A stretch of DNA of 64,000 nucleotides from Acidobacteriota bacterium (lineage in GTDB: Bacteria; Acidobacteriota; Holophagae; Holophagales; Holophagaceae), in assembly GCA_016195985.1 (NCBI GenBank), contig JACPYP010000011.1, positions 124,001 to 188,000 on the forward strand, in the 5' to 3' direction. The notes below the pieces were generated by a model. That model was not told the origin of the DNA. It ran no database searches and saw only the letters and a list, made by a program, of their open reading frames with translations. Numbering within the stretch: the first letter of the stretch is position 1; each line of letters opens with the position of its first letter. The position numbers were made by a program, and so were the translations under genes. Positions 1 through 64,000 of this stretch are shown here, piece by piece.

Positions 1-3000
1 CGCCCAGGGGACGCCCATTGATGGGAACGCTGCTGCCCACGGAACCGCCGGTGCCGAATTCGGGCGAGCCGTTGGGGGATCCGCTCCAGTCGTAGACGCT
101 GACCTTTTGGATATGGTTGAAGATGTTCCTCACCTGAACGTACGAGGTGAGCATCAGCTTGCCCGCCAAGGGCAGCTGGGCCTGAAGCTTGAAGTCCACG
201 GTGCTGATGTCGGTGCCCCGGGTGAAGGCGCCCATGGGGGAGAGATACTTGTTGTAGTTCAGGGTGATGTTCTGCCCAGAGATGGCATCGATGGGCGCCA
301 CGCCATGGCCGCCGAAGGCCGGATCGGACTCGTCGATGGCCGCCACGCTCAGCGTGCCGACGCCATTGGGCTGGCGCACGCCGGAGGTGGCGTAGGTTCC
401 AAAGAAGGAGGCGGAGATGTTGCCCTTCCCCACGGGGTAGACATAGGTGAGGAAGGCGTGGAGGACGGTGGAGCGGGTAAGCACGCCATCCGGGGCGAAC
501 ACATCCTCGCTCAGGTGGTTGCGGAGCTTCTCATCCCGGTAGTTGTAGTAGTCCAGGGAATTGCGGCCGGTGATCTGCGAGTAGGTGACGTTCCCGCCGA
601 AATTCAGACGGGAGGTGATGTTCTCGTTCCAGGCCACCTCCACCCCGCGGTAGACCTGGTCCAGGCCGGAATTCAGGAAACGGTGGGTTTGTTGCCATTC
701 TGCCAGGCCTGATCCGCTCGGATCGTGGACCAGGGTGAGGTACTTGGTGGGGTTGGCAGGATCGTAGTAGCCGTCGTGGATGAAGGACAGCCACTCCTTC
801 TTGTAGGTGCGCTGCACGAAATTGATCCGGGCGGATCCCAAATCGAAGTTCCGCAGGTAGCCGAAGGACCATTCAATGGCGTAGGGCACCTGCAGGCCGT
901 CGGTCTTGGCCGTCTGGCTCAGATCGATGATGGCGCTGGGAGGTCCGTAGTTATTGGGATCGATGAGGGTGTTGTAGTCCACCCAGCGGACGCCGGCGGT
1001 GGGATCCGTCGCGGCTTCGGGGCTGTCCACGGCCGGTTGTCCCGCGAGGCCCTTCCAGGAATGGACGGTGCGGGTGGTCCATCCGTTGGTGCGGAACCAG
1101 GCGGCCATTTCGTCGGAGTAGGCGCTGGCCAGCTTGGCGGCGGTGAAGGTGTAGACCTCCTTGCCCTTGCCGTCGGGGTTCCACTTCAGCTGGAGGCGGG
1201 GTTCCGTGACATTGATATTGGCCAGTTCCTTCTCGCTGGTGTCGCGGATGTTGAACTGGTTGTAGCGCAGGCCCACCATGAGGACCCAATTGGGGCTGAG
1301 GGTCCAGCTGTCGTTCACCCAGAAGCCGTTGCTCTTGTTGCGGGCTGCCGCCTGGCCCGCCCAGTAGCGCTCCATGTGGGCGCCAGGGCCGCGCATGGGG
1401 AGTTCGCTGAACTGGACGAGGGCAGGGTCGGGTTGGCCGTTGGCGTCGACGGGCACCAGGGGGACGCCGGAGCTGGCGTAGAAGGTGGGGTACAGGAAGT
1501 CTTTGGTGTCGGGGTTGTAGATGAAGCCGCCTTCGAACACGCCCCGGTTGCCATTGCGCTCGCGGCCGAACTGGTGCTTGGTCTGGAAGATCTCCGCTCC
1601 GAAATCGATGTCGTGCTGGCCGTTGGCCTCCTGGAAGGTCTTGATGTTGAAGGTGAAGGCCTGGTTGCCCCGGATGTTGGGGGACACGTCGCTGGAGGAG
1701 CGCCGGTTGTAGAAGACGCCAAAGTAGGCGGCCTGCCCGTTGCCTGAGGCGAGTCCCTGGCCGTCGGTGCTCAGGATCTGGATGTTGGGGTCGCCGGTGC
1801 TGAGCTGGGATTGGACGAAGATGGGGTACTTGGTGGGGCCGGACACATCCCCCATGGTGACTTCCGCTTTGAAGGCCCGGGCCTCCAGGAACCAGCGGTC
1901 GCTGAGCGTGGAATTCCAGCCCAGGGTCCAGGCCTTGGTTTCCGTGGTGAGGGTGCCCACGAAGGCCTGATCGATGGCGACGTTCGGCGGATAGGTGCGT
2001 TCGCCGGTGCGGCCGCCCTGCTCCATCTTGTCGTAGAGGTAGGTGAGGGAGAGGGTGTTGTTCTGATTGACAAGTCCCGTGAGCTTGCCCTCGTATTTGT
2101 GGTACGTGGTGTCGGCGGGCACGACCTTGTTCCAGTCGGAGTACTTGGCTAGGTCGAAATTTCCGTACCCGGTGGGGTAGGGGGTGCCGACCCCCTTCAG
2201 CACATTGTCGACGTTCGGGAAGGCGCCCCAGGTGATCAAGGGGTACTTCATGACGCTGGGAAGAGTGGCGCCGGGAATGGGATCCCACTGTCCGGCGTTG
2301 TACTGGACCGGCTCGCCGTTCCAGCCCAGGGTGGCCGTCCCGGATTGGGAGGGCTGGAGCCGGGTGCCCACGTAGAACCAGAGGCGGTCCTTGATGATGG
2401 GGCCGCTGAGGGTGATGTCCGTGTGGCGGGAATAGCTTTCCACGGCGTTGCTTTCGAAAGAGGCATTGCCGCTGTCGGGAACCGGGCCGTGGGGCAGGTT
2501 GGTGGTCCAGGAATTGCGGCTCAGGGTGGTGCGGATGCTGCCTTCGAAGGTGTTGGAACCTGACCGGGTGACCACATTCACCTGGCCGCCCTGGCTGCGG
2601 CCGTTGCGCGCGTTGAGGGCGGACAGCACCACCTGGACATCCTCGATGGAATCCGGGAGCGGCTCGTAGAGCTGGGCGCGCGCCGGGCCATCCCACTGGG
2701 TGCCGGAGTCGTCCTTCACGTCGATGCCGTCGATGCGGTACATCACCTGCGAGTAGCCGCCGCCTCCCTTGGTCTGGCCGCCGAAACTGCCGCCGCGGAT
2801 GCTGGTGTTGAGGCCGTTTCCCGTGACCCCGGGGGCCAATGCGAGGGCGCCGTCAAAGGAGCGGTCCGTGGGCAGGCGGAGCAGCTCCTCGGCCGAGTAG
2901 TTCACGCTGACCTTGTCCGAGGTTTTGGCTTCTTCGGCGGAGGCGACGATCTCCACCATGGCGCTGGCCTGTTGAACCGCGCTGAGCGTGAAGTCCATGG

Positions 3001-3313
3001 ACAGCGTGCTGCCGAGGCCCACGCGGACATTCGTGGCGCTCTTGCCCAGCCAGCCCTCGGCGCTGACCTTGATCGAGTAGGTGCCTACCGGCAGCAGCTG
3101 TCCGCGGTACTCGCCATTGGCGTCGGTCTTGTACTCGCGGGGCCGGAACAAGGCCGGGCTTTCCAGGGAGACGCGAACCCCGGGCAGAGGCTTGCCCTGG
3201 GGATCGGTCACGCGGCCGCTGAGGGCGCCGGTGGTCACCTGGGCTGTGAGGGTGGCTTGCCCGGCGAGGAGCAGGGCGAGGGTGGAGAGGTTCCTGAGGC
3301 TTCGGCAATTCAT
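1..3313 (-). CDS. Oar-like TonB-dependent receptor with N-terminal carboxypeptidase-regulatory-like domain (3' end beyond window)
   Basis: The frame is open for about 1,104 codons from ATG 3313 to the window edge, so the C-terminus is missing. The start has a strong GAGGAGG ribosome site 6-7 nt upstream. A Sec signal peptide (ending near LTAQ) is followed by a CarboxypepD_reg-like domain (about residues 25-110, GRVTDPQGKPLPGVRV), then a TonB plug (RIDGIDVKDDSG; NVVTRSGSNTFEGSI) and a long aromatic-rich beta-barrel. This is the architecture of Oar-like receptors, common in Acidobacteria and Myxococcota. It should sit in the outer membrane and import a large or scarce ligand; the substrate cannot be read from sequence. 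It lies 30 bp downstream of the barrel protein gene at 3344-4123 and is probably co-transcribed with it. Confidence 0.9.
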   Translation of the reverse strand, partial: MNCRSLRNLSTLALLLAGQATLTAQVTTGALSGRVTDPQGKPLPGVRVSLESPALFRPREYKTDANGEYRGQLLPVGTYSIKVSAEGWLGKSATNVRVGLGSTLSMDFTLSAVQQASAMVEIVASAEEAKTSDKVSVNYSAEELLRLPTDRSFDGALALAPGVTGNGLNTSIRGGSFGGQTKGGGGYSQVMYRIDGIDVKDDSGTQWDGPARAQLYEPLPDSIEDVQVVLSALNARNGRSQGGQVNVVTRSGSNTFEGSIRTTLSRNSWTTNLPHGPVPDSGNASFESNAVESYSRHTDITLSGPIIKDRLWFYVGTRLQPSQSGTATLGWNGEPVQYNAGQWDPIPGATLPSVMKYPLITWGAFPNVDNVLKGVGTPYPTGYGNFDLAKYSDWNKVVPADTTYHKYEGKLTGLVNQNNTLSLTYLYDKMEQGGRTGERTYPPNVAIDQAFVGTLTTETKAWTLGWNSTLSDRWFLEARAFKAEVTMGDVSGPTKYPIFVQSQLSTGDPNIQILSTDGQGLASGNGQAAYFGVFYNRRSSSDVSPNIRGNQAFTFNIKTFQEANGQHDIDFGAEIFQTKHQFGRERNGNRGVFEGGFIYNPDTKDFLYPTFYASSGVPLVPVDANGQPDPALVQFSELPMRGPGAHMERYWAGQAAARNKSNGFWVNDSWTLSPNWVLMVGLRYNQFNIRDTSEKELANINVTEPRLQLKWNPDGKGKEVYTFTAAKLASAYSDEMAAWFRTNGWTTRTVHSWKGLAGQPAVDSPEAATDPTAGVRWVDYNTLIDPNNYGPPSAIIDLSQTAKTDGLQVPYAIEWSFGYLRNFDLGSARINFVQRTYKKEWLSFIHDGYYDPANPTKYLTLVHDPSGSGLAEWQQTHRFLNSGLDQVYRGVEVAWNENITSRLNFGGNVTYSQITGRNSLDYYNYRDEKLRNHLSEDVFAPDGVLTRSTVLHAFLTYVYPVGKGNISASFFGTYATSGVRQPNGVGTLSVAAIDESDPAFGGHGVAPIDAISGQNITLNYNKYLSPMGAFTRGTDISTVDFKLQAQLPLAGKLMLTSYVQVRNIFNHIQKVSVYDWSGSPNGSPEFGTGGSVGSSVPINGRPLG

Positions 3314-3343
3314 GATCATCCTCCTCGAGTCGGCGGCCATGGG

Positions 3344-4123
3344 CTAGAAATGGAAGACGTAGCCGAACTCGAGGTGCGGCACGAGTCGGTTGGACTTGAC
3401 CAGGCCATCCGAAGGGAAGGCATTGTGAGGGGCGATGCGGCCCACGCTGGGATCCGACTCGGGATCCGTGTCCAGGGCGTACTGCCCGGTTCCGGGTTTG
3501 TGCTGGTAGCTCAGGGCCGTGTAGTTCAGCAGCATGAGGTTGACCTCCAGGCTGGAATGGCCGTTCAGCTTCCAGCTGAGGCCCGCGTAGGGACTGGCCT
3601 TGATCCCGCCTTCCACCGGCGTTCCCGAGTAGGTATCCCGCCAGGAGGTGGGGTTGCTCTCGATCCAGTCCTGACCGCGGACATCGCCGAAGTATTCATG
3701 CTTGAATCGGGTGCCGCCCAGCATGACGCCGGCCTGCCAGCTCCAATCGGCGTTCATCTTCCGGGCGAAGGAGAGGCGGAGGGCCAAGCCGTCGAGCTGA
3801 TTCCTGCGGGAATCGCCGGAGTTGGGCAGGTCCACCGGATCCAGGCCCAGGGGCGGGGTCCCAGCAACGGGCTCGATGAAGGTATCGCCGGTCTTGTAGT
3901 AGTAGCCGAGCTCCGCGGCATAGGTGCCCGCGGATGTCGTGTAGGCGAAGTTCAACCCGAAGCCGAGGGAGGATTGGCGGAGGTTGTCCTTGGCTTCCGG
4001 AGCCCAGGCGGTGCGGATCTTCAGATCCTTGGAGAAGCCAAGTTCCTGGGCCTCGAGCATGCCCGTGGCCAGGGCCACGGCCAACAGCCCCTGGCCGAAT
4101 CGGGAAACGCGTTGCTTCGACAT
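3344..4123 (-). CDS. Outer-membrane beta-barrel protein, unknown function
   Basis: A 259-residue protein. ATG 4123 was chosen because GAGGAG lies 8 nt upstream and it begins a signal peptide (MSKQRVSRFGQGLLAVALA, cleavage near MLEAQ). The mature part alternates polar and hydrophobic residues (LGFGLNFAYTTSAGTYAAEL; HSSLEVNLMLLNY) and ends in phenylalanine (EFGYVFHF), the usual terminal signal of an outer-membrane barrel recognised by BamA. About 8-10 strands would fit, an OmpW/OmpA-sized barrel, but no family motif is seen. It is the first gene of a probable two-gene operon with the TonB receptor and may be an accessory porin for the same substrate. The 165 bp upstream (4124-4288) is AT-richer and should hold the promoter. 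Confidence 0.75.
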   Translation of the reverse strand: MSKQRVSRFGQGLLAVALATGMLEAQELGFSKDLKIRTAWAPEAKDNLRQSSLGFGLNFAYTTSAGTYAAELGYYYKTGDTFIEPVAGTPPLGLDPVDLPNSGDSRRNQLDGLALRLSFARKMNADWSWQAGVMLGGTRFKHEYFGDVRGQDWIESNPTSWRDTYSGTPVEGGIKASPYAGLSWKLNGHSSLEVNLMLLNYTALSYQHKPGTGQYALDTDPESDPSVGRIAPHNAFPSDGLVKSNRLVPHLEFGYVFHF

Positions 4124-4288
4124 GATGCGACTCCTCAGCCTGAAGTGGACGGTGATTAAAATTCGCCAGTTCACGCGGAAGATACAATAGAGGAACCCTC
4201 ACGAATCTCATGAGTAGTTCTACTTAATTTGAAGCCGAATCGACTCCATGGGGCCGTTCAGGGCCCCATGCTAAGGCGCATTCGTTCC

Positions 4289-5929
4289 TCAGTAGGATTC
4301 GGGATGGACCACGCGGTCCTTTTCCGGAAGTTGGAACGCAGTGGGTTTGGCGCGCAGCACCTCGCGGAGCCAATCCTCGGGATACCCCAACTCTCTCGAC
4401 CGACCCTTGGCGTCCTGCACGTAGCCATCGTTGTAGCGCGCGAAGAGGCTCTCGCCCAGCTGCCGCCAGCGTTTCACCACCATCTCTCCCGAGGTGACCG
4501 AGTAGTCCGTGAGGATCTGGCCGGCCGCCTGGGGATCTGTCTTGTAAAGCTCCAAAGCCGCTTTTTCAAACACGGGCTGGAAGCGGAAAAAGCTGGATTC
4601 CAGATCTTTCTGCACGGACTGGATGTCTTTCACCATGTGGCTGTATTTCAGCTGGGCATAATTCGAGACGAGGTTGAACACCCAATAGGCGCCATCCCAG
4701 CTGAAGCGGTTGAGGCTGCCTCCGGCGCAGGAGGGGGGTACGGCGGAGATGCCCGCATAAAGGGGGAAGTAGCAGGTGGTGTAGGTGTCGTCGAGGCCGT
4801 ACCACAGCACGCCGCCAATGGCATCCGGCAGCCAGCTCCGGCATTCGGCTAGGTAGGAGCAGGCGGTCTGGGGCGTGGAGATGGGCCTCTCCCAGGTGTA
4901 GGCTTTGTCGCCCACTTTGAAGGCCATGGGCCGGGCCCGGTAGGGGGATCCGAAAGGCCCCGCATCCACGCCCTTGGTCATGTCGTAGGGCGTGCCTTCG
5001 TAATGGTCGCGCATGAGCGCCACGACATCGGCGGCATCCAGCTTGTGATCAGGGGTGATCCAGAGGGGATAGCGCGCCGCGCCGGGCACTCCGCGGTGGT
5101 AGTCAGGGCTGAATGCCTGGGAGGGTGCCGCGCGGCGGAAGACTGACCACACCCGGGTTTCGGTGTAGCGCAGCTCCTGCGCCGTGGCCGGGCAGTAGGC
5201 CTCGCAGAAACTGAAAGCGCCATCCCGCTTGGGATCGTAGTACCCCTTGCTCCGGGCGAAGGACACCACGTCGGGGGAATAGAGACAGGTCCCGGGATCT
5301 TTCAGAGGGAAGACGCCGATGCGCGCCCGGTTGGCGTGGGCCGCGATGGCGCCATCGGGCACGCGCACCGCCACCCAATGGGCCCCGTGCCCGCCTTTCC
5401 CCGGGCCGATCATTTCAAGGATCCAGGCCTCGTTCGGATCGATGATGGAGAACGATTCACCGGTGGAGCTGTAGCCGAATTCGGCCACCAGATCAGTCAT
5501 GACCTTGATGGCCTCCCGGGCCGTGCGCGCCCGCTGGAGGGTGACCTCCATGAGGGTCCAGTAGGGGAAGGCGCCATCGGGGTTCTCAAGCTCAGGACGG
5601 CCATCGAAGGTCGTTTCTCCAATGGCCAGCTGGTGCTCATTCATGATGCCGAATGTGGCGTAGGTATGGCTGGGCTGCGGGATCTGGCGGCGCACCTTCC
5701 CGTTCCAATCGGTGATATCCAAGGTGGCGCCGGGGGCGTGGTCCTTGGCGGGGGTGAAGCGCAGCGATGGATGGAAGGGTCCGTCCACGGAATAGGTCAG
5801 CAGGGTGGAGCCTGTCTTTGAGGCGCCCTTGGTGACGAGGATGTTGGTGCAGGCTGCGGCTTCTGGGGCGGAAACAAAAGCGCAGAGCACCGCGCACAAG
5901 AGGACGGAAGAGAACCGAAAGGCGCGCAC
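4289..5929 (-). CDS. Secreted C69-family dipeptidase
   Basis: A 546-residue Ntn-hydrolase of peptidase family C69 (PepD-like dipeptidase). The signal peptide MRAFRFSSVLLCAVLCAFVS ends at AAA|CTNILVTKGAS. Cleavage there exposes the N-terminal cysteine, which in this family is the catalytic nucleophile; the known family cleaves dipeptides. Further family sequences are visible: TYATFGIMNEHQLAIGET, EAWILEMIGPGKGGHGAHWV and VRVPDGAIAAHANRARIG. Length is usual for periplasmic members. It is a single gene: the neighbour upstream is divergent and the outer-membrane gene downstream is 165 bp away. It probably feeds amino acids from peptides in the periplasm. Confidence 0.88.
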   Translation of the reverse strand: MRAFRFSSVLLCAVLCAFVSAPEAAACTNILVTKGASKTGSTLLTYSVDGPFHPSLRFTPAKDHAPGATLDITDWNGKVRRQIPQPSHTYATFGIMNEHQLAIGETTFDGRPELENPDGAFPYWTLMEVTLQRARTAREAIKVMTDLVAEFGYSSTGESFSIIDPNEAWILEMIGPGKGGHGAHWVAVRVPDGAIAAHANRARIGVFPLKDPGTCLYSPDVVSFARSKGYYDPKRDGAFSFCEAYCPATAQELRYTETRVWSVFRRAAPSQAFSPDYHRGVPGAARYPLWITPDHKLDAADVVALMRDHYEGTPYDMTKGVDAGPFGSPYRARPMAFKVGDKAYTWERPISTPQTACSYLAECRSWLPDAIGGVLWYGLDDTYTTCYFPLYAGISAVPPSCAGGSLNRFSWDGAYWVFNLVSNYAQLKYSHMVKDIQSVQKDLESSFFRFQPVFEKAALELYKTDPQAAGQILTDYSVTSGEMVVKRWRQLGESLFARYNDGYVQDAKGRSRELGYPEDWLREVLRAKPTAFQLPEKDRVVHPESY

Positions 5930-6321
5930 AGAACCTCCTGGGGGGACTCTATCTTGGCGCGGAGCTCAAAAGTCAGGGTCGGAAATCGGCCATGATCCTT
6001 TGCGGAACCCGGGGAAAGATGGGGGCTCTTTTTGCGAGTGGATGATCAATTCATCGGAACATGAGCCCCGTCAATGCGCCACTGGCAGAAAACCGCACTC
6101 AAACTGGACCATTGGTTTATGTGTCGGGTGGACCTTCCTCATTCCTGCGATCAGTCGAACAATCGATCCACTTCTCTCTGACAACACCAATGCTTCTCAG
6201 TCACCACCAGCACCTGCCCTCTATTCCTCGCTTATCAGACCCATTGGAGGCGAAGCCCGGCGTACGCGGGTCGCTGATTCGGCCCACATCCTGGATGCAT
6301 GCCTGCCTAATGAGAGTCCCC
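5930..6321. other. Intergenic region between dipeptidase and LytS-type kinase genes
   Basis: About 390 bp between divergent genes. All forward frames contain open stretches, but their translations are rich in His/Ser/Pro and show no family features, so I do not call a gene. Promoters for the dipeptidase (leftwards) and the kinase (rightwards) should lie here. No lanthipeptide-like precursor (leader ending in GG or GA, then a Ser/Thr/Cys core) with a ribosome site was found on either strand. Confidence 0.4.
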
Positions 6322-7512
6322 ATGAATGTGCCAGACCTCCTATCCTTTTCCTCCATTCCGGATTCATTCGGCTCGGCGCCGTCCAGACGGAAGGGCCACC
6401 ACGCCTGGGTTTCTCTTCGTGGGGGGGAACGCTGGTTTCAAATCCTTTGGGTCCATCTGGCTGGATGGTCAAAACGGGGCGGGTGTCGGCAGCTGCGCAT
6501 GGGCTTGGCGCTCTCCTGGATCGCCCATGATTTGATTCGGGGAGTCACCGGGGGCACTCAAGCCTCGCTGGTCTCTCTGGCCTCGCTGGTTTCGCTGGTC
6601 TCATTGATCCAGATGGTGGTCCACCCCGTGATTTCCCTCTGGGGTTTCTTTGTTTTGGCGCCCGCCATTTGGAGCGCCTCACCCTGGATCGGAGGGAAAC
6701 GCATTCTCGGATGCCTCGTTTGCGCCCTCGTCTTTTTTGCCCTTCTGTGGGGGGTGGAAGGCGCCCTCCGCCTCGCGGTTTCAGGCAGGCCGATTCCACT
6801 GTCGCCCCTTTTCGGCGATTTACTGGTGTCCATTCCGGCCATGGTCGTTTGCGGAGCCGCCCTGGCGCAGTTATGCCGCCCCCGGTCCGATCACGGCCAG
6901 ATGGCGGAGCGGCTGTCCCAGGACCGAGGCTGCGCGCTGCTGAATCAACTCCGTCCCCATCTGCTTTGCAATGCGCTGAATGGTCTGGCCGAACTGTCCA
7001 AGACGCAGCCGGAGCAGATCGAGCATTCCATTCTGGATCTATCTGATTTCCTTCGGAAAGTCAGCGAGGCCTGTATCCATCCGACCCATACCCTTGAAGA
7101 GGAAGGTGGGTTGCTTGAGGCCTTCCTTGACCTGGGTTGTCTGGGCGTGAGCAGCCACCTGCGAGTGGAGTGGGAGTGGGACGAATCCTTGAACGAATGC
7201 AGGGTTCCAACCCTGCTCCTCCAACCGCTGCTCGAAAACGCGCTCAAGCATGGGGGCAGCGCCCGCTCCGGGCATTCGATTTGTTTGCGCGCCCAACGCG
7301 CCGAAGATGGCGGCTTGTTGCTGGAAGTGCGGAACCGCGGCCGCCTGGAAACCCGCGGAGTGGCCACTGGCGTAGGGCTTCGCAACCTCAGGGAACGGCT
7401 CCTGGCTGCTTACCAGGGACGGGCCTCCTTCAGTCTCCAGGCTGAGGACGGTTGGACCGTGGCACAGGTAAGGATTCCCTTCTGGACGCTGGAACAAGAC
7501 CATGCCGCTTAG
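6322..7512 (+). CDS. LytS-type sensor histidine kinase
   Basis: A 396-residue protein with N-terminal membrane segments (about residues 80-200; LWGFFVLAPAIWSASPWIG, LGCLVCALVFFALLWGVEG), then a His_kinase domain and a GHKL ATPase domain. The phospho-acceptor region reads LLNQLRPHLLCNALNGL; the usual family form is PHFLFNTLN, so the Phe-Phe pair is replaced by Leu-Cys. The N-box is LLENALKHGG and the G-box GVATGVGLRNLRERL. It overlaps the LytTR regulator by 11 bp, so the two are translationally coupled. The start is uncertain: ATG 6322 follows GAGAG closely, ATG 6499 is an alternative, and the frame is open from 6061 without gene-like sequence. A short Leu-Val-Ser-rich repeat lies in the membrane region (6560-6610). 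Confidence 0.82.
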   Translation: MNVPDLLSFSSIPDSFGSAPSRRKGHHAWVSLRGGERWFQILWVHLAGWSKRGGCRQLRMGLALSWIAHDLIRGVTGGTQASLVSLASLVSLVSLIQMVVHPVISLWGFFVLAPAIWSASPWIGGKRILGCLVCALVFFALLWGVEGALRLAVSGRPIPLSPLFGDLLVSIPAMVVCGAALAQLCRPRSDHGQMAERLSQDRGCALLNQLRPHLLCNALNGLAELSKTQPEQIEHSILDLSDFLRKVSEACIHPTHTLEEEGGLLEAFLDLGCLGVSSHLRVEWEWDESLNECRVPTLLLQPLLENALKHGGSARSGHSICLRAQRAEDGGLLLEVRNRGRLETRGVATGVGLRNLRERLLAAYQGRASFSLQAEDGWTVAQVRIPFWTLEQDHAA

Positions 7513-8245
7513 GGTGGCAGTGGTTGATGATGAGCCGCTGGGACGGAGCCGTCTGGTGCGGTTGCTGAAGGAACTGGGGTGTGAAGTTCTCGCCGAAATG
7601 GGGAACGGTCCCGATTTCATGGAATGGTTGAACGGTGGTGGTCACCCGGACGGCGTTTTCCTGGACATCGAGATGCCCGGCGGAAGTGGATTGGAATTGA
7701 TGGCTGAACTGCCCGCGGCCATCCCGGTGGTCTTCGTGACGGCCTACCCCAGCCATGCCGTGCAGGCTTTCGAATCCGAGGCGCTGGACTACTTGTTGAA
7801 GCCCGTCAAGATCTACCGGCTGCAGAATGCCCTGGCGCGCCTGAGCCGGAGGGTGGATGGATTCCGGCGGGAAGAACCACCGAAATTCAACGCCCGTGGG
7901 GGGACCCAGCCCGGCGCCCGGTTTCCCGTGCGGGCGGGCCGGGGCCAGCTGCTGTTGGAGTTCCGGAAGATCACCTACTTTGAAGTGAAAGAGGAAATCG
8001 TACGGGCCTGGCTCGACGGCGAATGTTTCCGCACTTTCTGGACTTCCCTCTCCCAGGTGGAATCCGAACTCAATGGGATGGGCTTCATCCGCATCCAACG
8101 GAACATGCTGCTACGGATGACAACTGTGATTGGAATGAGGTCCCTTCCCAGTGGCCGTTGTCTGGCGCGTCTCGGTGACGGTCTCGAACTGGAGGTGAGC
8201 CGCCAGCACACTCCCACCTTCAAGCAGGCGCTGGGGGCCCACTGA
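7502..8245 (+). CDS. LytTR-family response regulator
   Basis: A 247-residue protein of the LytR/AgrA/AlgR type. The receiver domain (1-120) has the acidic pair VVDDE, the phospho-acceptor aspartate in GVFLDIEMPGGSG and the lysine in LDYLLKPVK. The C-terminal LytTR DNA-binding domain (about 140-245) includes KITYFEVKEEIVRAWLDG and GFIRIQRNMLLRM. It should act as the DNA-binding partner of the overlapping LytS-type kinase. The pair ends 21 bp from the convergent exporter operon. LytTR systems often control bacteriocin or peptide production, so regulation of the adjacent lanthipeptide operon is a reasonable inference, not something the sequence proves. Confidence 0.92.
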   Translation: MPLRVAVVDDEPLGRSRLVRLLKELGCEVLAEMGNGPDFMEWLNGGGHPDGVFLDIEMPGGSGLELMAELPAAIPVVFVTAYPSHAVQAFESEALDYLLKPVKIYRLQNALARLSRRVDGFRREEPPKFNARGGTQPGARFPVRAGRGQLLLEFRKITYFEVKEEIVRAWLDGECFRTFWTSLSQVESELNGMGFIRIQRNMLLRMTTVIGMRSLPSGRCLARLGDGLELEVSRQHTPTFKQALGAH

Positions 8246-8266
8246 GAGATCCCGGAGCTCCAGCGG

Positions 8267-10234
8267 TCATGGGGTGGCCGGAAGCACTTCCTCGTGGCTG
8301 GCGTAGATGACGGTGCGGCCCGCCAGAAAGGGGCTCTGGAGAACGCGGTTCCGGCTGATCCAGTCCAGGTTGGAAAAGGCCTCGTCCAGCAGGAGCAGGC
8401 GCCGGTCGGAGGCCAGCAAGGCGGTGATGGCAATCAGCTGGCGCTGGCCCCCGGAAAGGTTCTCTCCTCCGCTGGCCAGCATGGTTTGGTACGCCATGGG
8501 CAGGGTGGCCACCCAGGCGTCCAACCCCGTGCTTTTCGCCACTTTTATCAGCTGGCTGTGATCGGCCCCCGCCGAGAAAAGCTGCAGGTTTTCAAGGATG
8601 GAAGTTCCGTAGAGTTGCGGGAACTGGGGAAGGAAGGCCAGGAGGGAACCTGCGGAAGAAGCCTCGTGCCCGCCGATGCTGATGCGGCCGTTCTCGGGTT
8701 CGTAAAGGCCCGCCAATAGTTTGAGCAGAGTGCTTTTCCCCGACCCCGAGGGCCCCTTCACCTGATGGAATTGCCCAGGCTGGACCGTGAGATGGACGCC
8801 TTGGACAACCCACGGTGAATCCGGCTCATAACGGAACCATACATCCTCGGCCCTCACCGGACCGTTGAGCTCCTTGGCTCCCCGCCTGGGAGGCACGGGC
8901 GAACGCTTCTGGCTGAAGACGGCCTCGACGGCCTTCAATTGGGGACGGAGGGTGAGGGCCGACACGCCCGTGCGGGCCAGGGCCACGAATGCTGTGGTGA
9001 ATGCGCCGCTGAGCTGCACGAACACCAGCACGCTGCCGATGGACAGCTCTCCGGCCAGCGCTTTGCGCCCTCCCCAAATGAGCAGAACAACCAGCAGTCC
9101 CTGGGTGAGCGTTTCATTGCCCACTTCCAACCATAAGCCGTGGCGGTCCCGGCGCAGGGCATGGCCCAGTTGCAGCTTCAGGCGGTGGGCCCAACGGTCG
9201 AAGGCCCAAACCTGGCTGGCCGTGGCCTTGAGCGTGGCGGCGCCGGTCAGCAGTTCCACCAGGGCGCTGGATTCATCCTGGGCCGCCCGCACCTCGTCCC
9301 GCTGGTCCGCTGCCTGCAACCAGCCGACGCCGAAGGCGAGCAGGCTCATGAGCACGGCCGCGAGCAGGACGGCCGCCGCGAGGCCGGGCATCAGGGCTGC
9401 CATGTAGGCAAGGTACAGGAAGGCGCTGACCCCGCTGAAGAAAGCCCCCAGTCCTTCTTCCAGAATGAGGGTGCGGGCCCGCCGGAGGCCATGGAAAGCT
9501 TGCAGGAGCTCGCCCAGGGTCCTCCCTTGAAGGTAGCGGAAGGGCAACGCCAGCAGGTGCTCGAAAAGCCCCTTTTCCAGAGTGGCCTCGAAGGGGGTGG
9601 ACAAAGCCAGCAGGCTGGTCTCCTTGAGCCAGCCCACCCAGGCTTGGAACAGAGAGGCCAGGAGCAATCCCAAGCAAAGGACCGGCAGCAAACTGGGAAC
9701 GCCCCGGGAAAGGGATTGGTCCACCACTTGGCCCGTGAGCCAGGGCGCCATCAGGGCCAGCCCCTGGGCGGTGAGGGTGATGGCCGCCACGTGTAGAAGG
9801 GTCCTGCGGTGCCTCGGCAAGGCCTTGCTCATCCGCCTCCAGAGGGAGCCGGTGGCGGAGAGGGGCTCCGAAACGTCGATGGCAGGGCCGGCGAGGCCCT
9901 TGCCCAGGTGTTCCAGAGGCACCGACTGCTGGCCGCCCATGCCCTGTTCCACCAGGTAGCCGCTGGCGCTCCGCTTGCGGAGGATGATCCAGCCGCCATT
10001 GGACAGCTGCGCCAGGGTGGGGAGCTCCAGATGCTGGAGATCGCCTTCCTGGATGGAGATGCCGCGGGCTTCGAATCCGCGGTAATGAAGTTCCTGGACC
10101 AGATTCTCCTGGCTGTAGTCCCAGAGCAGGGTTTCATCCAGGGCCTGGAGGTTCACTTGAATGCCCTTCAGGGCGAGGAACCGCCACAGGGCCAGGTTTC
10201 CGGGGAGACCGACCATCTGAATGGGCTCAGACAC
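8267..10234 (-). CDS. ABC exporter (TM-ATPase fusion) with peptidase-dead C39-like N-terminus
   Basis: A 655-residue half-transporter. The N-terminal 120 residues resemble a C39 domain fold (LPTLAQLSNGGWIILRKR; then a GYLVEQG strand) but lack the catalytic Cys and His. Six membrane helices follow (about 130-420), then an ATPase with Walker A GPSGSGKST, signature LSGGQRQL and Walker B RLLLLDEAF. It matches the second ABC component of NHLM-type bacteriocin export systems. GTG 10234 is preferred: GAAGAG lies just upstream and it overlaps the preceding exporter gene by 8 bp; ATG 10216 is the alternative. It is the last gene of the lan operon and may form a heterodimer with the upstream C39 exporter, or export a second substrate. 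Confidence 0.87.
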   Translation of the reverse strand: MSEPIQMVGLPGNLALWRFLALKGIQVNLQALDETLLWDYSQENLVQELHYRGFEARGISIQEGDLQHLELPTLAQLSNGGWIILRKRSASGYLVEQGMGGQQSVPLEHLGKGLAGPAIDVSEPLSATGSLWRRMSKALPRHRRTLLHVAAITLTAQGLALMAPWLTGQVVDQSLSRGVPSLLPVLCLGLLLASLFQAWVGWLKETSLLALSTPFEATLEKGLFEHLLALPFRYLQGRTLGELLQAFHGLRRARTLILEEGLGAFFSGVSAFLYLAYMAALMPGLAAAVLLAAVLMSLLAFGVGWLQAADQRDEVRAAQDESSALVELLTGAATLKATASQVWAFDRWAHRLKLQLGHALRRDRHGLWLEVGNETLTQGLLVVLLIWGGRKALAGELSIGSVLVFVQLSGAFTTAFVALARTGVSALTLRPQLKAVEAVFSQKRSPVPPRRGAKELNGPVRAEDVWFRYEPDSPWVVQGVHLTVQPGQFHQVKGPSGSGKSTLLKLLAGLYEPENGRISIGGHEASSAGSLLAFLPQFPQLYGTSILENLQLFSAGADHSQLIKVAKSTGLDAWVATLPMAYQTMLASGGENLSGGQRQLIAITALLASDRRLLLLDEAFSNLDWISRNRVLQSPFLAGRTVIYASHEEVLPATP

Positions 10235-12365
10235 GGTTCTCTTCCCGGGCGAGGGCCACATCCTGGAGCACTCCGGGCTGTTCGGCCAATTGGTCGTACG
10301 TGCCCTGCTGGACGATGGCGCCTCCTTCCATTACGAGGATCCGGTCCGCATCCTTCAGGGTTTCCAGGCGATGGGCGATGATGATCCGCGTGCATCCCAG
10401 CGCGGTGAGATTCGCATGGACCAGGGCCTCGGTTTCAAGATCCAGGGAACTGGTGGCCTCGTCCAGCAGGAGGATCGCCGGATTGGCCGCGATTGCCCGC
10501 GCCAGGCAGAGCCGCTGCCGCTCCCCTCCACTCAGGATCCGGGCATTCTCTCCCAGGCGCGTCTTGTAGCCCATGGGCAATTGCAGGATCCGCCCGTGGA
10601 TCTGCACCATCTCGGCCGCCCAGCGGATCTGCGACATGGGCATGTCCGGATCGCGGAGGCTCAGGTTCGCCCGGACCGTGTCATCGAACAGGAAGGAATC
10701 CTGCAGCACGACGCCCAGCTGCGAACGCAGCCGGGCCAGATCGAGGTTCTTCATATCCTCGCCGTCGAAGGAAATCCGCCCCTCCGTCGGCAGGTGCATT
10801 CCCATGAGCAGGCGCGCGAGGGTGCTCTTCCCGGCCCCGGTGCGGCCGACCAGCGCCACCTTTTCACCGGGACGGATGGAGAGATGGATGTCCCGCAGGA
10901 TCCAAGGAGAGCCCTCCGAGAAACGGAATCCCACGCCATCGAGGGAGATGGCCCCGCTCAGCCGGCCTGGGTCCCCGGTGCCTGAGGGCTCTTCCGGATG
11001 TTCCATGATGTCATCCAGCCGGACCAGGTGGCTGGCCAGGAATTGCAGATCCGTGAAGGCTCCCAGCAGGGCTTCCAGGGGCGTCATGAATAGGCCCTGC
11101 AAGGTGAGAAAGGAGGTGAACACGCCGAGGGTCATCCGTTCGGCGAGGACTTCGCGGCCCCCCACCCAGAAGACGGCGATGGTGGTGGCCCCCTGCAGCA
11201 GGCTCATGGCTTGCTGCGATGCGATGCGGAGCTTCTGCCGCTCCATGCCCACGTTCATCCTGCGGACCAGCCGCGGAGTCCATCGCGAAAGCACATGCCC
11301 TTGGGAGCCCGTGGCTTTCACGGTTTCGATGCCCGCCAGAGCCTCCACAAGGATGGCTTGCTCTTGGCCGAAAACGGCCAATTCCGTGGTCATCAGCTGC
11401 TCATTGTGATTCCTGAGAAAACCAAGCAGCGCCACCCGCAGCCCGCCCAGGGCGAGCACGGTCAGCGCGAGGCCCCAGTGGTAGGCGAGCATGAGCCCTG
11501 CGTAACCCAGCAGCAGGAAGGCGTCGAGAATGGAGGAGACGGTTTTGGATGAGAAGAGATCCCGGATGTGGACATGGCTCTCCACGCGGTTCACCAGGTC
11601 GCCGGGCGGGCGCTGGAGGAAGAAAGCGAGCGGAAGGCTGACCATGTGCCCCACGAAGCCTTCCATCAGCCGGCGGTCCATGCAGTATCTCAAACCCTGC
11701 ACCACGTAGCTGCGCAGCAGGGTCAGCAACGTCTTGGCCAAAGCGGCAGTGCCGAGGGCCAGGGCCAGGCCCCATAGCCATGGAAGGTACTTCGGCAGGA
11801 TCACATGGTCGATCAACAGCCGGTTGGCCACGGGGAAGATCAGCCCGGCCAGCTGCAGCATCAGCGAAGCCGCCAGGACCTGGATCAGGGAAGGGCGCAG
11901 CTCGCGGATGATGTCGAGATACCGCTTCAGGCTGGGACGTCGGCGCGCCCGGAAGCTGAATCCATCATCGGGAGCGAACACCAGGGCCACGCCCGTGAAG
12001 CGATGGCCCAATTCGAGGCTGGGGACAAGCCGGGCTCCGGCCGCAGGATCCACGATCCTGACCCCCTTCCTCGTGAGCCTTTCCAGCACCACGAAGTGCT
12101 TGAAATCCCAGTGGAGAATGGCCGGCAGGGGGAGGTCGTGAAAGTGTTCCACCTCCACCTTGACCGCCTCCGCTTCCAGTCCGTATTTCCGGGCGGCCTC
12201 CAGAAGGCTGGCGGCATTGGCGCCGTCCCGGGACACCTTGCAGGCTTCCCGCACTTCCGGCAAGGGCGCGTGGTGCCCCCAATGCCCCAGAATCATGGCC
12301 AGGCAGGCGGCCCCGCATTCAACCATCTCCATCTGCGGGATGTAGGGCACCCGGCCGCGGCCCAT
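10227..12365 (-). CDS. Peptidase C39-containing ABC exporter (leader-cleaving bacteriocin transporter)
   Basis: A 712-residue peptidase-containing ABC transporter (PCAT). The C39 domain (1-140) carries its complete catalytic set: Cys in MVECGAACLAMILGHWG, His in DFKHFVVLE and Asp in VDPAAG. Membrane segments occupy about 160-430. The ATPase has Walker A GRTGAGKST, signature LSGGERQR, Walker B ILLLDEATSSLD and H-loop IIIAHRLE. Known PCATs cleave double-glycine-type leaders and export the core peptide through the inner membrane. The gene starts 3 bp after the HlyD gene stop with GGAG upstream, and its end overlaps the second exporter. With the HlyD adaptor it would form a type-I-like secretion channel for the LanB/LanC product. 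Confidence 0.94.
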   Translation of the reverse strand: MGRGRVPYIPQMEMVECGAACLAMILGHWGHHAPLPEVREACKVSRDGANAASLLEAARKYGLEAEAVKVEVEHFHDLPLPAILHWDFKHFVVLERLTRKGVRIVDPAAGARLVPSLELGHRFTGVALVFAPDDGFSFRARRRPSLKRYLDIIRELRPSLIQVLAASLMLQLAGLIFPVANRLLIDHVILPKYLPWLWGLALALGTAALAKTLLTLLRSYVVQGLRYCMDRRLMEGFVGHMVSLPLAFFLQRPPGDLVNRVESHVHIRDLFSSKTVSSILDAFLLLGYAGLMLAYHWGLALTVLALGGLRVALLGFLRNHNEQLMTTELAVFGQEQAILVEALAGIETVKATGSQGHVLSRWTPRLVRRMNVGMERQKLRIASQQAMSLLQGATTIAVFWVGGREVLAERMTLGVFTSFLTLQGLFMTPLEALLGAFTDLQFLASHLVRLDDIMEHPEEPSGTGDPGRLSGAISLDGVGFRFSEGSPWILRDIHLSIRPGEKVALVGRTGAGKSTLARLLMGMHLPTEGRISFDGEDMKNLDLARLRSQLGVVLQDSFLFDDTVRANLSLRDPDMPMSQIRWAAEMVQIHGRILQLPMGYKTRLGENARILSGGERQRLCLARAIAANPAILLLDEATSSLDLETEALVHANLTALGCTRIIIAHRLETLKDADRILVMEGGAIVQQGTYDQLAEQPGVLQDVALAREENRV

Positions 12366-12368
12366 GAG

Positions 12369-13589
12369 CTACTCCATCCAGCGGCGGAGAGGATCCAGCG
12401 CCAAGGTGATGATGGCTTGCCGCTTCAGGGTGAACCGGACCTGGAGCAGCATGTTCGGGCGCAGCACCACGTGGGAGAGCCGCTTCGGACGCTCCGGAAG
12501 AACTTCGACTTCCACGCGGAAGGAAGGCGCATCCAGCTTGGCCTCTTCCCCCAAGGCTTCCCTGACTTCGTAGGGAGACACCAGGTCGCTGCCGATGCGG
12601 AGCACGCGTCCCTTCAGGGTGCCGTGCTGGGCGAAGGGATAGGCTTCCAGCTCCAGGTTCACCAGGTTTCCCGGGCGGACGTAGGGCCGGTCCTTCTCCG
12701 CGAGGAAGGCCACGACTTGCAGGGGCGAGCGGTCGGGAATGAGTTTGGCCAGGGTCTGGCCGGGCTGGACAACATCCCCTGGACGGGCCACCAGGGCCTC
12801 CAGGAAACCATCCACAGGCGCCAGTATTTCCGTCTGGCGCAGGCTCGCGTCCAAGGCATCCCGCTTGGACTTCACGCCGCTCATCTCTTGGGAGTGCTGC
12901 CAGACCTGCCGCTGCCGGACGCTCTCCAAGGCGCTCAATTCCTGCCTGAATTGCACCAGCTGCTGCTCGGCCGATTCCTGCTGACGCAGCCCGGCATTGA
13001 GCTGATCGCGGGCTTCTGCGACATCGCTCAGAGATTGGTACCCTTCCTTTTGAAGCTTTTCAGCCTTGCGGGCCTTGTCCCGCAGGTGCTCGACCGAACT
13101 GCGGTAGCTGACGATCTGGGCCTTTTGCTTGGCGATCTTGTCCTGGATGGCCTGGATCTGGTCCTGGGTCAGCCTTTCTTCCCTGGCGTTGAACCCCTTG
13201 CCCTCGGATTGCAGCAGCTCCAGCTGACGGTCCGTTTCGAGAAGGGTGCTCTGGAGTTGCGCGGCATCGATGCGCGCCACAGGCTGCCCCTGGCGGAGCC
13301 GGTCTCCGCTGTGCCCATAGAGTTTGCTGACCACGCCGGCCACCTGGGCCTGGAGCTGCCTCACACCCGCCGCGGGCTGGAGGATGCCCCGGCTCGTCGA
13401 GATCATCTCCACCTTCCCGAACATGCTGCCGGCCAAGGCTGATACGGCCATGGCGGCCAGGACCCACAGCAGCGACCAGGTCCAAGGCGGTGAGACCCGG
13501 AGAGGCTCGTGAAGCTCCTCCTCCCGGAACAGGTGATCCAGGGCTTCTTTGCGGAAGAGGGATTCCTTGGGATTGGGGGTGGAGTCCAA
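12369..13589 (-). CDS. HlyD-family membrane fusion protein
   Basis: A 406-residue periplasmic adaptor. It has a cytoplasmic N-terminus, one membrane anchor (about residues 35-58, WSLLWVLAAMAVSALAG), a split biotinyl-lipoyl domain (GVVSKLYGHSGDRLRQGQPV and EILAPVDGFLEALVARPGD) around a long alpha-helical hairpin rich in Gln/Glu/Arg, then beta-barrel and C-terminal domains. The start codon is TTG (13589), supported by GGAG about 7 nt upstream; no good ATG exists nearby. It links the two ABC exporters to an outer-membrane factor; no TolC gene is in the window. It is the third gene of the lanC-lanB-HlyD-ABC-ABC operon. Confidence 0.92.
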   Translation of the reverse strand: MDSTPNPKESLFRKEALDHLFREEELHEPLRVSPPWTWSLLWVLAAMAVSALAGSMFGKVEMISTSRGILQPAAGVRQLQAQVAGVVSKLYGHSGDRLRQGQPVARIDAAQLQSTLLETDRQLELLQSEGKGFNAREERLTQDQIQAIQDKIAKQKAQIVSYRSSVEHLRDKARKAEKLQKEGYQSLSDVAEARDQLNAGLRQQESAEQQLVQFRQELSALESVRQRQVWQHSQEMSGVKSKRDALDASLRQTEILAPVDGFLEALVARPGDVVQPGQTLAKLIPDRSPLQVVAFLAEKDRPYVRPGNLVNLELEAYPFAQHGTLKGRVLRIGSDLVSPYEVREALGEEAKLDAPSFRVEVEVLPERPKRLSHVVLRPNMLLQVRFTLKRQAIITLALDPLRRWME

Positions 13590-13668
13590 AAGCGGTCTCC
13601 GTGAAATGCCGGGGCGGCAGGGGTGGGCTCAGGGGCAGCGACCCCTGGGCCGAGGAAGGGGGTGGAAC

Positions 13669-16600
13669 TCAAGCGGAAAGGGCCTTCTGGACCCCTTCTC
13701 CAGAGCGGGCCAGACGGGATTCGTAGAGGCGTTCGAGGAATCCGTAGAGGACGAATTCCTGGGCTCTTTGGGAGGACCGGAACAGGCGGTTGAGGTGCAT
13801 GTGGATGTAACTGGGAGCGAGGGCCTCCAGGGGCAAGGTCAGGCGTCCCTCGCTGGCCCTCTGCCGGAGTTCCTCGAAACAGCCTGTGGTCCTCTGGGTG
13901 AACGTCTCCAGGAGCGCCAGGCCGGGCCTGAGGTCCTCCTGGACTTCGGTTCCCGAGAACAGCCAGCCGTCCATTTCCTTGCGCCATTGCCGGAACCGGT
14001 TCCCCAGCTTCACGTCCAATCCTTTGTTCGCCCGGAATTCTTTGGCGAAGGCCGTCCGCGCCTCCCGGGCGATGGCATGCTTGGCCGGCAGATCGAAGCC
14101 GAGCCCGGACAGAAGGGCATCCATGGCCTTCAACCCCAGGCGCCAGCGGAGGGCTCCTCCCGCATCCCCTGGATAAGCCTGCACGAGGCCCAGCACCAGT
14201 TCGCTGTCGCGCCAGAAGCATTCCTCGGCCAGGTGGAGCCCGTGAGGGCCGCCATACCGTTCCCATTCCGGCTCGTAGCCGTCCAATTGGAGCTTCCAGC
14301 ACCAACCCTCCGCGAGGAGGGGTGCGAGTGCCGCGTGGGCTTTGGGGATCAACGCATCGACCAGCCGCCCGGGGTCGCCATGGAACCGCAGGCGGAGGTG
14401 GGTCCCAGGATCGGCAAAGCGGAGGAAGAACCAACGGTCCCACAAGCCCCGGGTTTCTTCGATGAGGGGGGCCAGGCCTTGAATCAGGATGCGGTCGGCG
14501 GTGCTGGCACCGGTGTACAGCTTGAGATAGAGCCACTCGGACCCCGGCGCGTAAAGCCGCAGAGGGTTGGTGCCGCCAGGCACGGGTTTGCTCCAAACCA
14601 CCTCCGGGGCGTGGTCATGAACGGACGCGGGTGTTGGTTCCGGTTGGGGCCCGGGGGTCCGGGTGTAGGTGAGCACCAGTTCGTGGGTGTGCCGGCCTTC
14701 GGGACCTTCGGCCAGGAGCTCCTGAGGAGAGGGAAGGAACTCCTGAAGCTGGAACCCGGGGCGCTTGGCCACCAGGCGCAGCATCGTCTCCACCCAGGCC
14801 GCGTGGTCGAGATCGACGAGAAGTTCGTTGTCGCCATCGGCCAGCACCACGAAGCGCGGCAGGTTCCGGACGGTCCGGAAGGACTGGAACCGCAAATAGG
14901 CCCCGGAGCCCGAGGCTTCGAGGATGGCCTTGATCTCCTTGCCTTCGATGCTCCATCTCGCCTTGGCCAGGATGTGGCGGCCCATGCGGACCCGCGGCAG
15001 GTAGGGCATGGCCGAAAGGCAGCCCCAGTCCCAACCAGCGATGAAGCCATCCTGATCCTGCAGGCGGCAGAGGAAGCGGTAGACACCCAGGCCCCGCGAA
15101 TAGTTGTGGGCCGACGTCAGGCGGGGGATGATCTCCCGGTTCAACCGTCGGGACCAGAGCACCACGCGAGGGCCGACCACGGAGACGAGAAGATCCTGCA
15201 TCGCGATCTGGCTGGAAGCGGGGGTGCCGCCCACGCCCAAGAAGGGGATCTCATACTCCCGCAGCAGGGGCCTGCAAAGGATGTTGCCCAACCGCCCTTC
15301 GGGAAGGTGGACCACTTCCGCATAGATGGCCTCGGGGCGGAAACGGGCCTCGGCTTCCAGATGCTTTTTCACCTGGGCTTCAAGGAGGGGGTCGCCATGG
15401 CAGAAGCGCCCGAGCAGCCGGGCCCCCGAGGGGCCGGAGCAGCCTCCCATGATGAACTGGTAATCGCCGACATCCACAGCCTGGGGTGACGCTGCGACCA
15501 GGGTGGCCATGGCCGAGAACGCATCGGGCAGGGCCGGAGGTGTGGGGTTCTCCAGGGCCTTGAGATCCTCTTCCGTCAGCACCCACTCGGGGGTTCTGCC
15601 AAGGGCCAGAAGGCGTTTCGAGAGGAAGGCATCCCGGGGTGTGAAGCGCGGGTGCTCGGATTCGGCGGCGGAGAAGGGCAGGCCTTCCAGCAGCGGCCCG
15701 ACCTCCATCGCCACGGAGCCGCTGACCTCGAAACCGATGCCGGTTTCCTCGTCGAGCGCTTCGAGGAGTGGCACCCAGCGGGCTTCATAGCGTTCCTGAA
15801 AGGCGGTTTTAAAGGCCTTCATGGGATCGCCCGCTGGAGGGCTGATGCGATGGAGGAGGGCGATGCCGTCTTCCAGGTCCTTCCGGACCCGCCCGCTCAA
15901 GCGGGCTTGGGGCGAAGGCCGGGTGAGATCCACCTGGAAGAGGTGTTTGAGCTTGATCTTGGCCGGCAGGGCTTCGAGGCTTTGCGCCAGGGTTCGGTAG
16001 CCGCTCGGCGGATGCCCCAGCCCCTCGGCATCGATGGCCAGAAGGGCATCGCGGACCGTGGCCAGGCGGTCGCCGAGCGCTCGGGTCTCCGTCTGGGAGG
16101 AAAGCTGGGCGATCACGCCGTGGATGGGTTCCCGGCCTGTGACGGCCGGGTAGAGGTTCGAGACCAGCACCTGACTATCGATGAGTTCGTGGATGTAGGC
16201 GGCCGCATCCTGTTCGTCGACCCCTTCTGCCACCACGAGGGAGTGGACGAGGACGCAGAAGGAGGCGCCCCCGGCGGCGAGGCCCAGCAGCGCCTCCAGG
16301 TAGCCGGGGCACTCCAGGGCCACCAGATGATAGTCCCGCCCCCGCTCCGCGCCGAGCCGGGCTTCGGCGTAGCGGAGCCGGCCGGCGGCCTTGTAGAGGC
16401 TGCTGTTGGGGCGATAGGTGAGGGTCCTTCTGACCTCCGGTTCCTTTTCGAGGGCTTCCACGAGGGCGCAGAGGTAGTCCATGTCCAACCGGGTCCGGCG
16501 GTCACAACGGGCGGTTCCCTCCACCTGGAGCTTGGTACTCTCGCCCCACCGGCCCGTCGAACAGGCGGCGAAAAGGCCGAATGGAGTGGGGCGGGAGGCC

Positions 16601-16917
16601 ATGCGGCTGAGATACCGGACCAGGCTCTGCTCCACGCGGGTGCGCTTGTCGCGGGGAAGGCCGCCCTGTAGCCAGGGATCGATCATTTCGTCCAGATCGG
16701 GCGAAGCCAGGAACAGGGCGTCCCGGATTTCCGGCCGGAGCGCGGCCTCCCGCAGGCGCTGCCGGAGGTTTTCCTGGTCGGATTCGATGGCTCCTTCCAA
16801 CTCGGACCAGGGCGCCTCGGGGGCGCGGAGGTCCCTGGACCATCCGGAGAGGACATCGAAAGGCAGGGTGGGTGTGCGGAACGCGAAGCGGGAATCGGAG
16901 TGAAAGGGATGGGCCAT
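13669..16917 (-). CDS. lanB: Class I lanthipeptide dehydratase (LanB)
   Basis: A 1,082-residue full-length LanB. The N-terminal glutamylation domain (Lant_dehydr_N, about 1-770) carries the conserved RYLSRMASRPTPFGLFAA block; in NisB the matching arginines and TPFG are needed for tRNA-Glu-dependent glutamylation of Ser/Thr. The C-terminal elimination domain (about 800-1082) carries WFFLRFADPGTHLRLRF, ERYGGPHGLHLAEECFWRDS and a conserved MDALLSGLGF helix. Its role would be to dehydrate Ser/Thr in a precursor peptide before LanC cyclises it. ATG 16917 is 55 bp after the lanC stop and has no clear ribosome site, so translation may be coupled. Having both domains in one protein rules out split-LanB thiopeptide systems. 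Confidence 0.95.
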   Translation of the reverse strand: MAHPFHSDSRFAFRTPTLPFDVLSGWSRDLRAPEAPWSELEGAIESDQENLRQRLREAALRPEIRDALFLASPDLDEMIDPWLQGGLPRDKRTRVEQSLVRYLSRMASRPTPFGLFAACSTGRWGESTKLQVEGTARCDRRTRLDMDYLCALVEALEKEPEVRRTLTYRPNSSLYKAAGRLRYAEARLGAERGRDYHLVALECPGYLEALLGLAAGGASFCVLVHSLVVAEGVDEQDAAAYIHELIDSQVLVSNLYPAVTGREPIHGVIAQLSSQTETRALGDRLATVRDALLAIDAEGLGHPPSGYRTLAQSLEALPAKIKLKHLFQVDLTRPSPQARLSGRVRKDLEDGIALLHRISPPAGDPMKAFKTAFQERYEARWVPLLEALDEETGIGFEVSGSVAMEVGPLLEGLPFSAAESEHPRFTPRDAFLSKRLLALGRTPEWVLTEEDLKALENPTPPALPDAFSAMATLVAASPQAVDVGDYQFIMGGCSGPSGARLLGRFCHGDPLLEAQVKKHLEAEARFRPEAIYAEVVHLPEGRLGNILCRPLLREYEIPFLGVGGTPASSQIAMQDLLVSVVGPRVVLWSRRLNREIIPRLTSAHNYSRGLGVYRFLCRLQDQDGFIAGWDWGCLSAMPYLPRVRMGRHILAKARWSIEGKEIKAILEASGSGAYLRFQSFRTVRNLPRFVVLADGDNELLVDLDHAAWVETMLRLVAKRPGFQLQEFLPSPQELLAEGPEGRHTHELVLTYTRTPGPQPEPTPASVHDHAPEVVWSKPVPGGTNPLRLYAPGSEWLYLKLYTGASTADRILIQGLAPLIEETRGLWDRWFFLRFADPGTHLRLRFHGDPGRLVDALIPKAHAALAPLLAEGWCWKLQLDGYEPEWERYGGPHGLHLAEECFWRDSELVLGLVQAYPGDAGGALRWRLGLKAMDALLSGLGFDLPAKHAIAREARTAFAKEFRANKGLDVKLGNRFRQWRKEMDGWLFSGTEVQEDLRPGLALLETFTQRTTGCFEELRQRASEGRLTLPLEALAPSYIHMHLNRLFRSSQRAQEFVLYGFLERLYESRLARSGEGVQKALSA

Positions 16918-16972
16918 GGTGGGTTCTGGGGCGGGTTCTGGGGTGGATGCCAGGGAGGGGGGCCGGGAAGGT

Positions 16973-18274
16973 TCAGCGGGCTGGAACGAGGGACGGCGTG
17001 CTGATGAGCAGGAAGCGGTCCCAGGACCAGTCGGTGCCTTCAAGCAGGGAGAGCAGGGCCAGGCCCACACCCGTCGCGCCTTCCAGCAGGCCAGGCTCCG
17101 GGTGGTATTCCTGGACGGGACCTGGTTTTGCCGGATCGGGTGGACTGAAATGCAGGAAACCCGCGAAGCCGGTTCCCGGTTTATGGGAATCCAGCACATG
17201 CTGGAGGTAGGCCCGGCCCGCGGCCAGGAAGAGCGGGTCGCCCGTGGCCCGGTGCAGACGGTTGAAGATGTGAAGGTTCCCCGCGCTGCCATGGCAGAGC
17301 GAAACATCCATCACGCCCGAGTCCTCGACGGACCTGGAAGCCGCCAGCCGAGCCAGGCTCAAGGCCAGGGCCTCCCAGCGGACATTTCCGGCGAGGTGGG
17401 CGGTGTTCAGCATGGCCATGGAGGCGCCCAGGTCGCCGTAGCACCATGCGACGCGGTTGGGGGTTGGGGGGGCCTGATCCATCTCGACCGGACACCAGCC
17501 CGCGAGGTAGGCGCCGTTTTCGGGATCCTGCAGCTGGGTCTTCAGCCAGGCCATGCCCCCTGTCAGCAAACGGCCTGATCGGTTCGGGGAGATGCCCGCG
17601 GCCGCCATGGCCGCCAGGAGATGGAGCACGCCTGGAATGCCGTGGGCCAATCCGAGGTTCAGGTAGCCGTGGGGTGCTTGCTCCAGCTGCCAGGCTGGCA
17701 GTCGCTCCGGTGGGGTCACCCAGGCGAGGCCTGGTTCCCGGGGCGTGGCCTTGGCCTCGAGCCTGTCCAGCACCTTTTCCAGGATCCGCCGTCCAGAAGG
17801 CCTGGGCAGCCGTTCCAGGCCGTAGACGCCCCACCCCACCAGGCCCGAGATGAGATCGTATTCCTCGGTCCACCGACCCGTTTCAAGGTGTTCCAGAAGG
17901 ATGTCGTCCATGCTGGCATTGGGATCCTCGTCCATGTCCAGGAACACCTGACGGTTCAGGTGTTCGATGGACCAGGCGATGCCCAGGTAACCCCCATAGA
18001 GCATCGGCAACGGGGCTTGAACCACCTTTTCCACGGCCATGCCGAGCAGGTCCTGCGCCCGCGTCCGCATGTCCTCGAAGCCGTCGCGCAGCGACAGGTG
18101 GCCTAGGAGGAGCGCGGCGCCAGACAGGCCCGAGGTCAGGCTTGGTCCCAACTGATCCCGGGCTTCCCAAAGGGCCTCGGCGATGGATTCCACCAAGCCA
18201 AGGATGCGCGCCTGCCGAGCCGAGGATGTGGCAATGGTTTGGCGTTTCGTGGTCAGGGGGGGGACAGCCGTCAC
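16973..18274 (-). CDS. lanC: Lanthionine synthetase C-like cyclase (LanC)
   Basis: A 433-residue LanC. Zinc ligands are visible as Cys in AWCYGDLGAS and Cys-His in VSLCHGSAGNL, and the catalytic-His motif as LAHGIPGVLH. The repeating Gly-rich helical turns (GLSGAALLLGHL, GLVGWGVYGLE, LEGATGVGLALL) match the alpha/alpha toroid fold. It would add Cys thiols to dehydro-residues to form (methyl)lanthionine rings. GTG 18274 is chosen because AAGGA sits about 8 nt upstream; an in-frame ATG at 18340 has no site. It is the first gene of the biosynthesis/export operon, so the precursor gene would normally be expected just upstream, but that gap holds none. Confidence 0.94.
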   Translation of the reverse strand: MTAVPPLTTKRQTIATSSARQARILGLVESIAEALWEARDQLGPSLTSGLSGAALLLGHLSLRDGFEDMRTRAQDLLGMAVEKVVQAPLPMLYGGYLGIAWSIEHLNRQVFLDMDEDPNASMDDILLEHLETGRWTEEYDLISGLVGWGVYGLERLPRPSGRRILEKVLDRLEAKATPREPGLAWVTPPERLPAWQLEQAPHGYLNLGLAHGIPGVLHLLAAMAAAGISPNRSGRLLTGGMAWLKTQLQDPENGAYLAGWCPVEMDQAPPTPNRVAWCYGDLGASMAMLNTAHLAGNVRWEALALSLARLAASRSVEDSGVMDVSLCHGSAGNLHIFNRLHRATGDPLFLAAGRAYLQHVLDSHKPGTGFAGFLHFSPPDPAKPGPVQEYHPEPGLLEGATGVGLALLSLLEGTDWSWDRFLLISTPSLVPAR

Positions 18275-18468
18275 GTTCGCATCCTTGGGTCGATGATGGT
18301 TGGGACGAAATATCGAACACTCCAGGCGAACGCACGCCACAGATGGAACGTCCGGCGTGTTTTGGCTCTAGGGAGGTTTAAGGACTCTGAAGCCGGGCTC
18401 TGCCCAGGCCAAGATCCACTTCCAAGATTTCCGACTGGTCCACTTGACAAGTGCGACTGGCAGGCGCG
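18275..18468. promoter_or_regulatory. Upstream region of lan operon with a 13-bp inverted repeat
   Basis: This 194-bp gap between the dinB stop and the lanC start should hold the lan promoter. A palindrome, CACTTG-A-CAAGTG (18441-18453), is the only clear symmetrical element and could be a regulator site. No ORF with a ribosome site and a Ser/Thr/Cys-rich C-terminus is found on either strand. Confidence 0.4.
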
Positions 18469-19632
18469 TTAAAGGCCGAACAGCCCCGGTTCACGGGTCG
18501 AGTTGTCGCTTTCGGAGGGCGCAGGTGGGGCGTCCCCCGGCCGCACCAGGGCCCCGGCCCGGAGGCCCAGCAGGCGGATCCGCCGGTCCAGGAGCACGCG
18601 CCTAAGGCAGGCCCGCGCCGCATCCCGGAGCGCCTCCGCGCTGGCGACCGGTAAGGCCAGGGTGTGATCACGGGTGATGGTGGAGAAATCTTCGAAGCGG
18701 AGCTTGATGCCGACGCATCCGGTCAGGCAGTTCTTGCGGGCGAGATCCTGGGCGAGACGTTCGCAGAGATCGAGGAGGATGCGGGTGAGGGCCTCCCGGT
18801 CCTGGCGGGGGTGGAGGTCCCGCTCGAAGGTAGTTTCGCGGCTGATGGATTTTGGCTCGCGGAAAGTCGTCACCGGACGCTCGTCGCGGCCGTGGGCGGC
18901 CTCGTACATCCAGACTCCGTAGCTCCCGCCGAAATGCTCCACCAGCCAGGCGGGGGCAGCCGCCGCCAGTTCGCCGATGGTGCGGATGCCGAGACCTTCA
19001 AGTTTGGCGCTGGCCTTGGGCCCGATGCCGTTCACCGCGGAGCAGGGCAGGGGCCAGATCCGGCTGGAGATGTCTTCCAGCCCCAGGATGGTGATGCCGT
19101 CGGGTTTCTGGAGCTCGGAGGCCAGTTTGGACAACAACTTGTTGGGGGTGATGCCAATGGAGCAGGTCAGGCCCGTGGTTTCCCGCACCGCGGCCTTGAG
19201 CCGGAGGGCCAACTCCCGGGACTCGCCGGGCAGCTCCGTCAGATCGATGTAGATTTCGTCGATGCCGCGGTCCTCGATGCAGGGGGCGAGTTCCGCCACG
19301 GCGGCCTTGAAGGCCCGGGATACCCGGCTGTAGGCCTCGAAATGGGCGGGCAGAAGGATGGCTTCCGGCGCCAGGGCGGCGGCCTTCATCAGGCCCATGC
19401 CCGAGCGCACGCCAAGGGCCCGGGCCTCGTAGGTGGCCGTCGTGGCCACGCCGCGGCCCACGTAGTGCTTCAGTTTCGGGAGGGCGCCGCCTGGCGCGGG
19501 GACGCTCGCGCGCCTGCCTCCCACCACCACTGGAAGCCCCCTCAGCTCTGGATGCTCCAGCAGTTCCACGGAGGCGAAGAAGGCATCCATGTCCAGGTGC
19601 GCGATGCGGCGAGGGGCGGTCGGTCCGGTCAT
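18469..19632 (-). CDS. dinB: DNA polymerase IV (Y-family)
   Basis: A 387-residue translesion polymerase. N-terminal HLDMDAFFASVE supplies the first catalytic Asp; the Asp-Glu pair is in DRGIDEIYIDLTEL. Other family sequences are RSGMGLMKAAALAPEA, GITPNKLLSKLASELQKPDG and the helix-hairpin-helix LGIRTIGELAAAA. The little-finger domain is at the C-terminus. ATG 19632 follows AAGAGG by 7 nt. It belongs to error-prone damage tolerance. It is read towards the lan operon but separated from it by 194 bp; no SOS box is obvious. Confidence 0.95.
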   Translation of the reverse strand: MTGPTAPRRIAHLDMDAFFASVELLEHPELRGLPVVVGGRRASVPAPGGALPKLKHYVGRGVATTATYEARALGVRSGMGLMKAAALAPEAILLPAHFEAYSRVSRAFKAAVAELAPCIEDRGIDEIYIDLTELPGESRELALRLKAAVRETTGLTCSIGITPNKLLSKLASELQKPDGITILGLEDISSRIWPLPCSAVNGIGPKASAKLEGLGIRTIGELAAAAPAWLVEHFGGSYGVWMYEAAHGRDERPVTTFREPKSISRETTFERDLHPRQDREALTRILLDLCERLAQDLARKNCLTGCVGIKLRFEDFSTITRDHTLALPVASAEALRDAARACLRRVLLDRRIRLLGLRAGALVRPGDAPPAPSESDNSTREPGLFGL

Positions 19633-19849
19633 CGGTGGCCTCTTCAGAATCAGTATGACGAAATTTAGACGAATGGCCAGAAGAGGTTCCGTTCCAGATT
19701 GCAGGTTTAGGCCAGAAGTCCGGAGCAATAGGCAAACGGCCAGTCGCTCACCTTTCTACGCTTTCCTAGGCCGTTCATGGCGGACGGTGGCCGGATGCGA
19801 ATCCGCGCGGGCAGGGCCGGTGGAATCGGCCCCCTCCTTGGAGCTTGAG

Positions 19850-20905
19850 ATGACCATGAATGTGCTTGGATACGCCGCTGCATCACCCGCCGCTGACCTG
19901 GCCCCCTACCGCTTCGACCGGCGGGATCCCCGCCCCGATGATGTGGTGATCGACATCCTCTACTGCGGCGTCTGCCACTCGGACCTGCACACCGCGCGGA
20001 ACGACTGGGGCTGGAGCAGCTACCCGATCGTTCCCGGCCACGAGATCATCGGTCGCGTCCGGGAGGTGGGCTCCGCCGTGACCCGCTTCAAGGCTGGCGA
20101 TGCTGTCGGAGTCGGCTGCATGGTGGATTCCTGCCGCCACTGCGCGCCCTGCGAAAAAGGGACGGAGCAGTACTGCGCCGAGGGCTCCACCTACACCTAC
20201 GGAGGCGTGGACCGGCATGACCACCGGCCCACCCAGGGGGGCTACTCCGAAGCCATCGTCGTGTCGGACCGCTTCGTGCTGAAAGTCCCTGAGAGCCTCG
20301 ATCTCAAGGCTGCCGCGCCGCTGCTCTGCGCGGGGATCACCACCTGGTCCCCTCTGCGCCACTGGAAGGCGGGGAAGGGCAGCCAGGTGGCCATCACGGG
20401 TCTCGGAGGCCTCGGCCACATGGGGCTGAAACTGGCCAAAGCCCTGGGCGCCGAAGTGACCCTCTTCACCCGGTCCGGAGGAAAGGAATCGGACGCCCGC
20501 CGCCTGGGGGCCGACCGGATCGTGATATCCACGGATCCGGCCCAGATGGCCGCCGTGAAAAGCCGGTTCGATCTGATCATCGATACCGTTCCCTACGTCC
20601 ACGATCTGAACCCCTACATTCCAACCCTGGCCACGGACGGCACGCTGGCGCTGGTGGGCTACCTGGGCGGGCTGGAGCCCGCGCTGAACACCGCACCCAT
20701 GGTGCTCGGGCGGAAAACCGTGGCGGGCTCTCTGATCGGCGGCATCGCCGAGACGCAAGAGATGCTCGATTTCTGCGGAGCGCACTGCATCGTCTCCGAC
20801 GTGGAAGTGATTCGCATGCAGGACATCAACGGCGCCTACGAGCGCCTGCTCAAGAGCGACGTGAAATACCGCTTCGTCATCGACATGGCTTCTCTGAAGG
20901 GCTGA
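19850..20905 (+). CDS. NAD(P)-dependent zinc alcohol dehydrogenase (YahK/CAD-like)
   Basis: A 351-residue medium-chain dehydrogenase. Catalytic zinc ligands are in YCGVCHSDLH and GHEIIGRV; the structural zinc loop has four cysteines in CMVDSCRHCAPCEKGTEQYC. The Rossmann fold is ITGLGGLGHMGLKLAKALGA. It resembles the cinnamyl-alcohol/aldehyde reductase branch (YahK, AdhC-type) that reduces aldehydes with NADPH. ATG 19850 follows GGAG by 6 nt. The next plus-strand elements are an aldo/keto reductase remnant and an AraC regulator, an arrangement like the YqhC-YqhD-DkgA aldehyde-detoxification set of E. coli. The 217-bp region before it (19633-19849) should hold divergent promoters for it and dinB. 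Confidence 0.93.
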   Translation: MTMNVLGYAAASPAADLAPYRFDRRDPRPDDVVIDILYCGVCHSDLHTARNDWGWSSYPIVPGHEIIGRVREVGSAVTRFKAGDAVGVGCMVDSCRHCAPCEKGTEQYCAEGSTYTYGGVDRHDHRPTQGGYSEAIVVSDRFVLKVPESLDLKAAAPLLCAGITTWSPLRHWKAGKGSQVAITGLGGLGHMGLKLAKALGAEVTLFTRSGGKESDARRLGADRIVISTDPAQMAAVKSRFDLIIDTVPYVHDLNPYIPTLATDGTLALVGYLGGLEPALNTAPMVLGRKTVAGSLIGGIAETQEMLDFCGAHCIVSDVEVIRMQDINGAYERLLKSDVKYRFVIDMASLKG

Positions 20906-20944
20906 CACCCCGCTGGCGGTTGCGCCCCGACAAAGAGAAACGCG

Positions 20945-21073
20945 ATGAAGAAGCGGACACCCGGCAACCACCTGGATGATTCGGCCCATGGCCTTGGCTG
21001 CATGGGGCTGAGCTTCGGGCTTGGTCCCGCGGTCGGCAAACAGGACGGCGTCCCCTTCGTCCGCAGCGCCAGA
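20945..21073 (+). pseudogene. Truncated aldo/keto reductase, N-terminal remnant
   Basis: The reading frame from ATG 20945 begins MKKRTPGNHLDDSAHGLGC and continues MGLSFGLGPAVGKQDG. This is the start of a YajO/AKR-type aldo/keto reductase (family form: LGLGCMGMSFGYGP, then KQE). Similarity stops after about 43 residues (VRSARD); the rest of the frame, to 21181, is unrelated and the TIM-barrel catalytic residues are absent. It sits between an alcohol dehydrogenase and an AraC regulator, where a working aldo/keto reductase is often found. I infer an internal deletion that removed nearly all of the gene. Confidence 0.75.
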
Positions 21074-21184
21074 GACCTGCAGGCCACCGATGATGCCACC
21101 TCACCCTGCGCGGCAGGGCGGTGGGAGCTTCGGCGGGCCTCAGGTTCTGGCGTGCGGGACGGGTTCGAAAGGCGACAATGAGTC

Positions 21185-22156
21185 ATGGCTCAGATGATGG
21201 CTGTCCCCTTTCCGAGCGCCGGTGAACCGAATCCGCATCAGACGGATTTGGGCCGGCTCGCGGAGCTGCTGAAGGCTCATGCGCCCTACGACGGCGTCTT
21301 CGAGCTGCGCCTTCCCGGGGTGTTCATCAGCCGCGCCTCCGGCGTGAACAAGGCTTTCCACCATGCGGTGCAAAGTCCCGCCCTGTGCCTGATCGCCCAG
21401 GGAGCCAAACGGGTGGTGCTGGGCCAAGACGTCTTCGAATACGACGCCTCCCGAATGCTCGTCTATTCCGTGGACGTGCCGGTGGCGGCCCAGATCACCG
21501 AGGCCAGCCTGGACCGGCCCTACCTGGGCCTGAGGCTGGATCTGGATCCCTCCCGGATCGCCGAGCTGACCTCCAAGGTTTATCCCCTCGGCCTCCCCCG
21601 CCGCGAGGAGGGCCACGCCATCTGCGTCGACCAGGCGGACAACCACGTGCTCAACGCCGTGGCGAGGCTCCTGGGACTGGCCTCCCAGCCCGGCGAAGCC
21701 GATCTCCTCGCACCGCTGGTCATCGACGAAATCCTGATCCGGCTGCTGCGCAGCCCCCTGGGCCGCCGCGTGGCCTTGATCGGCCAGGAGGAGGGGCGCC
21801 TGCACGGGGTTTCCAAAGCCGTGGCCTGGGTGCGGACGAACTTCGACAAGCCGCTGGACGTCGAACGGCTGGCGGCTCTGGTTCACATGAGCGCCTCTTC
21901 TTTTCATAAGCATTTCAAGGCCGTCACGTCGCTGAGCCCCCTGCAGTACCAGAAGGCGCTCCGCCTGCAGGAAGCCAGACGCCTCATGCTCCACACCCAG
22001 CTCGATGCCGGGCTGGCCGGGCAGCGGGTGGGCTATCAGAGCGCCTCGCAGTTCTCCCGCGAGTACGGCCGGTACTTCGGAAACACCCCCACCAAGGACG
22101 TGGCCCAGCTGCGCGAACAAACCGCGCTCTCGGGAACGGGTTCCTCCGAGGCCTGA
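21185..22156 (+). CDS. AraC-family transcriptional regulator (AraC_N type, YqhC-like)
   Basis: A 323-residue regulator. The N-terminal AraC_N domain (about 35-190) contains SPALCLIAQGAKRVVLGQDV and MLVYSVDVPVAAQITEAS. Two helix-turn-helix units are at the C-terminus: DVERLAALVHMSASSFHKHF and VGYQSASQFSREYGRYFG. Members near alcohol dehydrogenase/aldo-keto reductase pairs, such as E. coli YqhC, activate them in response to aldehydes, so control of the upstream dehydrogenase is likely. ATG 21185 is the first good start, although a clear ribosome site is lacking. Confidence 0.92.
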   Translation: MAQMMAVPFPSAGEPNPHQTDLGRLAELLKAHAPYDGVFELRLPGVFISRASGVNKAFHHAVQSPALCLIAQGAKRVVLGQDVFEYDASRMLVYSVDVPVAAQITEASLDRPYLGLRLDLDPSRIAELTSKVYPLGLPRREEGHAICVDQADNHVLNAVARLLGLASQPGEADLLAPLVIDEILIRLLRSPLGRRVALIGQEEGRLHGVSKAVAWVRTNFDKPLDVERLAALVHMSASSFHKHFKAVTSLSPLQYQKALRLQEARRLMLHTQLDAGLAGQRVGYQSASQFSREYGRYFGNTPTKDVAQLREQTALSGTGSSEA

Positions 22157-22161
22157 GCCGT

Positions 22162-22371
22162 CTACTGCTCAAGGACCTTTGGGGTGTTCAGAAACCCGAT
22201 CCAAGTTCGAATGGCCAGCGTTGCTTCCGGGAGTTCGATTCGCGGTCCCCAGAACATGCCTCCGATGGCCTTATGAAAGGCTTGAATGCTGGCCGACCTG
22301 TCATCATCCGCCGGGTTGAAGGCAGGATCATCCGTGCTTGGTGCCCACCGGATTTGCCTTTCCTCGATCAT
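22162..22371 (-). CDS. Small hypothetical protein
   Basis: A 69-residue ORF (starts MIEERQIRWAPSTDD, ends NTPKVLEQ), convergent with the AraC gene and 5 bp from its stop. AAGGA lies 4-5 nt before ATG 22371, and a 22-bp inverted repeat precedes that. Composition is ordinary for a soluble protein, with no signal peptide, membrane helix or recognised motif. It could instead be a spurious ORF in an intergenic region; the ribosome site is the main support. Confidence 0.4.
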   Translation of the reverse strand: MIEERQIRWAPSTDDPAFNPADDDRSASIQAFHKAIGGMFWGPRIELPEATLAIRTWIGFLNTPKVLEQ

Positions 22372-22380
22372 TTTTCCTTG

Positions 22381-22402
22381 ATGAGGTGGGATGGCACCTC
22401 AT
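22381..22402. repeat. Inverted repeat ATGAGGTG-N6-CACCTCAT
   Basis: Perfect 8-bp arms around GGATGG, 9 bp upstream of the small ORF start at 22371. It has no T-tract on either side, so an operator or mRNA hairpin is more likely than a terminator. The remainder of 22403-22516 shows nothing further. Confidence 0.5.
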
Positions 22403-22516
22403 ATCCAGCCAGCTCGGGAAACGTGAGATTTCCCTCGCAGCTCACCGCAACCGATTGAGCCCGAAGGGACACGGCCCCACTCCTGACCCTCGAAAACAGG
22501 CTGGGAGCAAAGAGCG

Positions 22517-24154
22517 TCAGACGGGATCCTTCCACTCCTCGGGCATCAGGATTCGCGCGTCCAATCCGGCATGTTCCTTCAGGAGGAACAGCAGGTTCCC
22601 CCCGTCGAGCAGCTCCATCGGCTTGCCATTGGCGAAATCGAAGGCCGCCTTCCCGTAGCCGCTGGTGGTTACGAGGATGCCCTTGGAGGCGCCCTCGTTC
22701 TGCATCGTCCCGAACAGGTCGCGGACGGCACTGACGCCCACGGTGTTCTTGTAGCGCTTCGCCTGGATGACCACCTTCCCCCCGAAGATCGGCCGGGGAT
22801 CGAAGGCCACGCAGTCCACGCCGCCGTCCCGCGACGCCTGGGTCAGCCGCGTCTCCAGCCCCATTTTCGAGAACAGGTTCGTGATCAGCGACTCGAATTC
22901 GCTGGGCGTCAGGTCCATCAGGTTGGGGCGCTGGTCCAGGGATCCCAGGACGTCCGCCTCCTTGATGAAGCGGGGATCGACCATGTTGAACTCGACCAGT
23001 GGCCTCACGGGGGCCAGTTCCGCCGGGCTCTTGCTGAAGGACGCGCTCAGGGGCTGGAGCGCCGCCTGCGGATCCACGGCCGCCAGGTTCAGCACCAGGA
23101 ACGCGTCCCGCGTGGTCCGGATCGTGACCAGACAGGGGCGCACCGGCTGACCGGTGGCCGGGCTGATCGTATCGACGAACCCGTTGAACGCGATGGTCTC
23201 GACCTTCCCATGTGGGTCGGCCGCGAACAGCTCGTGGAGGCACCGCAGGGCCGTTCTGGCCACCACGGCCGCGTATATGGACCTCCGCTGCTTCTCGGGG
23301 AGTGCGGACTCGTTCACGCGGTCCCCGGTTTTCACGTAGGCGTATCCCTTCGTGGTGGGGATCACGGCGTCCATCTCAGGCAGGTCGTATTCGACGACGA
23401 GCTGCCGCGATTCCGGTACGAACGCCACCTTGGCGCCCTGCGGGAAGCCCTCGGGATAGGCGCTGTTCCCCAGGACCGCGGAGAAGTAGCCTTCCACGGC
23501 CTCGCGATCGCCAGCCTCGAAGGCCACCCTCCACTCGTCGATCTCGGCATTGTGCGCGTCGGCCACCTCCTGCGCCTGCCTGGCCTGGGCTCGGTGCTTC
23601 TCCCGAGCCTCGTCGATCGCCTTCAGTCGTGCGGTTTCCTGGCGCTCATGGGCCGCTTTGGCCGTGTCGAAGGACTGCCGGGCCTTGGTGAGGCGTTCGT
23701 CATACGCGCGTTGGGCGAACCCGGGCGTCCACCCGAGGATGGACATCGCCTTCGCAGGCTCGAACGCCTCCCAGGTGGGCGCCTTCGGAACGGTCTCCAG
23801 GGCCCCCAGCGAAAGCGGGGAGATCTTCGGCCGCATCTTCAGGGACTCGAAATCGATGGCTGTCCGCGTGGTCAGCGCGTTCGCGAGCAACCCCTCAAGT
23901 TCGCTGACCGTCTGCTCCAGGGCCTCGTTCATGGCCTCGACCTCGGCCTGGCGGGCCTCGACGTAAAGGCGCTTCCGTTCCCGCTCGTTCGCGGCGATGG
24001 ACCTTTCCAGGGCCTTCTGTGCCCTCTCGGCCTCGCGAACCGCGCGCATCTGGTTGCGGACCTGCCGCTCGCGCTCCCGCTGGCTGGCCTTGGCGGCCCG
24101 GTCCATCTGGCGGGCGACGCGGGTCATGGTGGTGAGGAAGCTGCGCGAGGACAT
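22517..24154 (-). CDS. Mrr-type restriction endonuclease with long coiled-coil N-terminus
   Basis: A 545-residue protein. The C-terminal 110 residues form an Mrr_cat (PD-(D/E)XK) domain: MDLTPSEFESLITNLFSKMG, then RDGGVDCVAF, the catalytic strand KVVIQAKRYK and GILVTTSGYGKAAFDFANGK. The first 210 residues are charged and Arg/Glu/Lys-rich (ASQRERERQVRNQMRAVREA), predicted coiled coil in two stretches; residues 215-430 form a middle domain I do not recognise. ATG 24154 follows GGAGG at 11 nt. Mrr proteins cut modified or foreign DNA, so a defence role is likely. No methyltransferase partner is near. It stands alone, about 250 bp outside the left border of the mobile element. Confidence 0.85.
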   Translation of the reverse strand: MSSRSFLTTMTRVARQMDRAAKASQRERERQVRNQMRAVREAERAQKALERSIAANERERKRLYVEARQAEVEAMNEALEQTVSELEGLLANALTTRTAIDFESLKMRPKISPLSLGALETVPKAPTWEAFEPAKAMSILGWTPGFAQRAYDERLTKARQSFDTAKAAHERQETARLKAIDEAREKHRAQARQAQEVADAHNAEIDEWRVAFEAGDREAVEGYFSAVLGNSAYPEGFPQGAKVAFVPESRQLVVEYDLPEMDAVIPTTKGYAYVKTGDRVNESALPEKQRRSIYAAVVARTALRCLHELFAADPHGKVETIAFNGFVDTISPATGQPVRPCLVTIRTTRDAFLVLNLAAVDPQAALQPLSASFSKSPAELAPVRPLVEFNMVDPRFIKEADVLGSLDQRPNLMDLTPSEFESLITNLFSKMGLETRLTQASRDGGVDCVAFDPRPIFGGKVVIQAKRYKNTVGVSAVRDLFGTMQNEGASKGILVTTSGYGKAAFDFANGKPMELLDGGNLLFLLKEHAGLDARILMPEEWKDPV

Positions 24155-24399
24155 GGCGGTTCGGACCTCCGGCCCGTCAGACGCGGGATTTCTCAGTGGT
24201 GACGGGATCGTTTGCACTGAGGATAACTCTCGGAGATTCGGATTTCTAAGACATCCTTGCGGTTGCATGCCTCAGGCCACGATATCCCGCACCAGTAGCG
24301 GGGGCGGTGATTTTGCGCGATTCGCTCTGGCCCATATGGTTATCGTGTCGTTCGCAACATGAATTGGTTCACGCCACACGATTTGGGTCGGCCTACAAA
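24155..24399. other. Intergenic region, nothing recognised
   Basis: About 245 bp between the Mrr-type gene and the old tRNA terminator. It should contain the promoter of the endonuclease gene. I see no ORF, tRNA or repeat. Confidence 0.4.
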
Positions 24400-24426
24400 A
24401 ACACCGGAGCGCTCGGCTCCGGTGTT
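24400..24426 (-). terminator. Displaced original terminator of tRNA-Met
   Basis: Perfect 11-bp stem AACACCGGAGC/GCTCCGGTGTT with a 5-nt loop, followed on the minus strand by TTTTTG. It lies 5 bp beyond the tRNA 3'-end fragment at 24432-24479, so before integration it would have ended the tRNA-Met transcript. The mobile element now separates it from the intact tRNA by 15.8 kb. Confidence 0.8.
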
Positions 24427-24431
24427 GGAAG

Positions 24432-24479
24432 TGGTGGCTGGAGGCAGACTCGAACTGCCGACCTAGGGATTATGAGACC
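24432..24479. repeat. Attachment site copy (left), 3' part of tRNA-Met
   Basis: These 48 bp are identical to 40239-40286 and correspond to the tRNA-Met 3' portion, from the anticodon-stem region to the encoded CCA. The bases just outside differ on both sides (24431 G against 40238 T; 24480 T against 40287 C), so the repeat is exactly 48 bp. It marks the left end of the integrated element. Confidence 0.93.
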
Positions 24480-24603
24480 TGATCCGTGACGTTTCTGCTT
24501 GTTTCTGGTTGTCGCAAGTATTGAAAATTAAGGCAAAAGAGACGCATAGGCACTTGCAGGAACATCGATTGGATGGATATTTGATGGACACGGCGGAGGA
24601 CCG

Positions 24604-25974
24604 ATGCCCAGATACGCGAAGACCGAATTGACCGACACCCGATGCCTCCGGGCCAAGGCGAAATCGAACAAGAAGACGGGCCAACTGGGCCAGAGCTACG
24701 AGTGGGATTCGCTGATTCACGGGTTCGGCCTGCGCATCACCGTGCAGACCAACGCCAAGACCGGTGCGCTGGAGCAGGGCGCCAAGAAGTTCTGTATGCG
24801 CTACGTGGGCCCGGACGGCAAGCGAAGCTGGATCCCCCTGGGTGCCTACACGGGCCCGGATTCGCTCAAGGAGGCACGGGAGAAGGCAGCGGCCGCCAAG
24901 AAGCAACTGGAGAACCTCCAGGACCCCAAGGTGGAGCGGAAGAAGCACCTGGATATTCCCAAACTGGAGGAATACGTGAAGACGTTCCTGGCCCTCCAGA
25001 AAACCCGGCTGCGGCCCGGCTCCTACAAACCAGCCGACTCCATGCTGAGCAAGTTGGTCGTGCCGGTGCTGGGAGAGTTCCGCGTCGCGGACGTCCAGAC
25101 GGCCCAGGTGAGCAAGCTCTTCCACGACGTCACCCGCGGCTGGCGTCCCTGGATGAAGCCCAGCGAAGAGCCCAAAGAGGCCACGCCGATTCGGGCGAAC
25201 CGGATGCTGGCGAACCTGCGAAAGCTCTTTGGCCAGGCCGAGAAGGACGGGCTCCGGCCGCAGGGCACCAACCCCTGCGTCTTGGTGGACAAGAACCAGG
25301 AGAGCAAGGGCAAGGAGCGGTTCCTCTCCCAGGACGAAATCGGCTGGATCGGAAGGATGCTGGAGGAGTCCCTGAAGTGGGACGACCGCAAGGCCTGCCC
25401 CTACGCCTGGGACAAGAAGGGGAAGGGCCTCGAGGTCCCCAGCATCTACGCACTGGCAGCCATCCGCCTCCTGATGTTCACGGGAGCGCGGCTGAATGAA
25501 GTCCTCCAGATGAAGTGGTCCCAGGTGGACAAGGTCCGCGGGGTGATCCGGATGGAGCAGCACAAGACCAGCGGGAAGACCGGCGCCAAGGAGCTGCCCC
25601 TGACTGCGGAGTCCCTCGCCATCCTCGAGGCCCTCGACAAGTTGCCCACGCGCAGGCTGGGGGGCCCCTGGGTCATCCAGGGCCACAAGCACGGCGCCCA
25701 CCTGGTCAACCTGCAGAAGACCTGGGACCGGATCCGGCGCGCCGTGAAACTGGCCTCAAAGGGGGAGGTGGACATTCAGGACGTCCGGTTGCACGACCTC
25801 AGGCACACCTTCGCCAGCATCGGAGTGAGCGGTGGAGTGAGCCTTCACATGGTGGGGTCCCTCTTGGGCCACGCGCAGGACAGCACGACTTACCGTTACG
25901 CCCACCTGGCGGCGAACCCCCGCCTGGAGGCCTCACAGCTCATCACCGCCAAGATCGCCGAGGCGCTGGGCTGA
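24604..25974 (+). CDS. int: Tyrosine recombinase / phage integrase
   Basis: A 456-residue integrase with an Arm-type DNA-binding N-terminus (GFGLRITVQTNAKTGALEQG), a SAM-like core-binding domain (about 110-230) and a catalytic domain. Catalytic residues: Arg in FTGARLNEVL (about 299), His-Arg in HDLRHTFAS (about 397-400), His in LLGHAQDS and Tyr in TYRYAHLAA (about 432). It should catalyse integration and excision between the phage site and the tRNA-Met 3' end. The gene begins 124 bp inside the left attachment repeat. The interval 24480-24603 probably holds integrase arm sites and the promoter. Confidence 0.96.
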   Translation: MPRYAKTELTDTRCLRAKAKSNKKTGQLGQSYEWDSLIHGFGLRITVQTNAKTGALEQGAKKFCMRYVGPDGKRSWIPLGAYTGPDSLKEAREKAAAAKKQLENLQDPKVERKKHLDIPKLEEYVKTFLALQKTRLRPGSYKPADSMLSKLVVPVLGEFRVADVQTAQVSKLFHDVTRGWRPWMKPSEEPKEATPIRANRMLANLRKLFGQAEKDGLRPQGTNPCVLVDKNQESKGKERFLSQDEIGWIGRMLEESLKWDDRKACPYAWDKKGKGLEVPSIYALAAIRLLMFTGARLNEVLQMKWSQVDKVRGVIRMEQHKTSGKTGAKELPLTAESLAILEALDKLPTRRLGGPWVIQGHKHGAHLVNLQKTWDRIRRAVKLASKGEVDIQDVRLHDLRHTFASIGVSGGVSLHMVGSLLGHAQDSTTYRYAHLAANPRLEASQLITAKIAEALG

Positions 25975-26021
25975 ACTCTCCACCACCCGCGGGGCCTCGC
26001 CTCGCAAAACTGGAGCCGACC

Positions 26022-26408
26022 ATGGCCAGGATTGCCAAGATCAAACACAGCACCGCGCGCGATCAGAGCCGGGATGCGGAGTTCCGTAGCATCAGTGCCC
26101 TGGTTAAGAAATACCTACAGAACCACGAACCCGAGATGGATCCTTGCCGCCCTTTCCATGCCGCCTCAAGGGACGAAGCTTGTGGCTGGAGCATGGCTCA
26201 AATTCACCTGATGGACGACACCACCACCCGGATGAAAGCCAATAGGGCGCCTGGCTCTGATTCCGACATTCGTATCGGCGTCCGGTTGTTCCTTGGCGTA
26301 GCTGGGGAAAGGTTATTCCGTAATGGAATGCCACTCACCACTGACTCCTTGAGAGAGGAACTGGATGTTGTTGTTGCGGAAATCGCCAAGATGGATCAAA
26401 CGGCCTAG
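26022..26408 (+). CDS. Hypothetical protein of the mobile element
   Basis: A 128-residue protein starting MARIAKIKHSTARDQSRDAE. ATG 26022 follows GGAG by 6 nt, 47 bp after the integrase stop. It is hydrophilic, with no signal, membrane segment or motif that I recognise. The middle has paired Cys and His (DPCRPFHAASRDEACGW), too irregular to call a zinc finger. It lies in the early region of the element, where accessory or anti-defence genes often sit. GC content is lower than in the host genes. Confidence 0.6.
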   Translation: MARIAKIKHSTARDQSRDAEFRSISALVKKYLQNHEPEMDPCRPFHAASRDEACGWSMAQIHLMDDTTTRMKANRAPGSDSDIRIGVRLFLGVAGERLFRNGMPLTTDSLREELDVVVAEIAKMDQTA

Positions 26409-26458
26409 GCGCATGCTTCTCCGCCCGGGAAACTCGATTGGCAACAATAAATATATCC

Positions 26459-26480
26459 ATTTCCGTGAGGCCACGGAAAT
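26459..26480. repeat. Inverted repeat ATTTCCGTG-N4-CACGGAAAT
   Basis: Perfect 9-bp arms with loop AGGC in an AT-rich gap (26409-26540) between two element genes. No T-run follows at once, so a repressor or activator site is at least as likely as a terminator. Confidence 0.5.
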
Positions 26481-26540
26481 CGTTAAAAACCATTTAAGTG
26501 ACTATCTTTTTTAATCAAAACAGGCACTAGAGGAGCCGTC

Positions 26541-26819
26541 GTGCAAACTCTCATTCCTACCCATCAGCTCACCCCTGACCAGGCCCTCGCCGGGATGCTG
26601 GTCGGCAACTTGCTGACCATTCCGCAGCTCTGCCAGACGTCCGAAAGGTGGTGCATCACAGAGGATTGTTTCTGGGATAACGGATCGGTGGTGGATTCAT
26701 TCCTCTTCATGGGTCTGCCGACTCACGTTCTGGAATTCGGCGGGTGCCAGCACGTGCTGATCAATCCGAAGGAATTTGATGACTTCATGGAGTCGATCTG
26801 TTCTGAAGAATCCGCCTAG
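26541..26819 (+). CDS. Hypothetical small protein of the mobile element
   Basis: A 92-residue protein starting at GTG 26541 with AGAGGAG 5 nt upstream. The sequence (for example ALAGMLVGNLLTIPQLCQTS and DSFLFMGLPTHVLEFGGCQH) is compact, acidic at the C-terminus and has five Cys, but no recognised domain. It begins 60 bp after an inverted repeat in the AT-rich promoter-like gap, so it may be first in its own transcript. Confidence 0.6.
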   Translation: MQTLIPTHQLTPDQALAGMLVGNLLTIPQLCQTSERWCITEDCFWDNGSVVDSFLFMGLPTHVLEFGGCQHVLINPKEFDDFMESICSEESA

Positions 26820-26918
26820 AATCACCACAGGCGTGGCTTGGGTAGCTCCCGAATCGCCGGTTCCCGTACCGGCTGCCGCGCCCCTTATGCGGGGCATCGA
26901 CGGGGGTGCAGCGTGATC

Positions 26919-27704
26919 ATGGAGAGCCAAGACTTGGTCGGAATAGCATTGAGGGCCTACCTGAGGCAGGACACCGGGTGGGAGGAGCTAGTGCGTATGG
27001 AAAAGGTCAATTCCTATGCGTGGAGCAGTGCTTTCACAATTCAATCGAATGAAGCCCTTGGCCGGGCGACCGACTGGTTAGCCGAGGCCCCCATTCCTCG
27101 TCAGCTTGCCGAGTTCCTCGCAGAAGACATGGCAAGAGAATTTCTTGTGGACCTAGATCGTGGAAAGCGTGGCCCCCGTGGAAAAGAGTCGCGGGACAAG
27201 TTAGACATGGTGGTCCAAAAAACAAATGAACTACTCGGGGCCTGGAGATCGTTGGACCAACTGACTCGCACCACAATTGCGTTTTCTTGGCTCGCTGAAT
27301 CTGAGTACAAGGACCTGCCGCCATCTTTCGAGACGTTGGGAGCTTTTCGCCTGTATGCAAAGGTGCTCGAAGACTCCCTTGCTCAGCTGTCGGCTGCGGC
27401 GCGCCTTTCATTGACGGTCGTTCCCCAAGACCAAGGCGGAGCTGCAAATTGGGCACATGACCCCACAGGAAAGAGTGCTCAAACTAGGCTCGCCCTCGTG
27501 GCTAGACACACCTTGAGAGTCTTGATGCGGAAAGCAGGTGGAGGCAAAGGAGGACCTCTAAGCTGCTTCATTGGCCTGATCAACCAGGCCGCCACAGGCG
27601 AAGAGGGGGCGCTATGGACAGACAAAGCCGCCGAGCGGGTATGCAAGCGACCGACCGACCAAGCTAGCCAGTCCCTGGACCGTGCAGAATTAGGCGGCGG
27701 TTGA
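26919..27704 (+). CDS. Hypothetical protein of the mobile element
   Basis: A 261-residue, mainly alpha-helical soluble protein (starts MESQDLVGIALRAYLRQDTG). ATG 26919 is preferred over an upstream TTG frame extension whose translation looks non-coding; GTG 26913 is also possible. The C-terminal part has a basic stretch, RHTLRVLMRKAGGGKGGP. No known domain is visible. GC content is lower and codon use more mixed than in host genes, as expected of accessory DNA. Confidence 0.55.
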   Translation: MESQDLVGIALRAYLRQDTGWEELVRMEKVNSYAWSSAFTIQSNEALGRATDWLAEAPIPRQLAEFLAEDMAREFLVDLDRGKRGPRGKESRDKLDMVVQKTNELLGAWRSLDQLTRTTIAFSWLAESEYKDLPPSFETLGAFRLYAKVLEDSLAQLSAAARLSLTVVPQDQGGAANWAHDPTGKSAQTRLALVARHTLRVLMRKAGGGKGGPLSCFIGLINQAATGEEGALWTDKAAERVCKRPTDQASQSLDRAELGGG

Positions 27705-27778
27705 GGGGTTACTCGGTTAGTAGCGCCTAGCGATCTTGGAAGTGTCCTGTTGATACAGGGCGTTTCCAGGAGACTCAA

Positions 27779-27973
27779 ATGTCTGACGCTCCCATTCCTT
27801 CCCGGGTCGCGTGGTCCGTTCGTGATTTCTGCAGCCACTTTTCGGTAAGCCGAGCGACGGTCTATCGCGCGTTTGATGCTGGACTGTTGGTGCGGTTGAA
27901 GTTGGGCCGCAAAACCCTTATCCCTGACGATTCCGTACAGGCCTGGTGGTCCAGTATCCAGAAGGCGGGGTGA
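27779..27973 (+). CDS. Excisionase / AlpA-like helix-turn-helix protein
   Basis: A 64-residue MerR-like HTH_17 protein: SVRDFCSHFSVSRATVYRAF forms the helix-turn-helix and GRKTLIPDDSVQAWWSS the wing that ends such domains. CAGGAG lies 6 nt before ATG 27779. Small proteins of this type act as excisionases or as activators of integrase and replication genes. It is the first of a run of tightly linked genes leading to the primase-helicase. Confidence 0.8.
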   Translation: MSDAPIPSRVAWSVRDFCSHFSVSRATVYRAFDAGLLVRLKLGRKTLIPDDSVQAWWSSIQKAG

Positions 27974-27975
27974 TC

Positions 27976-28236
27976 ATGCCTCGCCACTGGACCTATTCGG
28001 ACCCCAACCAGGGGGACTTGGAGCGCTGCGTCGAAGCTTGGCAGGAGCATTGCGGAAAGAACGCCGCCCTCACGCTCACCAAGACCCCCTCGAAACGAAT
28101 CTGCCGCGCCTTCTACACCCCCGATGGGCAGCGCGGAATCGAACTCCACACCGGAAACGGCCTCCTGGCCCGATTCCTCGTAACACCGGAACGCGTGACT
28201 CTCCTGGAGCGTGAACCGGAGCAGGTGGAAGAGTGA
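27976..28236 (+). CDS. Hypothetical protein upstream of the primase-helicase
   Basis: An 86-residue protein beginning MPRHWTYSDPNQGDLERCVE, 2 bp after the HTH gene stop (GTG 27970 is an alternative start). It is soluble, with a central stretch SKRICRAFYTPDGQRGIELH and an acidic end. No motif is recognised. Its position between an excisionase-like gene and the primase suggests a role in replication or its control. Confidence 0.65.
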   Translation: MPRHWTYSDPNQGDLERCVEAWQEHCGKNAALTLTKTPSKRICRAFYTPDGQRGIELHTGNGLLARFLVTPERVTLLEREPEQVEE

Positions 28237-28406
28237 GCGGGGCCGGCGCGTTCGCGCCCGGGCCCCAAGACGTGGATCTGCTCGTAATGGAAGCCGATGC
28301 CCTAGCTGCGGCCGGCGTGCCGTGGGAGTGGCGTGAGGCCCTCCACAGGTCCCTGCCGACCACACCGGAAGAGGGCGCACCGTGCCCAGGGGGATTCGGT
28401 GCCTGA
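28233..28406 (+). CDS. Very small ORF overlapping both neighbours
   Basis: A 57-codon frame from GTG 28233, which overlaps the previous stop as GTGA, to TGA 28404-28406, which overlaps the primase start at GTG 28399. The product (VDLLVMEADALAAAGVPWEW) is acidic and unremarkable. The double overlap is the only evidence of translation; it may serve to couple translation into the primase gene. Confidence 0.45.
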   Translation: MSGAGAFAPGPQDVDLLVMEADALAAAGVPWEWREALHRSLPTTPEEGAPCPGGFGA

Positions 28407-30468
28407 GATTCCATTCAAGGCCCTCAAGGCCGCCACACTGGCTGAAGGCGAGAGCCTGGTCCGCAGCTGGTTCCCCGAAGGGAAGCGTGAGGGCGACTGG
28501 TGGGTCTGCCTCAATCCGACCCGTGAAGATAAGAAGCTCGGATCCTTCAAAGTGAACCTGCTGGACGGTGGGTGGCTCGACTTCGCCGACAGTGGCGCCC
28601 ATGGTGGGGACCTGGTGGCACTCTATGCCGCAAAGTTTGGGCTGAGCCAGGGAGAGGCCGCCCGCGAGGTCGCCCAGCAGGTCGGAATCACCCTCCAGTC
28701 GGTCAACGGGAGCGGGAAGAAGCCCGCCTATGGCTCGAAACTGGGCCGGCATACCACCGAGTGGGTCTATCGCGGCCTGGATGGCGAAGAGATCTGCCGG
28801 GTCCGCAGGTACGACACCCCCGATGGAAAGGAATTCCGCCCCTTGATGGTGCAGGGCGGGAAAGAGATCTGGCAGTATCCCGCCGAACCCCGCCCCCTCT
28901 ACGGGTTGGACCGCCTGGCGGACGCGAACAAGGGCACCGTCCTGGTGGTGGAGGGTGAGAAGGCTGCTGATGCTGCTGCGCGCCTCTTCCCGTCGATGGC
29001 CGTGGTGACGTCACCCGCAGGCGCCAAAGCAGCCAAGAAAGCCGACTGGACGCCGCTACGGGGCCGCCAGGTGGTGATCTGGCCCGACCATGACGCCCCG
29101 GGCTTGGAATACGCCGCCGAAGTGCACGCGCAGCTCAAGGCCCTGGATGTGATCGCCCGGGTAGTGGAGGTGCCGAGTGCTTGGCCGGCGAAGTTCGACC
29201 TGGCTGATCCGATGCCCGCGAGAGTGGCGCCGTTCACTCTCCAGGAGCTCATCGACCAGGCGCAGCCGTGGAACGGGTCCGCCACGATGGCGGAGGCTGT
29301 GACGGCCAAACGTCTCGACTCCCTCAGGTGGTCGGCGATTCGCGGAATGGCCGTCCCGAAGGTCGAGTGGCATTGGAACCCTTTCTTTCCCAAGATCCCC
29401 TTCGGGCTCCTGGTCTCCCTGCCAGGCCACGGGAAGTCCATCCTCATGGTCCAGATCGCCGTGGCCATAGCCACCGGGCTGCCCCTCTTCGGATTCCCGA
29501 CTGGGACCCCAGGCGGCGTGGTCATCATCGCTCTGGAAGACGGAAAGGACACTCTCCACAGGCGCATCAAGGCGGCCGTCGAATCCTACGATGCGGCCTT
29601 CACCGAAGAGCACCACAGGCTCCTGGACATGAATCTCCGGGTTCTCTTCCGGTCTGAGAACCCCCTCGCCTACGAGTCCCCCGCAGCCCATGACATGGCA
29701 CTCACGGGTCTCATGGAAGAGATCATCGCCGAGGCGAACACCTGCGAAGCGCCGCTCCAAACCACCTTCATCGACACCTTCAACAACGTCCATGGGGGCG
29801 ACGAGAACAGCGCCCAGGAGACTCGGCCCATCGTCGCGGCCATCTACGCCCTCCACACCCGCCTCAAATGCTCCGTATGGGCTCTGCACCACCTCAAGAA
29901 GGCCGGCACCGCTAGGAATGCTCCTCCAATCCCAGAACGCATGGATCCCGACGGCAGCCGTGGAAGCGGAGCGATCCTTGGCGCTGTCCGCGGTCAGATC
30001 CAGTTCGGCTGGATCTATCCCAAGGAGGCCCTCAAAGTCGGACTAGAACCCGACGGCGCCGCCCGGCGATACGCCATCATGGGGCTCACTAAGATCAACG
30101 ACGGACCGCCCACCCCTTGGCTTCTCCTCGAGCACACAGCCAACGCCGGTCTGTGGGCACCAGTCCCGAACGGTGCCGAGGTCCTCGCGCGGCTGCGGGG
30201 CAGTGACGCTATCGAGAAGGCCACCACTGCCGACCTCGTGCTCATGGCCGTCTATGAGGCGCAGCAGTGTCACCGACAGATCGACCGCGCCGACGTGGCT
30301 TCCAAACTCTTCGGGGACCACAAGAAGCCATCCGGAAGCCTCAGCACTTACCTGTCCCGCCTTGTCACTGACCGCCTTGTCACTGCGGACAAGAGAGGCC
30401 TCACTGAAGCCGGCCTCCGCCGCGTCAAAGAACTACTCGAAGCCGATGGGGGGTCCGATGTTGCCTGA
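28399..30468 (+). CDS. Phage primase-helicase (Toprim plus RepA/RecA-like ATPase)
   Basis: A 689-residue replication protein. The N-terminus has a CHC2-like region without the usual cysteines (WWVCLNPTREDKKLGSFKVN, FADSGAHGGDLVALYAAKFG). A Toprim domain follows with VLVVEGEKAADAAARLFP (about 181) and VIWPDHDAPGLEYAAEVH. The C-terminal half is an AAA_25/RepA-like ATPase with Walker A LPGHGKSI (about 341-348), Walker B TTFIDTFNNVHGG and sensor-like VWALHHLKK. It should prime and unwind the element's DNA. GTG 28399 follows GGGGGATTC. An origin-like repeat region begins right after the stop, consistent with self-directed replication. Confidence 0.88.
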   Translation: MPEIPFKALKAATLAEGESLVRSWFPEGKREGDWWVCLNPTREDKKLGSFKVNLLDGGWLDFADSGAHGGDLVALYAAKFGLSQGEAAREVAQQVGITLQSVNGSGKKPAYGSKLGRHTTEWVYRGLDGEEICRVRRYDTPDGKEFRPLMVQGGKEIWQYPAEPRPLYGLDRLADANKGTVLVVEGEKAADAAARLFPSMAVVTSPAGAKAAKKADWTPLRGRQVVIWPDHDAPGLEYAAEVHAQLKALDVIARVVEVPSAWPAKFDLADPMPARVAPFTLQELIDQAQPWNGSATMAEAVTAKRLDSLRWSAIRGMAVPKVEWHWNPFFPKIPFGLLVSLPGHGKSILMVQIAVAIATGLPLFGFPTGTPGGVVIIALEDGKDTLHRRIKAAVESYDAAFTEEHHRLLDMNLRVLFRSENPLAYESPAAHDMALTGLMEEIIAEANTCEAPLQTTFIDTFNNVHGGDENSAQETRPIVAAIYALHTRLKCSVWALHHLKKAGTARNAPPIPERMDPDGSRGSGAILGAVRGQIQFGWIYPKEALKVGLEPDGAARRYAIMGLTKINDGPPTPWLLLEHTANAGLWAPVPNGAEVLARLRGSDAIEKATTADLVLMAVYEAQQCHRQIDRADVASKLFGDHKKPSGSLSTYLSRLVTDRLVTADKRGLTEAGLRRVKELLEADGGSDVA

Positions 30469-30730
30469 GACCGTCACACAACACGTCACACAGAAAACAC
30501 GTAATTACAGAATTTTCAACACTGGCGCGGGTTCTGCTGTGTGCGATCTGTGTTCCGTTCTGTGTGATCACCCGGAAGTGGATGGGGGTAGGGGACGACC
30601 TAAGGAGTCCCTACCCACCATCCTGGCGATGCCGTCACACACGGAGTTATTTATAAGGGGGCTGTGTTCTGTGGTTTTGAGGATTGGCGCGGGTTTGCAA
30701 CGGCAGCCCGTCACACATGTGTGCTGCACA
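30469..30730. other. Candidate replication origin: iteron-like repeats and large hairpin
   Basis: Non-coding region after the primase-helicase. GTCACACA occurs four times in direct orientation (30473, 30485, 30634, 30710). TGGCGCGGGTT occurs twice, 162 bp apart (30523, 30685). Between the two sets is a near-perfect 17-nt-armed inverted repeat (30580-30596 with 30607-30623). CACACATGTGTG is a 12-bp palindrome at 30712-30723. An AT-rich stretch is at 30645-30655. Iterons plus AT-rich DNA beside a helicase gene is a typical plasmid or phage origin layout. Confidence 0.6.
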
Positions 30731-31020
30731 ACTGTCTGGTTATATGGGTGGAAGGGCGGCAATAGGGCGAAAACAGCGCCTCACGGCCTCATGCCTGACG
30801 AACGGTCGCACGGCGTACGAAGGCCAAGTCCCAGAGTTGACGCTGTCCCAGCGTGGTCAGGGTGTCCGGAACCCATGTATCCGAGTCGCACAAACGGCGA
30901 CCGTAGGTTCTTCAATCCCCCGTCCCACCGCAATGAATCGCTCACGTGCCTGGGTGTTTCTGTATGGCCATTGGTCATCGTGTCCATCCCGTGTTCACTC
31001 AGTGCGCAGGAGGGCATCCG
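30731..31020. other. Gap between origin-like region and next gene
   Basis: About 290 bp. A frame is open through it, but its translation has no gene-like features and no ribosome site. The promoter for the following gene run is probably here. Confidence 0.35.
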
Positions 31021-31194
31021 ATGACCCTCCCCGGCTTCTCCCACCCCGCCACCTCAGAGCAGATTCGCTGGGCCCTCGGCTTATTCACCCCATCTGAACA
31101 GGAGGCCCAGGCACGCCGAGAGACTGAGAATGCCCAGCGCCAGGCCAAGGAAGCCACCAAGGGGCGACCCCTCTTCGACCTGGAGGCCTTGTGA
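31021..31194 (+). CDS. Small hypothetical protein of the mobile element
   Basis: A 57-residue protein (starts MTLPGFSHPATSEQIRWALG). Strong GGAGG 7 nt before ATG 31021. The second half is a charged amphipathic helix (EQEAQARRETENAQRQAKEA). Its stop overlaps the glycosyltransferase start as GTGA, so the two are coupled. No family is recognised. Confidence 0.65.
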   Translation: MTLPGFSHPATSEQIRWALGLFTPSEQEAQARRETENAQRQAKEATKGRPLFDLEAL

Positions 31195-32159
31195 CCCCCG
31201 CGCAATCCACCCAGTGGGCCAATTACTGTGAGTCCTACTGGGCCCTGCTTCGGGGGGAGATGCCCGGCGGCTGGGACCTACACGAGCACCGCTGGACGGC
31301 CGAATTGTCCAAGCCTGCCTTCCTTCAACCCCAGCACGAGTGGCGAGGCGAAGACTTCCAGCGCCGCTCCTTGCTGCTGTATTACGAGCAAGGCGCGGGC
31401 GACATGTTCCAGTTCATCCGTTTTGCCTCAATGGTGAAACCCCGCGGTGGCCAGGTGCTCCTTGCCTGCACTGCAGACCAGGCGGATGTCCTGGGGACCT
31501 GCCCGGGGATCGACGAGGTTTGGCCAGTCGTCCACGGCCGTCCTGGGCCCACCCCAGGCTTCGACCTACACCTGCCGGTGTGCTCCCTGCCGCGCATCTT
31601 CAGGACGGACCTGGCCACGATCCCCAGCAGCTGCCCATATCTGAGTGTTCCACCGTTCGTCCGCACCCGTGAGCTGCTGGTCAGCCTGACGGCCCGGGTG
31701 GACGGATACCGGCGTGTGGGGCTCATGTGGGCAGGCAGTCCAACCCACCCGAATGACAAGAATCGCTCGATCCCACCAGGCGCCCTGGACGCCCTGGCAT
31801 CCATTCCCGGGTGCGCCTGGTTTGGCTTCCAGCTCGAACCGAAGGCAACGCCAAATCTCCCCGGCCTGGTCAACCTAGGGGCTGCCCTAATCACCTGGTC
31901 AGAGACCGCCTTCGCCCTGTCCCAGATGGACCTTCTGATCACCGCGGACACCGGGATTGCCCATCTTGCGGGCGCCATGGGCGTGCCCGTGTGGGTGCTG
32001 CTGCCCTATTTCCCGGACTTCCGCTGGCTGCTCGACCGATCGGACAGTCCTTGGTACCCCACCATGCGGATCTTCAGGCAGCCGAAGCCGGGGGACTGGC
32101 CATCTGTCTTGGCTGAAGTGGTGGCAGCCCTGGGCTCACTCTCAAGAGGAGCGGCATGA
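31191..32159 (+). CDS. GT9 / TPR-associated glycosyltransferase-like protein
   Basis: A 322-residue protein with the heptosyltransferase-superfamily C-terminal domain: VGLMWAGSPTHPNDKNRSIP, then DLLITADTGIAHLAGAMGVP (donor-binding loop) and VWVLLPYFPDFRWLLDRSDS. Its N-terminus (YYEQGAGDMFQFIRFASMVK) matches TPR-linked glycosyltransferases but lacks the TPR repeats. GTG 31191 overlaps the preceding stop, and its end overlaps the next gene by 4 bp. In a phage element it might glycosylate the host surface (superinfection exclusion), a virion protein or DNA; the sequence does not decide. Such a gene is uncommon in minimal elements. Confidence 0.75.
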   Translation: MTPAQSTQWANYCESYWALLRGEMPGGWDLHEHRWTAELSKPAFLQPQHEWRGEDFQRRSLLLYYEQGAGDMFQFIRFASMVKPRGGQVLLACTADQADVLGTCPGIDEVWPVVHGRPGPTPGFDLHLPVCSLPRIFRTDLATIPSSCPYLSVPPFVRTRELLVSLTARVDGYRRVGLMWAGSPTHPNDKNRSIPPGALDALASIPGCAWFGFQLEPKATPNLPGLVNLGAALITWSETAFALSQMDLLITADTGIAHLAGAMGVPVWVLLPYFPDFRWLLDRSDSPWYPTMRIFRQPKPGDWPSVLAEVVAALGSLSRGAA

Positions 32160-32713
32160 AGCCTATCGATCAGCAACCACGGGCCCGCCGGGCGGAAGCA
32201 GACCGCTTAATAACTCGACTGGATCTCCGCCTGGACCAGGGTTGGATCCGATCCACCAAGCCGACAAGCAGCTTCGACCGGGCCAAAATCAATCGATGGC
32301 ACAAGGCAATTCATGAGCGCCTCGTGGAACTCGGGCGTGTGCCTCGCAAACAGCCCACAGTCATATCGTCGCTGGATTTCTTCCGCCCATCTCATCGCAT
32401 GCCTGCGCAGATCGTCCAATTCGATATCCCAGGGCGGGGTGTGAGGGCTACAGCGGGGCAGTTGGCCAAACTGGCGGCTGAGGAACGCATGGCTCATGCC
32501 TGGAATCTACTTGCGGGATGGCGCTATAGCGGGAAGGTTCCTGGTGTCCGCTGGGGTGTCCGGGTTGCCATCGTAGACCTGCGGACTGGTAGAGATCTGA
32601 AGGCACCCTCATGGGCTCGCATGGAGTTGTTGTGGCTGCTGCGAGTGGATGAACTTCCTCACGTAGACATGCTCCCCATTAGGCAAGCATCTCGCGCAGG
32701 GGGTGTCGCTTGA
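32156..32713 (+). CDS. Hypothetical protein of the mobile element
   Basis: A 185-residue basic protein (MKPIDQQPRARRAEADRLIT; later SWARMELLWLLRVDELPHVD). It overlaps the glycosyltransferase stop by 4 bp (ATGA) and is followed by another coupled gene. The basic, Arg-rich N-terminus could bind nucleic acid. No motif is recognised. Confidence 0.6.
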   Translation: MKPIDQQPRARRAEADRLITRLDLRLDQGWIRSTKPTSSFDRAKINRWHKAIHERLVELGRVPRKQPTVISSLDFFRPSHRMPAQIVQFDIPGRGVRATAGQLAKLAAEERMAHAWNLLAGWRYSGKVPGVRWGVRVAIVDLRTGRDLKAPSWARMELLWLLRVDELPHVDMLPIRQASRAGGVA

Positions 32714-32919
32714 GTTCCTCCGAGTGGATCAGCATCTCGGAAGCCGCAGCCCTTGCGGGCTACAGCGGCGACTATTTCCGTCGCATCTTCTGCAATCCAG
32801 AGACACCGCTGATCCGGATTCGCGTGATAACGGGCCCAAAGGGGGGGCGCCGGATCTTTGTCTGGCGCCCTGCGGTGGAGGCGTTGGTCCTTGCTCAAGT
32901 CCGCGAACCGGTTTTGTGA
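32710..32919 (+). CDS. Small HTH-like protein
   Basis: A 69-residue protein starting at TTG 32710 (TTGA overlap with the previous stop). WISISEAAALAGYSGDYFRR looks like a helix-turn-helix of the HTH_17 type, followed by a wing-like GGRRIFVWRPAVEAL. It may be a DNA-binding switch for late genes. The TTG start is inferred from the overlap. Confidence 0.55.
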   Translation: MSSSEWISISEAAALAGYSGDYFRRIFCNPETPLIRIRVITGPKGGRRIFVWRPAVEALVLAQVREPVL

Positions 32920-33018
32920 CCCTGCTTTATTCAGTGATTGGCGACCTATTCAGGGATTGCCGTCCTGATCCCATGGCGATTCCTGAAGCCCCGCACATGC
33001 TGGGTTTGAGGAGACTGC

Positions 33019-33150
33019 ATGACCACCAAGAAACCACTCAAAAAGGCCTTCGGTTACGGCGGTGAGACCGCGCAGAAGGCCGCCACCACACCAACCCTTA
33101 AGCAGGCCTTGGCGAAGATCGACCAGGCCGCTCAGAAGAAAGCGAAGTGA
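33019..33150 (+). CDS. Very small lysine-rich protein
   Basis: A 43-residue ORF (MTTKKPLKKAFGYGGETAQK, ending QAAQKKAK) with GAGGAG 5 nt before ATG 33019, and the next gene starts 3 bp after its stop. It is very basic. Position and ribosome site make it a likely real gene of the phage morphogenesis region. Function unknown. Confidence 0.6.
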   Translation: MTTKKPLKKAFGYGGETAQKAATTPTLKQALAKIDQAAQKKAK

Positions 33151-33153
33151 CCC

Positions 33154-33444
33154 GTGCCATTTCTCGTCTTCAGTCCCAACGGATTTTCCGACCTCAACGG
33201 GACCCGTTTCATTCCGGATGCGAATGGATGGTGCACGGTTCCGGATATGTCCACGATTCAGGCACCCCTTGAATCTGGCTTTGCGGTGATGGTCCCCGTC
33301 CAGCTCATCGTGTGCACTACCGCGAAGCGCCCGACGACGAACCTACTTCCTGGAATGAACCTCTTCGATTCCACCCTCGGCAAGCCTATCTGGCGAAACG
33401 CCGCCAACTCTCAGTGGGTCGATGCCACTGGCACCACTGTTTAA
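33154..33444 (+). CDS. Phage-type hypothetical protein
   Basis: A 96-residue protein with GTG start 33154. Its C-terminus, FDSTLGKPIWRNAANSQWVD followed by ATGTTV, resembles an ending found in many phage fibre or head-associated proteins, where this block is conserved. The rest is beta-rich. I infer a minor structural protein, with limited certainty. Confidence 0.6.
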   Translation: MPFLVFSPNGFSDLNGTRFIPDANGWCTVPDMSTIQAPLESGFAVMVPVQLIVCTTAKRPTTNLLPGMNLFDSTLGKPIWRNAANSQWVDATGTTV

Positions 33445-33456
33445 GGAGCCCTGCCA

Positions 33457-34011
33457 ATGTCGATGCCTGGATCCCTCTTTCAACCTGGTGCCCCTACCTG
33501 CCGCATGATTCCGCCGAATGGAGCAGGTGGGGCATTCCCTGCAACACATGGCCGATCTTACAGAGTGTCCCCTGGTGCTGCCGCAGCCGTGCACCTGGAG
33601 GATGTGGAGACCCTGGAGGCTCAGGGGTGGCGACGGATCGACGCAGTCCCAGCTCCTGCTCTCACACCTGAGCAGCTCCGCACGCGCCAGGAAGCTGCCG
33701 AGCGTGCTTCTTGGCGCAAGATTCCGGAAGGTTCACCGATGGGCCGGGTGATCCCACCCATGACCGGAAGCCTGACGATTGAAGGGCGCACCTACAACTC
33801 AGTGAAGGGCGCCGCGCTTGACGTCCCCATGGAGGATGCGCGGATTCTGGCGTGCAATGGATGGCTCCTGTTCGGCTATTGCGGGGGGCTAGAAGCTCGT
33901 CCTGCTCAACCGCGGATTGGAGAAATCTTCGTGGTGACGCCTGCTGAGCAGGTGATCCAGTTCGATGGCCGAAGTTGGCGAGATGTCAGCACTGGAAGCG
34001 TTGTTCCGTGA
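33457..34011 (+). CDS. Phage-type hypothetical protein with internal duplication
   Basis: A 184-residue protein. Two related units are visible: about residues 19-60 (HGRSYRVSPGAAAAVHLEDV, LEAQGWRRI) and 100-140 (EGRTYNSVKGAALDVPMEDA, LACNGWLLF). Each has R-(S/T)-Y, a Gly-Ala turn, an Asp-Val helix and a closing GW. The C-terminus, IGEIFVVTPAEQVIQFDGRS, is a separate small beta unit. It looks like a small structural or decoration protein; no family name can be given. Confidence 0.6.
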   Translation: MSMPGSLFQPGAPTCRMIPPNGAGGAFPATHGRSYRVSPGAAAAVHLEDVETLEAQGWRRIDAVPAPALTPEQLRTRQEAAERASWRKIPEGSPMGRVIPPMTGSLTIEGRTYNSVKGAALDVPMEDARILACNGWLLFGYCGGLEARPAQPRIGEIFVVTPAEQVIQFDGRSWRDVSTGSVVP

Positions 34012-34125
34012 ATCCCGCCTAGGAAACGGGGCCGGGCATCGTCGGGTTCGTGCAGGCCGATGGTGCCCGTTTTCTGATTCGAAACCCCTCCTTTGCCGGC
34101 TGAGCCGACCTTCCGGAGATTCCAA

Positions 34126-36420
34126 ATGTCCGACAACGAAGTAAATGTAAAGATCAGCGCAGACATCAAGAGCTTCCTTCAGGGCATGAAGGAGGCCTCT
34201 GAGAACGTCGAGAAGTCCACCGCCGCCATCAAAGGCGACCTGGGCAGCATGATCGAGTCTTTCGAGCACCTGGGTTTTGCATCTCTGGCAATTGGTGTTG
34301 TAGGGCTGGCCTTTGAAGGGCTCAAGGAGTCCGCAGAATTCATCAAGGAATCCATCGAGGAGACGCACGAGCTAGCACGCTCCTTTAAGGATCTCGCTTA
34401 CCAAACAGGCATCAGCCACGAGGAACTCAACAACCTCAATACAGCCCAAACCCTGGAGGGCGGGACCATCCAGGAGCTTGAAGGCTGGATGAAGGGCGCC
34501 ACCAAGGCGATCAAGGCCAACGCCGACATGCTGGTTGAGAACGGCATCGCCGCCAGCAAAGCAGAGCTGATGGCCATGCCCTTCACCGACTACCTGAAAA
34601 AGGTCATGGCGGCTGCGGAGAGCATTCACGATCCCATGCGGCGCGGGATCTTCCTTCAGGAGGCTCTGGGCCGGGCGGGCATGGAAGCGGCGCCGCAGAT
34701 CCGGGAGATGCTGGAGCAGCTTGAAGTCGCACCTGAAACACTACGGCGCTACGGGCGGGCCATTGGTCAGGACAACGTCGAGGACATGGAGCGTTTCGAG
34801 CATGCGACCGGGAAGGTCAAGATCGCCACCCAGGGCCTGAAGCAGACACTTGCCGAAACCTTCGGCGACAACCTGGTGACCGCGAAGGAGCGATGGGCTG
34901 ATTTCGTTTCCAACTGGTCAGCAGGGCTTCATGAACTACTTGGCGATGGGCCAAATGTCGCCATCCGAAAGCAAATTGAGGCAATGAAAAAGGAAATTGC
35001 CAAGGGACAGGAAGAGATCCGAGCCATGGGTGGGGTGGCGCCCGAGATGCCTGGAGAGCAGGGGCATGAGCAGGAGGTCGGCAAAAAAATTCATATCAAT
35101 GAGGAAATAAATGACGCCAAGAAGGCCGCCGCAGACCGCCTGGCGATTCGTCGGCTCACGGATGGCGCCATCATCCGCAGCGCCGAATACGTTTTTCAGG
35201 AGCAGGTGAAGAACGACAAGGAACTCGTGGCCTCAAGCGCCATGACGCAAGCGGAGATGGAAGCGGATCTGCGGCGCGCTGCCAAGGAACGCCTGGACAC
35301 CGTGATGAGCGCTTTGAAGGACGAGGAGAAGGCCAACGCGAGGATGCCTGTCGAGTTGAAGGCAACCCTGGACAAAGAGAAGCAGGCGCAGGAGCAATAC
35401 AGCGCCTCCATGTTGGAGCTTGGTCGCCAGACATCTGAGCAGGCCCGCAAGGACAAGGAAAAGACCGATGCTGAGGCCGAAAAGGCGCGCAAGCAGAACC
35501 TCGAATTAGCGAAGCGCGGCGCACAGGACAAATTGAACCTCGTGCATTCCGAATTGGAGGCCAAGGAGCGAGTCCTGGATCAGGATCTGGCCTTTGGCCG
35601 CATCAACGAAGACCAGTGGGTAGCCATGAGGAAGGCTGGCGTCGCGCAGGAACTGAAGGCCCAGTTAGATGCCCTGAACACAGAGCAGAAGGCCGCCGAG
35701 GGCGACTTGGTGCACTGGACGAAAATTGAGAACCAGAAAAGCGCACTTCGTCGAAAGGCTGATGGAGACATCCAAAAGCTCGACATTGAGGCCGTGAACC
35801 GCTCCAAGACCCGCTGGGACGGGTTCTTTAGCAGCATGACCGGTGGCTGGGAGTCCGCGGTCAAGGGCCTCATCCACGGCACTCTGACTTGGGGGGATGC
35901 CTTCAAGGAGGTGTTGAACCAAGGGCTGGACGGCCTCATCAGCTTCTTCGTGCGCTGGGGTGAAGAGGAGGCCATCAAGTGGGCCACCAGTGAGGCGATG
36001 GGAAGAACTGGACGGACTGAGGAAGCCACGGGGGCTGCTGCCGTCTACGCCATCAATGCTATGGCCAGCGTGGCTGCCATTCCCTTCTGGGGGTGGGCGG
36101 CTGCGCCTGGGGTTGGTGCCGAAGCCTATGGCGCTGGCCTTGCCTTCGCAGGCCTGGCGTCCGCAGAAGGCGGGTGGGAGCGCGTGCCATCGGACCAGGT
36201 GGCCCAGCTCCACAAGAACGAGCAGGTCCTCCCCGCCAGCTATGCCGAGGGCCTCCGAAGCTTGGTCGCAAGTCACCAGACAGGCGAGGGGCAGCAATCA
36301 GGTGGCGAAACCCATGTCCATTTCCACGGGACGTTGATCGATTCGACCTTTTGGCAAAAGCACCAAGGGCCAATCATCCAGACCGTTCAGGACGCCATCA
36401 GGAATCGGAGGACGAAGTGA
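34126..36420 (+). CDS. Phage tail tape-measure protein
   Basis: A 764-residue protein. ATG 34126 follows GGAG by 7 nt. The N-terminus (VNVKISADIKSFLQGMKEAS) is the usual tape-measure opening. A hydrophobic stretch (LASLAIGVVGLAFEGL-like, about 50-75), a long Lys/Glu/Gln/Ala coiled coil (about 280-560), and a C-terminal hydrophobic Gly/Ala-rich region (IPFWGWAAAPGVGAEAYGAG) then SDQVAQLHKNEQVLPASYA are typical. In tailed phages this protein sets tail length and aids DNA ejection. No tail-tube, chaperone or baseplate gene is present, so it cannot build a tail by itself. Confidence 0.82.
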   Translation: MSDNEVNVKISADIKSFLQGMKEASENVEKSTAAIKGDLGSMIESFEHLGFASLAIGVVGLAFEGLKESAEFIKESIEETHELARSFKDLAYQTGISHEELNNLNTAQTLEGGTIQELEGWMKGATKAIKANADMLVENGIAASKAELMAMPFTDYLKKVMAAAESIHDPMRRGIFLQEALGRAGMEAAPQIREMLEQLEVAPETLRRYGRAIGQDNVEDMERFEHATGKVKIATQGLKQTLAETFGDNLVTAKERWADFVSNWSAGLHELLGDGPNVAIRKQIEAMKKEIAKGQEEIRAMGGVAPEMPGEQGHEQEVGKKIHINEEINDAKKAAADRLAIRRLTDGAIIRSAEYVFQEQVKNDKELVASSAMTQAEMEADLRRAAKERLDTVMSALKDEEKANARMPVELKATLDKEKQAQEQYSASMLELGRQTSEQARKDKEKTDAEAEKARKQNLELAKRGAQDKLNLVHSELEAKERVLDQDLAFGRINEDQWVAMRKAGVAQELKAQLDALNTEQKAAEGDLVHWTKIENQKSALRRKADGDIQKLDIEAVNRSKTRWDGFFSSMTGGWESAVKGLIHGTLTWGDAFKEVLNQGLDGLISFFVRWGEEEAIKWATSEAMGRTGRTEEATGAAAVYAINAMASVAAIPFWGWAAAPGVGAEAYGAGLAFAGLASAEGGWERVPSDQVAQLHKNEQVLPASYAEGLRSLVASHQTGEGQQSGGETHVHFHGTLIDSTFWQKHQGPIIQTVQDAIRNRRTK

Positions 36421-36707
36421 ACACCATCCGCATTCCAAACCTGATGGAAATCCCACAGAACAACGAAGGGGACCGCGATCTGCTCCCAGTCGCCTGGGCG
36501 CTTCTCCTGGATCTGCCGAAGCAAGAGCCTGGCTTCCGTTACAAGATCCTTGGGAATCTTGAAGGAGAGGGTGGCTGGTTCCAGGCACGCTGTGAGCCAG
36601 ATGGAACCTTGACGGTTCAAAAGGAATGCATCGCGACGAGGTTAGGCGGCACCCTCTTCTTCGCCCTGAGCGAGCTTGCCCCTGACCTCGTGAGAGTAGA
36701 ACCATGA
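36417..36707 (+). CDS. Hypothetical protein between tape measure and terminase genes
   Basis: A 96-residue acidic protein. GTG 36417 overlaps the tape-measure stop (GTGA), and its stop overlaps the TerS start (ATGA). The sequence GFRYKILGNLEGEGGWFQAR suggests a compact beta fold. No motif is recognised; position suggests a tail or packaging accessory protein. Confidence 0.6.
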   Translation: MNTIRIPNLMEIPQNNEGDRDLLPVAWALLLDLPKQEPGFRYKILGNLEGEGGWFQARCEPDGTLTVQKECIATRLGGTLFFALSELAPDLVRVEP

Positions 36708-37264
36708 GCAAGGTAGAACCCCTTAAGCCCAAGACAAGGGTGGACTGGGAGGCCATCGAGCGCCTGTACCGCACGACCTTCCTCAGCCTCCGGGACATAG
36801 CCGCCACCCACGGCACCAAGCCCAGCACGATCCAAAGCCGGGTCAGGGCTGGGCGGTGGACCCGAGGAGCCGTGGCCAACAAGCGACAGATCGTTGCCGA
36901 GGCCCAGGCCGGCGTAATCCCCGGCATGAAACCCGAAGCAACCAAGAAGGCCCAGGAGAAGGCCATCGCGGAAGACTTGGAGGATATGAAAACAGGCCTC
37001 ACAGGGTATCGGCGCCTCCTCAACGTAATGCAGCAAGCCGCGGATCGCCTACAGGTCACAGACCCCCTGGTGGACAAGAAGGCCAAGGTTATGGCCGAAA
37101 CCATCGACAAGGCTGTCGATGGAATCAGGAAGATTCGTGGCTTGGATGACCCCAACAAGAAAGCCCTCACACAGGACGAACTCAATGAGCTCATCGCAGA
37201 GATTGCAGGCGAAATTGGATCGGCTCAACGATCTGATCCCCTCTCAGAAGCAGCAGGTTGTTGA
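36704..37264 (+). CDS. terS: Terminase small subunit-like protein
   Basis: A 186-residue protein. The N-terminal helix-turn-helix (DWEAIERLYRTTFLSLRDIA; THGTKPSTIQSRVRAGRWTR) is typical of small terminases that recognise the packaging site. The middle is a helical oligomerisation region, and the C-terminus overlaps the large-subunit gene by 80 bp in another frame. It would choose the DNA to be packaged, and in a satellite this is the subunit that redirects packaging. Confidence 0.8.
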   Translation: MSKVEPLKPKTRVDWEAIERLYRTTFLSLRDIAATHGTKPSTIQSRVRAGRWTRGAVANKRQIVAEAQAGVIPGMKPEATKKAQEKAIAEDLEDMKTGLTGYRRLLNVMQQAADRLQVTDPLVDKKAKVMAETIDKAVDGIRKIRGLDDPNKKALTQDELNELIAEIAGEIGSAQRSDPLSEAAGC

Positions 37265-38723
37265 GGCCCTCCTCCAGGTCAAGCGAGGATGGAAACCCTT
37301 CCCCGGGCCCCAAACCCAGGCCTTTGAGTCTGAGGCGGATATCCTCCTCTACGGCGGGGCAGCAGGAGGCGGAAAGACCGACCTGGGCCTCGGTTTGGCC
37401 AGGCGAAAGCACTCCCAGAGCATCATCTTCCGGCGCGTGTTCCCGAGCCTTCGTGGAATCGAAACCCGGGCTCGGCAGATGTATGCCCCGGAGACGGGCT
37501 ACAACGAGTCTCTGCACCGCTGGAAATTCAAGGATGGGCGCCAAATTGAATTCGGCTCCCTCCAATACGACAAGGACGTTACGAACTACCAAGGCCAGCC
37601 GCATGACCTCTATGTATTCGACGAAATCACTGAGTTCACCGAGGCCCAGTTTCGCTTTGTGATTGGCTGGAACCGCACAACGAAAAAGGGACAGCGGTGC
37701 CGCATCGTTTGCACAGGCAATCCGCCGACATCCCAGGATGGGGCCTGGGTCATCCAGTTCTGGGCGCCCTGGCTAGACGAGAATCACCCGAATCCAGCCC
37801 TACCCGGTGAGCTTCGCTGGTTCACCACCATCGGCGGCAAGGACCAGGAGATGCCCAACGGCGACCCTGTGCTCATCGATGGAGAACTGGTGTCACCAAG
37901 GTCGCGGACCTTCATCCCCGCTCGGGTTCAGGACAACCCTGCGCTTCTCGGGACCGATTATCTGGCGACCCTCCAGGCCCTGCCAGAACCGCTGCGCTCG
38001 AAGATGCTCTACGGCGATTTCAAAGCCGGGGCTGAAGATGCCCGGAACCAGGTCATTCCTACAGAGTGGGTGAAGGCGGCACAGGACCGCTGGACCGAAG
38101 ATGGTCACGTGGGCAATGCGATGACCTGCCTTGGCGTCGATGTGGCCCGCGGCGGTAAGGACAAGACGGTCATCACCCCCCGGCATGGCAACTGGTTCGG
38201 CCGCGCCTGGGCCTATCCAGGTTCAAGCACACCGGACGGCCCCGTCGTCGCCGGCCTGGTGCTCCAGCACCACCAGCGGCCAGCCAAGATCAACGTGGAT
38301 GTGATCGGCGTGGGCGGGAGCGTCTACGACTTCTTGAAGGATTGCGACGGCATCGAGGTAGTGGCCATCAACGGCGCAGCAGGAAGCAAGAGTAAGGACC
38401 TCTCCGGCGCACTGGGGTTCTTCAACCTGCGCGCAGAGAATTGGTGGAAGCTCCGAGAGGCCTTGGATCCTGCCAGTGGTGAGGACTTGGCCATCCCGCC
38501 GGATCCCGAGCTCAAGTCAGACCTCTGTGCTCCCACGTGGAAGGTGACCGCGCGCGGGATCCAGGTGGAGGCTAAGGACGACATCATCGCCAGAATTGGA
38601 CGCAGCCCAGATCGTGGTGATTCGCTCGTCTACGCCCATGCCCAGGCGTACCTCCCGGGGCAGGGGCTCCTGGATTACATCCGGGAAATGGCTGAAGAGC
38701 GCCGGAGACAGGAGGCCTCGTGA
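37185..38723 (+). CDS. terL: Phage terminase large subunit
   Basis: A 512-residue packaging motor. The ATPase has Walker A LLYGGAAGGGKTDLG (about 57-65) and Walker B LYVFDEITEF (about 142-147), with a coupling motif in RIVCTGNPP. The nuclease domain has GVDVARGGKDKTV (about 317) and a later acidic pair near DRGDSLVYAHA. ATG 37185 follows AGGA and overlaps TerS by 80 bp. In tailed phages a portal gene usually follows; here a secreted-protein gene follows instead. The domain set is complete, so the motor could be active. Confidence 0.92.
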   Translation: MSSSQRLQAKLDRLNDLIPSQKQQVVEALLQVKRGWKPFPGPQTQAFESEADILLYGGAAGGGKTDLGLGLARRKHSQSIIFRRVFPSLRGIETRARQMYAPETGYNESLHRWKFKDGRQIEFGSLQYDKDVTNYQGQPHDLYVFDEITEFTEAQFRFVIGWNRTTKKGQRCRIVCTGNPPTSQDGAWVIQFWAPWLDENHPNPALPGELRWFTTIGGKDQEMPNGDPVLIDGELVSPRSRTFIPARVQDNPALLGTDYLATLQALPEPLRSKMLYGDFKAGAEDARNQVIPTEWVKAAQDRWTEDGHVGNAMTCLGVDVARGGKDKTVITPRHGNWFGRAWAYPGSSTPDGPVVAGLVLQHHQRPAKINVDVIGVGGSVYDFLKDCDGIEVVAINGAAGSKSKDLSGALGFFNLRAENWWKLREALDPASGEDLAIPPDPELKSDLCAPTWKVTARGIQVEAKDDIIARIGRSPDRGDSLVYAHAQAYLPGQGLLDYIREMAEERRRQEAS

Positions 38724-38812
38724 ACATCCCGATATACATAGGCCGGAATTATTAGGCAGGCTGTTCTTTCAGTGGTAGAAGATCGACAGAGAATCAATGA
38801 TGAGGAGGTAGT

Positions 38813-39463
38813 GTGAAGACGACTATTCTTGCGTGCGTGTTCTCCCTTTCGGCCCTTGGGCAGGAACCAGCCCCTGCTCCCGCACCCGTCACGGAACCAG
38901 CGCCTGCTCCGGTCCCGGTCCCGGTTCTGACCCCCGCCCAGACGCGTGACCAGGCCCTCATTAAGCTCATCGATGGGCGTAGATCCTACCTCCCCAACGC
39001 CCTGGAAGGCGCGGCGCTGTCCGATGGGAAGGGTGACCACAAGCTAACCTCCATCCCTGGAAACTTCAGCCACACCTTCGCCTTCGTGACGGCGCTCTTT
39101 TATGCCGACTTCCCTGATCAGCACGCGGAGTTCCGCGCTGCGGGGAACACCCCCACCATCTGGATCCGCATTGATACCAACCCGAAGGGGCGCGTATTCC
39201 TGGTGAAAGCCAAGGTGAATGAGCGGACCCAGAATCGTTCCGTCAAGGTTGGCCGGTCCGGGTTTGGCAGCGTGAGCAGCATCATGGTTCCCGATTCCGA
39301 CTGGACAGTGCCGTTCACATCCAAGGACCACGGCGATGGGCTGTGGGAGATCACCCCCAAGGCCCCGCTCAAGCCGGGCGAGTACGGCATCTTCGCCAGC
39401 GCGATGGCATCAGGCGCGCCGACTGGCGGCGGTGGAATCCTCTACGACTTCGGCATCGACTAG
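38813..39463 (+). CDS. Secreted protein with Pro/Ala linker, unknown function
   Basis: A 216-residue exported protein. GTG 38813 has a strong GAGGAGG site. The signal peptide MKTTILACVFSLSALGQ is followed by a Pro-Ala-Val linker (EPAPAPAPVTEPAPAPVPVP) and a globular beta-rich domain (GRVFLVKAKVNERTQNRSVK, EYGIFASAMASG). It sits downstream of terL where portal genes usually lie. It may be cargo (a lysogenic-conversion gene) altering the host envelope; no family is recognised. Confidence 0.65.
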   Translation: MKTTILACVFSLSALGQEPAPAPAPVTEPAPAPVPVPVLTPAQTRDQALIKLIDGRRSYLPNALEGAALSDGKGDHKLTSIPGNFSHTFAFVTALFYADFPDQHAEFRAAGNTPTIWIRIDTNPKGRVFLVKAKVNERTQNRSVKVGRSGFGSVSSIMVPDSDWTVPFTSKDHGDGLWEITPKAPLKPGEYGIFASAMASGAPTGGGGILYDFGID

Positions 39464-39466
39464 GCC

Positions 39467-39673
39467 ATGACCAAGCGCTCTGGCATCCCTGGCCTCAGCT
39501 TCTCTTGGCGCCGCGCCCTGGGCGTCTCCGCTGCGCAGGCGAAGCTATCCCGCAAGGTCGGCGTTCCCCTCTCGCGGAGCGGCCGTCAGCGCAAGGTGGG
39601 CAGATCGCTGGGCTGTGGCGTCCTGGTGGCCACCATCGGGGCCGGGTGGTCCGTGCTAAGGATGCTGGTTTGA
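39467..39673 (+). CDS. Small basic phage-type protein
   Basis: A 68-residue protein starting MTKRSGIPGLSFSWRRALGV, 3 bp after the preceding stop. It is very basic (GVPLSRSGRQRKVGRSLGC) and ends with a hydrophobic segment (VLVATIGAGWSVL). The pattern of a Trp-Arg-Arg helix plus RSGRQRK recurs in small phage and plasmid proteins. Function unknown. Confidence 0.6.
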   Translation: MTKRSGIPGLSFSWRRALGVSAAQAKLSRKVGVPLSRSGRQRKVGRSLGCGVLVATIGAGWSVLRMLV

Positions 39674-39692
39674 ACGATTAAGGAGGAAGCGA

Positions 39693-40013
39693 ATGGAGGG
39701 CCGAAAACCTGGGGTGCGCCCTGGAACACCATCCCCGATGAAGAAACAGTGGGTGATTAGGGTGGATGGTCAATTCATCCGAATCGAGGGACTTCCAAGC
39801 CAGCCACCGCCCGGTGTCCCGACCTACTTCGAAAATTCCAAATCAGCCCAGATCGCGGCTCAACACATTGCCCAAGCTCTTGGTATGGGGCTAGTCGCCG
39901 AACTGCTGGCTGTGAACCGAAAGTGGCTCTTGTCTGTGGCACGAGGTGAAATCACGGGCCTGCGGATGAAACAGGTTTCCTGGCCAGTGCCGATTGTTCG
40001 GTTTCCCCGATAG
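39693..40013 (+). CDS. Hypothetical protein, last gene of the element
   Basis: A 106-residue protein (ATG 39693, with AAGGAGG about 6 nt upstream). It is soluble, with FENSKSAQIAAQHIAQALGM as a predicted helix. No motif recognised. The following 180 bp to the tRNA terminator are AT-rich and hold no other gene. Confidence 0.6.
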   Translation: MEGRKPGVRPGTPSPMKKQWVIRVDGQFIRIEGLPSQPPPGVPTYFENSKSAQIAAQHIAQALGMGLVAELLAVNRKWLLSVARGEITGLRMKQVSWPVPIVRFPR

Positions 40014-40194
40014 GTTCGTGGCAACCAAATTGGAAGGGGAGTGACGGTCTTCGCCAGGAGGTGACCTTGAGCGCCATCGGGGGTGATGGAAGGTCGGCAC
40101 ACGCTATTTTTTTTGTTTGAAATTATACGGGATGGCTACGGCGGGTATTTTGGGGGTGTCCAAACCGCTTGTAAGTGTTGAACGGGTGACGCAA

Positions 40195-40229
40195 GAAAAA
40201 GCCCCGAGGACTCAGCATCCACGGGGCTT
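40195..40229 (-). terminator. Element-encoded terminator for tRNA-Met
   Basis: Arms 40199-40206 and 40222-40229 form AAGCCCCG/CGGGGCTT; on the minus strand the hairpin is followed by TTTTTC. It lies 9 bp beyond the tRNA-Met 3' end, inside the element, and replaces the host terminator now displaced to 24400-24426. Confidence 0.8.
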
Positions 40230-40238
40230 CATGTCGTT

Positions 40239-40286
40239 TGGTGGCTGGAGGCAGACTCGAACTGCCGACCTAGGGATTATGAGACC
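40239..40286. repeat. Attachment site copy (right), inside intact tRNA-Met
   Basis: The 48 bp identical to 24432-24479. This copy completes the intact tRNA-Met gene at the right border of the element. Confidence 0.93.
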
Positions 40287-40315
40287 CTCGCTCTAACCAC
40301 CTGAGCTACCCAGCC
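40239..40315 (-). tRNA. tRNA-Met (CAT), elongator type, integration target
   Basis: A 77-nt cloverleaf on the minus strand: acceptor GGCTGGG paired with TCCAGCC, anticodon loop CTCATAA (CAT), TTCGAGTC T-loop region and an encoded CCA. The 5' half resembles elongator tRNA-Met (GTAGCTCAG then TTAGAGC). The 3' 48 nt were supplied by the element on integration. Confidence 0.93.
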
Positions 40316-40369
40316 AGAACCCACAGTCTATCGCGGCCCTGGGGCTGCGTCTACGGCGGAAATGGGGGC

Positions 40370-42172
40370 TCAGGGCTTGGCGGAGGCACGGGCCGCGGCG
40401 GCGGCTTCGGCTCCGGCGATGCGGCCGAAGGTGATGGTCTCGGAAATGGAATTGCCGCCCAGGCGGTTGGCGCCGTGGACGCCGCCGGTCACTTCGCCCG
40501 CGGCGAAGAAGCCGGGGATGGGCTGGCCGTCCTTGGCCATCACTTCGGTGCGGGGGCTGATCTTCAGGCCGCCCATGGTGTAGTGGACGCCGGGCTTTAC
40601 CTCGATGGCGTAGAACTTCGGGGTGGCCAGGGCCCGCGGCAGGTCGGGGCGCTTGAACTCGGCATCGGCCTTGGCCGCCACGGCCTGGTTGTAGCGCTCG
40701 ATGGTGTCCTTCAGGGCCTGGGGCGGCACCTGGATGGCGGCGGCCAGGGCCTCCGGCGTGGCGCCCTCCTTCACCAGCTCCAGATGGAAGTAGCCGTCGA
40801 TCTGCTTGAGGCTCTGCCGCACGCCTTCATCGAAGACCATGAAGGCGCTCTGGCCCGGCTGGGCCAAGGTGGCCTTGGAGGCCGCGTCGCGGGTGGTGAT
40901 CTCGTTGACGAAGCGCTTGCCGTCGCGGTTCACCAGGATGGCGCCGTTGCCGCGGACCGCTTCGGTGATGAGGATGCGGCTGCCCGCGGCGATGCTGGGA
41001 TGGATCTGGATCTGCTCCATGTCCTTGAGCACGCCGCCCGCGGTGGCGCCGAGATCCAGGCCGTCGCCGGTGGCCCCGGGCTGGTTGGAGGAGGTCATGC
41101 CCCGGAAAGCGGGCTGGTAGTGGGCCACGCGATCGGGATTGGCGGAGAAGCCGCCCGCGGCCAGCACCACGGCCTTGGCATCGATGCGGTAGAAGCCCCG
41201 GTGGCGGCCCTGGACCAGGACGCCGGTGATGCGGCCCTGGCGGTTCTCCAGGAGGCGGACCGCCCGGCTGTTCACGCGCACGTCCAGCTTGCGCTTGGCG
41301 GCGTTGGCCCGCAGCACGTCCACGATGTGGGCGCCCACGGCCTTGCCGCCCTGGGGGCGGTGCGTGCGGTCCACGCTGGCGCCGCCCATGCGGCCCACAT
41401 CCGACAGATCGGCGCCCAGCTCCGTCAGGTAGTCCACGGAGGCCGCGGACTGTTCGGCGAGGATCTTCACCAGCGCGGGCTCGTTGAGGTTCTTGCCGCC
41501 GGTCAGGGTGTCCTTGACCATCAGCTCGACGCTGTCCTGGATGCCCTTCTTGGCCTGGAAGCGGGTGGCCGCGGCGTTCATGCCCCCGGCGGCCAGCATG
41601 GAGTTGCCGCCGGTGATGGGCTGTTTCTCGAGCACGACCACCTTCGCGCCCGCGTCGTGGGCCGTGAGCGCGGCCACCATGCCCGCAGCGCCGGAACCGA
41701 TGACCACCACGTCGGCCCTTTCCCGCTGGCGCAGGGCCTCAGGTCGAGGGGGCTTGGGAGCCGCTTGCGCGGTCGCCAGGGAGGTGGAGGGGAAGGGGAT
41801 CTTGAGCTCAAAGCCGTGGCAGTTGGCGCAGTAGACCCGGGAGCCCTGGTGGCCCGAATGGCAGGCGGTGCAGTGGATGTCGCCCAGGTGGGAGACGTGG
41901 GGATTGACGTGTCCCTGGGCCTTGGCCCCCACTTCTTTCAACGTGCCGTGGCAGCGCACGCAGCTCAGGTTCACACCGTCTTCGCTGTCATCCACCTTCA
42001 CCGGCCGGGTCTTGCCATGGCATTCGGCACAGGCGATGCCGTTCTTGGCGTGCTGGCCCGCCAGGAAGGCGTGGCGCTGAGGCGTGGCGGCCTGTGCGAA
42101 AGAGGCTCCGAAGAGCAGGCCCAGGAAACAGCTGATGGCCAAAGGTCGCCGGTGGAATGGAAGAAGGTGCAT
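40370..42172 (-). CDS. fccA: Periplasmic tetraheme flavocytochrome c (fumarate reductase)
   Basis: A 600-residue protein. ATG 42172 follows GGGAG by 6 nt and begins a Sec signal peptide (LAISCFLGLLFGASFAQA). Four c-type heme sites lie in the first 130 residues: CAECH, CVRCH, CTACH and CANCH. The flavoprotein half has VVVIGSGAAGMVAALTAHDA, substrate-site IQIHPS, NEITTRDAAS (catalytic-Arg block), and HGANRLGGNSISETITFGR. This is the Shewanella FccA-like soluble fumarate reductase layout, taking electrons from quinol via CymA-like proteins. A regulator palindrome 33 bp upstream matches that of the lactate operon, so lactate oxidation may be tied to it. Confidence 0.93.
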   Translation of the reverse strand: MHLLPFHRRPLAISCFLGLLFGASFAQAATPQRHAFLAGQHAKNGIACAECHGKTRPVKVDDSEDGVNLSCVRCHGTLKEVGAKAQGHVNPHVSHLGDIHCTACHSGHQGSRVYCANCHGFELKIPFPSTSLATAQAAPKPPRPEALRQRERADVVVIGSGAAGMVAALTAHDAGAKVVVLEKQPITGGNSMLAAGGMNAAATRFQAKKGIQDSVELMVKDTLTGGKNLNEPALVKILAEQSAASVDYLTELGADLSDVGRMGGASVDRTHRPQGGKAVGAHIVDVLRANAAKRKLDVRVNSRAVRLLENRQGRITGVLVQGRHRGFYRIDAKAVVLAAGGFSANPDRVAHYQPAFRGMTSSNQPGATGDGLDLGATAGGVLKDMEQIQIHPSIAAGSRILITEAVRGNGAILVNRDGKRFVNEITTRDAASKATLAQPGQSAFMVFDEGVRQSLKQIDGYFHLELVKEGATPEALAAAIQVPPQALKDTIERYNQAVAAKADAEFKRPDLPRALATPKFYAIEVKPGVHYTMGGLKISPRTEVMAKDGQPIPGFFAAGEVTGGVHGANRLGGNSISETITFGRIAGAEAAAAARASAKP

Positions 42173-42204
42173 GAAGACTCCCGAATGACTGGGGTGCGGA
42201 CTGG

Positions 42205-42215
42205 TGGTCTGACCA
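42205..42215. promoter_or_regulatory. Palindromic operator TGGTCTGACCA before fccA
   Basis: Perfect 11-bp palindrome with a 3-bp centre, in the gap between lutC and fccA, 33 bp before the fccA start. It is the reverse complement of the site at 49990-50000. TGGT-N3-ACCA is the form of FadR-family (GntR) operators. The AT-rich stretch at 42250-42280 is probably the promoter. Confidence 0.65.
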
Positions 42216-42306
42216 CACACCTAAGGATGCTCCCGCCCTGGGGCCGGGCTCAACAAATACTTTATCTTTAAGTCTTTAATGCTGGAATGTCTACGCCTGG
42301 GCCCCT

Positions 42307-43029
42307 TCAGGCCAATTCCAGGTCATCCACCAGGATCACGATGAGCCGCTTGGGGCCGTGGACGCCATAGGCCAGGGTCTGCTCGATGTCCGCGGTCTTG
42401 CTGGGGCCCGAGATCATCAGGGCGTTGGGCGGCAGGCGTCGACCCCAGCCCAGGGCCTTCACGGCGGACCAGAAGCTGTCCTGGATGGTGGAGGCCCGCA
42501 GGAGGGCGAGATGGATGGGCGGCACCAGGGACATGAGCCGGGGCTCGGCGGCATCGGGCATGAGCAGCAGGCCTCCGGTCTCGGCCACGCCGCCCACGGT
42601 GCCGGTGAAACCGGCGTCCACGCCATTGAAGAGCTCGTCCTTGAAGGCCTCCACGGGACGGTCGTAGGGCATGAGCTGGGTCCCGCCAGCGCCCTGACCG
42701 GCGCCCCGGTCAGCGGCCCAGTCGGCGGCCAGGCGGGCGCCCGCTTCGCTGCCGGGGCCATAGAGCAGGTTCTTCAGGCCTTCCCGGTCGCAGAAGGCCC
42801 GCGCCACGGCGGTCCAATTTCCTGGGGTGGCTTCGAGGAATTCGGTGTGGACGGCCTCCATGCCCTTGCGCAGGCGTTCCATGCGCTCCCGGGCGGGCCA
42901 TTGGCGCCGCTCCAGCACGGTGACATCGAGCGGGGGCAGGGGACCGCCGCCCCCGGCGGCCCTCAGACGGCTGAGGATGGCGGCCCGGGCGCTAGAAGAG
43001 GCGGCGGAGGAGGTGGTGGCGTCAGTCAT
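42307..43029 (-). CDS. lutC: Lactate utilization protein C (LUD domain)
   Basis: A 240-residue LutC/LldG protein, with an LUD domain over residues 70-240: FTGTVGGVAETGGLLLMPDA, LVPPIHLALL and ALMISGPSKTADIEQTLAYG followed by VHGPKRLIVILVDD. In Bacillus and Shewanella the LutABC complex oxidises L-lactate to pyruvate in the cytoplasm. Its ATG overlaps the lutB 3' end by 8 bp. It is the last gene of the lactate operon. Confidence 0.93.
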   Translation of the reverse strand: MTDATTSSAASSSARAAILSRLRAAGGGGPLPPLDVTVLERRQWPARERMERLRKGMEAVHTEFLEATPGNWTAVARAFCDREGLKNLLYGPGSEAGARLAADWAADRGAGQGAGGTQLMPYDRPVEAFKDELFNGVDAGFTGTVGGVAETGGLLLMPDAAEPRLMSLVPPIHLALLRASTIQDSFWSAVKALGWGRRLPPNALMISGPSKTADIEQTLAYGVHGPKRLIVILVDDLELA

Positions 43030-44467
43030 GGCGGGTTCCCCCGGATTGGGCTTCGGACCGCATGCGCTCCTGCAGCGAGCGGCGGGCCGGGACGGGTTTG
43101 GTGCGGGTGCGGGTCCAGTTCTGGATGAGCGGAGCCCCGGCGGGCAGGGCCTTCCCGAAGCGCGTGGCGAACCAGGCCGCCAGGCGGTACAGCCGGGGCC
43201 GCTTGAGCAGGCCGGCCCAGAGGCGCCAGGCCCAATCCTCGGTGCGGGTGCGGCCGGTGCCCTTGCCCGCGACCTGCGATCCCGCATCGGTATGGGTGGC
43301 TTCCCGGCGCAGGCGGACGAGGATTTCGGGGATGGGGATTTCCACGGGGCAGACTTCGCCGCAGGCGCCGCAGAGGCTGGAGCCGTGGATGAGGTCGTGG
43401 CGCACACCCACGCCCTCCATCTGGGGCGTGAGGATCTTGCCGATGGGGCCGGGGTAGACGGCCTCGTAGGCGTGGCCGCCCACGCGGGTGTAGACCGGGC
43501 AGTGGTTCATGCAGGCGCCGCAGCGGATGCAGCGCAGGGTGGCGCGCAGCTGGGGATCGGCGTAGATGCGGGAGCGTCCGTTGTCCAGGATGACCAAGTG
43601 CACATCCTGGGGGCCGTCCTTCTCGCCGGTGCCGCGGGGGCCCGTGATGAGGTTGAAGTAGGTGCTGACCGCCTGGCCCGTGGCCGAACGGGTGAGGATG
43701 GCGTAGAGGGGGGCCACGTCCTCAAGCCGGGCCACCACCTTCTCCAGCCCCATGACGGCGATGTGGAGGGGCGGCACGTGGGTGCTCATGCGCCCGTTGC
43801 CTTCGTTCTCCACCAGACAGAGGGTGCCCGTTTCGGCCACGGCGAAGTTCACGCCGGAGAGACCGGCATCGGCATCCAGGAATTTCTGGCGCAGCACCTT
43901 GCGGGCCATGGCGGTGAGTTCGTCCACGTCCTCGGTGTACTTCGCGTCCTTGATCTTCTGGCTGAACTGCCGGGCGATCTGGTCTTTGTTCTTGTGGATG
44001 GCCGGCATGATGATGTGGCTGGGCGTTTCGCCGTCCAGCTGGATGATGTACTCGCCGAGATCCGATTCCAGGGCCTCGATGCCGTGCTGCTCCAGGAAGG
44101 CGTTGAGGTGCATCTCCTCCGAGACCATGCTCTTGCCCTTGACCAGGGTCTTGGCACCCTTGGACTGGAGGATGCCCAGGATCAGCTCGTTGGCCTCCTC
44201 GCAGGTCTCCGCCCAGTGCACGCGGATGCCGTTCTTCGTGCAGTTGGCCTCGAACTGCTCGAGGAGGTCCGGCAGGTTCAGCAGGCTCCGGGAGCGGATC
44301 GCGGTGCTGAGGTCGCGCAGGTCCTGGAGATCCGCCGGGTCCGGAAACTGGGCCTTGCGCTTGGCCATGAGGCCGTCCATGGCCCGGCGGAAATTGGCCC
44401 GGAGCTGGGGATCCAGCAGGGCCTTGGCGGCGCTGTCCCGGAAGTGGACTTCAAGCTCAGCGTGCAT
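43022..44467 (-). CDS. lutB: Lactate utilization Fe-S protein B
   Basis: A 481-residue LutB/LldF protein: an LUD-type domain (about 60-300, LVKGKSMVSEEMHLNAFLEQ, VAETGTLCLVENEGNGRMST) then two 4Fe-4S sites, CIRCGACMNHCPVY and CGACGEVCPVEIPIPEIL. The C-terminal 90 residues are helical and basic. Electrons from lactate pass through these clusters. Its start overlaps the lutA 3' end by 11 bp. Confidence 0.95.
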   Translation of the reverse strand: MHAELEVHFRDSAAKALLDPQLRANFRRAMDGLMAKRKAQFPDPADLQDLRDLSTAIRSRSLLNLPDLLEQFEANCTKNGIRVHWAETCEEANELILGILQSKGAKTLVKGKSMVSEEMHLNAFLEQHGIEALESDLGEYIIQLDGETPSHIIMPAIHKNKDQIARQFSQKIKDAKYTEDVDELTAMARKVLRQKFLDADAGLSGVNFAVAETGTLCLVENEGNGRMSTHVPPLHIAVMGLEKVVARLEDVAPLYAILTRSATGQAVSTYFNLITGPRGTGEKDGPQDVHLVILDNGRSRIYADPQLRATLRCIRCGACMNHCPVYTRVGGHAYEAVYPGPIGKILTPQMEGVGVRHDLIHGSSLCGACGEVCPVEIPIPEILVRLRREATHTDAGSQVAGKGTGRTRTEDWAWRLWAGLLKRPRLYRLAAWFATRFGKALPAGAPLIQNWTRTRTKPVPARRSLQERMRSEAQSGGTRHD

Positions 44468-45203
44468 GGGTGCGCTCCCAGAGGAACTCGGCGATGTGCT
44501 GCACCTTCAGGGCGCTGCCCTTGGCTTCGAGGGTGCCGTTCACGTTCATCAGACAGCCGCCGTCCGTGGACAGCAGAACCGAGGCCCCGGTGGCCTCGGC
44601 ATCCGCGGCCTTGTCGCAGGACATGGCCCCGCTGATTTCCGGCTGGCGCACCGAGAAGGTGCCCCCGAACCCGCAGCACTCGTGCGTGCGCGCCAGGGGC
44701 GCCAGTTCGACGTTGGCCAGCTGGCCGATGAGGGACTGGGGCTCGCCCTTCAGGCCCAGGTCGCGCACCGCATGGCAGGAGCTGTGCCAGGTGACTTTTA
44801 CGGGCTCGCCGAGATCCGTGAGCTTCACGCCCAGAACCTGGACGAGGAACTGCGTCAGCTCGTAGACCCTGCCGCTGAAGGCGCGGACCTGCGCCTCGTC
44901 GGGCTGGCCGTGGAAGAGTTCAGGGTAGTGCACCTTCATCATGCCGGCGCAGCTGCCCGAGGGCAGGATCACGGGCAGATCCTCCGGGAACAGGGCGACC
45001 TGGGTGCGGGCCACGTCCCGGGCCTCCTCCCAGTAGCCGCAGTTGTAGGCGGGCTGGCCGCAGCAGGTCTGCCCCTGGGGGAAGACGACTTCGACGCCGG
45101 CGGCCCGCAGGAGCTGGATGCCGGCCATGCCTGCATCGGGGAAGAACAGGTCCACCAGGCAGGTGCCGTAGAAGTAGACCTTCTTGGGCTTGGAACCGTT
45201 CAC
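44457..45203 (-). CDS. lutA: Lactate utilization CCG-domain protein A
   Basis: A 248-residue LutA/LldE protein with two cysteine-rich CCG domains: FYGTCLVDLFFPD, QTCCGQPAYNCGY and, in the second half, HSSCHAVRDLGL, HECCGFGGTFSVRQPEIS. GTG 45203 overlaps the dehydrogenase stop (GTGA). An upstream in-frame extension to 45506 is inside the dehydrogenase gene and reads as non-coding, so it was not used. Part of the LutABC complex. Confidence 0.94.
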   Translation of the reverse strand: MNGSKPKKVYFYGTCLVDLFFPDAGMAGIQLLRAAGVEVVFPQGQTCCGQPAYNCGYWEEARDVARTQVALFPEDLPVILPSGSCAGMMKVHYPELFHGQPDEAQVRAFSGRVYELTQFLVQVLGVKLTDLGEPVKVTWHSSCHAVRDLGLKGEPQSLIGQLANVELAPLARTHECCGFGGTFSVRQPEISGAMSCDKAADAEATGASVLLSTDGGCLMNVNGTLEAKGSALKVQHIAEFLWERTHAR

Positions 45204-48052
45204 TTGGAGGCCTCCGGGCGGGTGGCGGATTCGAGCAGGTAGAGGAAGCTGCGGTAGACCGAGCCCGTGGAGCGGGTCATGCCCACCTCGCAGGTGCGGC
45301 TGCTGGCGTAGTGGCCGTCGAAGGTCCGGCTCTTGACTTCCTTGGCCTCGTGCTTGGTGGCCGAGGCCGTCAGCTCCGCGTGGGTGAAGCCCCGGTCGCC
45401 GGCGAAGCCGCAGCAGCCCGCGTCGCGCGGCACCACCACGGTGTCGGCGCAGGCCTTGGCGACGCCTTCCAGCTTGGGCAGCAGGTTCATCTTGGTGAGG
45501 GAACAAACCGGATGGAGCGCCACGGAGTTCACCTTTCGGCTGACCTTCAGGCGGGGCAGAAGCACATCATAGGCGAAGGCGGTGCTATCGAGGATCTTCA
45601 GCTGGTCGAATTTCACCTGGTTCTCGGGGCTCAGGTAATTCCGGCTGGTGACCACGCCGTAGGTGCAGGGGCTGGTGTCCATGACGATGGACAGCCGGCC
45701 GCCGTCGCTCCATTCCCAGAACTTCTCGATGGCCCGGTTCACGGTGAACGCGTGGGCCAGGTCGAAGCCCTTGGAGGAGAAGGGCACGCCGCAGCAGGTG
45801 CCCTCCACGTCGAGGGGGATGTGCACGGGGACGCCCGCCCGCTCGGCTAGCTTGACCAGGGCTTCCACCAGGCTCAGCTCCTCGGGTTCGCCAGGCAGGT
45901 GGCCCATCATGCGGGAGATGCATGCGGGGAAGTAGATGGCCTGGGCCTTCTCCCTGGACGTGACGGGCAGGGGGGCCTTGGCGGCCTTGGGCATTTCAGG
46001 GCTCCACTGGTGGGAGGCGCCGAAGGCCTTCATGATCCGCGTGATGAAGGGCATGGCCTTGGAGCCGAAGAGGCTCTGCACCAGGTGCCCCGAGCGCAGG
46101 GCCACGCGCATGACCGGCTCCACTGTGGCGAAGTTGCGGGCCACGGACAGGGCGATCTTCTGGGCGCGGCGGCTGTGGCTGGCCTTGCGGAAGCGCTTGG
46201 TGAGCTGGCCGGTGTCGATGCTGACGGGGCAGGCCGTGGCGCAGAGGCCGTCGGCAGCGCAGGTCTCCACAGCCATGTAGTTGAAGGATTGCTGCAGGGA
46301 GGCGAGCAGGGCGGGGTTCTCGCGGTTGCCCTCCAGGCGGGCCATTTCGCGGCGCACGACGATGCGCTGGCGGGGCGTGAGGGTCAGCTCGCGGCTGGGG
46401 CACTTGGGTTCGCAGTAGCCGCACTCGATGCACTTGTCGACTTCCTCTTCCACGCCGGGCATGGGCTTGAGGTCCGCCAGATAGCACTTGGGATCGGCGT
46501 TGAGGATCACGCCGGGATTGAGCAGGCGCAGGGGATCCACCAGATCCTTGAGCTGCTCCATGACGGCCTTGGCCTCGGGGCCCCATTCGGCCTCCACGAA
46601 GGGCGCCATGTTGCGGCCCGTCCCGTGCTCGGCCTTGAGGGCGCCGTCGTATTTCTTCACCACCAGCTCCACCACGTCGTCGATGAAGCGCGCGTAGCGG
46701 TCCACGGCGGTCTGATCGTTGAAGGACTGGGTGATGACGAAGTGCAGGTTGCCGTCCTTGGCGTGGCCGAAAATGATGGCCTCGTCGTAGCCGTGCTTGG
46801 CGAAGAGCTTGGTGAGATCCACCGCGGCATCCGCCAGTTTGTCGATGGGGAAGGCCACGTCCTCGATGAGCACCGTGGTCCCGCGCTTCCGCACGGCGCC
46901 CACCGAGGGGAAGGTGCCCGAGCGGATCTTCCAGAAGAGGGCCTGCTCCACGGGATCGTGGGTGAAGCGGGCGGGCTCCAGCAGGCTGAGGCCGGCGGTG
47001 GTGGCCAGGGCCGTGCGCTCCAGCTCGGCGCGGACGGATTCATCGCGGCCGTGGAATTCCACCAGCAGGGCCGCCGCCCCTTCGGGCAGGGTCTTGATGC
47101 TGGGGGGGATGCCGGGCTGGTTCTCCACCGATTTGAGCGAGGCCCGGTCCAGCAGCTCCAGCGCCGCGGCGCCCGCGTCGCGCAGGGGCACGATGGCGGC
47201 GCAGGCCGCGTGGAGGTCCGGGAACAGCAGGAAGGCCGTCACCTTCACGGGCAGGTCGGGCACGGATTTCAGCACGGCTTCAGCGATGAAGGCCAGGGTG
47301 CCCTCGGAACCCACCAGCAGGTTGCGGAAGATGTCGACGGGCCGGTCGAAATCGATGAAGGCATTGAGCGAATATCCGGTGGTGTTCTTCATGCGGTACT
47401 TGGCCCGGATGCGCTCCGCCAGGGCGGGATTGGCCAGGAGATCCGCCTTCAGCTTCAGCAGCCCGGCGCTCAGGGCAGGCTCCAAGGCCCGGAATTGCTC
47501 GTCGGCGTTGGGCGAGGCCGTGTCGATGACGGTGCCCGAAGGCAGCACGAAGGTCAGCGACTCCAGGGTGTGGTAGGCGTTCTGGGTGACGCCGCAGCAC
47601 ATGCCGCTGGAATTGTTGGACAGGATGCCGCCCACGGTGCAGGTGTTGATGGAGGCGGGATCAGGGCCCATCTTGGCCTTGAAGGCCTTCAGCGCGTAAT
47701 TGACATGGGCGCCGATGACACCGGGCTGCACCCTCACCTTGGCCCCGCCCTCCAGCACCTGGATGCCGCGCCAGTGGCGGGCCACTTCCACGAGGATGCC
47801 GTCGGAGACGGACTGGCCCGACAGGCTGGTGCCCGCGGCCCGGAAGGTCATGGGGATCTTCTCCGCATGGCTCAGGCGGAAGAGCCCACGCACATCCTCG
47901 ACGCTGCCCGCGAAGGCCACCGCCTTGGGGATGAGCCGGTAGAAGCTGGCGTCCGAGGCGAAGGCGATGAGATCCACCGGGCGGTCGAGCACCCGGTCCG
48001 GGCCCAGGATGGCGGCGATGGAATCCCTCAGGGAGGCAGTGGCGGTGGTCAT
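45200..48052 (-). CDS. dld: FAD/Fe-S D-lactate dehydrogenase (Dld-II type)
   Basis: A 950-residue fusion. The FAD_binding_4 domain (about 35-270) has PMTFRAAGTSLSGQSVSDGI and GPDPASINTCTVGGILSNNS; an FAD-oxidase C-domain follows with HAKDGNLHFVI and EHGTGRNMAPFV. Two Fe-S motifs are CIECGYCEPKCPSR and CAADGLCATACPV. A CCG region is at the C-terminus (GTCCGVPFSSKGF, AGCCGFAGDRGF). It matches the Shewanella respiratory D-lactate dehydrogenase next to lldEFG. With LutABC the cell can use both lactate isomers. Confidence 0.94.
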   Translation of the reverse strand: MTTATASLRDSIAAILGPDRVLDRPVDLIAFASDASFYRLIPKAVAFAGSVEDVRGLFRLSHAEKIPMTFRAAGTSLSGQSVSDGILVEVARHWRGIQVLEGGAKVRVQPGVIGAHVNYALKAFKAKMGPDPASINTCTVGGILSNNSSGMCCGVTQNAYHTLESLTFVLPSGTVIDTASPNADEQFRALEPALSAGLLKLKADLLANPALAERIRAKYRMKNTTGYSLNAFIDFDRPVDIFRNLLVGSEGTLAFIAEAVLKSVPDLPVKVTAFLLFPDLHAACAAIVPLRDAGAAALELLDRASLKSVENQPGIPPSIKTLPEGAAALLVEFHGRDESVRAELERTALATTAGLSLLEPARFTHDPVEQALFWKIRSGTFPSVGAVRKRGTTVLIEDVAFPIDKLADAAVDLTKLFAKHGYDEAIIFGHAKDGNLHFVITQSFNDQTAVDRYARFIDDVVELVVKKYDGALKAEHGTGRNMAPFVEAEWGPEAKAVMEQLKDLVDPLRLLNPGVILNADPKCYLADLKPMPGVEEEVDKCIECGYCEPKCPSRELTLTPRQRIVVRREMARLEGNRENPALLASLQQSFNYMAVETCAADGLCATACPVSIDTGQLTKRFRKASHSRRAQKIALSVARNFATVEPVMRVALRSGHLVQSLFGSKAMPFITRIMKAFGASHQWSPEMPKAAKAPLPVTSREKAQAIYFPACISRMMGHLPGEPEELSLVEALVKLAERAGVPVHIPLDVEGTCCGVPFSSKGFDLAHAFTVNRAIEKFWEWSDGGRLSIVMDTSPCTYGVVTSRNYLSPENQVKFDQLKILDSTAFAYDVLLPRLKVSRKVNSVALHPVCSLTKMNLLPKLEGVAKACADTVVVPRDAGCCGFAGDRGFTHAELTASATKHEAKEVKSRTFDGHYASSRTCEVGMTRSTGSVYRSFLYLLESATRPEASK

Positions 48053-48089
48053 GAGAAACGTCCTCTAAAAACTTGGTGTTCGCTGGAGT

Positions 48090-48120
48090 TTCCCGCCGGC
48101 AAAGGGCCCGCCGGCGGGAA
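48090..48120. repeat. Intercistronic hairpin between lldP and dld
   Basis: Perfect 11-bp arms TTCCCGCCGGC/GCCGGCGGGAA with a 9-nt loop in the 110-bp gap. No T-tract follows on the minus strand, so it is more likely to affect mRNA stability or partial read-through than to end transcription. Confidence 0.55.
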
Positions 48121-48162
48121 GGGGCCTGAGGTCAGAACGGCCGGACCAAACGTGTGTCCGGC

Positions 48163-49908
48163 CTAGTGTCCGGGCGCCGGAGCGGACGGAACCGCAGGGC
48201 TGGCGCCGGCTTCCGCCGCGGCGGGAGCCTCCGGGGGCAGGATGGGCATCCAGCCGGGCGCGATCTTCGCGAAGAACACGATCACCAGGCCCACCAGCGC
48301 GGCCAGCACGATGCTGTGCAGGAAGACGTAGCGCAGGATGTTGCCTTCCTGGCCCTGCTGTTCCGTGGCCACGGAGGCCACCACGATGCTCTGGGCGTCG
48401 ATCATCTTGCCCATGACGCCGCCGGAGGAATTCGCCGCCGCCGTGAGGATGGGGTTGAGACCCAGCTGGGTGGCGGTGATCTTCTGCAGGCCGCCGAACA
48501 GCACGTTGGCGGAGGTGTCGCTGCCGGTCAGGGCCACGCCCAGCCAGCCCAGCATGGCGCTGAAGAAGGGGAAGACGGCGCCGGTGGCGGCGAAGGCCAG
48601 GCCCACGGTGGCGTCGAGCCCCGAGGACTTGGTGGTGAATCCGAGGGCGAGCATGGCCATGATCGTCAGGAGGGAGATCTTCACGCGCTTGAGGGTTCCC
48701 CAGAAGATCTTGGCCAGATCGCCGAGGCCGAAGCCCAGGAACAGGCCGCCCAGGACGCCGGCCAGCAGCAGGCTGGTGCCCGTGGCGGACAGCCAGTTCA
48801 CGGTGTAGGTGGCGGCTTCCACCGTAGGCTTGGCGACGACCGGGGGCGCCTTGACGACCATCTTGTGGAGCATGGGAACGTCGTAGTTCTTGACGGTGTA
48901 GCCCATCAGGACGTTCGGGCTGGCCTTGGTGCCGCCGTTGAGGGCGGTCTTCACCTGGGGGATGCCCCAGGCGAACACGAACACGGAGAGGATGATCCAG
49001 GGCATCCAGGCGCGGAAGATCTTCTTGGTGCCGTGATCGGGGATGGCGTCGGCGGCCTTGCCGCGCTCATGCTCGAAGCGCCAGGTGGTCTTGGGCTGCC
49101 AGAACTTGAGCAGGACCACCAGGCAGATCATGGAGAAGATGGAGCTGGCGATGCTCACCACCCAGGGGCCGTGATGGTTGCTGACCAGGTACTGGGCCAG
49201 GCCGAAGCTGACGCCCGAAACGAGGCAGGCGGGCCAGATTTCCATCATGGCCTTGCGGCCCGCCATCACCCAGATGATCCAGAAGGGAACGATGAGGCAG
49301 AAGGGGGTGAGGATGCGGCCCACGGCGGCGCTCAGGGGCCCGAGGGGCAGCCCGGTCACGGCGGCCAGCACCACCACGGGGGTGCCGAGGGCGCCGAAGG
49401 CCACGGGAGCGGTGTTTCCGATGAGCGCCAGTCCGGCGGCCTTCAGGGGATCGAAGCCCAAGCCGATCAGCATGGCCGCGGAAATCGCCACCGGCGTGCC
49501 GAATCCGGCGGCCCCCTCGATGAAGGCGCCGAAGCAGAACGCGATCATCAGGGCCTGGATGCGGCGGTCCTCGGCCAGGCCGGCGATGGAATGTTTCACG
49601 ATTTCGAAGTCGCCTGATTTCGCCGAGATGTCGTAGACGAAAATCGCGTTCAGGACGATCCAGCCGATGGGCAGGAGGCCGTAGAGGGCCCCATTGACCG
49701 CGGCCATGCCGGCCATGGAGGCGGGCATGTGGTAGACCAGAATGGCCACCACCAGGGCCGTGATCAGGCCGAGAAGGGCAGCGATATGGGCCTTGACGTG
49801 CATGAAGGCCAACAGGCCCAGCAGGACGACCACGGGCAGGGCGGCCACCAGCGCTGATAGGAAGATGTTCCCCATGACAGGGGAATAGACTTGGGTCCAG
49901 GGGGTCAT
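48163..49908 (-). CDS. lldP: L-lactate permease
   Basis: A 581-residue LctP-family transporter with about 13 membrane helices. Family sequences include FCFGAFIEGAAGFGTPVAIS, GNTAPVAFGALGTPV, LTGSDTSANVLFGGLQ and ANSSGGVMGKMIDAQSIVVA. It imports lactate (and glycolate in relatives) with protons. ATG 49908 follows AAGGAGG. It is the first gene of the lldP-dld-lutA-lutB-lutC operon; the divergent regulator gene lies 170 bp away. The C-terminal 30 residues are a Pro/Ala-rich tail. Confidence 0.95.
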   Translation of the reverse strand: MTPWTQVYSPVMGNIFLSALVAALPVVVLLGLLAFMHVKAHIAALLGLITALVVAILVYHMPASMAGMAAVNGALYGLLPIGWIVLNAIFVYDISAKSGDFEIVKHSIAGLAEDRRIQALMIAFCFGAFIEGAAGFGTPVAISAAMLIGLGFDPLKAAGLALIGNTAPVAFGALGTPVVVLAAVTGLPLGPLSAAVGRILTPFCLIVPFWIIWVMAGRKAMMEIWPACLVSGVSFGLAQYLVSNHHGPWVVSIASSIFSMICLVVLLKFWQPKTTWRFEHERGKAADAIPDHGTKKIFRAWMPWIILSVFVFAWGIPQVKTALNGGTKASPNVLMGYTVKNYDVPMLHKMVVKAPPVVAKPTVEAATYTVNWLSATGTSLLLAGVLGGLFLGFGLGDLAKIFWGTLKRVKISLLTIMAMLALGFTTKSSGLDATVGLAFAATGAVFPFFSAMLGWLGVALTGSDTSANVLFGGLQKITATQLGLNPILTAAANSSGGVMGKMIDAQSIVVASVATEQQGQEGNILRYVFLHSIVLAALVGLVIVFFAKIAPGWMPILPPEAPAAAEAGASPAVPSAPAPGH

Positions 49909-49989
49909 GCAGCCTCCTTGAAGGGGTAGGTGATAAACGACGGGCAGGGATTTTTAAAAGAGCTTGGGCGAAGGTTACAATGGGTCTAG

Positions 49990-50000
49990 TGGTCAGACCA
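49990..50000. promoter_or_regulatory. Palindromic operator TGGTCAGACCA between lldP and its regulator
   Basis: Perfect TGGT-CAG-ACCA palindrome in the divergent region 49909-50078, about 82 bp before lldP and 79 bp before the GntR gene, well placed to control both. The same site occurs inverted at 42205-42215. Confidence 0.7.
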
Positions 50001-50078
50001 TGCTGAAGAATGGTTAAATTGGTCACAGTTTCCATGTTCCGCTGTTTCAACATTTGAAATACAGCCTAGAGTGAGCCT

Positions 50079-50795
50079 ATGGAATTCACGCCGATCAAAA
50101 CCAGACGCCTCTACGAGGAGATCGTGGAGCAGATCAAGAAGCTCATCACCGACGGCCGGCTCAAGCCCGGCGACAAGCTCCTGGCCGAACGGGAACTGGC
50201 GGAACAGTTCCAGGTCAGCCGGGCGTCGGTGCGGGAAGCCATCCGCACCCTGGAGATGCTGGGGGTCATCGACATCCGGCCCGGCGAAGGCACCTTCGTC
50301 CGCGGGACGGAAACCGACGACATCATCCGGCCCCTGGCCATGTTCCTGGCCGTGGAGCGGAGTTCACTCCTGGACATGTTCGAGATGCGGCGCATCTTCG
50401 AGACCGCCACCGCCAGCCTGGCGGCCGAAAGGGCCACGGAAGAAGAGCTGGATCACATCGGAGCGATGCTGGAGAAGATGCGGGAGCGCTTGAACGTCCT
50501 CGACCCTGAGAAGGGGGAGGAGTTCGACGCCGCCTTCCATTACGCCGTGGCCGAGGCCACCCACAACAGCCTGCTCACCAAGCTGTTCAAGACCGTTTCC
50601 GAGGAATTCGCCAAGGCCAATTCCGTGGCCCGGCGCCAGCTGTACCACGACAACGTCCAGAACGCCCAGCGCATCATCGACCAGCATTCGGAAATCCTCG
50701 ACGCGATCCGCTCAAGGTCCCCCAAAGTCGCATCCAAGGCCATGCTCGAACACCTGATCTTCGCCGAAGGCGAACTGCGCAAGTGGATTGTGTAG
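50079..50795 (+). CDS. lldR: GntR/FadR-family regulator of lactate operon (LldR-like)
   Basis: A 238-residue regulator. The winged HTH (1-75) reads LYEEIVEQIKKLITDGRLKP, LAERELAEQFQVSRASVREA and GVIDIRPGEGTFV. The FCD effector domain (about 95-230) has the metal-binding His residues in FHYAVAEATHN and in the DQHSEILDAI and LEHL helices. LldR relatives release operator DNA when lactate binds. The gene is divergent from lldP with the palindrome between. The 190 bp downstream (50796-50985) hold nothing recognisable. Confidence 0.9.
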   Translation: MEFTPIKTRRLYEEIVEQIKKLITDGRLKPGDKLLAERELAEQFQVSRASVREAIRTLEMLGVIDIRPGEGTFVRGTETDDIIRPLAMFLAVERSSLLDMFEMRRIFETATASLAAERATEEELDHIGAMLEKMRERLNVLDPEKGEEFDAAFHYAVAEATHNSLLTKLFKTVSEEFAKANSVARRQLYHDNVQNAQRIIDQHSEILDAIRSRSPKVASKAMLEHLIFAEGELRKWIV

Positions 50796-50985
50796 GGCCA
50801 AGAACCGGCCGGACGGATGATGAAGCCTCGCTTCAAAGGTTCGCCCCAACAGGTCAGACCCGAGGCGAGCCCCTCCTACACCGAGACGATGAGCGGAGCC
50901 GAGGCAGCCGAATATTGAGAGCGGAAGGCCATGCTGGCGGGGTCCGACTTGAGCGAAGGGTTAGCCAACGACCCGAAACGATTAA

Positions 50986-51303
50986 TTAGAAGCCTGTAAT
51001 CAAGAGATCTATCGCCGCGAGCATTTCTGGACGAATCTCGGGAAGCTGGCCAACAACGGAGCCAAGGTGGCGTTTGCTGACACCGGCCAGCTCAGGGACC
51101 ATGGCGACCAGCGACTTACCTTGGAAAGCAATGACTGGCGTAAGGCGTGAAATCGGGTGGGTCTTTGCAGTTGATTTTAGATAGAGGGGAACAACCACCC
51201 GAGTATCGAGGGGTGAAAGGAGTTCGTTTTGGACATCGAGAAGGAAGGGAATGGTCTTATGGGATCTCGGATCCGGGTTGGTGTAGACGGTGAAGGAGTC
51301 CAT
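50986..51303 (-). CDS. ccdB: CcdB-family toxin
   Basis: A 105-residue CcdB. The sequence FTVYTNPDPRSHKTIPFLLD, VQNELLSPLDTRVVVPLYLK and the C-terminal RPEMLAAIDLLITGF match the family; CcdB's last residues (normally W-G-I) contact gyrase, and here the end is ITGF. It would poison DNA gyrase unless bound by CcdA. Its ATG shares one base with the ccdA 3' end, so the two are coupled. Confidence 0.9.
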   Translation of the reverse strand: MDSFTVYTNPDPRSHKTIPFLLDVQNELLSPLDTRVVVPLYLKSTAKTHPISRLTPVIAFQGKSLVAMVPELAGVSKRHLGSVVGQLPEIRPEMLAAIDLLITGF

Positions 51304-51548
51304 CAGAAATTCCGAAGTCCATCACTGAAGACCCCTTGGGCTTCAACGCGCTTATTATAAGTCTGAATGGCATCAGCATTTTCTGAGAGCCAATCTGCGG
51401 CAAGACGCGTCCGGACAGCCTTGGCAATGGCTTCTTCGGCGAGACTAGAAAGGTTGAGGCCAAGGTCTTTGCTTACTCTCAGTAAGTCCGCGTTCAGGGA
51501 GAGGTTGACCGGTTTCTTGGGGGCGTCAGTATTGTAATAGATCTGCAT
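51303..51548 (-). CDS. ccdA: CcdA-family antitoxin
   Basis: An 81-residue antitoxin. The N-terminal ribbon-helix-helix (APKKPVNLSLNADLLRVSKD, LGLNLSSLAEEAIAKAV) binds DNA; the C-terminal tail (WLSENADAIQTYNKRVEAQG, VFSDGLRNF) is the CcdB-neutralising region. It lies upstream of ccdB, behind a 35-bp inverted repeat that is probably its own operator. No other plasmid or phage gene is adjacent, so this is a solitary chromosomal copy. Confidence 0.92.
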   Translation of the reverse strand: MQIYYNTDAPKKPVNLSLNADLLRVSKDLGLNLSSLAEEAIAKAVRTRLAADWLSENADAIQTYNKRVEAQGVFSDGLRNF

Positions 51549-51555
51549 GATGCAC

Positions 51556-51590
51556 CCCCCTGATGCGCATTAATTATGCGCATCAGGGGG
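51556..51590. promoter_or_regulatory. Large inverted repeat, probable ccdAB operator
   Basis: Perfect 15-bp arms CCCCCTGATGCGCAT/ATGCGCATCAGGGGG with a TAATT centre, 8 bp upstream of ccdA. It overlaps the ribosome-site region of ccdA. The AT core with GC flanks fits binding by a CcdA ribbon-helix-helix dimer pair. Confidence 0.75.
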
Positions 51591-51692
51591 CGCCTGTCAA
51601 GTTGGCGAACGAACGACGTTGACCGGTCCTTGATTCCGTGAAGGGCAAGGGGGACATGGCGCAGATGTGATCAGCAGACTGCCGCTCAATCA

Positions 51693-51726
51693 AAGGCCTG
51701 CGCCACGCAGGGGTGGCGCAGGCCTT
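51693..51726 (-). terminator. Stem-loop after tRNA-Ile2/Met gene
   Basis: Perfect 14-bp arms AAGGCCTGCGCCAC/GTGGCGCAGGCCTT with a 6-nt loop, 4 bp beyond the tRNA 3' end. The T-run after it is short, so termination strength is uncertain. Confidence 0.6.
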
Positions 51727-51729
51727 GGT

Positions 51730-51805
51730 TGGTGGCCCCGGTGGGGTTCGAACCCACGACCAAGCGGTTATGAGCCGCCAGCTCTGACCGCTGAGCTACA
51801 GGGCC
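51730..51805 (-). tRNA. tRNA with CAT anticodon, probably tRNA-Ile2
   Basis: A 76-nt cloverleaf: acceptor GGCCCTG with CGGGGCC, loop CTCATAA (anticodon CAT), TTCGAACC T-loop and encoded CCA. The body (TAGCTCAGCGGTCAGAGC, CGCTTGGTCG) resembles tRNA-Ile(k2C-AU), which needs TilS modification; elongator Met cannot be excluded without a model. Confidence 0.88.
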
Positions 51806-51850
51806 AGGGCCAGTGTAGCAAATGAAGCGCGCTCAGCCAGATCTGACCGA

Positions 51851-52465
51851 CTAGAGAGATCGCCCGCCCACGGCGAAATCCAGCAGCTGCCGCATGCGGT
51901 CGGCCAGGGTGGGAAGGTTCGGGGATTCCAGGAGGAACTGGCGTTCCGTGGGCTCGAAATCCAGCGCCATGGCCAGGGTGTTCAGCCGGTCCGCATCTTC
52001 CAAGGGAAGGTCGAGCAGTTCTTTGAGCTGGGCTTCGATGCCTTCGGAGGCGGCGAAGGCATCCAGGGATTCCATGAGCCGCCGCCGGTGGGGGCCCGGC
52101 CAAAGCATGGCCGAATCGAAGAGAAGCTCTTCGTATTCGGCCTGGCGGAAGGGCTTTCCGGGGCATTCTCCGGTGATTTTGACGGCGGCCTTGCCCTGCA
52201 GCAGGAGGTTCCACCTTCCGCCGGTGAGGGGTTCGGCCCGCACCACTTCCGCCATGCACCCCACTTCGAAGATGGGGGCCGTTTCGCCCAGGGTGCCGGG
52301 TTCGGGAGGCTGCCGCATGAGGGCGAGGATCAAGTGGTGGTGCGAGTTGAGCACCTCGATGGTCATCTCCTGGTACCGGGGCTCGAAAATGTAGACCGGG
52401 AGGAAGGTCTGCGGGAACAGCACCACCTGGGGCAGGGGGAATAGGGGGAGAATGGCTGGTAGCAT
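51851..52465 (-). CDS. LON substrate-binding-domain protein
   Basis: A 204-residue stand-alone LON N-domain (starts MLPAILPLFPLPQVVLFPQT; then LPVYIFEPRYQEM, FEVGCMAEVVRAEPL, GGRWNLLLQG). No AAA or protease domain follows, as in many bacterial 'peptidase S16' proteins of unknown role. ATG 52465 has AAGGTG 5 nt upstream; GTG 52480 in the same frame is an alternative. It is divergent from kdsD. Confidence 0.9.
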   Translation of the reverse strand: MLPAILPLFPLPQVVLFPQTFLPVYIFEPRYQEMTIEVLNSHHHLILALMRQPPEPGTLGETAPIFEVGCMAEVVRAEPLTGGRWNLLLQGKAAVKITGECPGKPFRQAEYEELLFDSAMLWPGPHRRRLMESLDAFAASEGIEAQLKELLDLPLEDADRLNTLAMALDFEPTERQFLLESPNLPTLADRMRQLLDFAVGGRSL

Positions 52466-52497
52466 GAACACCTTAGCCACCCATCGGAGTCGGAACT

Positions 52498-53484
52498 GTG
52501 AAGGATGAGAACCAGGTTGATACGGCGGGGGGTGCCGGAAACGCCGTATTGGACGCCGCCGGCGGGGCCCTCGAACACCTGCGCAGGACCTGGGATCGGA
52601 AAAAAACCGAAGACTGGGTCGGCATGGTGGTGGGCCGCAGCGGCCGGGTGATCCTGACGGGCATGGGCAAGTCGGGGCTGGTGGCCCAGAAGATCGCCGC
52701 GACGCTGGCCTCCACGGGCAGCCCCAGCTTTTTCCTCCATCCGGCCGAAGCCCTTCACGGGGATCTCGGGATGGTGACCCGCGAGGATTCGATCCTGGCC
52801 CTGTCCAACAGCGGCGAAAGCGAGGAGGTGGTGCGCCTACTGCCGAGCCTCCTCCGCCTGGGCATCCCCATCGCGGCCATCACGGCCCGGCCCGAGAGCA
52901 GCCTGGCCCAGGCGGCCACCTGGACCTTCGGATACCAGCTGCCCCAGGGCGAGGGGTGCCCCTTGGAGCTGGCCCCCATGGCCAGCACCACCCTCCAACT
53001 GATCTGGGGAGACCTTCTGGCCGCAAGCCTGATGGCCCGAAGGGGGTTTACCCGGGATCTTTTCGCGCTCAATCATCCAGCTGGAAGTCTTGGAGCCAAG
53101 TTATTGAAGACAGGCTCATTGATGCACAAAGACTGGCCGATTGTCTCGCCAGAACTGGGGCTGGTCGACGTTCTCAAGGTGATGACGGATGGGCATCTGG
53201 GCATGACCAGCGTCATGACGGGCCAGGAGCTTCTGGGGGTCATCACAGACGGGGACCTGCGGCGGGCTCTGGGAAAGGCTGAATCGGAAAGCCGGAACCC
53301 GTTGGCGCTGACGGCCGAGCAGATCATGACGCGGCGCCCGGCCTCCATCGATGAGGAGTCATTGGCCGTGGAAGCGGCTGGCGTCATGGAGAGCCGGAAG
53401 ATCACCTTCCTCATGGTCACCCGGAAGGGGCAGGCCTGCGGAGTGGTGCACATCCATGATTTGCTGGCATCAAAGGTGTTGTAA
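52498..53484 (+). CDS. kdsD: D-arabinose-5-phosphate isomerase
   Basis: A 328-residue KdsD/KpsF enzyme. The SIS domain (about 40-180) has VILTGMGKSGLVAQKIAATL, HPAEALHGDLGM and LALSNSGESEEVVRLL; two CBS domains follow (VMTDGHLGMTSV, GVITDGDLRRALGK and EQIMTRRPASIDEESL). It converts ribulose-5-phosphate to arabinose-5-phosphate for Kdo, the inner sugar of lipopolysaccharide. GTG 52498 with GGAG about 10 nt upstream. The next gene is also for lipopolysaccharide, so the two form a functional group. Confidence 0.95.
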   Translation: MKDENQVDTAGGAGNAVLDAAGGALEHLRRTWDRKKTEDWVGMVVGRSGRVILTGMGKSGLVAQKIAATLASTGSPSFFLHPAEALHGDLGMVTREDSILALSNSGESEEVVRLLPSLLRLGIPIAAITARPESSLAQAATWTFGYQLPQGEGCPLELAPMASTTLQLIWGDLLAASLMARRGFTRDLFALNHPAGSLGAKLLKTGSLMHKDWPIVSPELGLVDVLKVMTDGHLGMTSVMTGQELLGVITDGDLRRALGKAESESRNPLALTAEQIMTRRPASIDEESLAVEAAGVMESRKITFLMVTRKGQACGVVHIHDLLASKVL

Positions 53485-53500
53485 GTCCTGGCCGGATGTC

Positions 53501-53528
53501 TTGGTTTGGATTTAATGTTACATAATAT
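53501..53528 (+). promoter_or_regulatory. Possible sigma-70 promoter before lptFG
   Basis: TTGGTT (53501-53506) and TAATAT (53523-53528) with a 16-bp spacer, in the only AT-rich stretch between kdsD and lptFG. It lies about 30-60 bp before the start codon. Confidence 0.4.
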
Positions 53529-53559
53529 ACATTATCGAAAGTTCTAACCGCGCTTCCAG

Positions 53560-55800
53560 GTGTCTTCTGTGCTGAACCGTTATGTCCTTCGACGCTGGGC
53601 AACCCCGTTTTTGGGGGCCCTGCTGTTCTATGGCTTTCTTCTGCTGTCTTCGGAGATGGTGCTGATCTCGAAGGAGATCTTTTCGGAAGGCGCGCCGCTT
53701 CGCTGGCTGGTTCCCATGCTGTTGACCTCGATGCCGGAGAACCTGGGATACGTGCTTCCCATGGCGGCGGTCCTGGGCGGATTGTTGGGCACTCAGCAGT
53801 TGATGGAAGGCTCTGAACTATTGGCAGCTCAGGGACTTGGAGCCGGCCAGCGCACTTGGATCACGCCCTGGCTGCGCATGTCCGCCTGGCTGGTGGTGCT
53901 GGCGGCCCTCAACGCCCACATTCTGGTTCCCACCTCCAACCGCCTGCAGCAGATGGTCCGAGGACGCATGACCGAAGAGGCCAAGGCGCGGTTCCTGCGT
54001 CCAGGGGCCCCGCCGTGGTTTCCTCCCGGCGCGCCCAATACGGCCTTCTGGGTTTCGCCCGAAGGCAAGATCCACGTCATGGAATCGACCCCTCAGGGGG
54101 TCCAGCACCTGACTGCCTCCTCCATGACCTATGCGGTGGAAGCCAAGCCGGATGGTTCTTCGGAACTACAGCTGAGCCTCACGGGCCTTCAGGGGGCGCT
54201 CTTCCAGACGGCGGGGACCGGAAGCGTGATCCACCTCAGCCAGGAAAAGCAGGTTCTCCGGTTCTCGGTTTCGTCGGGAACCCGTTTGCTGCCGCGAACG
54301 CCGCTCCGCTATGAGGGTTCGGCCGCCCTTTGGAAGATCCTGTGGACGCCTTCTGGCGAGGGCGATTCAACCCCTGAACTCAAGGAATGGCGTCTTCAGG
54401 CAGGCCAGGAATTCTGCCGCAGGATCACCCTGCCCCTGTCCGCGGCGGCCCTCCTCCTTCTGGGGATCGCGCTTGGATTTGGGCATCCGCGGTTCTACAA
54501 GGGTGGGGCCATCCTCAAGAGCATGGGCGTCATCATCCTCTACTACCTGATCATGAAGTATCTTGAAAACCTGTGGATGGGAGAGAAATTTAAATCGATT
54601 ATCCCGCTCCTGCTGCTGCCCTTCCCCTTTCTGATCGGCGGATGGTTGCTGCTGAAGTCCAAGCTCAGGCCCCACCGCTCCAGCCGGCTGGGCACCAGCT
54701 ACACTCAGCTGGCCCGCCCCTTCCTAGGTTCCTGTCTCCCGCTGATGGGACGGGTGCGAAAGGTCAAGGGCTCGTTCACCTGCTGGATGCACGGCAAGGG
54801 CACTCAGCATGGCATTCTGCGCCATTGGGCCAGCCTCGCCTGGTGGCGGAACTGGGCCTCGACCTTGGGCAGCTTGTTGGTTTTGAACCTGCTCGTGGAA
54901 TACGCCAATCTGGCTGGAGACCTGTCTAGGAATGACGTTCATATTCATGTCTTTATTCGATATTGGTTCTGGAATCTGCCTCCCTTCCTGGTCGTGGCCC
55001 TGCCCATGGCCTTCCTTCTGGGCACCCTTCTGGCTTTGTCGGAAGCGGCCCTGAACCGTGAATGGCTGGCCCTTCGCGCCGGCGGGGTGAGCCTCGTGCG
55101 TTGGCTCTGGAGCAGCCGGTGGTCCTGGGGGGTGGTGGCCCTGCTGACCCTCGTGCTTCAACTGGGGATCGCGCCCATCGCCATGGCGCGCGCAAACAGT
55201 CTTTATAGGCAAATTCTCAAGCGACCGCCCGTCGCGGCCGCCACCCATCCCTGGCTCCACCTCGGATCCACTGGCGTGCTCTGGCATCTCCAGGGGGACC
55301 AGCGCTGGGGGTTCCCCCTCAAGGAACCAGGGGAGGCGCCGATTCTGCTTCGCTGGCGCATGGGAGACCTGCATTCCGAGGCCCTGGCCTGGGGAGGACT
55401 CCAATTGGTTCAGGGTCCCTCGGCCGACCGGCTGTTCCCCGCTCAGGCGCTGCGAAGGGCAGCCAGCGCCGAAGAGGCCCATACGACCGACCTTCTGCTT
55501 TGGCAGAAATGGGCGCCGGATCCAGAGCGGGCCTACATGCTGTGGGGGCGCATCCTGGGCTGGCTGGCGGGGCCCTGCCTCGTGGTGGCCATGCTTTCCT
55601 TCGCCTTTCCCGGGCCCCGGCAGGGACGAGGGCAGGCTCTGGGCGCGGGCCTGGTGGCCGGGCTGCTTTTCCTTGGGTTCCAGACCCTCTTCGGCGGAGC
55701 GGCCAAGGCGGCCGAAATCCCTGCCTACTGGGGCGCCCTGGCGCCGCTGCTGCTCCTGCTTTCCGTTTCACTGCTGCGGCTTCGTCGCTTGAGGACCTGA
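53560..55800 (+). CDS. LptF-LptG fused lipopolysaccharide-export permease
   Basis: A 746-residue protein holding two YjgP/YjgQ-type halves. Each half starts with helices TM1-3, has a periplasmic jellyroll, and ends with three helices. First half about 1-370: VLNRYVLRRWATPFLGALLF, MPENLGYVLPMAAVLGGLLG, and SAAALLLLGIALGFGHPRFY. Second half about 420-746: WASTLGSLLVLNLLVEYANL, LPPFLVVALPMAFLLGTLLA and RILGWLAGPCLVVAMLSFAF. LptF and LptG are normally separate genes, forming the permease of the LptB2FG transporter. GTG 53560 is the open start; GTG 53569, with AGGTG 6 nt upstream, may be the true one. The mnmA gene follows after 2 bp. Confidence 0.85.
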   Translation: MSSVLNRYVLRRWATPFLGALLFYGFLLLSSEMVLISKEIFSEGAPLRWLVPMLLTSMPENLGYVLPMAAVLGGLLGTQQLMEGSELLAAQGLGAGQRTWITPWLRMSAWLVVLAALNAHILVPTSNRLQQMVRGRMTEEAKARFLRPGAPPWFPPGAPNTAFWVSPEGKIHVMESTPQGVQHLTASSMTYAVEAKPDGSSELQLSLTGLQGALFQTAGTGSVIHLSQEKQVLRFSVSSGTRLLPRTPLRYEGSAALWKILWTPSGEGDSTPELKEWRLQAGQEFCRRITLPLSAAALLLLGIALGFGHPRFYKGGAILKSMGVIILYYLIMKYLENLWMGEKFKSIIPLLLLPFPFLIGGWLLLKSKLRPHRSSRLGTSYTQLARPFLGSCLPLMGRVRKVKGSFTCWMHGKGTQHGILRHWASLAWWRNWASTLGSLLVLNLLVEYANLAGDLSRNDVHIHVFIRYWFWNLPPFLVVALPMAFLLGTLLALSEAALNREWLALRAGGVSLVRWLWSSRWSWGVVALLTLVLQLGIAPIAMARANSLYRQILKRPPVAAATHPWLHLGSTGVLWHLQGDQRWGFPLKEPGEAPILLRWRMGDLHSEALAWGGLQLVQGPSADRLFPAQALRRAASAEEAHTTDLLLWQKWAPDPERAYMLWGRILGWLAGPCLVVAMLSFAFPGPRQGRGQALGAGLVAGLLFLGFQTLFGGAAKAAEIPAYWGALAPLLLLLSVSLLRLRRLRT

Positions 55801-55802
55801 CC

Positions 55803-56933
55803 GTGAGCCAACTGCTGGAACACACCCTGGGGCTGCTGCGATCCCACCCCACCCTTCAGCCCGGGGACCGCATCGTGGCGGCCATGTCCGGCGGCGTGGA
55901 CAGTTCCGTCATGGCCGCCCTGTTGCACCGGGGCGGGTATGAGGTGATAGGTGTTTCCATGCAGCTCTTCGACAAGAAGACCACCCAATCTTCCGATGGC
56001 AAATGCTGCACGCTGGATGATTTTCAGGATGCAAGACGGGTCGCCTACGAATTGGGGTTCTCCCATTATGTGATGGATTTCGAAAGCCGCTTTCAGGACA
56101 CCGTCATAGAGGGGTTCATCCAGGGGTACCTGAGCGGAGAAACGCCAAGTCCCTGCATTCAATGCAACCAACACCTCAAGTTCTCTGCGCTGATGGAGCG
56201 GGCCGATTCCATGGCGGCTCCCTTCGTGGCCACGGGCCACTACGCCGCCATCTCGCTCGGGCCTGGGGGGTGGCAGCTGCGCAAGGCGGCCGACCTGGCC
56301 AAGGACCAGAGCTACTTCCTCTTTCATCACACGCAGGCCACCCTGGGCCGCACGCTCTTTCCACTGGCCCACCTCTCCAAGCCGGAGGTTCGGGCGCTGG
56401 GCGCGGAATTGGGCCTCCACCTGGCTGAGAAACCGGAAAGCCAGGAGATCTGTTTCGTCACGCAGGATCGCTATGACGCTTTCCTGGAGGCCGAAGGCCG
56501 GGACCCTGGTCTGGGCGATGGGGATATCCGCCATCTGGACGGCCGTCTTTTGGGCCGCCACCGGGGCTTCTGGCGGCACACCGTGGGACAGCGCAGAGGT
56601 CTGAGGGTCGCCGCGGCCGAACCTCTGTACGTCATCCGGGTGGAGGCCGCTTCCAACACCGTGTGGGTGGGTTCCGAATCCGATCTGATGTCCACAGACC
56701 TGGTGGCCCGCGAGGTCAGCTGGGTGCATGAACCCCCGGAGGGGCCTCTCGCCTGCGAGGCGCGCATCCGCAGCCGCTCTCCTGAGGCCGAGGCCTTGGT
56801 GATCCCTTTGCCGGACGGCCGAGTCAAGGTGGCCTTCGCGGAGCCCCAGCGGGCCATCGCGCCTGGGCAGGCGGTCGTCTTCTACCGGGATGGCGAAGTG
56901 CTGGGCGGCGGCTGGATCGACACCCGGCTGTGA
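55803..56933 (+). CDS. mnmA: tRNA-specific 2-thiouridylase
   Basis: A 376-residue MnmA. The PP-loop is AAMSGGVDSSVMAALLHRGG; the two active cysteines are in SPCIQCNQHLKF and ESQEICFVTQD. Other family blocks: FVATGHYAAI, KDQSYFLF and HTVGQRRGLRV. It thiolates U34 of tRNA Glu, Gln and Lys. GTG 55803, 2 bp after the lptFG stop; the longer open frame upstream is inside lptFG and not coding. Confidence 0.96.
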   Translation: MSQLLEHTLGLLRSHPTLQPGDRIVAAMSGGVDSSVMAALLHRGGYEVIGVSMQLFDKKTTQSSDGKCCTLDDFQDARRVAYELGFSHYVMDFESRFQDTVIEGFIQGYLSGETPSPCIQCNQHLKFSALMERADSMAAPFVATGHYAAISLGPGGWQLRKAADLAKDQSYFLFHHTQATLGRTLFPLAHLSKPEVRALGAELGLHLAEKPESQEICFVTQDRYDAFLEAEGRDPGLGDGDIRHLDGRLLGRHRGFWRHTVGQRRGLRVAAAEPLYVIRVEAASNTVWVGSESDLMSTDLVAREVSWVHEPPEGPLACEARIRSRSPEAEALVIPLPDGRVKVAFAEPQRAIAPGQAVVFYRDGEVLGGGWIDTRL

Positions 56934-56968
56934 TCCCCGCCCGCCTCCGAGGCCGTTAGCCTTCAGTC

Positions 56969-57505
56969 ATGAACGCTTACCGACTTTGGGTTCAAGCCCA
57001 TCCCTTTCTTTCCGCGGCCCTTCAGTTCGGCCTTCTCGGCACCCTCGGCGAAGTGGTGGCCTCCAGCCTGCGTGCCCGGCGCTTCTCCCTGCCCTGCTCG
57101 GTTCTCGAACTGGCGGCCAAGGCCTTCGCCTGGGCCCTCCTGGGCTTGGTCATCAAGGCCGGCTTCGCGGGCATGAAGGGATTCACCCGCGCCCTGCTGG
57201 AGCATCACATCCTGCCCGCGGTCTTCGCCACGGGCCTGGGCTGGGCTTTTGCTCTGTCCACGCTGACCAACGTGTTCTTCGGCCCGCAGATGATGTTGTT
57301 CCACCGGCTGGAAGACAACCTCATCCTGCGGCGCCGGGGGTTCGATGGCATGGCTCCGGCCATCAAGACCCTCGTCTGGTTCTGGATACCCGCGCACACG
57401 CTGACCTTCAGCCTGCCGGTGGACTTCCAGGTGGGCCTGGCGGCCTTGTGGTCCCTGGCCCTGGGGCTGATCCTGGGCCTCGCCTCGGCCCGCAAAAGCG
57501 CCTGA
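56969..57505 (+). CDS. Integral membrane protein, Mpv17/PMP22-like
   Basis: A 178-residue protein with four or five membrane helices (PFLSAALQFGLLGTLGEVVA, AWALLGLVIKAGFAGMKGF, LGWAFALSTLTNVFFGPQMM, LAALWSLALGLILGLAS). The order of a TNVFFGP loop, then KTLVWFWIPAHTLTFSLP, recalls the Mpv17/PMP22 family of small channel-like proteins; similarity is modest and judged by eye. It lies 35 bp after mnmA and may share its transcript. Confidence 0.6.
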   Translation: MNAYRLWVQAHPFLSAALQFGLLGTLGEVVASSLRARRFSLPCSVLELAAKAFAWALLGLVIKAGFAGMKGFTRALLEHHILPAVFATGLGWAFALSTLTNVFFGPQMMLFHRLEDNLILRRRGFDGMAPAIKTLVWFWIPAHTLTFSLPVDFQVGLAALWSLALGLILGLASARKSA

Positions 57506-57715
57506 TCGGCCTTCCCGGCGCATTCCCGAAACCGAAACCTGTTTGTCGGCCTGGCGCAGATTGAAAAGGTCCCCACGAAGGGGCGCTTTCCATCCCCGTC
57601 ACCCCTTTGGGGGCGGGAGCCGCAGGCCCGGGTGGACTCACGACCGCGTGGTTAGACCCCCTTCGTGTGGGCCTTGAACGCTCTGCATGAGGCTGAGCCC
57701 GGATCATCAGGAAAC
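57506..57715. other. Intergenic region, nothing recognised
   Basis: About 210 bp between the membrane protein gene and the tRNA terminator. It contains a few short GC-rich inverted segments but no ORF or RNA that I can support. Confidence 0.35.
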
Positions 57716-57737
57716 GGAAAAGCCCCCTTTCGGGGGC
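57716..57737 (-). terminator. Rho-independent terminator of tRNA-Gly/tRNA-Cys transcript
   Basis: GCCCCC/GGGGGC stem (57722-57727 with 57732-57737) and a 4-nt loop, followed on the minus strand by TTTTCC. It lies 4 bp beyond the tRNA-Cys 3' end. Confidence 0.85.
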
Positions 57738-57741
57738 AGTC

Positions 57742-57816
57742 TGGAGGCGCCGATCGGAATCGAACCGATGAATACAGGATTTGCAGTCCCGGGCCTTACC
57801 ACTTGGCTACGGCGCC
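57742..57816 (-). tRNA. tRNA-Cys (GCA)
   Basis: A 75-nt cloverleaf: acceptor GGCGCCG/CGGCGCC, anticodon loop CTGCAAA (GCA), discriminator U as usual for tRNA-Cys, and encoded CCA. It is the second gene of a tRNA-Gly/tRNA-Cys pair; a 7-bp GC stem (57847-57864) lies between them. Confidence 0.95.
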
Positions 57817-57871
57817 TTGCGTGAAGAGCTTGCTGTCAAACAATGCGGGCCGCTTGCGCGGCCCGGCAAAG

Positions 57872-57946
<75 letters not shown>

Positions 57947-57982
57947 TTGAGACATCAAGATTAACAATGGCGGGGCTTCGGG

Positions 57983-58483
57983 TCAACTGTCAATTTCGCC
58001 GGCAGCATCCTTCGCTCCGCCTTGGCGGCGATGGCTGCTCGCGCCATCGGCAGCCTCGGCGCCGCATGTCCCGCACAGGCCGAAGAGCATGAGCTGATGC
58101 CGCGTGATCTGGAAGCCGGAAAGCGCCTCCAGGTTCTTGAGCGACTCCTCCAGCCCGCAGGCATCCACCTCGGCGGTGCGGCCGCAACGTTCGCACTGAA
58201 GGTGATGATGGTGATGGCGGGAATCGCAGCGGACGAACCGCATCACCTGGTCGGCGCCCAGGATGCTCTCCGCCCATCCTTCGCGGACGAAACGCTCCAG
58301 GTTGCGGTAGACCGTGGGCAATCCCGAACGCCTTTCCGGCATTCGCTCCCAGATCTCCTCCACCGTCATGGGCCGGTCAGACTCCTTCAACACCCTAAGA
58401 ATGCCTTCGCGCTGAGGCGTCTGCCGCATGCCTGCGGCACGGAGAGAGGGGGTGGATGAGGCATGGGCTTTGGACACGCCCAT
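57983..58483 (-). CDS. Fur-family metalloregulator
   Basis: A 166-residue protein. ATG 58483 is preferred over ATG 58432 because SLRAAGMRQTPQREGILRVL matches the usual Fur opening, where L-x-x-x-G precedes (R/K)-x-T-x-x-R. The winged HTH includes SGLPTVYRNLERFVREGWAE. The dimer/metal domain has CDSRHHHHHLQCERCGRTAE and the structural-zinc pair CGTCG near the C-terminus. The His run fits the zinc- or iron-sensing site; Fur, Zur or PerR cannot be decided. It is divergent from the histidine kinase, with starts only 3 bp apart. Confidence 0.9.
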   Translation of the reverse strand: MGVSKAHASSTPSLRAAGMRQTPQREGILRVLKESDRPMTVEEIWERMPERRSGLPTVYRNLERFVREGWAESILGADQVMRFVRCDSRHHHHHLQCERCGRTAEVDACGLEESLKNLEALSGFQITRHQLMLFGLCGTCGAEAADGASSHRRQGGAKDAAGEIDS

Positions 58484-58486
58484 AGA

Positions 58487-60199
58487 ATGGCAGATTCGGG
58501 CAACATGGTGGCCATGCTCCAGCGCACCTTGGGCCGGTTGGGCGCCGCGGACGCCACCGCGCCTTTTCTGCCCCTCTCCTTCCGCCTCTTCGCCACCTTC
58601 GGTCTGCTGGTGCTGCATGCAGCGCTTCCGCTGGACGGCCTGGCCGACGCACCGGGGGTGCCGGTCTATCTGGGAATCCTCGGGCTGATGCTGGTGGAGG
58701 CCCTGTGGGAATCGGGACGTGGCCTGCGGGCCTCAGGCCAGTTGTTTCCCATTCCCCGTCTCACCTGGATCCGCTGGAACCTGGCCTTGGATCTGGGGCT
58801 GGTGTCTCTGATCATCGCCTTCCACGGCGTGGCCCAGGAGCGGTTCGCCACCCTCTACATCTTTCCGGTCCTGGCTTCGGCGTTCTATTTGCGGACGGTG
58901 GAAATCGTCTGGGTGGGCGTCGCTTCATCCATGGCCCACCTGTTGCTCGTGCTGGCCTTCACCCTCGGCTGGGTCCCGGCTTTCGGCCTCTCTGGAGCGG
59001 GTCCTGAGCCGGACCAGAGCCAGCTTTCGTTCCTTCTGGGGATCGCCTCGCTTCAAGTCTTCGCGGCGACCCTGCTGGTGGTGCTCATCCGACGCAACCT
59101 GGAGCGGCTCCGTACTGATCTGAGCGTCAGCGAGGCCGCAGTGGACGAGCTGTCGGCCCTGTACCAGCGGGTGGTGGAGTCCATGACTTCCGGGTTGATC
59201 ACCCTCGACTCCCAGGACCGCATCACTTCGGCCAACCCCGCGGCCGAGGCCATTCTCGGCTGCCGAACCGTTCCCGGGCGGCCCATTCACGAGGTGCTGC
59301 CCATCGGCGATACCTCGTCTCTCCGGCCGGGGCGCGAGCATCGGTTCGAGGTGACGCTCTCCGGCGGCGAATCGAGCCGCCGCATCGTGGGTGGCCACTT
59401 GGCCTCCATGCGAGATGCCTCGGGGGTGGAATCGGGGCAGCTGCTGCTTTTCCAGGACCTCACGGAATTCAAGGCCCTGGAAGAACGCACCCGCATCAGC
59501 GAGCGCCTGGCGGCCATTGGGCAGCTGACTGCCGGCCTGGCCCACGAACTCCGCAATCCGCTGGCTTCCATCAGCGGATGCGTGCAACTGCTCCACCGGT
59601 CCGCTTCCCCTGAGGAAGTCCGTTCCCGGGTGCTGGGCATTCTCGACCGGGAAACCCAGCGGGTGGGGGCCATCGTTTCCGACTTTCTGGATTTCGCAAA
59701 GGTCGCGGTGCCTCGCGGTTCCAGGCTCCACCTTCCGCGCGTGCTGGAGGAAATCCGCTCCAGCTGGGAGATGGACCCCCGGACGAAGGGCCTGCCGCTG
59801 CAGATGGGTCCCCTTCCTGATGTGTGGATCGAAGCGGATTCGACCGGCATCCACCGGGTGATCATGAACCTCCTGAGCAACGCCCGGAAAGCCGTCAAGG
59901 AAACCCTGGCGCCCGCCGTGAGGCTTTCATGCGTGGAGGCGGAGGGCGGCCTGCGCCTGTCGGTGTCCGACAATGGCTGCGGCATGACCGATGACCAGCT
60001 GGACCGCCTCTACGTGCCCTTCGCGGGCAGTTTCGAGGAGGGATCCGGGCTGGGGATGAGCCTGGTCTACAAATTCATAGAAACCATGGGGTGGCGCATC
60101 GAGGTGGAGAGCCGTCCAGGCCTGGGCACCAGTGTCCAGATCCTGCTCCCCTGCTTCCGGGCGGAAGAGGCGATGGCGCAGGCGCACGATCAGCCTTAG
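58487..60199 (+). CDS. PAS-containing membrane sensor histidine kinase (PilS/NtrB-like)
   Basis: A 570-residue kinase. Six hydrophobic segments occupy about 30-210; a PAS domain follows (VVESMTSGLITLDSQDRITS, NPAAEAILG). HisKA has LAAIGQLTAGLAHELRNPLA with the phospho-His; HATPase_c has IMNLLSNARKAV, VSDNGCGMTDDQLDRLYVPF and GSGLGMSLVYKFIETMG. The order matches PilS-type kinases, which pair with sigma-54 activators; no response regulator is adjacent. Start may be ATG 58487 or 58505; neither has a clear ribosome site. Confidence 0.88.
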   Translation: MADSGNMVAMLQRTLGRLGAADATAPFLPLSFRLFATFGLLVLHAALPLDGLADAPGVPVYLGILGLMLVEALWESGRGLRASGQLFPIPRLTWIRWNLALDLGLVSLIIAFHGVAQERFATLYIFPVLASAFYLRTVEIVWVGVASSMAHLLLVLAFTLGWVPAFGLSGAGPEPDQSQLSFLLGIASLQVFAATLLVVLIRRNLERLRTDLSVSEAAVDELSALYQRVVESMTSGLITLDSQDRITSANPAAEAILGCRTVPGRPIHEVLPIGDTSSLRPGREHRFEVTLSGGESSRRIVGGHLASMRDASGVESGQLLLFQDLTEFKALEERTRISERLAAIGQLTAGLAHELRNPLASISGCVQLLHRSASPEEVRSRVLGILDRETQRVGAIVSDFLDFAKVAVPRGSRLHLPRVLEEIRSSWEMDPRTKGLPLQMGPLPDVWIEADSTGIHRVIMNLLSNARKAVKETLAPAVRLSCVEAEGGLRLSVSDNGCGMTDDQLDRLYVPFAGSFEEGSGLGMSLVYKFIETMGWRIEVESRPGLGTSVQILLPCFRAEEAMAQAHDQP

Positions 60200-60418
60200 A
60201 CTTGCCGAAGCTCTCAAACCCGTCACGACGCAACTTAGGCATCCACTCTTGCAGGGGCCGCTAGGCACCTGCCACAGTGGTTCATTCCCGATCAGCGTGT
60301 CCAGTCCAGCCCTCTTCCATGTCTGGCTGTCCAGGTTCGAGCGGAAGCCGGCCAACGGCCGATGCCTTTGACATTCCCGTACCGTCCCCCCGCACTGCCC
60401 ATTGGGCCAGGATTCTCC
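60200..60418. other. Intergenic region before the Hfq-like gene
   Basis: About 220 bp with no gene. The promoter for the Hfq-like gene should be here. A weak GCAGG/CCTGC stem lies near 60250-60275; nothing else stands out. Confidence 0.35.
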
Positions 60419-60901
60419 ATGAACCGGAAGCTCATCCGACCAAACCTCAGTGAACTGAAGGACAAGCTTGGAATCTCCGCCAAGGGCGGCGGGGAGGTCA
60501 TGACGCCTCTGCCTCCTGCCACCACCTCCAGCGGCGAACCCAATCCGGCAGTCAACCCCTCGGCGGCGACGGCGCCGCAGGGGCTGGGGAGTCCCCGCCG
60601 CAAGATCGCGCCACCGGAACAGACCAACGCCGAAAGCTTCTACTACCTGAAGCAGATGCAGTCGAAGACGCCCATGGTGATCGTGCTGCAGGACGATGAG
60701 AAAGTGCGCGGCGTCATCGAGTGGTACGACAAGCACTGCCTGAAGATCAACCGGGTGAAAGAACCCAACGTCTTGGTGCCCAAGCACAACATCAAATACA
60801 TCTACAAGCAGGAAGAGGAGCCGCGGATCCGCCGCAGCCGGACCTCCAAGAAGGAAGAGTCCGCCGTGTCGCCCGAGGTGGATCTCGCCGCCTACGATTA
60901 A
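60419..60901 (+). CDS. Hfq-like Sm-fold protein with long N-terminal extension
   Basis: A 160-residue protein. ATG 60419 follows CAGGA by 6 nt. Residues about 69-130 look like an Sm/Hfq domain: YYLKQMQSKTPMVIVLQDDE, KVRGVIEWYDKHCLKINRVK and VLVPKHNIKYIYK, the last block standing for the Hfq YKH motif (here PKHNI). The first 68 residues are low-complexity and Pro/Ala-rich, and the last 30 basic then acidic. Canonical Hfq is 70-100 residues. It probably chaperones small RNA-mRNA pairing. pdxA starts 26 bp downstream. Confidence 0.7.
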   Translation: MNRKLIRPNLSELKDKLGISAKGGGEVMTPLPPATTSSGEPNPAVNPSAATAPQGLGSPRRKIAPPEQTNAESFYYLKQMQSKTPMVIVLQDDEKVRGVIEWYDKHCLKINRVKEPNVLVPKHNIKYIYKQEEEPRIRRSRTSKKEESAVSPEVDLAAYD

Positions 60902-60927
60902 GCCCTGGCCGTCCTTCCGGGAGTCCC

Positions 60928-62136
60928 ATGAGCCGCCGTCCCCGCCTCGCCATTAGCCTGGGGGATCCTTGTGGCATCGGCCCTGAGCTGTTGCTCACGA
61001 GCCTCCCCGCCCTGCTGGCCAGGGCAGAAGCCACCGTGGTGGGCTGCCGGGCCGGCCTCGACCTTCTCGAGGACTTGCCGGGAGCGCCCGTGTCGTGGCG
61101 CTGGATCGAATCTCCTGCGCAGGCTCCCACAGGGTTCCAGGGCCAGGCCCTCAGACTGCAGGTGTCGGCGCCCGCTCCGGACGACCGCTTGTTGGCGGAG
61201 GTGCTTTGGCTGGATCCCACACCTGAGATCACCCGTGGTCAGCTGTGCCTGGGTGCGGGTTCGGCAGCCTCTGGCCGGGCCACCGTGGAGGCCATCCGCG
61301 TGGCGGCCCTCATGACCATGGCGGGGCTCGCCGATGCCCTGGTAACCCTGCCCATGGCCAAGTCGGCCGCGCATCTGGCCGGCTACGACATTCCCGGCCA
61401 TACCGAGTACCTTCAACACCTCTCGGACGCTCCCATGACGCGGATGGCTTTCGTGAGCCCGCGCCTCAACGTGGTGCTTCACACGGTGCACCAGAGCCTG
61501 CGCTCGGTGGTGGAGAGCCTGGATGCCGATGCCGTGGCGGAGACCCTTGTCTTTTCAACGGACCAGTTCATCCGGCTCACGGGGAAGAAGGATCTCCGGG
61601 TGGCGCTCTGCGCCCTGAATCCCCACGCCGGCGAGGAGGGAGCCTTCGGCCAGGAGGAACGTCTGCTCGAGGATGCCCTGGCGCAGGCGGAGGCCGCCTT
61701 CCTGGACTTCACGCCGGGGCCTGGGAGGCCTGTCACGGGGGACCCTGGCGAGGATCAGCCGAAACCGCATTCTCCCGGGCAGCGGGGCCTTGAGGTGCTC
61801 ATCGGCAGCGGGGCTGGGGAAGGGCGGCCCGCTCCGGTCTTCTTTGGCCCCCTGCCCTCGGACAGCATCTTCCAAAGGGCCTCGAAGGGCGAGTTCGATT
61901 TGGTGGTGGCCCTGTACCACGATCAGGGCCTCATTCCGGTGAAGCTGCTGGAGCCCACCCGTGCCGTCAACCTCACCCTCGGCCTGCCTTTCATCCGCAC
62001 CAGCCCCGATCACGGCACCGCCTTCGACAAGGCGGGGAAGTGGATCGCCGAGGCCGAGAACTTCATGGAAGCCGCCGCATTGGCCGTGCGACTGGCGGGG
62101 CGGGAAGGTTTGCCGGTTCTGTCGCCCCGGGGCTGA
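60928..62136 (+). CDS. pdxA: 4-hydroxythreonine-4-phosphate dehydrogenase
   Basis: A 402-residue PdxA with ISLGDPCGIGPELLL (family usually GDPAGIGPE), metal-site His in YDIPGHTEYLQHLS, the ALNPHAGEEGAFG motif, ALYHDQGLIPVK and FIRTSPDHGTAFD. It oxidises 4-phosphohydroxy-threonine in pyridoxal-5'-phosphate synthesis. It is about 70 residues longer than E. coli PdxA; much of the excess is a Pro/Gly-rich insertion after LDFTPGPGRPVTGDPGEDQ. ATG 60928 follows GGGAG by 4-5 nt. A PLP-dependent aminotransferase follows. Confidence 0.94.
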   Translation: MSRRPRLAISLGDPCGIGPELLLTSLPALLARAEATVVGCRAGLDLLEDLPGAPVSWRWIESPAQAPTGFQGQALRLQVSAPAPDDRLLAEVLWLDPTPEITRGQLCLGAGSAASGRATVEAIRVAALMTMAGLADALVTLPMAKSAAHLAGYDIPGHTEYLQHLSDAPMTRMAFVSPRLNVVLHTVHQSLRSVVESLDADAVAETLVFSTDQFIRLTGKKDLRVALCALNPHAGEEGAFGQEERLLEDALAQAEAAFLDFTPGPGRPVTGDPGEDQPKPHSPGQRGLEVLIGSGAGEGRPAPVFFGPLPSDSIFQRASKGEFDLVVALYHDQGLIPVKLLEPTRAVNLTLGLPFIRTSPDHGTAFDKAGKWIAEAENFMEAAALAVRLAGREGLPVLSPRG

Positions 62137-62138
62137 GC

Positions 62139-62852
62139 TTGGAACGCTTCTTCGGCCCCGGCCTTCCCCGGTTTTCAGGAACCACCGATGCGGCCATGGA
62201 GGGGTGCCCCCGGACGGCTTTGGCCGTGTTCAAGGGACATCCGCGCCACCTGCAGGCGCATCTCCGCCGCCTTCAGAGAGCCGCCGAGGCCCTCCAGCAG
62301 CCTGGGGCTTGGCTGGAGCCTCTCGCTTCGGAGATCGGAGCGCAGATCCTCATCTGGATGGACCGGCCGGACGCGGCTCAGGCGTCGGCACTCCGGTTGG
62401 CGCTCCATCCGGGCCTGGGGCTTCTCAGGGTGCGCCTGGAACCCCTGCCCGCCTCCCCCCAGCCCTACCTGCTGGCACCGATGCCCCATCCCATGGCCCA
62501 TCGAAAGAACGATCCCCTGCTCCGCCACAAAGGGCTCGGCGGCTCCTGGGGTCCAGCCATCCTCGCGGAAGCCCGCTCCTTGGGGGCGGCCGATGCGCTG
62601 CTGGTCTGGACGGATGGCAGTCTGGCCGAAACCGCCATCGCGGCCGTGGGCGTGGAACGGGAGGGTTCCTTGACAATTCCGCTTCCCGAAGGAAGGGTGG
62701 CCAGCCTGGCCGAACAGCTCGACCTCCCCGCTTGGGCCACCCAGCGGGGGCTGCGCATCGAGCAGGGTTCCCTGGGACTGGCCCAGGCCCGCCAGGGGCA
62801 GCTCTGGTGCCTGAACGCCCTGCGGGGCATCTGGCCGGCCCAGCTTTTGTGA
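62139..62852 (+). CDS. Class IV PLP-dependent aminotransferase-like protein
   Basis: A 237-residue protein resembling aminodeoxychorismate lyase/branched-chain aminotransferases. The N-terminal HLQAHLRRLQRAAEAL follows the family HL-x-RL pattern; the probable PLP lysine is in LLRHKGLGGSWGPAILAEA and the product-site block is ADALLVWTDGSLAETAI. TTG 62139 is chosen because the family needs the sequence before the first ATG (62196). It starts 2 bp after the pdxA stop. The exact reaction (PabC, IlvE or D-amino acid) cannot be read. Confidence 0.75.
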   Translation: MERFFGPGLPRFSGTTDAAMEGCPRTALAVFKGHPRHLQAHLRRLQRAAEALQQPGAWLEPLASEIGAQILIWMDRPDAAQASALRLALHPGLGLLRVRLEPLPASPQPYLLAPMPHPMAHRKNDPLLRHKGLGGSWGPAILAEARSLGAADALLVWTDGSLAETAIAAVGVEREGSLTIPLPEGRVASLAEQLDLPAWATQRGLRIEQGSLGLAQARQGQLWCLNALRGIWPAQLL

Positions 62853-62892
62853 CACGCTAGGGCCAGCTTTCGCCGAAACCTTGGACCCGAGG

Positions 62893-64000
62893 ATGCCGCC
62901 CATGGCCGTCGCAGACCTGATCGCCGCCCTGCTGCTGCCGCTGCCGCCCTGGCTGGGCTTCTGGATCTTCCGCCGGAAAGGACGGGTGGGGCTCAGCTAC
63001 GGGTACTTCCTCGGGGGCTTGCTCGCCCTACTGGCCCTGCCCTGGACGCAACTGGCCGGCTTGCCGATGCCCACTCCGCAACTGGGAGGCGCCCTCTTCG
63101 GTTTCACGCTGTTCCTCCAGGCCCAACGCGAAGGCGTGCAGGGCATTCGCCGGTTGGCCCTCGGCGTGGGCGGGGCCACCGCCTTCCTCGCCCTCCTTCT
63201 TCTCCGGCTCCATCTGTCCTGGCAGGAGGTGAGCCGGTTCTGGATCGGGGCCATCCTGGAGGGACTGCTCTGGCTGCTCTTCGCGGACCTGGCCTACCGC
63301 TGGGCCAAGGGCCGGCACCTGGAGGTGCGCATGCCCCTGGTGGGCGCCCTGGCCCTGGGCTCTGGGGCCCTGCTGCAGGGCTTCCTGCCTCCGGCAACCC
63401 CCCGCCTTCCCTGGGCGGCGGCCCTCCTGGCGGGGCTGTTATTGGGCCTGGTGGCCCTGCAGCAGCTGAAGTGGTTGCGGAGCCAGGGCGCCTGGGTGGA
63501 GGGCCGGGGCGAAGGCCTGCGGCTGGCCCTCGCCGTGATCGAGCAGAAGGGCCTGGAAGCGGCGCCGCCCCTCAGCCTGGGCCTGGAGGCGCGGCAGCCC
63601 ATGTGGCTGGTGGACGCCAAGGGGCGGATCCTGGAATCCAACGGACCTTTCAGCCAACTGGTGGGATTGCCCCGCCACCTCCTGCGGGGCTATGCCCTGG
63701 ATGCCCTGTTCCAGGGCGGCGACACTCCGGTGTGGGAAGGGCTGCGGAGCCAGCTGCTGCAGTATGGATCCGGCGCCGTCCAGGCCACCCAGGTGAGCGA
63801 GGACGGCACCTTCAGGCAGGCAGATTTGGAAGCGGCCGCGTTCGATCGCGGCATGGCCCTGGTTTGGCTTCGGGAAGCCCAGGCCGGATCCCTGGGCTTG
63901 GGCCAGCCCGGATCTCTGGGCCTGAGCTTGGCCGGGGTCTTCTCCGCGGGGGCTGAAACGGTCCGGAGAAGCAGGGCCAATGCCCTCGTCGCCCTTTCCA
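62893..64000 (+). CDS. Membrane sensor protein with PAS domain (3' end beyond window)
   Basis: The frame is open from ATG 62893 to the right edge (about 369 codons), so the C-terminus is missing. The first 200 residues contain about seven hydrophobic helices (LIAALLLPLPPWLGFWIF, YFLGGLLALLALPW, ALFGFTLFLQAQ, TAFLALLLLRLHL, LVGALALGSGALLQGFL, AALLAGLLLGLVALQQL). A PAS-like module follows (about 235-340: PMWLVDAKGRILESNGPFSQ, LVGLPRHLLRGYALD). The missing part may be a kinase, cyclase or response domain. ATG 62902 is an alternative start. Confidence 0.8.
   Translation, partial: MPPMAVADLIAALLLPLPPWLGFWIFRRKGRVGLSYGYFLGGLLALLALPWTQLAGLPMPTPQLGGALFGFTLFLQAQREGVQGIRRLALGVGGATAFLALLLLRLHLSWQEVSRFWIGAILEGLLWLLFADLAYRWAKGRHLEVRMPLVGALALGSGALLQGFLPPATPRLPWAAALLAGLLLGLVALQQLKWLRSQGAWVEGRGEGLRLALAVIEQKGLEAAPPLSLGLEARQPMWLVDAKGRILESNGPFSQLVGLPRHLLRGYALDALFQGGDTPVWEGLRSQLLQYGSGAVQATQVSEDGTFRQADLEAAAFDRGMALVWLREAQAGSLGLGQPGSLGLSLAGVFSAGAETVRRSRANALVALS

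Follow-up and report, generated by a model that had tools for sequence, protein, structure and literature searches.

Does a phage-like element that encodes both terminase subunits and a tape measure protein (TMP), and in which no head genes are recognised, represent a satellite or the remains of a prophage? This question was raised by positions 24432-40286 of the window (the whole 64,000-nucleotide stretch analysed here), which form an intact integrated element of 15.8 kb (15,807 bp) in a tRNA-Met gene of the soil bacterium Geothrix. The initial annotation had described perfect 48-bp direct repeats in this gene, and these were confirmed: attL (24432-24479) is the same as attR (40239-40286), the latter corresponds to the 3' part of the tRNA-Met gene (40239-40315, minus strand), and the 48-bp core is common to Geothrix oryzisoli. 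In other Geothrix genomes, about 20 or more, the empty site was continuous, and the empty-site sequence matched as two separate pieces in G000 and in G. oryzisoli (G007). In the latter species, the same element was found in the same tRNA-Met gene, with the same gene order, a length of 15,681 vs 15,807 bp, and 61-83% identity. The module was also common to at least five IMG/VR contigs, so that the related elements whose search had been proposed do exist. The same tRNA-Met gene also hosts unrelated islands; a 29-kb insert at it in G006 was such an island and was rejected as a relative. In the element, the tRNA was the sole Rfam match, a promoter scan gave a signal no higher than in shuffled sequence, and PADLOC detected no convincing defence gene, its only match being a weak DnaG-like one within the primase. 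Taken together with the results below, we consider the element to be, with a probability of about 0.7, an intact integrated phage satellite of a family in Geothrix-like Acidobacteriota for which we found no description in the literature consulted; its packaging and chimeric tails are inferred.

The left part of the element carries the genes for integration and replication (all genes named here are on the plus strand). The 456-aa tyrosine integrase (24604-25974; Phage_integrase PF00589, E 1.7e-21; phrog_1) was 75-77% identical in G. oryzisoli. It is followed by a 92-aa ORF without a Pfam or PHROG match (26541-26819), an ORF of up to 288 aa (26838-27704) whose weak match to an IS1182 transposase N-terminus (E 2.8e-6) was far under the family cut-off, an HTH_17 excisionase- or regulator-like protein of 64 aa (27779-27973; PF12728, E 5e-7; phrog_66), and a 96-aa ORF with no assigned family (27946-28236). 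The primase-helicase (AAA_25) of up to 711 aa (28333-30468; PF13481, E 7e-32; phrog_239) showed 52% identity in the IMG/VR contig L044, and a different 797-aa protein takes its place in the G. oryzisoli element. Origin-like iterons were located at 30471-30717. The sequence CGTCACACA occurs four times in 30472-30717, and no 9-mer reached such multiplicity in 2000 shuffles, indicating that the repeats noted previously are real; G. oryzisoli and L044 have iterons of a different sequence at the equivalent place. Pfam and PHROG profile searches likewise bore out the integrase, HTH protein, primase-helicase, small terminase subunit (TerS), large terminase subunit (TerL), and TMP of the initial annotation, and the reading frames of the element are open, as it had stated. 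With respect to satellite membership, the element has defined att sites with repeats and empty sites, the circle with attP being known from a relative only, and its own integrase, regulator, and replication gene; a complete virion gene set is absent.

In the middle region, a 49-aa ORF with a counterpart in L044 (31046-31194) precedes a glycosyltransferase-9-like protein of 322 aa assigned by Pfam (31191-32159; 44% in G. oryzisoli), which is cargo or accessory. Next to it lie a 185-aa ORF with no assigned family in the ORF list and the G. oryzisoli comparison (32156-32713) and a family-wide small HTH-like protein of 69 aa (32710-32919; 57% in G. oryzisoli, 52% in L044). At the right end, ORFs of 216 aa (38813-39463) and 106 aa (39693-40013), both with no assigned family, flank a 68-aa gene (39467-39673) that was 82-91% conserved and adjoins the right end in the contigs L044-L047 and in the circular relative described below. 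This gene is absent from the G. oryzisoli element and stands alone elsewhere in Geothrix; it was rejected as a satellite-specific marker because 17 of 93 class genomes have it, in part with no element around it.

The TMP has 775 aa (34093-36420; phrog_2854, profile positions 5-799 of 855) and was 61% identical to that of the G. oryzisoli element and 50% to that of the prophage G036. TMPs were present in the window, in G. oryzisoli, and in every member long enough to show one. The window TMP had no match among 50,697 phage records or in a single-protein scan of viral contigs; alignment did find relatives. The satellite TMPs fell into separate clades nested among phage TMPs, each beside a different siphophage TMP, and a single satellite TMP clade was rejected (p-AU 7e-9 with six TMPs, 2e-18 with seven). 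Judging from these trees and that of TerL, the members differ in which siphophages their TMP type matches, while sharing a single TerL clade. Between type-B members and the phage L048, the identity was 42-44% for the TMP and 57-70% for the tail chaperone (TAC); the TAC occurs in layout B only, and no recognisable tail chaperone was found in layout-A members. In L045, which also carries two tail-tip genes, the block of TMP and tail-tip genes showed 92% nucleotide identity to the phage L131 and 87% to L124 and L128, and ended where the satellite genes start. The initial annotation had suggested that the element redirects tail length. This was not supported, since the satellite TMPs have 761-775 aa in type A (761-771 aa in the matching phages) and 762-820 aa in type B (about 760 in phages). 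Another use of the TMP would be as a decoy that spoils helper tails for interference or defence and does not serve the satellite's own particles. Interference with tail assembly is known to act on the TMP (PMC12987554), tail assembly is often targeted by defence (PMC11364771), and the similarity between element and phage TMPs is partial and mosaic. However, the protein is full-length with conserved ends and is kept with a chaperone (type B) or tail-tip genes (L045), which has the look of a functional assembly module, and tmp deletion in PLE satellites reduces the satellite's own transfer (PMC12987554). Hence, we regard a decoy as unlikely.

TerS (186 aa; 36704-37264; phrog_1206, E 5e-16) was 49-78% identical among satellites. 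TerL (508 aa; 37197-38723; phrog_979, E 1e-49; Terminase_6N PF03237) showed 83% identity in G. oryzisoli, 70-78% to the IMG/VR satellites, and 73% to L048, a complete 36.6-kb siphophage. In the TerL tree, seven satellites formed one clade (SH-aLRT 100) with L048 as its sister. The satellite TerS belongs to phrog_1206, whereas that of the candidate-helper siphophage belongs to phrog_51. By these profiles and the tree, the element has its own TerS, of a family unlike siphophage TerS, and its own TerL, from the lineage of one siphophage TerL. Against the 50,697 phage records, TerS gave no match and TerL matched BPP-1-like phages at about 50%. The combination of a podovirus terminase with a siphovirus tail gene was considered and rejected, because the siphophages L048 and L067 have the same TerL type together with capsid, tube, and TMP. 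If the phage genes were cargo of an integrative element that moves by non-viral means, the use of the same tRNA-Met gene by unrelated islands would fit, as would the derivation of the evidence so far from sequence. Such an element seems improbable, as in the absence of packaging one would hardly expect strong purifying selection on both terminase subunits or a TMP that tracks phage types.

We then consider whether the locus is a decaying siphoprophage from which the portal, the capsid, and most of the tail genes have been deleted. Siphophage homologues exist for TerL, the TMP, and a 184-aa protein, and no helper was found in the genome. In contrast, the second species has the same gene set, order, and site at near-identical length, and dN was lower than dS, indicating purifying selection, for the genes of the integrase, TerS, TerL, TMP, 184-aa protein, and glycosyltransferase-9-like protein. 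Instead of the unique breakpoints and decaying frames of a prophage remnant, we observed conservation in two species and several contigs. Furthermore, several relatives share the same absences. One of these, IMGVR_UViG_3300009175_000006, is a closed circle of 14,094 bp with a tRNA-Pro-like 3' end in its attP; because it is closed, all of its genes are known, and none is a head gene. The contigs L044, L045, L046, and L047 end at tRNA-Met, -Cys, -Met, and -Ser, respectively; these are contig ends, and L045 is open on the TMP side, where head genes past the TMP are possible. From these ends and att sites, the family integrates at tRNA 3' ends, and a closed circular form is known for at least one of its members. 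In addition, the TMP gene is located 5' of TerS in the window copy, which is not the position expected after deletion, and the satellite TerS is unrelated to siphophage TerS. The circle and the second species largely refute the deletion reading, which the initial annotation had kept as its alternative, and make it very improbable; together with the single TerL clade, they favour a satellite.

Pfam and PHROG searches detected no portal, capsid, protease, tube, or lysis genes in the element. The previous statement that capsid, portal, and lysis genes are missing holds at this level and needs qualification in that head-region kin exist. The 184-aa protein (33457-34011) is related in its C-terminal half to a siphophage protein of 95-99 aa encoded beside the protease/capsid gene, and its C-terminal motif is common to the 96-aa protein at 33154-33444, which has a virion-structural/tail-fibre C-terminal motif (phrog_20787, E 2.5e-8; 58-59% in L046 and the circle). 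A 43-aa ORF (33019-33150) is similar to the C-terminal portion of an ORF found in L044 and the circle, and that ORF in addition shares similarity with a phage head protease in its scaffold-like C-terminus; this scaffold-like part, present in two type-B members, is absent from the window copy. Of the hidden structural folds that were to be sought, none appeared in the 184-aa protein. Its model (pLDDT 88) gave no capsid or portal fold among its matches, only weak ones to GINS-type domains, the lambda gpFI C-terminus, and small tailspike motifs. For the 96-aa protein at 36417-36707, encoded 3' of the TMP in the window and layout-B members and 5' of TerS in the window and L045, the fold search was uninformative (best Z 3.9), and G025 and L048, both annotated phages, gave no match. 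A satellite of the capsid-forming (cf-PICI) kind with head genes diverged past recognition, to which the own TerS and TerL and the tmp of some cf-PICIs would point, is highly improbable, because neither the window nor the G. oryzisoli element has an unassigned ORF of portal size, the large ORFs of the circle all occupy the integrase, replication, terminase, and TMP positions, and the 184-aa model lacks a capsid or portal fold.

We return to the satellite reading. During growth of a compatible siphophage, the satellite would excise and replicate, and its TerS-TerL would load satellite DNA into helper-made procapsids. The satellite TMP would enter helper-made tails to form chimeric tails, as in PLE satellites; type B would add its own tail chaperone, and L045 its two tail-tip genes. 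The small 96-aa and 184-aa proteins may act in a head-related manner. As arithmetic only, shrinking the head of a 36.6-kb phage from T=7 to T=4 would leave room for (4/7)^1.5 x 36.6 = 15.8 kb, in line with the 14-16 kb of the satellites. We give about even odds to a broader proposal, in which the family combines its own TerS and TerL with an exchangeable tail cassette and a borrowed head and tube, and switches helpers through the TMP cassette on a fixed packaging backbone. As for a helper, the metagenome that yielded the circle (3300009175) contains a siphophage contig, L228, whose shared proteins are 100% identical to those of L048; co-occurrence of satellite and helper-type phage was seen in two metagenomes. 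The co-resident prophage with differing TerL and TMP that the initial annotation proposed to look for was not found in the window genome, nor was a siphophage capsid there; no co-resident helper prophage was found in the window genome or G. oryzisoli, the Pfam capsid and portal searches covering the window genome.

PLEs form chimeric tails and have a TMP and TAC of their own, and a putative tmp also occurs in PLE-like elements and some cf-PICIs; before PLE, no TMP had been reported from other satellites (PMC12987554). The earlier claim that the element matches no described type is thus too broad for the TMP, and stands for TerS, TerL, and TMP without head genes, a combination not described in the literature we found; nor did we find a description of satellites in Acidobacteriota. 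Like PLEs, the element is an integrated satellite with its own TMP and, in type B, TAC, with TMP groups less than 25% identical and extra tail genes in some members (PMC12987554). It differs, as set against PLE by description and not by sequence, in having its own TerL and TerS, tRNA integration, an Acidobacteriota host, and siphophages of such hosts instead of ICP1 as presumed helpers. With cf-PICIs it shares its own TerS and TerL, a presumed helper-tail dependence, and the putative tmp of some of them, but the capsid (including the major capsid protein), protease, portal, and head-tail connectors that define them (PMC10690885) are absent. SaPI/PICI and P4-like satellites are similar in size (about 15 kb), integrase, HTH regulator, and replication gene, and many SaPIs have their own TerS; those rely on the helper TerL, whereas this element encodes its own. 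No Sid/Psu/delta or P4 alpha families were recognised in the element by PHROG/Pfam, which could miss divergent versions. AH14b, a 16.8-kb Pseudomonas satellite, is also small and lacks head genes, but the single gene that relates it to tail assembly encodes a homologue of tail assembly protein I and not a TMP (PMC4936722). The Streptomyces satellites MulchRoom and MiniFlayer have their own terminase (PMC10690885), but encode capsid and portal and are without a primase.

The function of a satellite-encoded TMP was first shown in 2026, in one family only (PLE). If our reading is true, tail reprogramming would be a general satellite strategy, with the Geothrix family being independent of PLE in host, helper type, and terminase. 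Given that TerL forms one clade and the TMPs several, and with a 36.6-kb phage as the candidate helper, the question of whether the TMP is the helper-compatibility gene becomes directly testable.

The element at 24432-40286 was bordered by 48-bp repeats without mismatch (24432-24479 and 40239-40286), the right one being the 3' part of a tRNA-Met gene (40239-40315, minus strand). When the joined flanks were used as a query, roughly 20 or more further Geothrix genomes had this tRNA-Met site unbroken; it was split into two in the window genome and in Geothrix oryzisoli, the near relative from which the host is presumed to be Geothrix (Acidobacteriota). Split matches also suggested other inserts at this site in G006, G032, G041, and G016; no phage or satellite structural genes were found in the 29-kb G006 insert. 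Family searches of the window element matched integrase, HTH_17, AAA_25 primase-helicase, tape measure protein (TMP), TerS, and TerL, and weakly a GT9-like protein, and gave no portal, capsid, protease, tube, or lysis family. Directly after the primase gene, CGTCACACA occurred four times within 30472-30717, a multiplicity equalled by no 9-mer in 2000 shuffles. The repeat, family, and shuffle tests reproduced the bounded element of the initial annotation, including its absence of portal, capsid, and lysis genes. An Mrr-like type IV restriction enzyme (22517-24268, minus strand; PADLOC mREase_IV, E 1.6e-112) was located just outside the left att site.

A search for related elements with the same gene order found a copy in G. 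oryzisoli (NZ_JAKZLB010000001.1) as well as IMG/VR contigs. The G. oryzisoli copy was located at the same tRNA-Met with an identical 48-bp core, and its repeat starts were 15,681 bp apart versus 15,807 in the window. The two shared the order integrase (75% identity), GT9-like (44%), HTH (57%), 184-aa protein (46%), TMP (61%), TerS (78%), and TerL (83%); a different replication gene with its own iterons replaced that of the window. In all six genes compared, dN was well under dS, with dS near saturation for some. This conservation and the low dN contradict deletion of a structural module from a prophage followed by decay. The GT9-like glycosyltransferase (window 31191-32159; G. oryzisoli copy L007, 4250-5569) was kept in both and possibly acts in surface modification or superinfection exclusion. 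A SRAP-domain-like protein (L007 11862-12539) replaced the window's 216-aa and 68-aa genes at the right end of the G. oryzisoli element.

Profile searches with TerL and TMP revealed the same module in IMG/VR contigs L044-L047, four incomplete relatives ending on the right at tRNA-Met (L044, L046), tRNA-Cys (L045), and tRNA-Ser (L047), and in L049. The L049 record 3300009175_000006 had a perfect 123-bp terminal repeat and therefore closes as a 14,094-bp circle. In the rotated circle, an attP that includes the 3' portion of a tRNA-Pro-like gene lay directly ahead of integrase, followed by replication-region genes, small proteins, TerS, TerL, tail chaperone (TAC), TMP, and 96-aa and 68-aa genes; its whole gene list contained no head gene. 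TMP preceded TerS-TerL in the window, G. oryzisoli, and L045 (type A), and the order was TerS-TerL-TAC-TMP in L044, L046, L047, and the circle (type B). A third arrangement, in L161 (1-10681), comprised primase, TMP (644 aa), TerS, a possible endonuclease, and a TerL of a different family, followed by proteins related to those of 69, 184, and 96 aa; head genes were not recognised there. The 68-aa protein (window 39467-39673) showed 82-91% conservation among the satellites. Outside the satellites (L236-L240), its gene was present in another small element of Geothrix, L238, together with integrase and a gene for a 910-aa protein, and on chromosomes it also stood by itself.

In quick tree searches with SH-aLRT support only, the TerLs of seven satellites formed one clade (SH-aLRT 100) with the complete siphophage L048 as sister. 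The TMPs were split across clades; a single clade was rejected for the six members of the TerL clade whose TMP is full-length (p-AU 7e-9) and with L161 added (p-AU 2e-18). The window and G. oryzisoli TMPs, whose own grouping was unsupported, fell with phages L134 and L124 and prophage G036 (63% identity between G. oryzisoli and L134). Type-B TMPs grouped with L048 (42-44% identity), and type-B TACs were 57-70% identical to that of L048. In L045, positions 1-2940, containing TMP and two tail-tip genes, shared 92% DNA identity with phage L131 and 87% with each of L124 and L128, the last two from the same metagenome as L045, and the likeness ended immediately ahead of the satellite's own genes. 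This stretch indicates that a tail cassette recently passed between a phage and a satellite. TMP type varies among members and resembles the TMPs of co-occurring phages.

L048 (3300022555_000146) closes at 36,603 bp and encodes portal, protease, capsid, tube, TAC, and TMP. Its TerL was 73% identical to that of the window, whereas its TerS belonged to phrog_51 versus phrog_1206 in the satellites, without similarity by BLAST. The same phage, with 100% identity in the shared proteins, was also assembled from the metagenome that yielded the circle (3300009175); co-occurrence of satellite and helper-type phage was seen in two metagenomes. A search for a co-resident prophage, as proposed initially, found no helper candidate in the window's genome. 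Over its C-terminal half, the window's 184-aa protein was related to a 95-aa protein encoded beside portal and protease in the Geothrix siphoprophages G025, G036, and G017, which had TMP at the normal tail position.

The initial annotation considered the element to match no described type. Satellites with their own TerS and TerL are already known (cf-PICI, Mulch/Flayer), and both have head genes (PMC10690885), whereas none was recognised in the window element. A working satellite TMP has been known since 2026 from PLE, and some cf-PICIs have a putative one (PMC12987554), so that TMP itself is not new to satellites; no description of a TerS, TerL, and TMP satellite without head genes was found. 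In literature excluding most subscription journals and preprints, no paper paired 'Acidobacteria' and 'phage satellite'.

Two type-B members encode a short protein (L044 3149-3439; rotated circle L222 7856-8182) resembling residues 251-334 of phage head protease, the scaffold-like C-terminal part in siphophages (E about 1e-14, small comparison); the window copy keeps only its last part. The protein is a candidate head-assembly factor and might redirect head size. Redirection of tail length, proposed initially, is not a consistent consequence, since type-A TMPs match phage TMPs in length and type-B TMPs either match them too or exceed them by about 50-60 aa.

The satellite is integrated and has its own replication gene with iterons and its own terminase, and a relative has a circular form. 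Packaging of its DNA would depend on a helper, with the satellite TerS setting specificity. In PLE, TEM, western blot, and mass spectrometry demonstrated TMP substitution in chimeric tails, and transfer fell by 96-99.9% when tmp was deleted (PMC12987554). By analogy, members of the present family may form chimeric tails with the satellite TMP.
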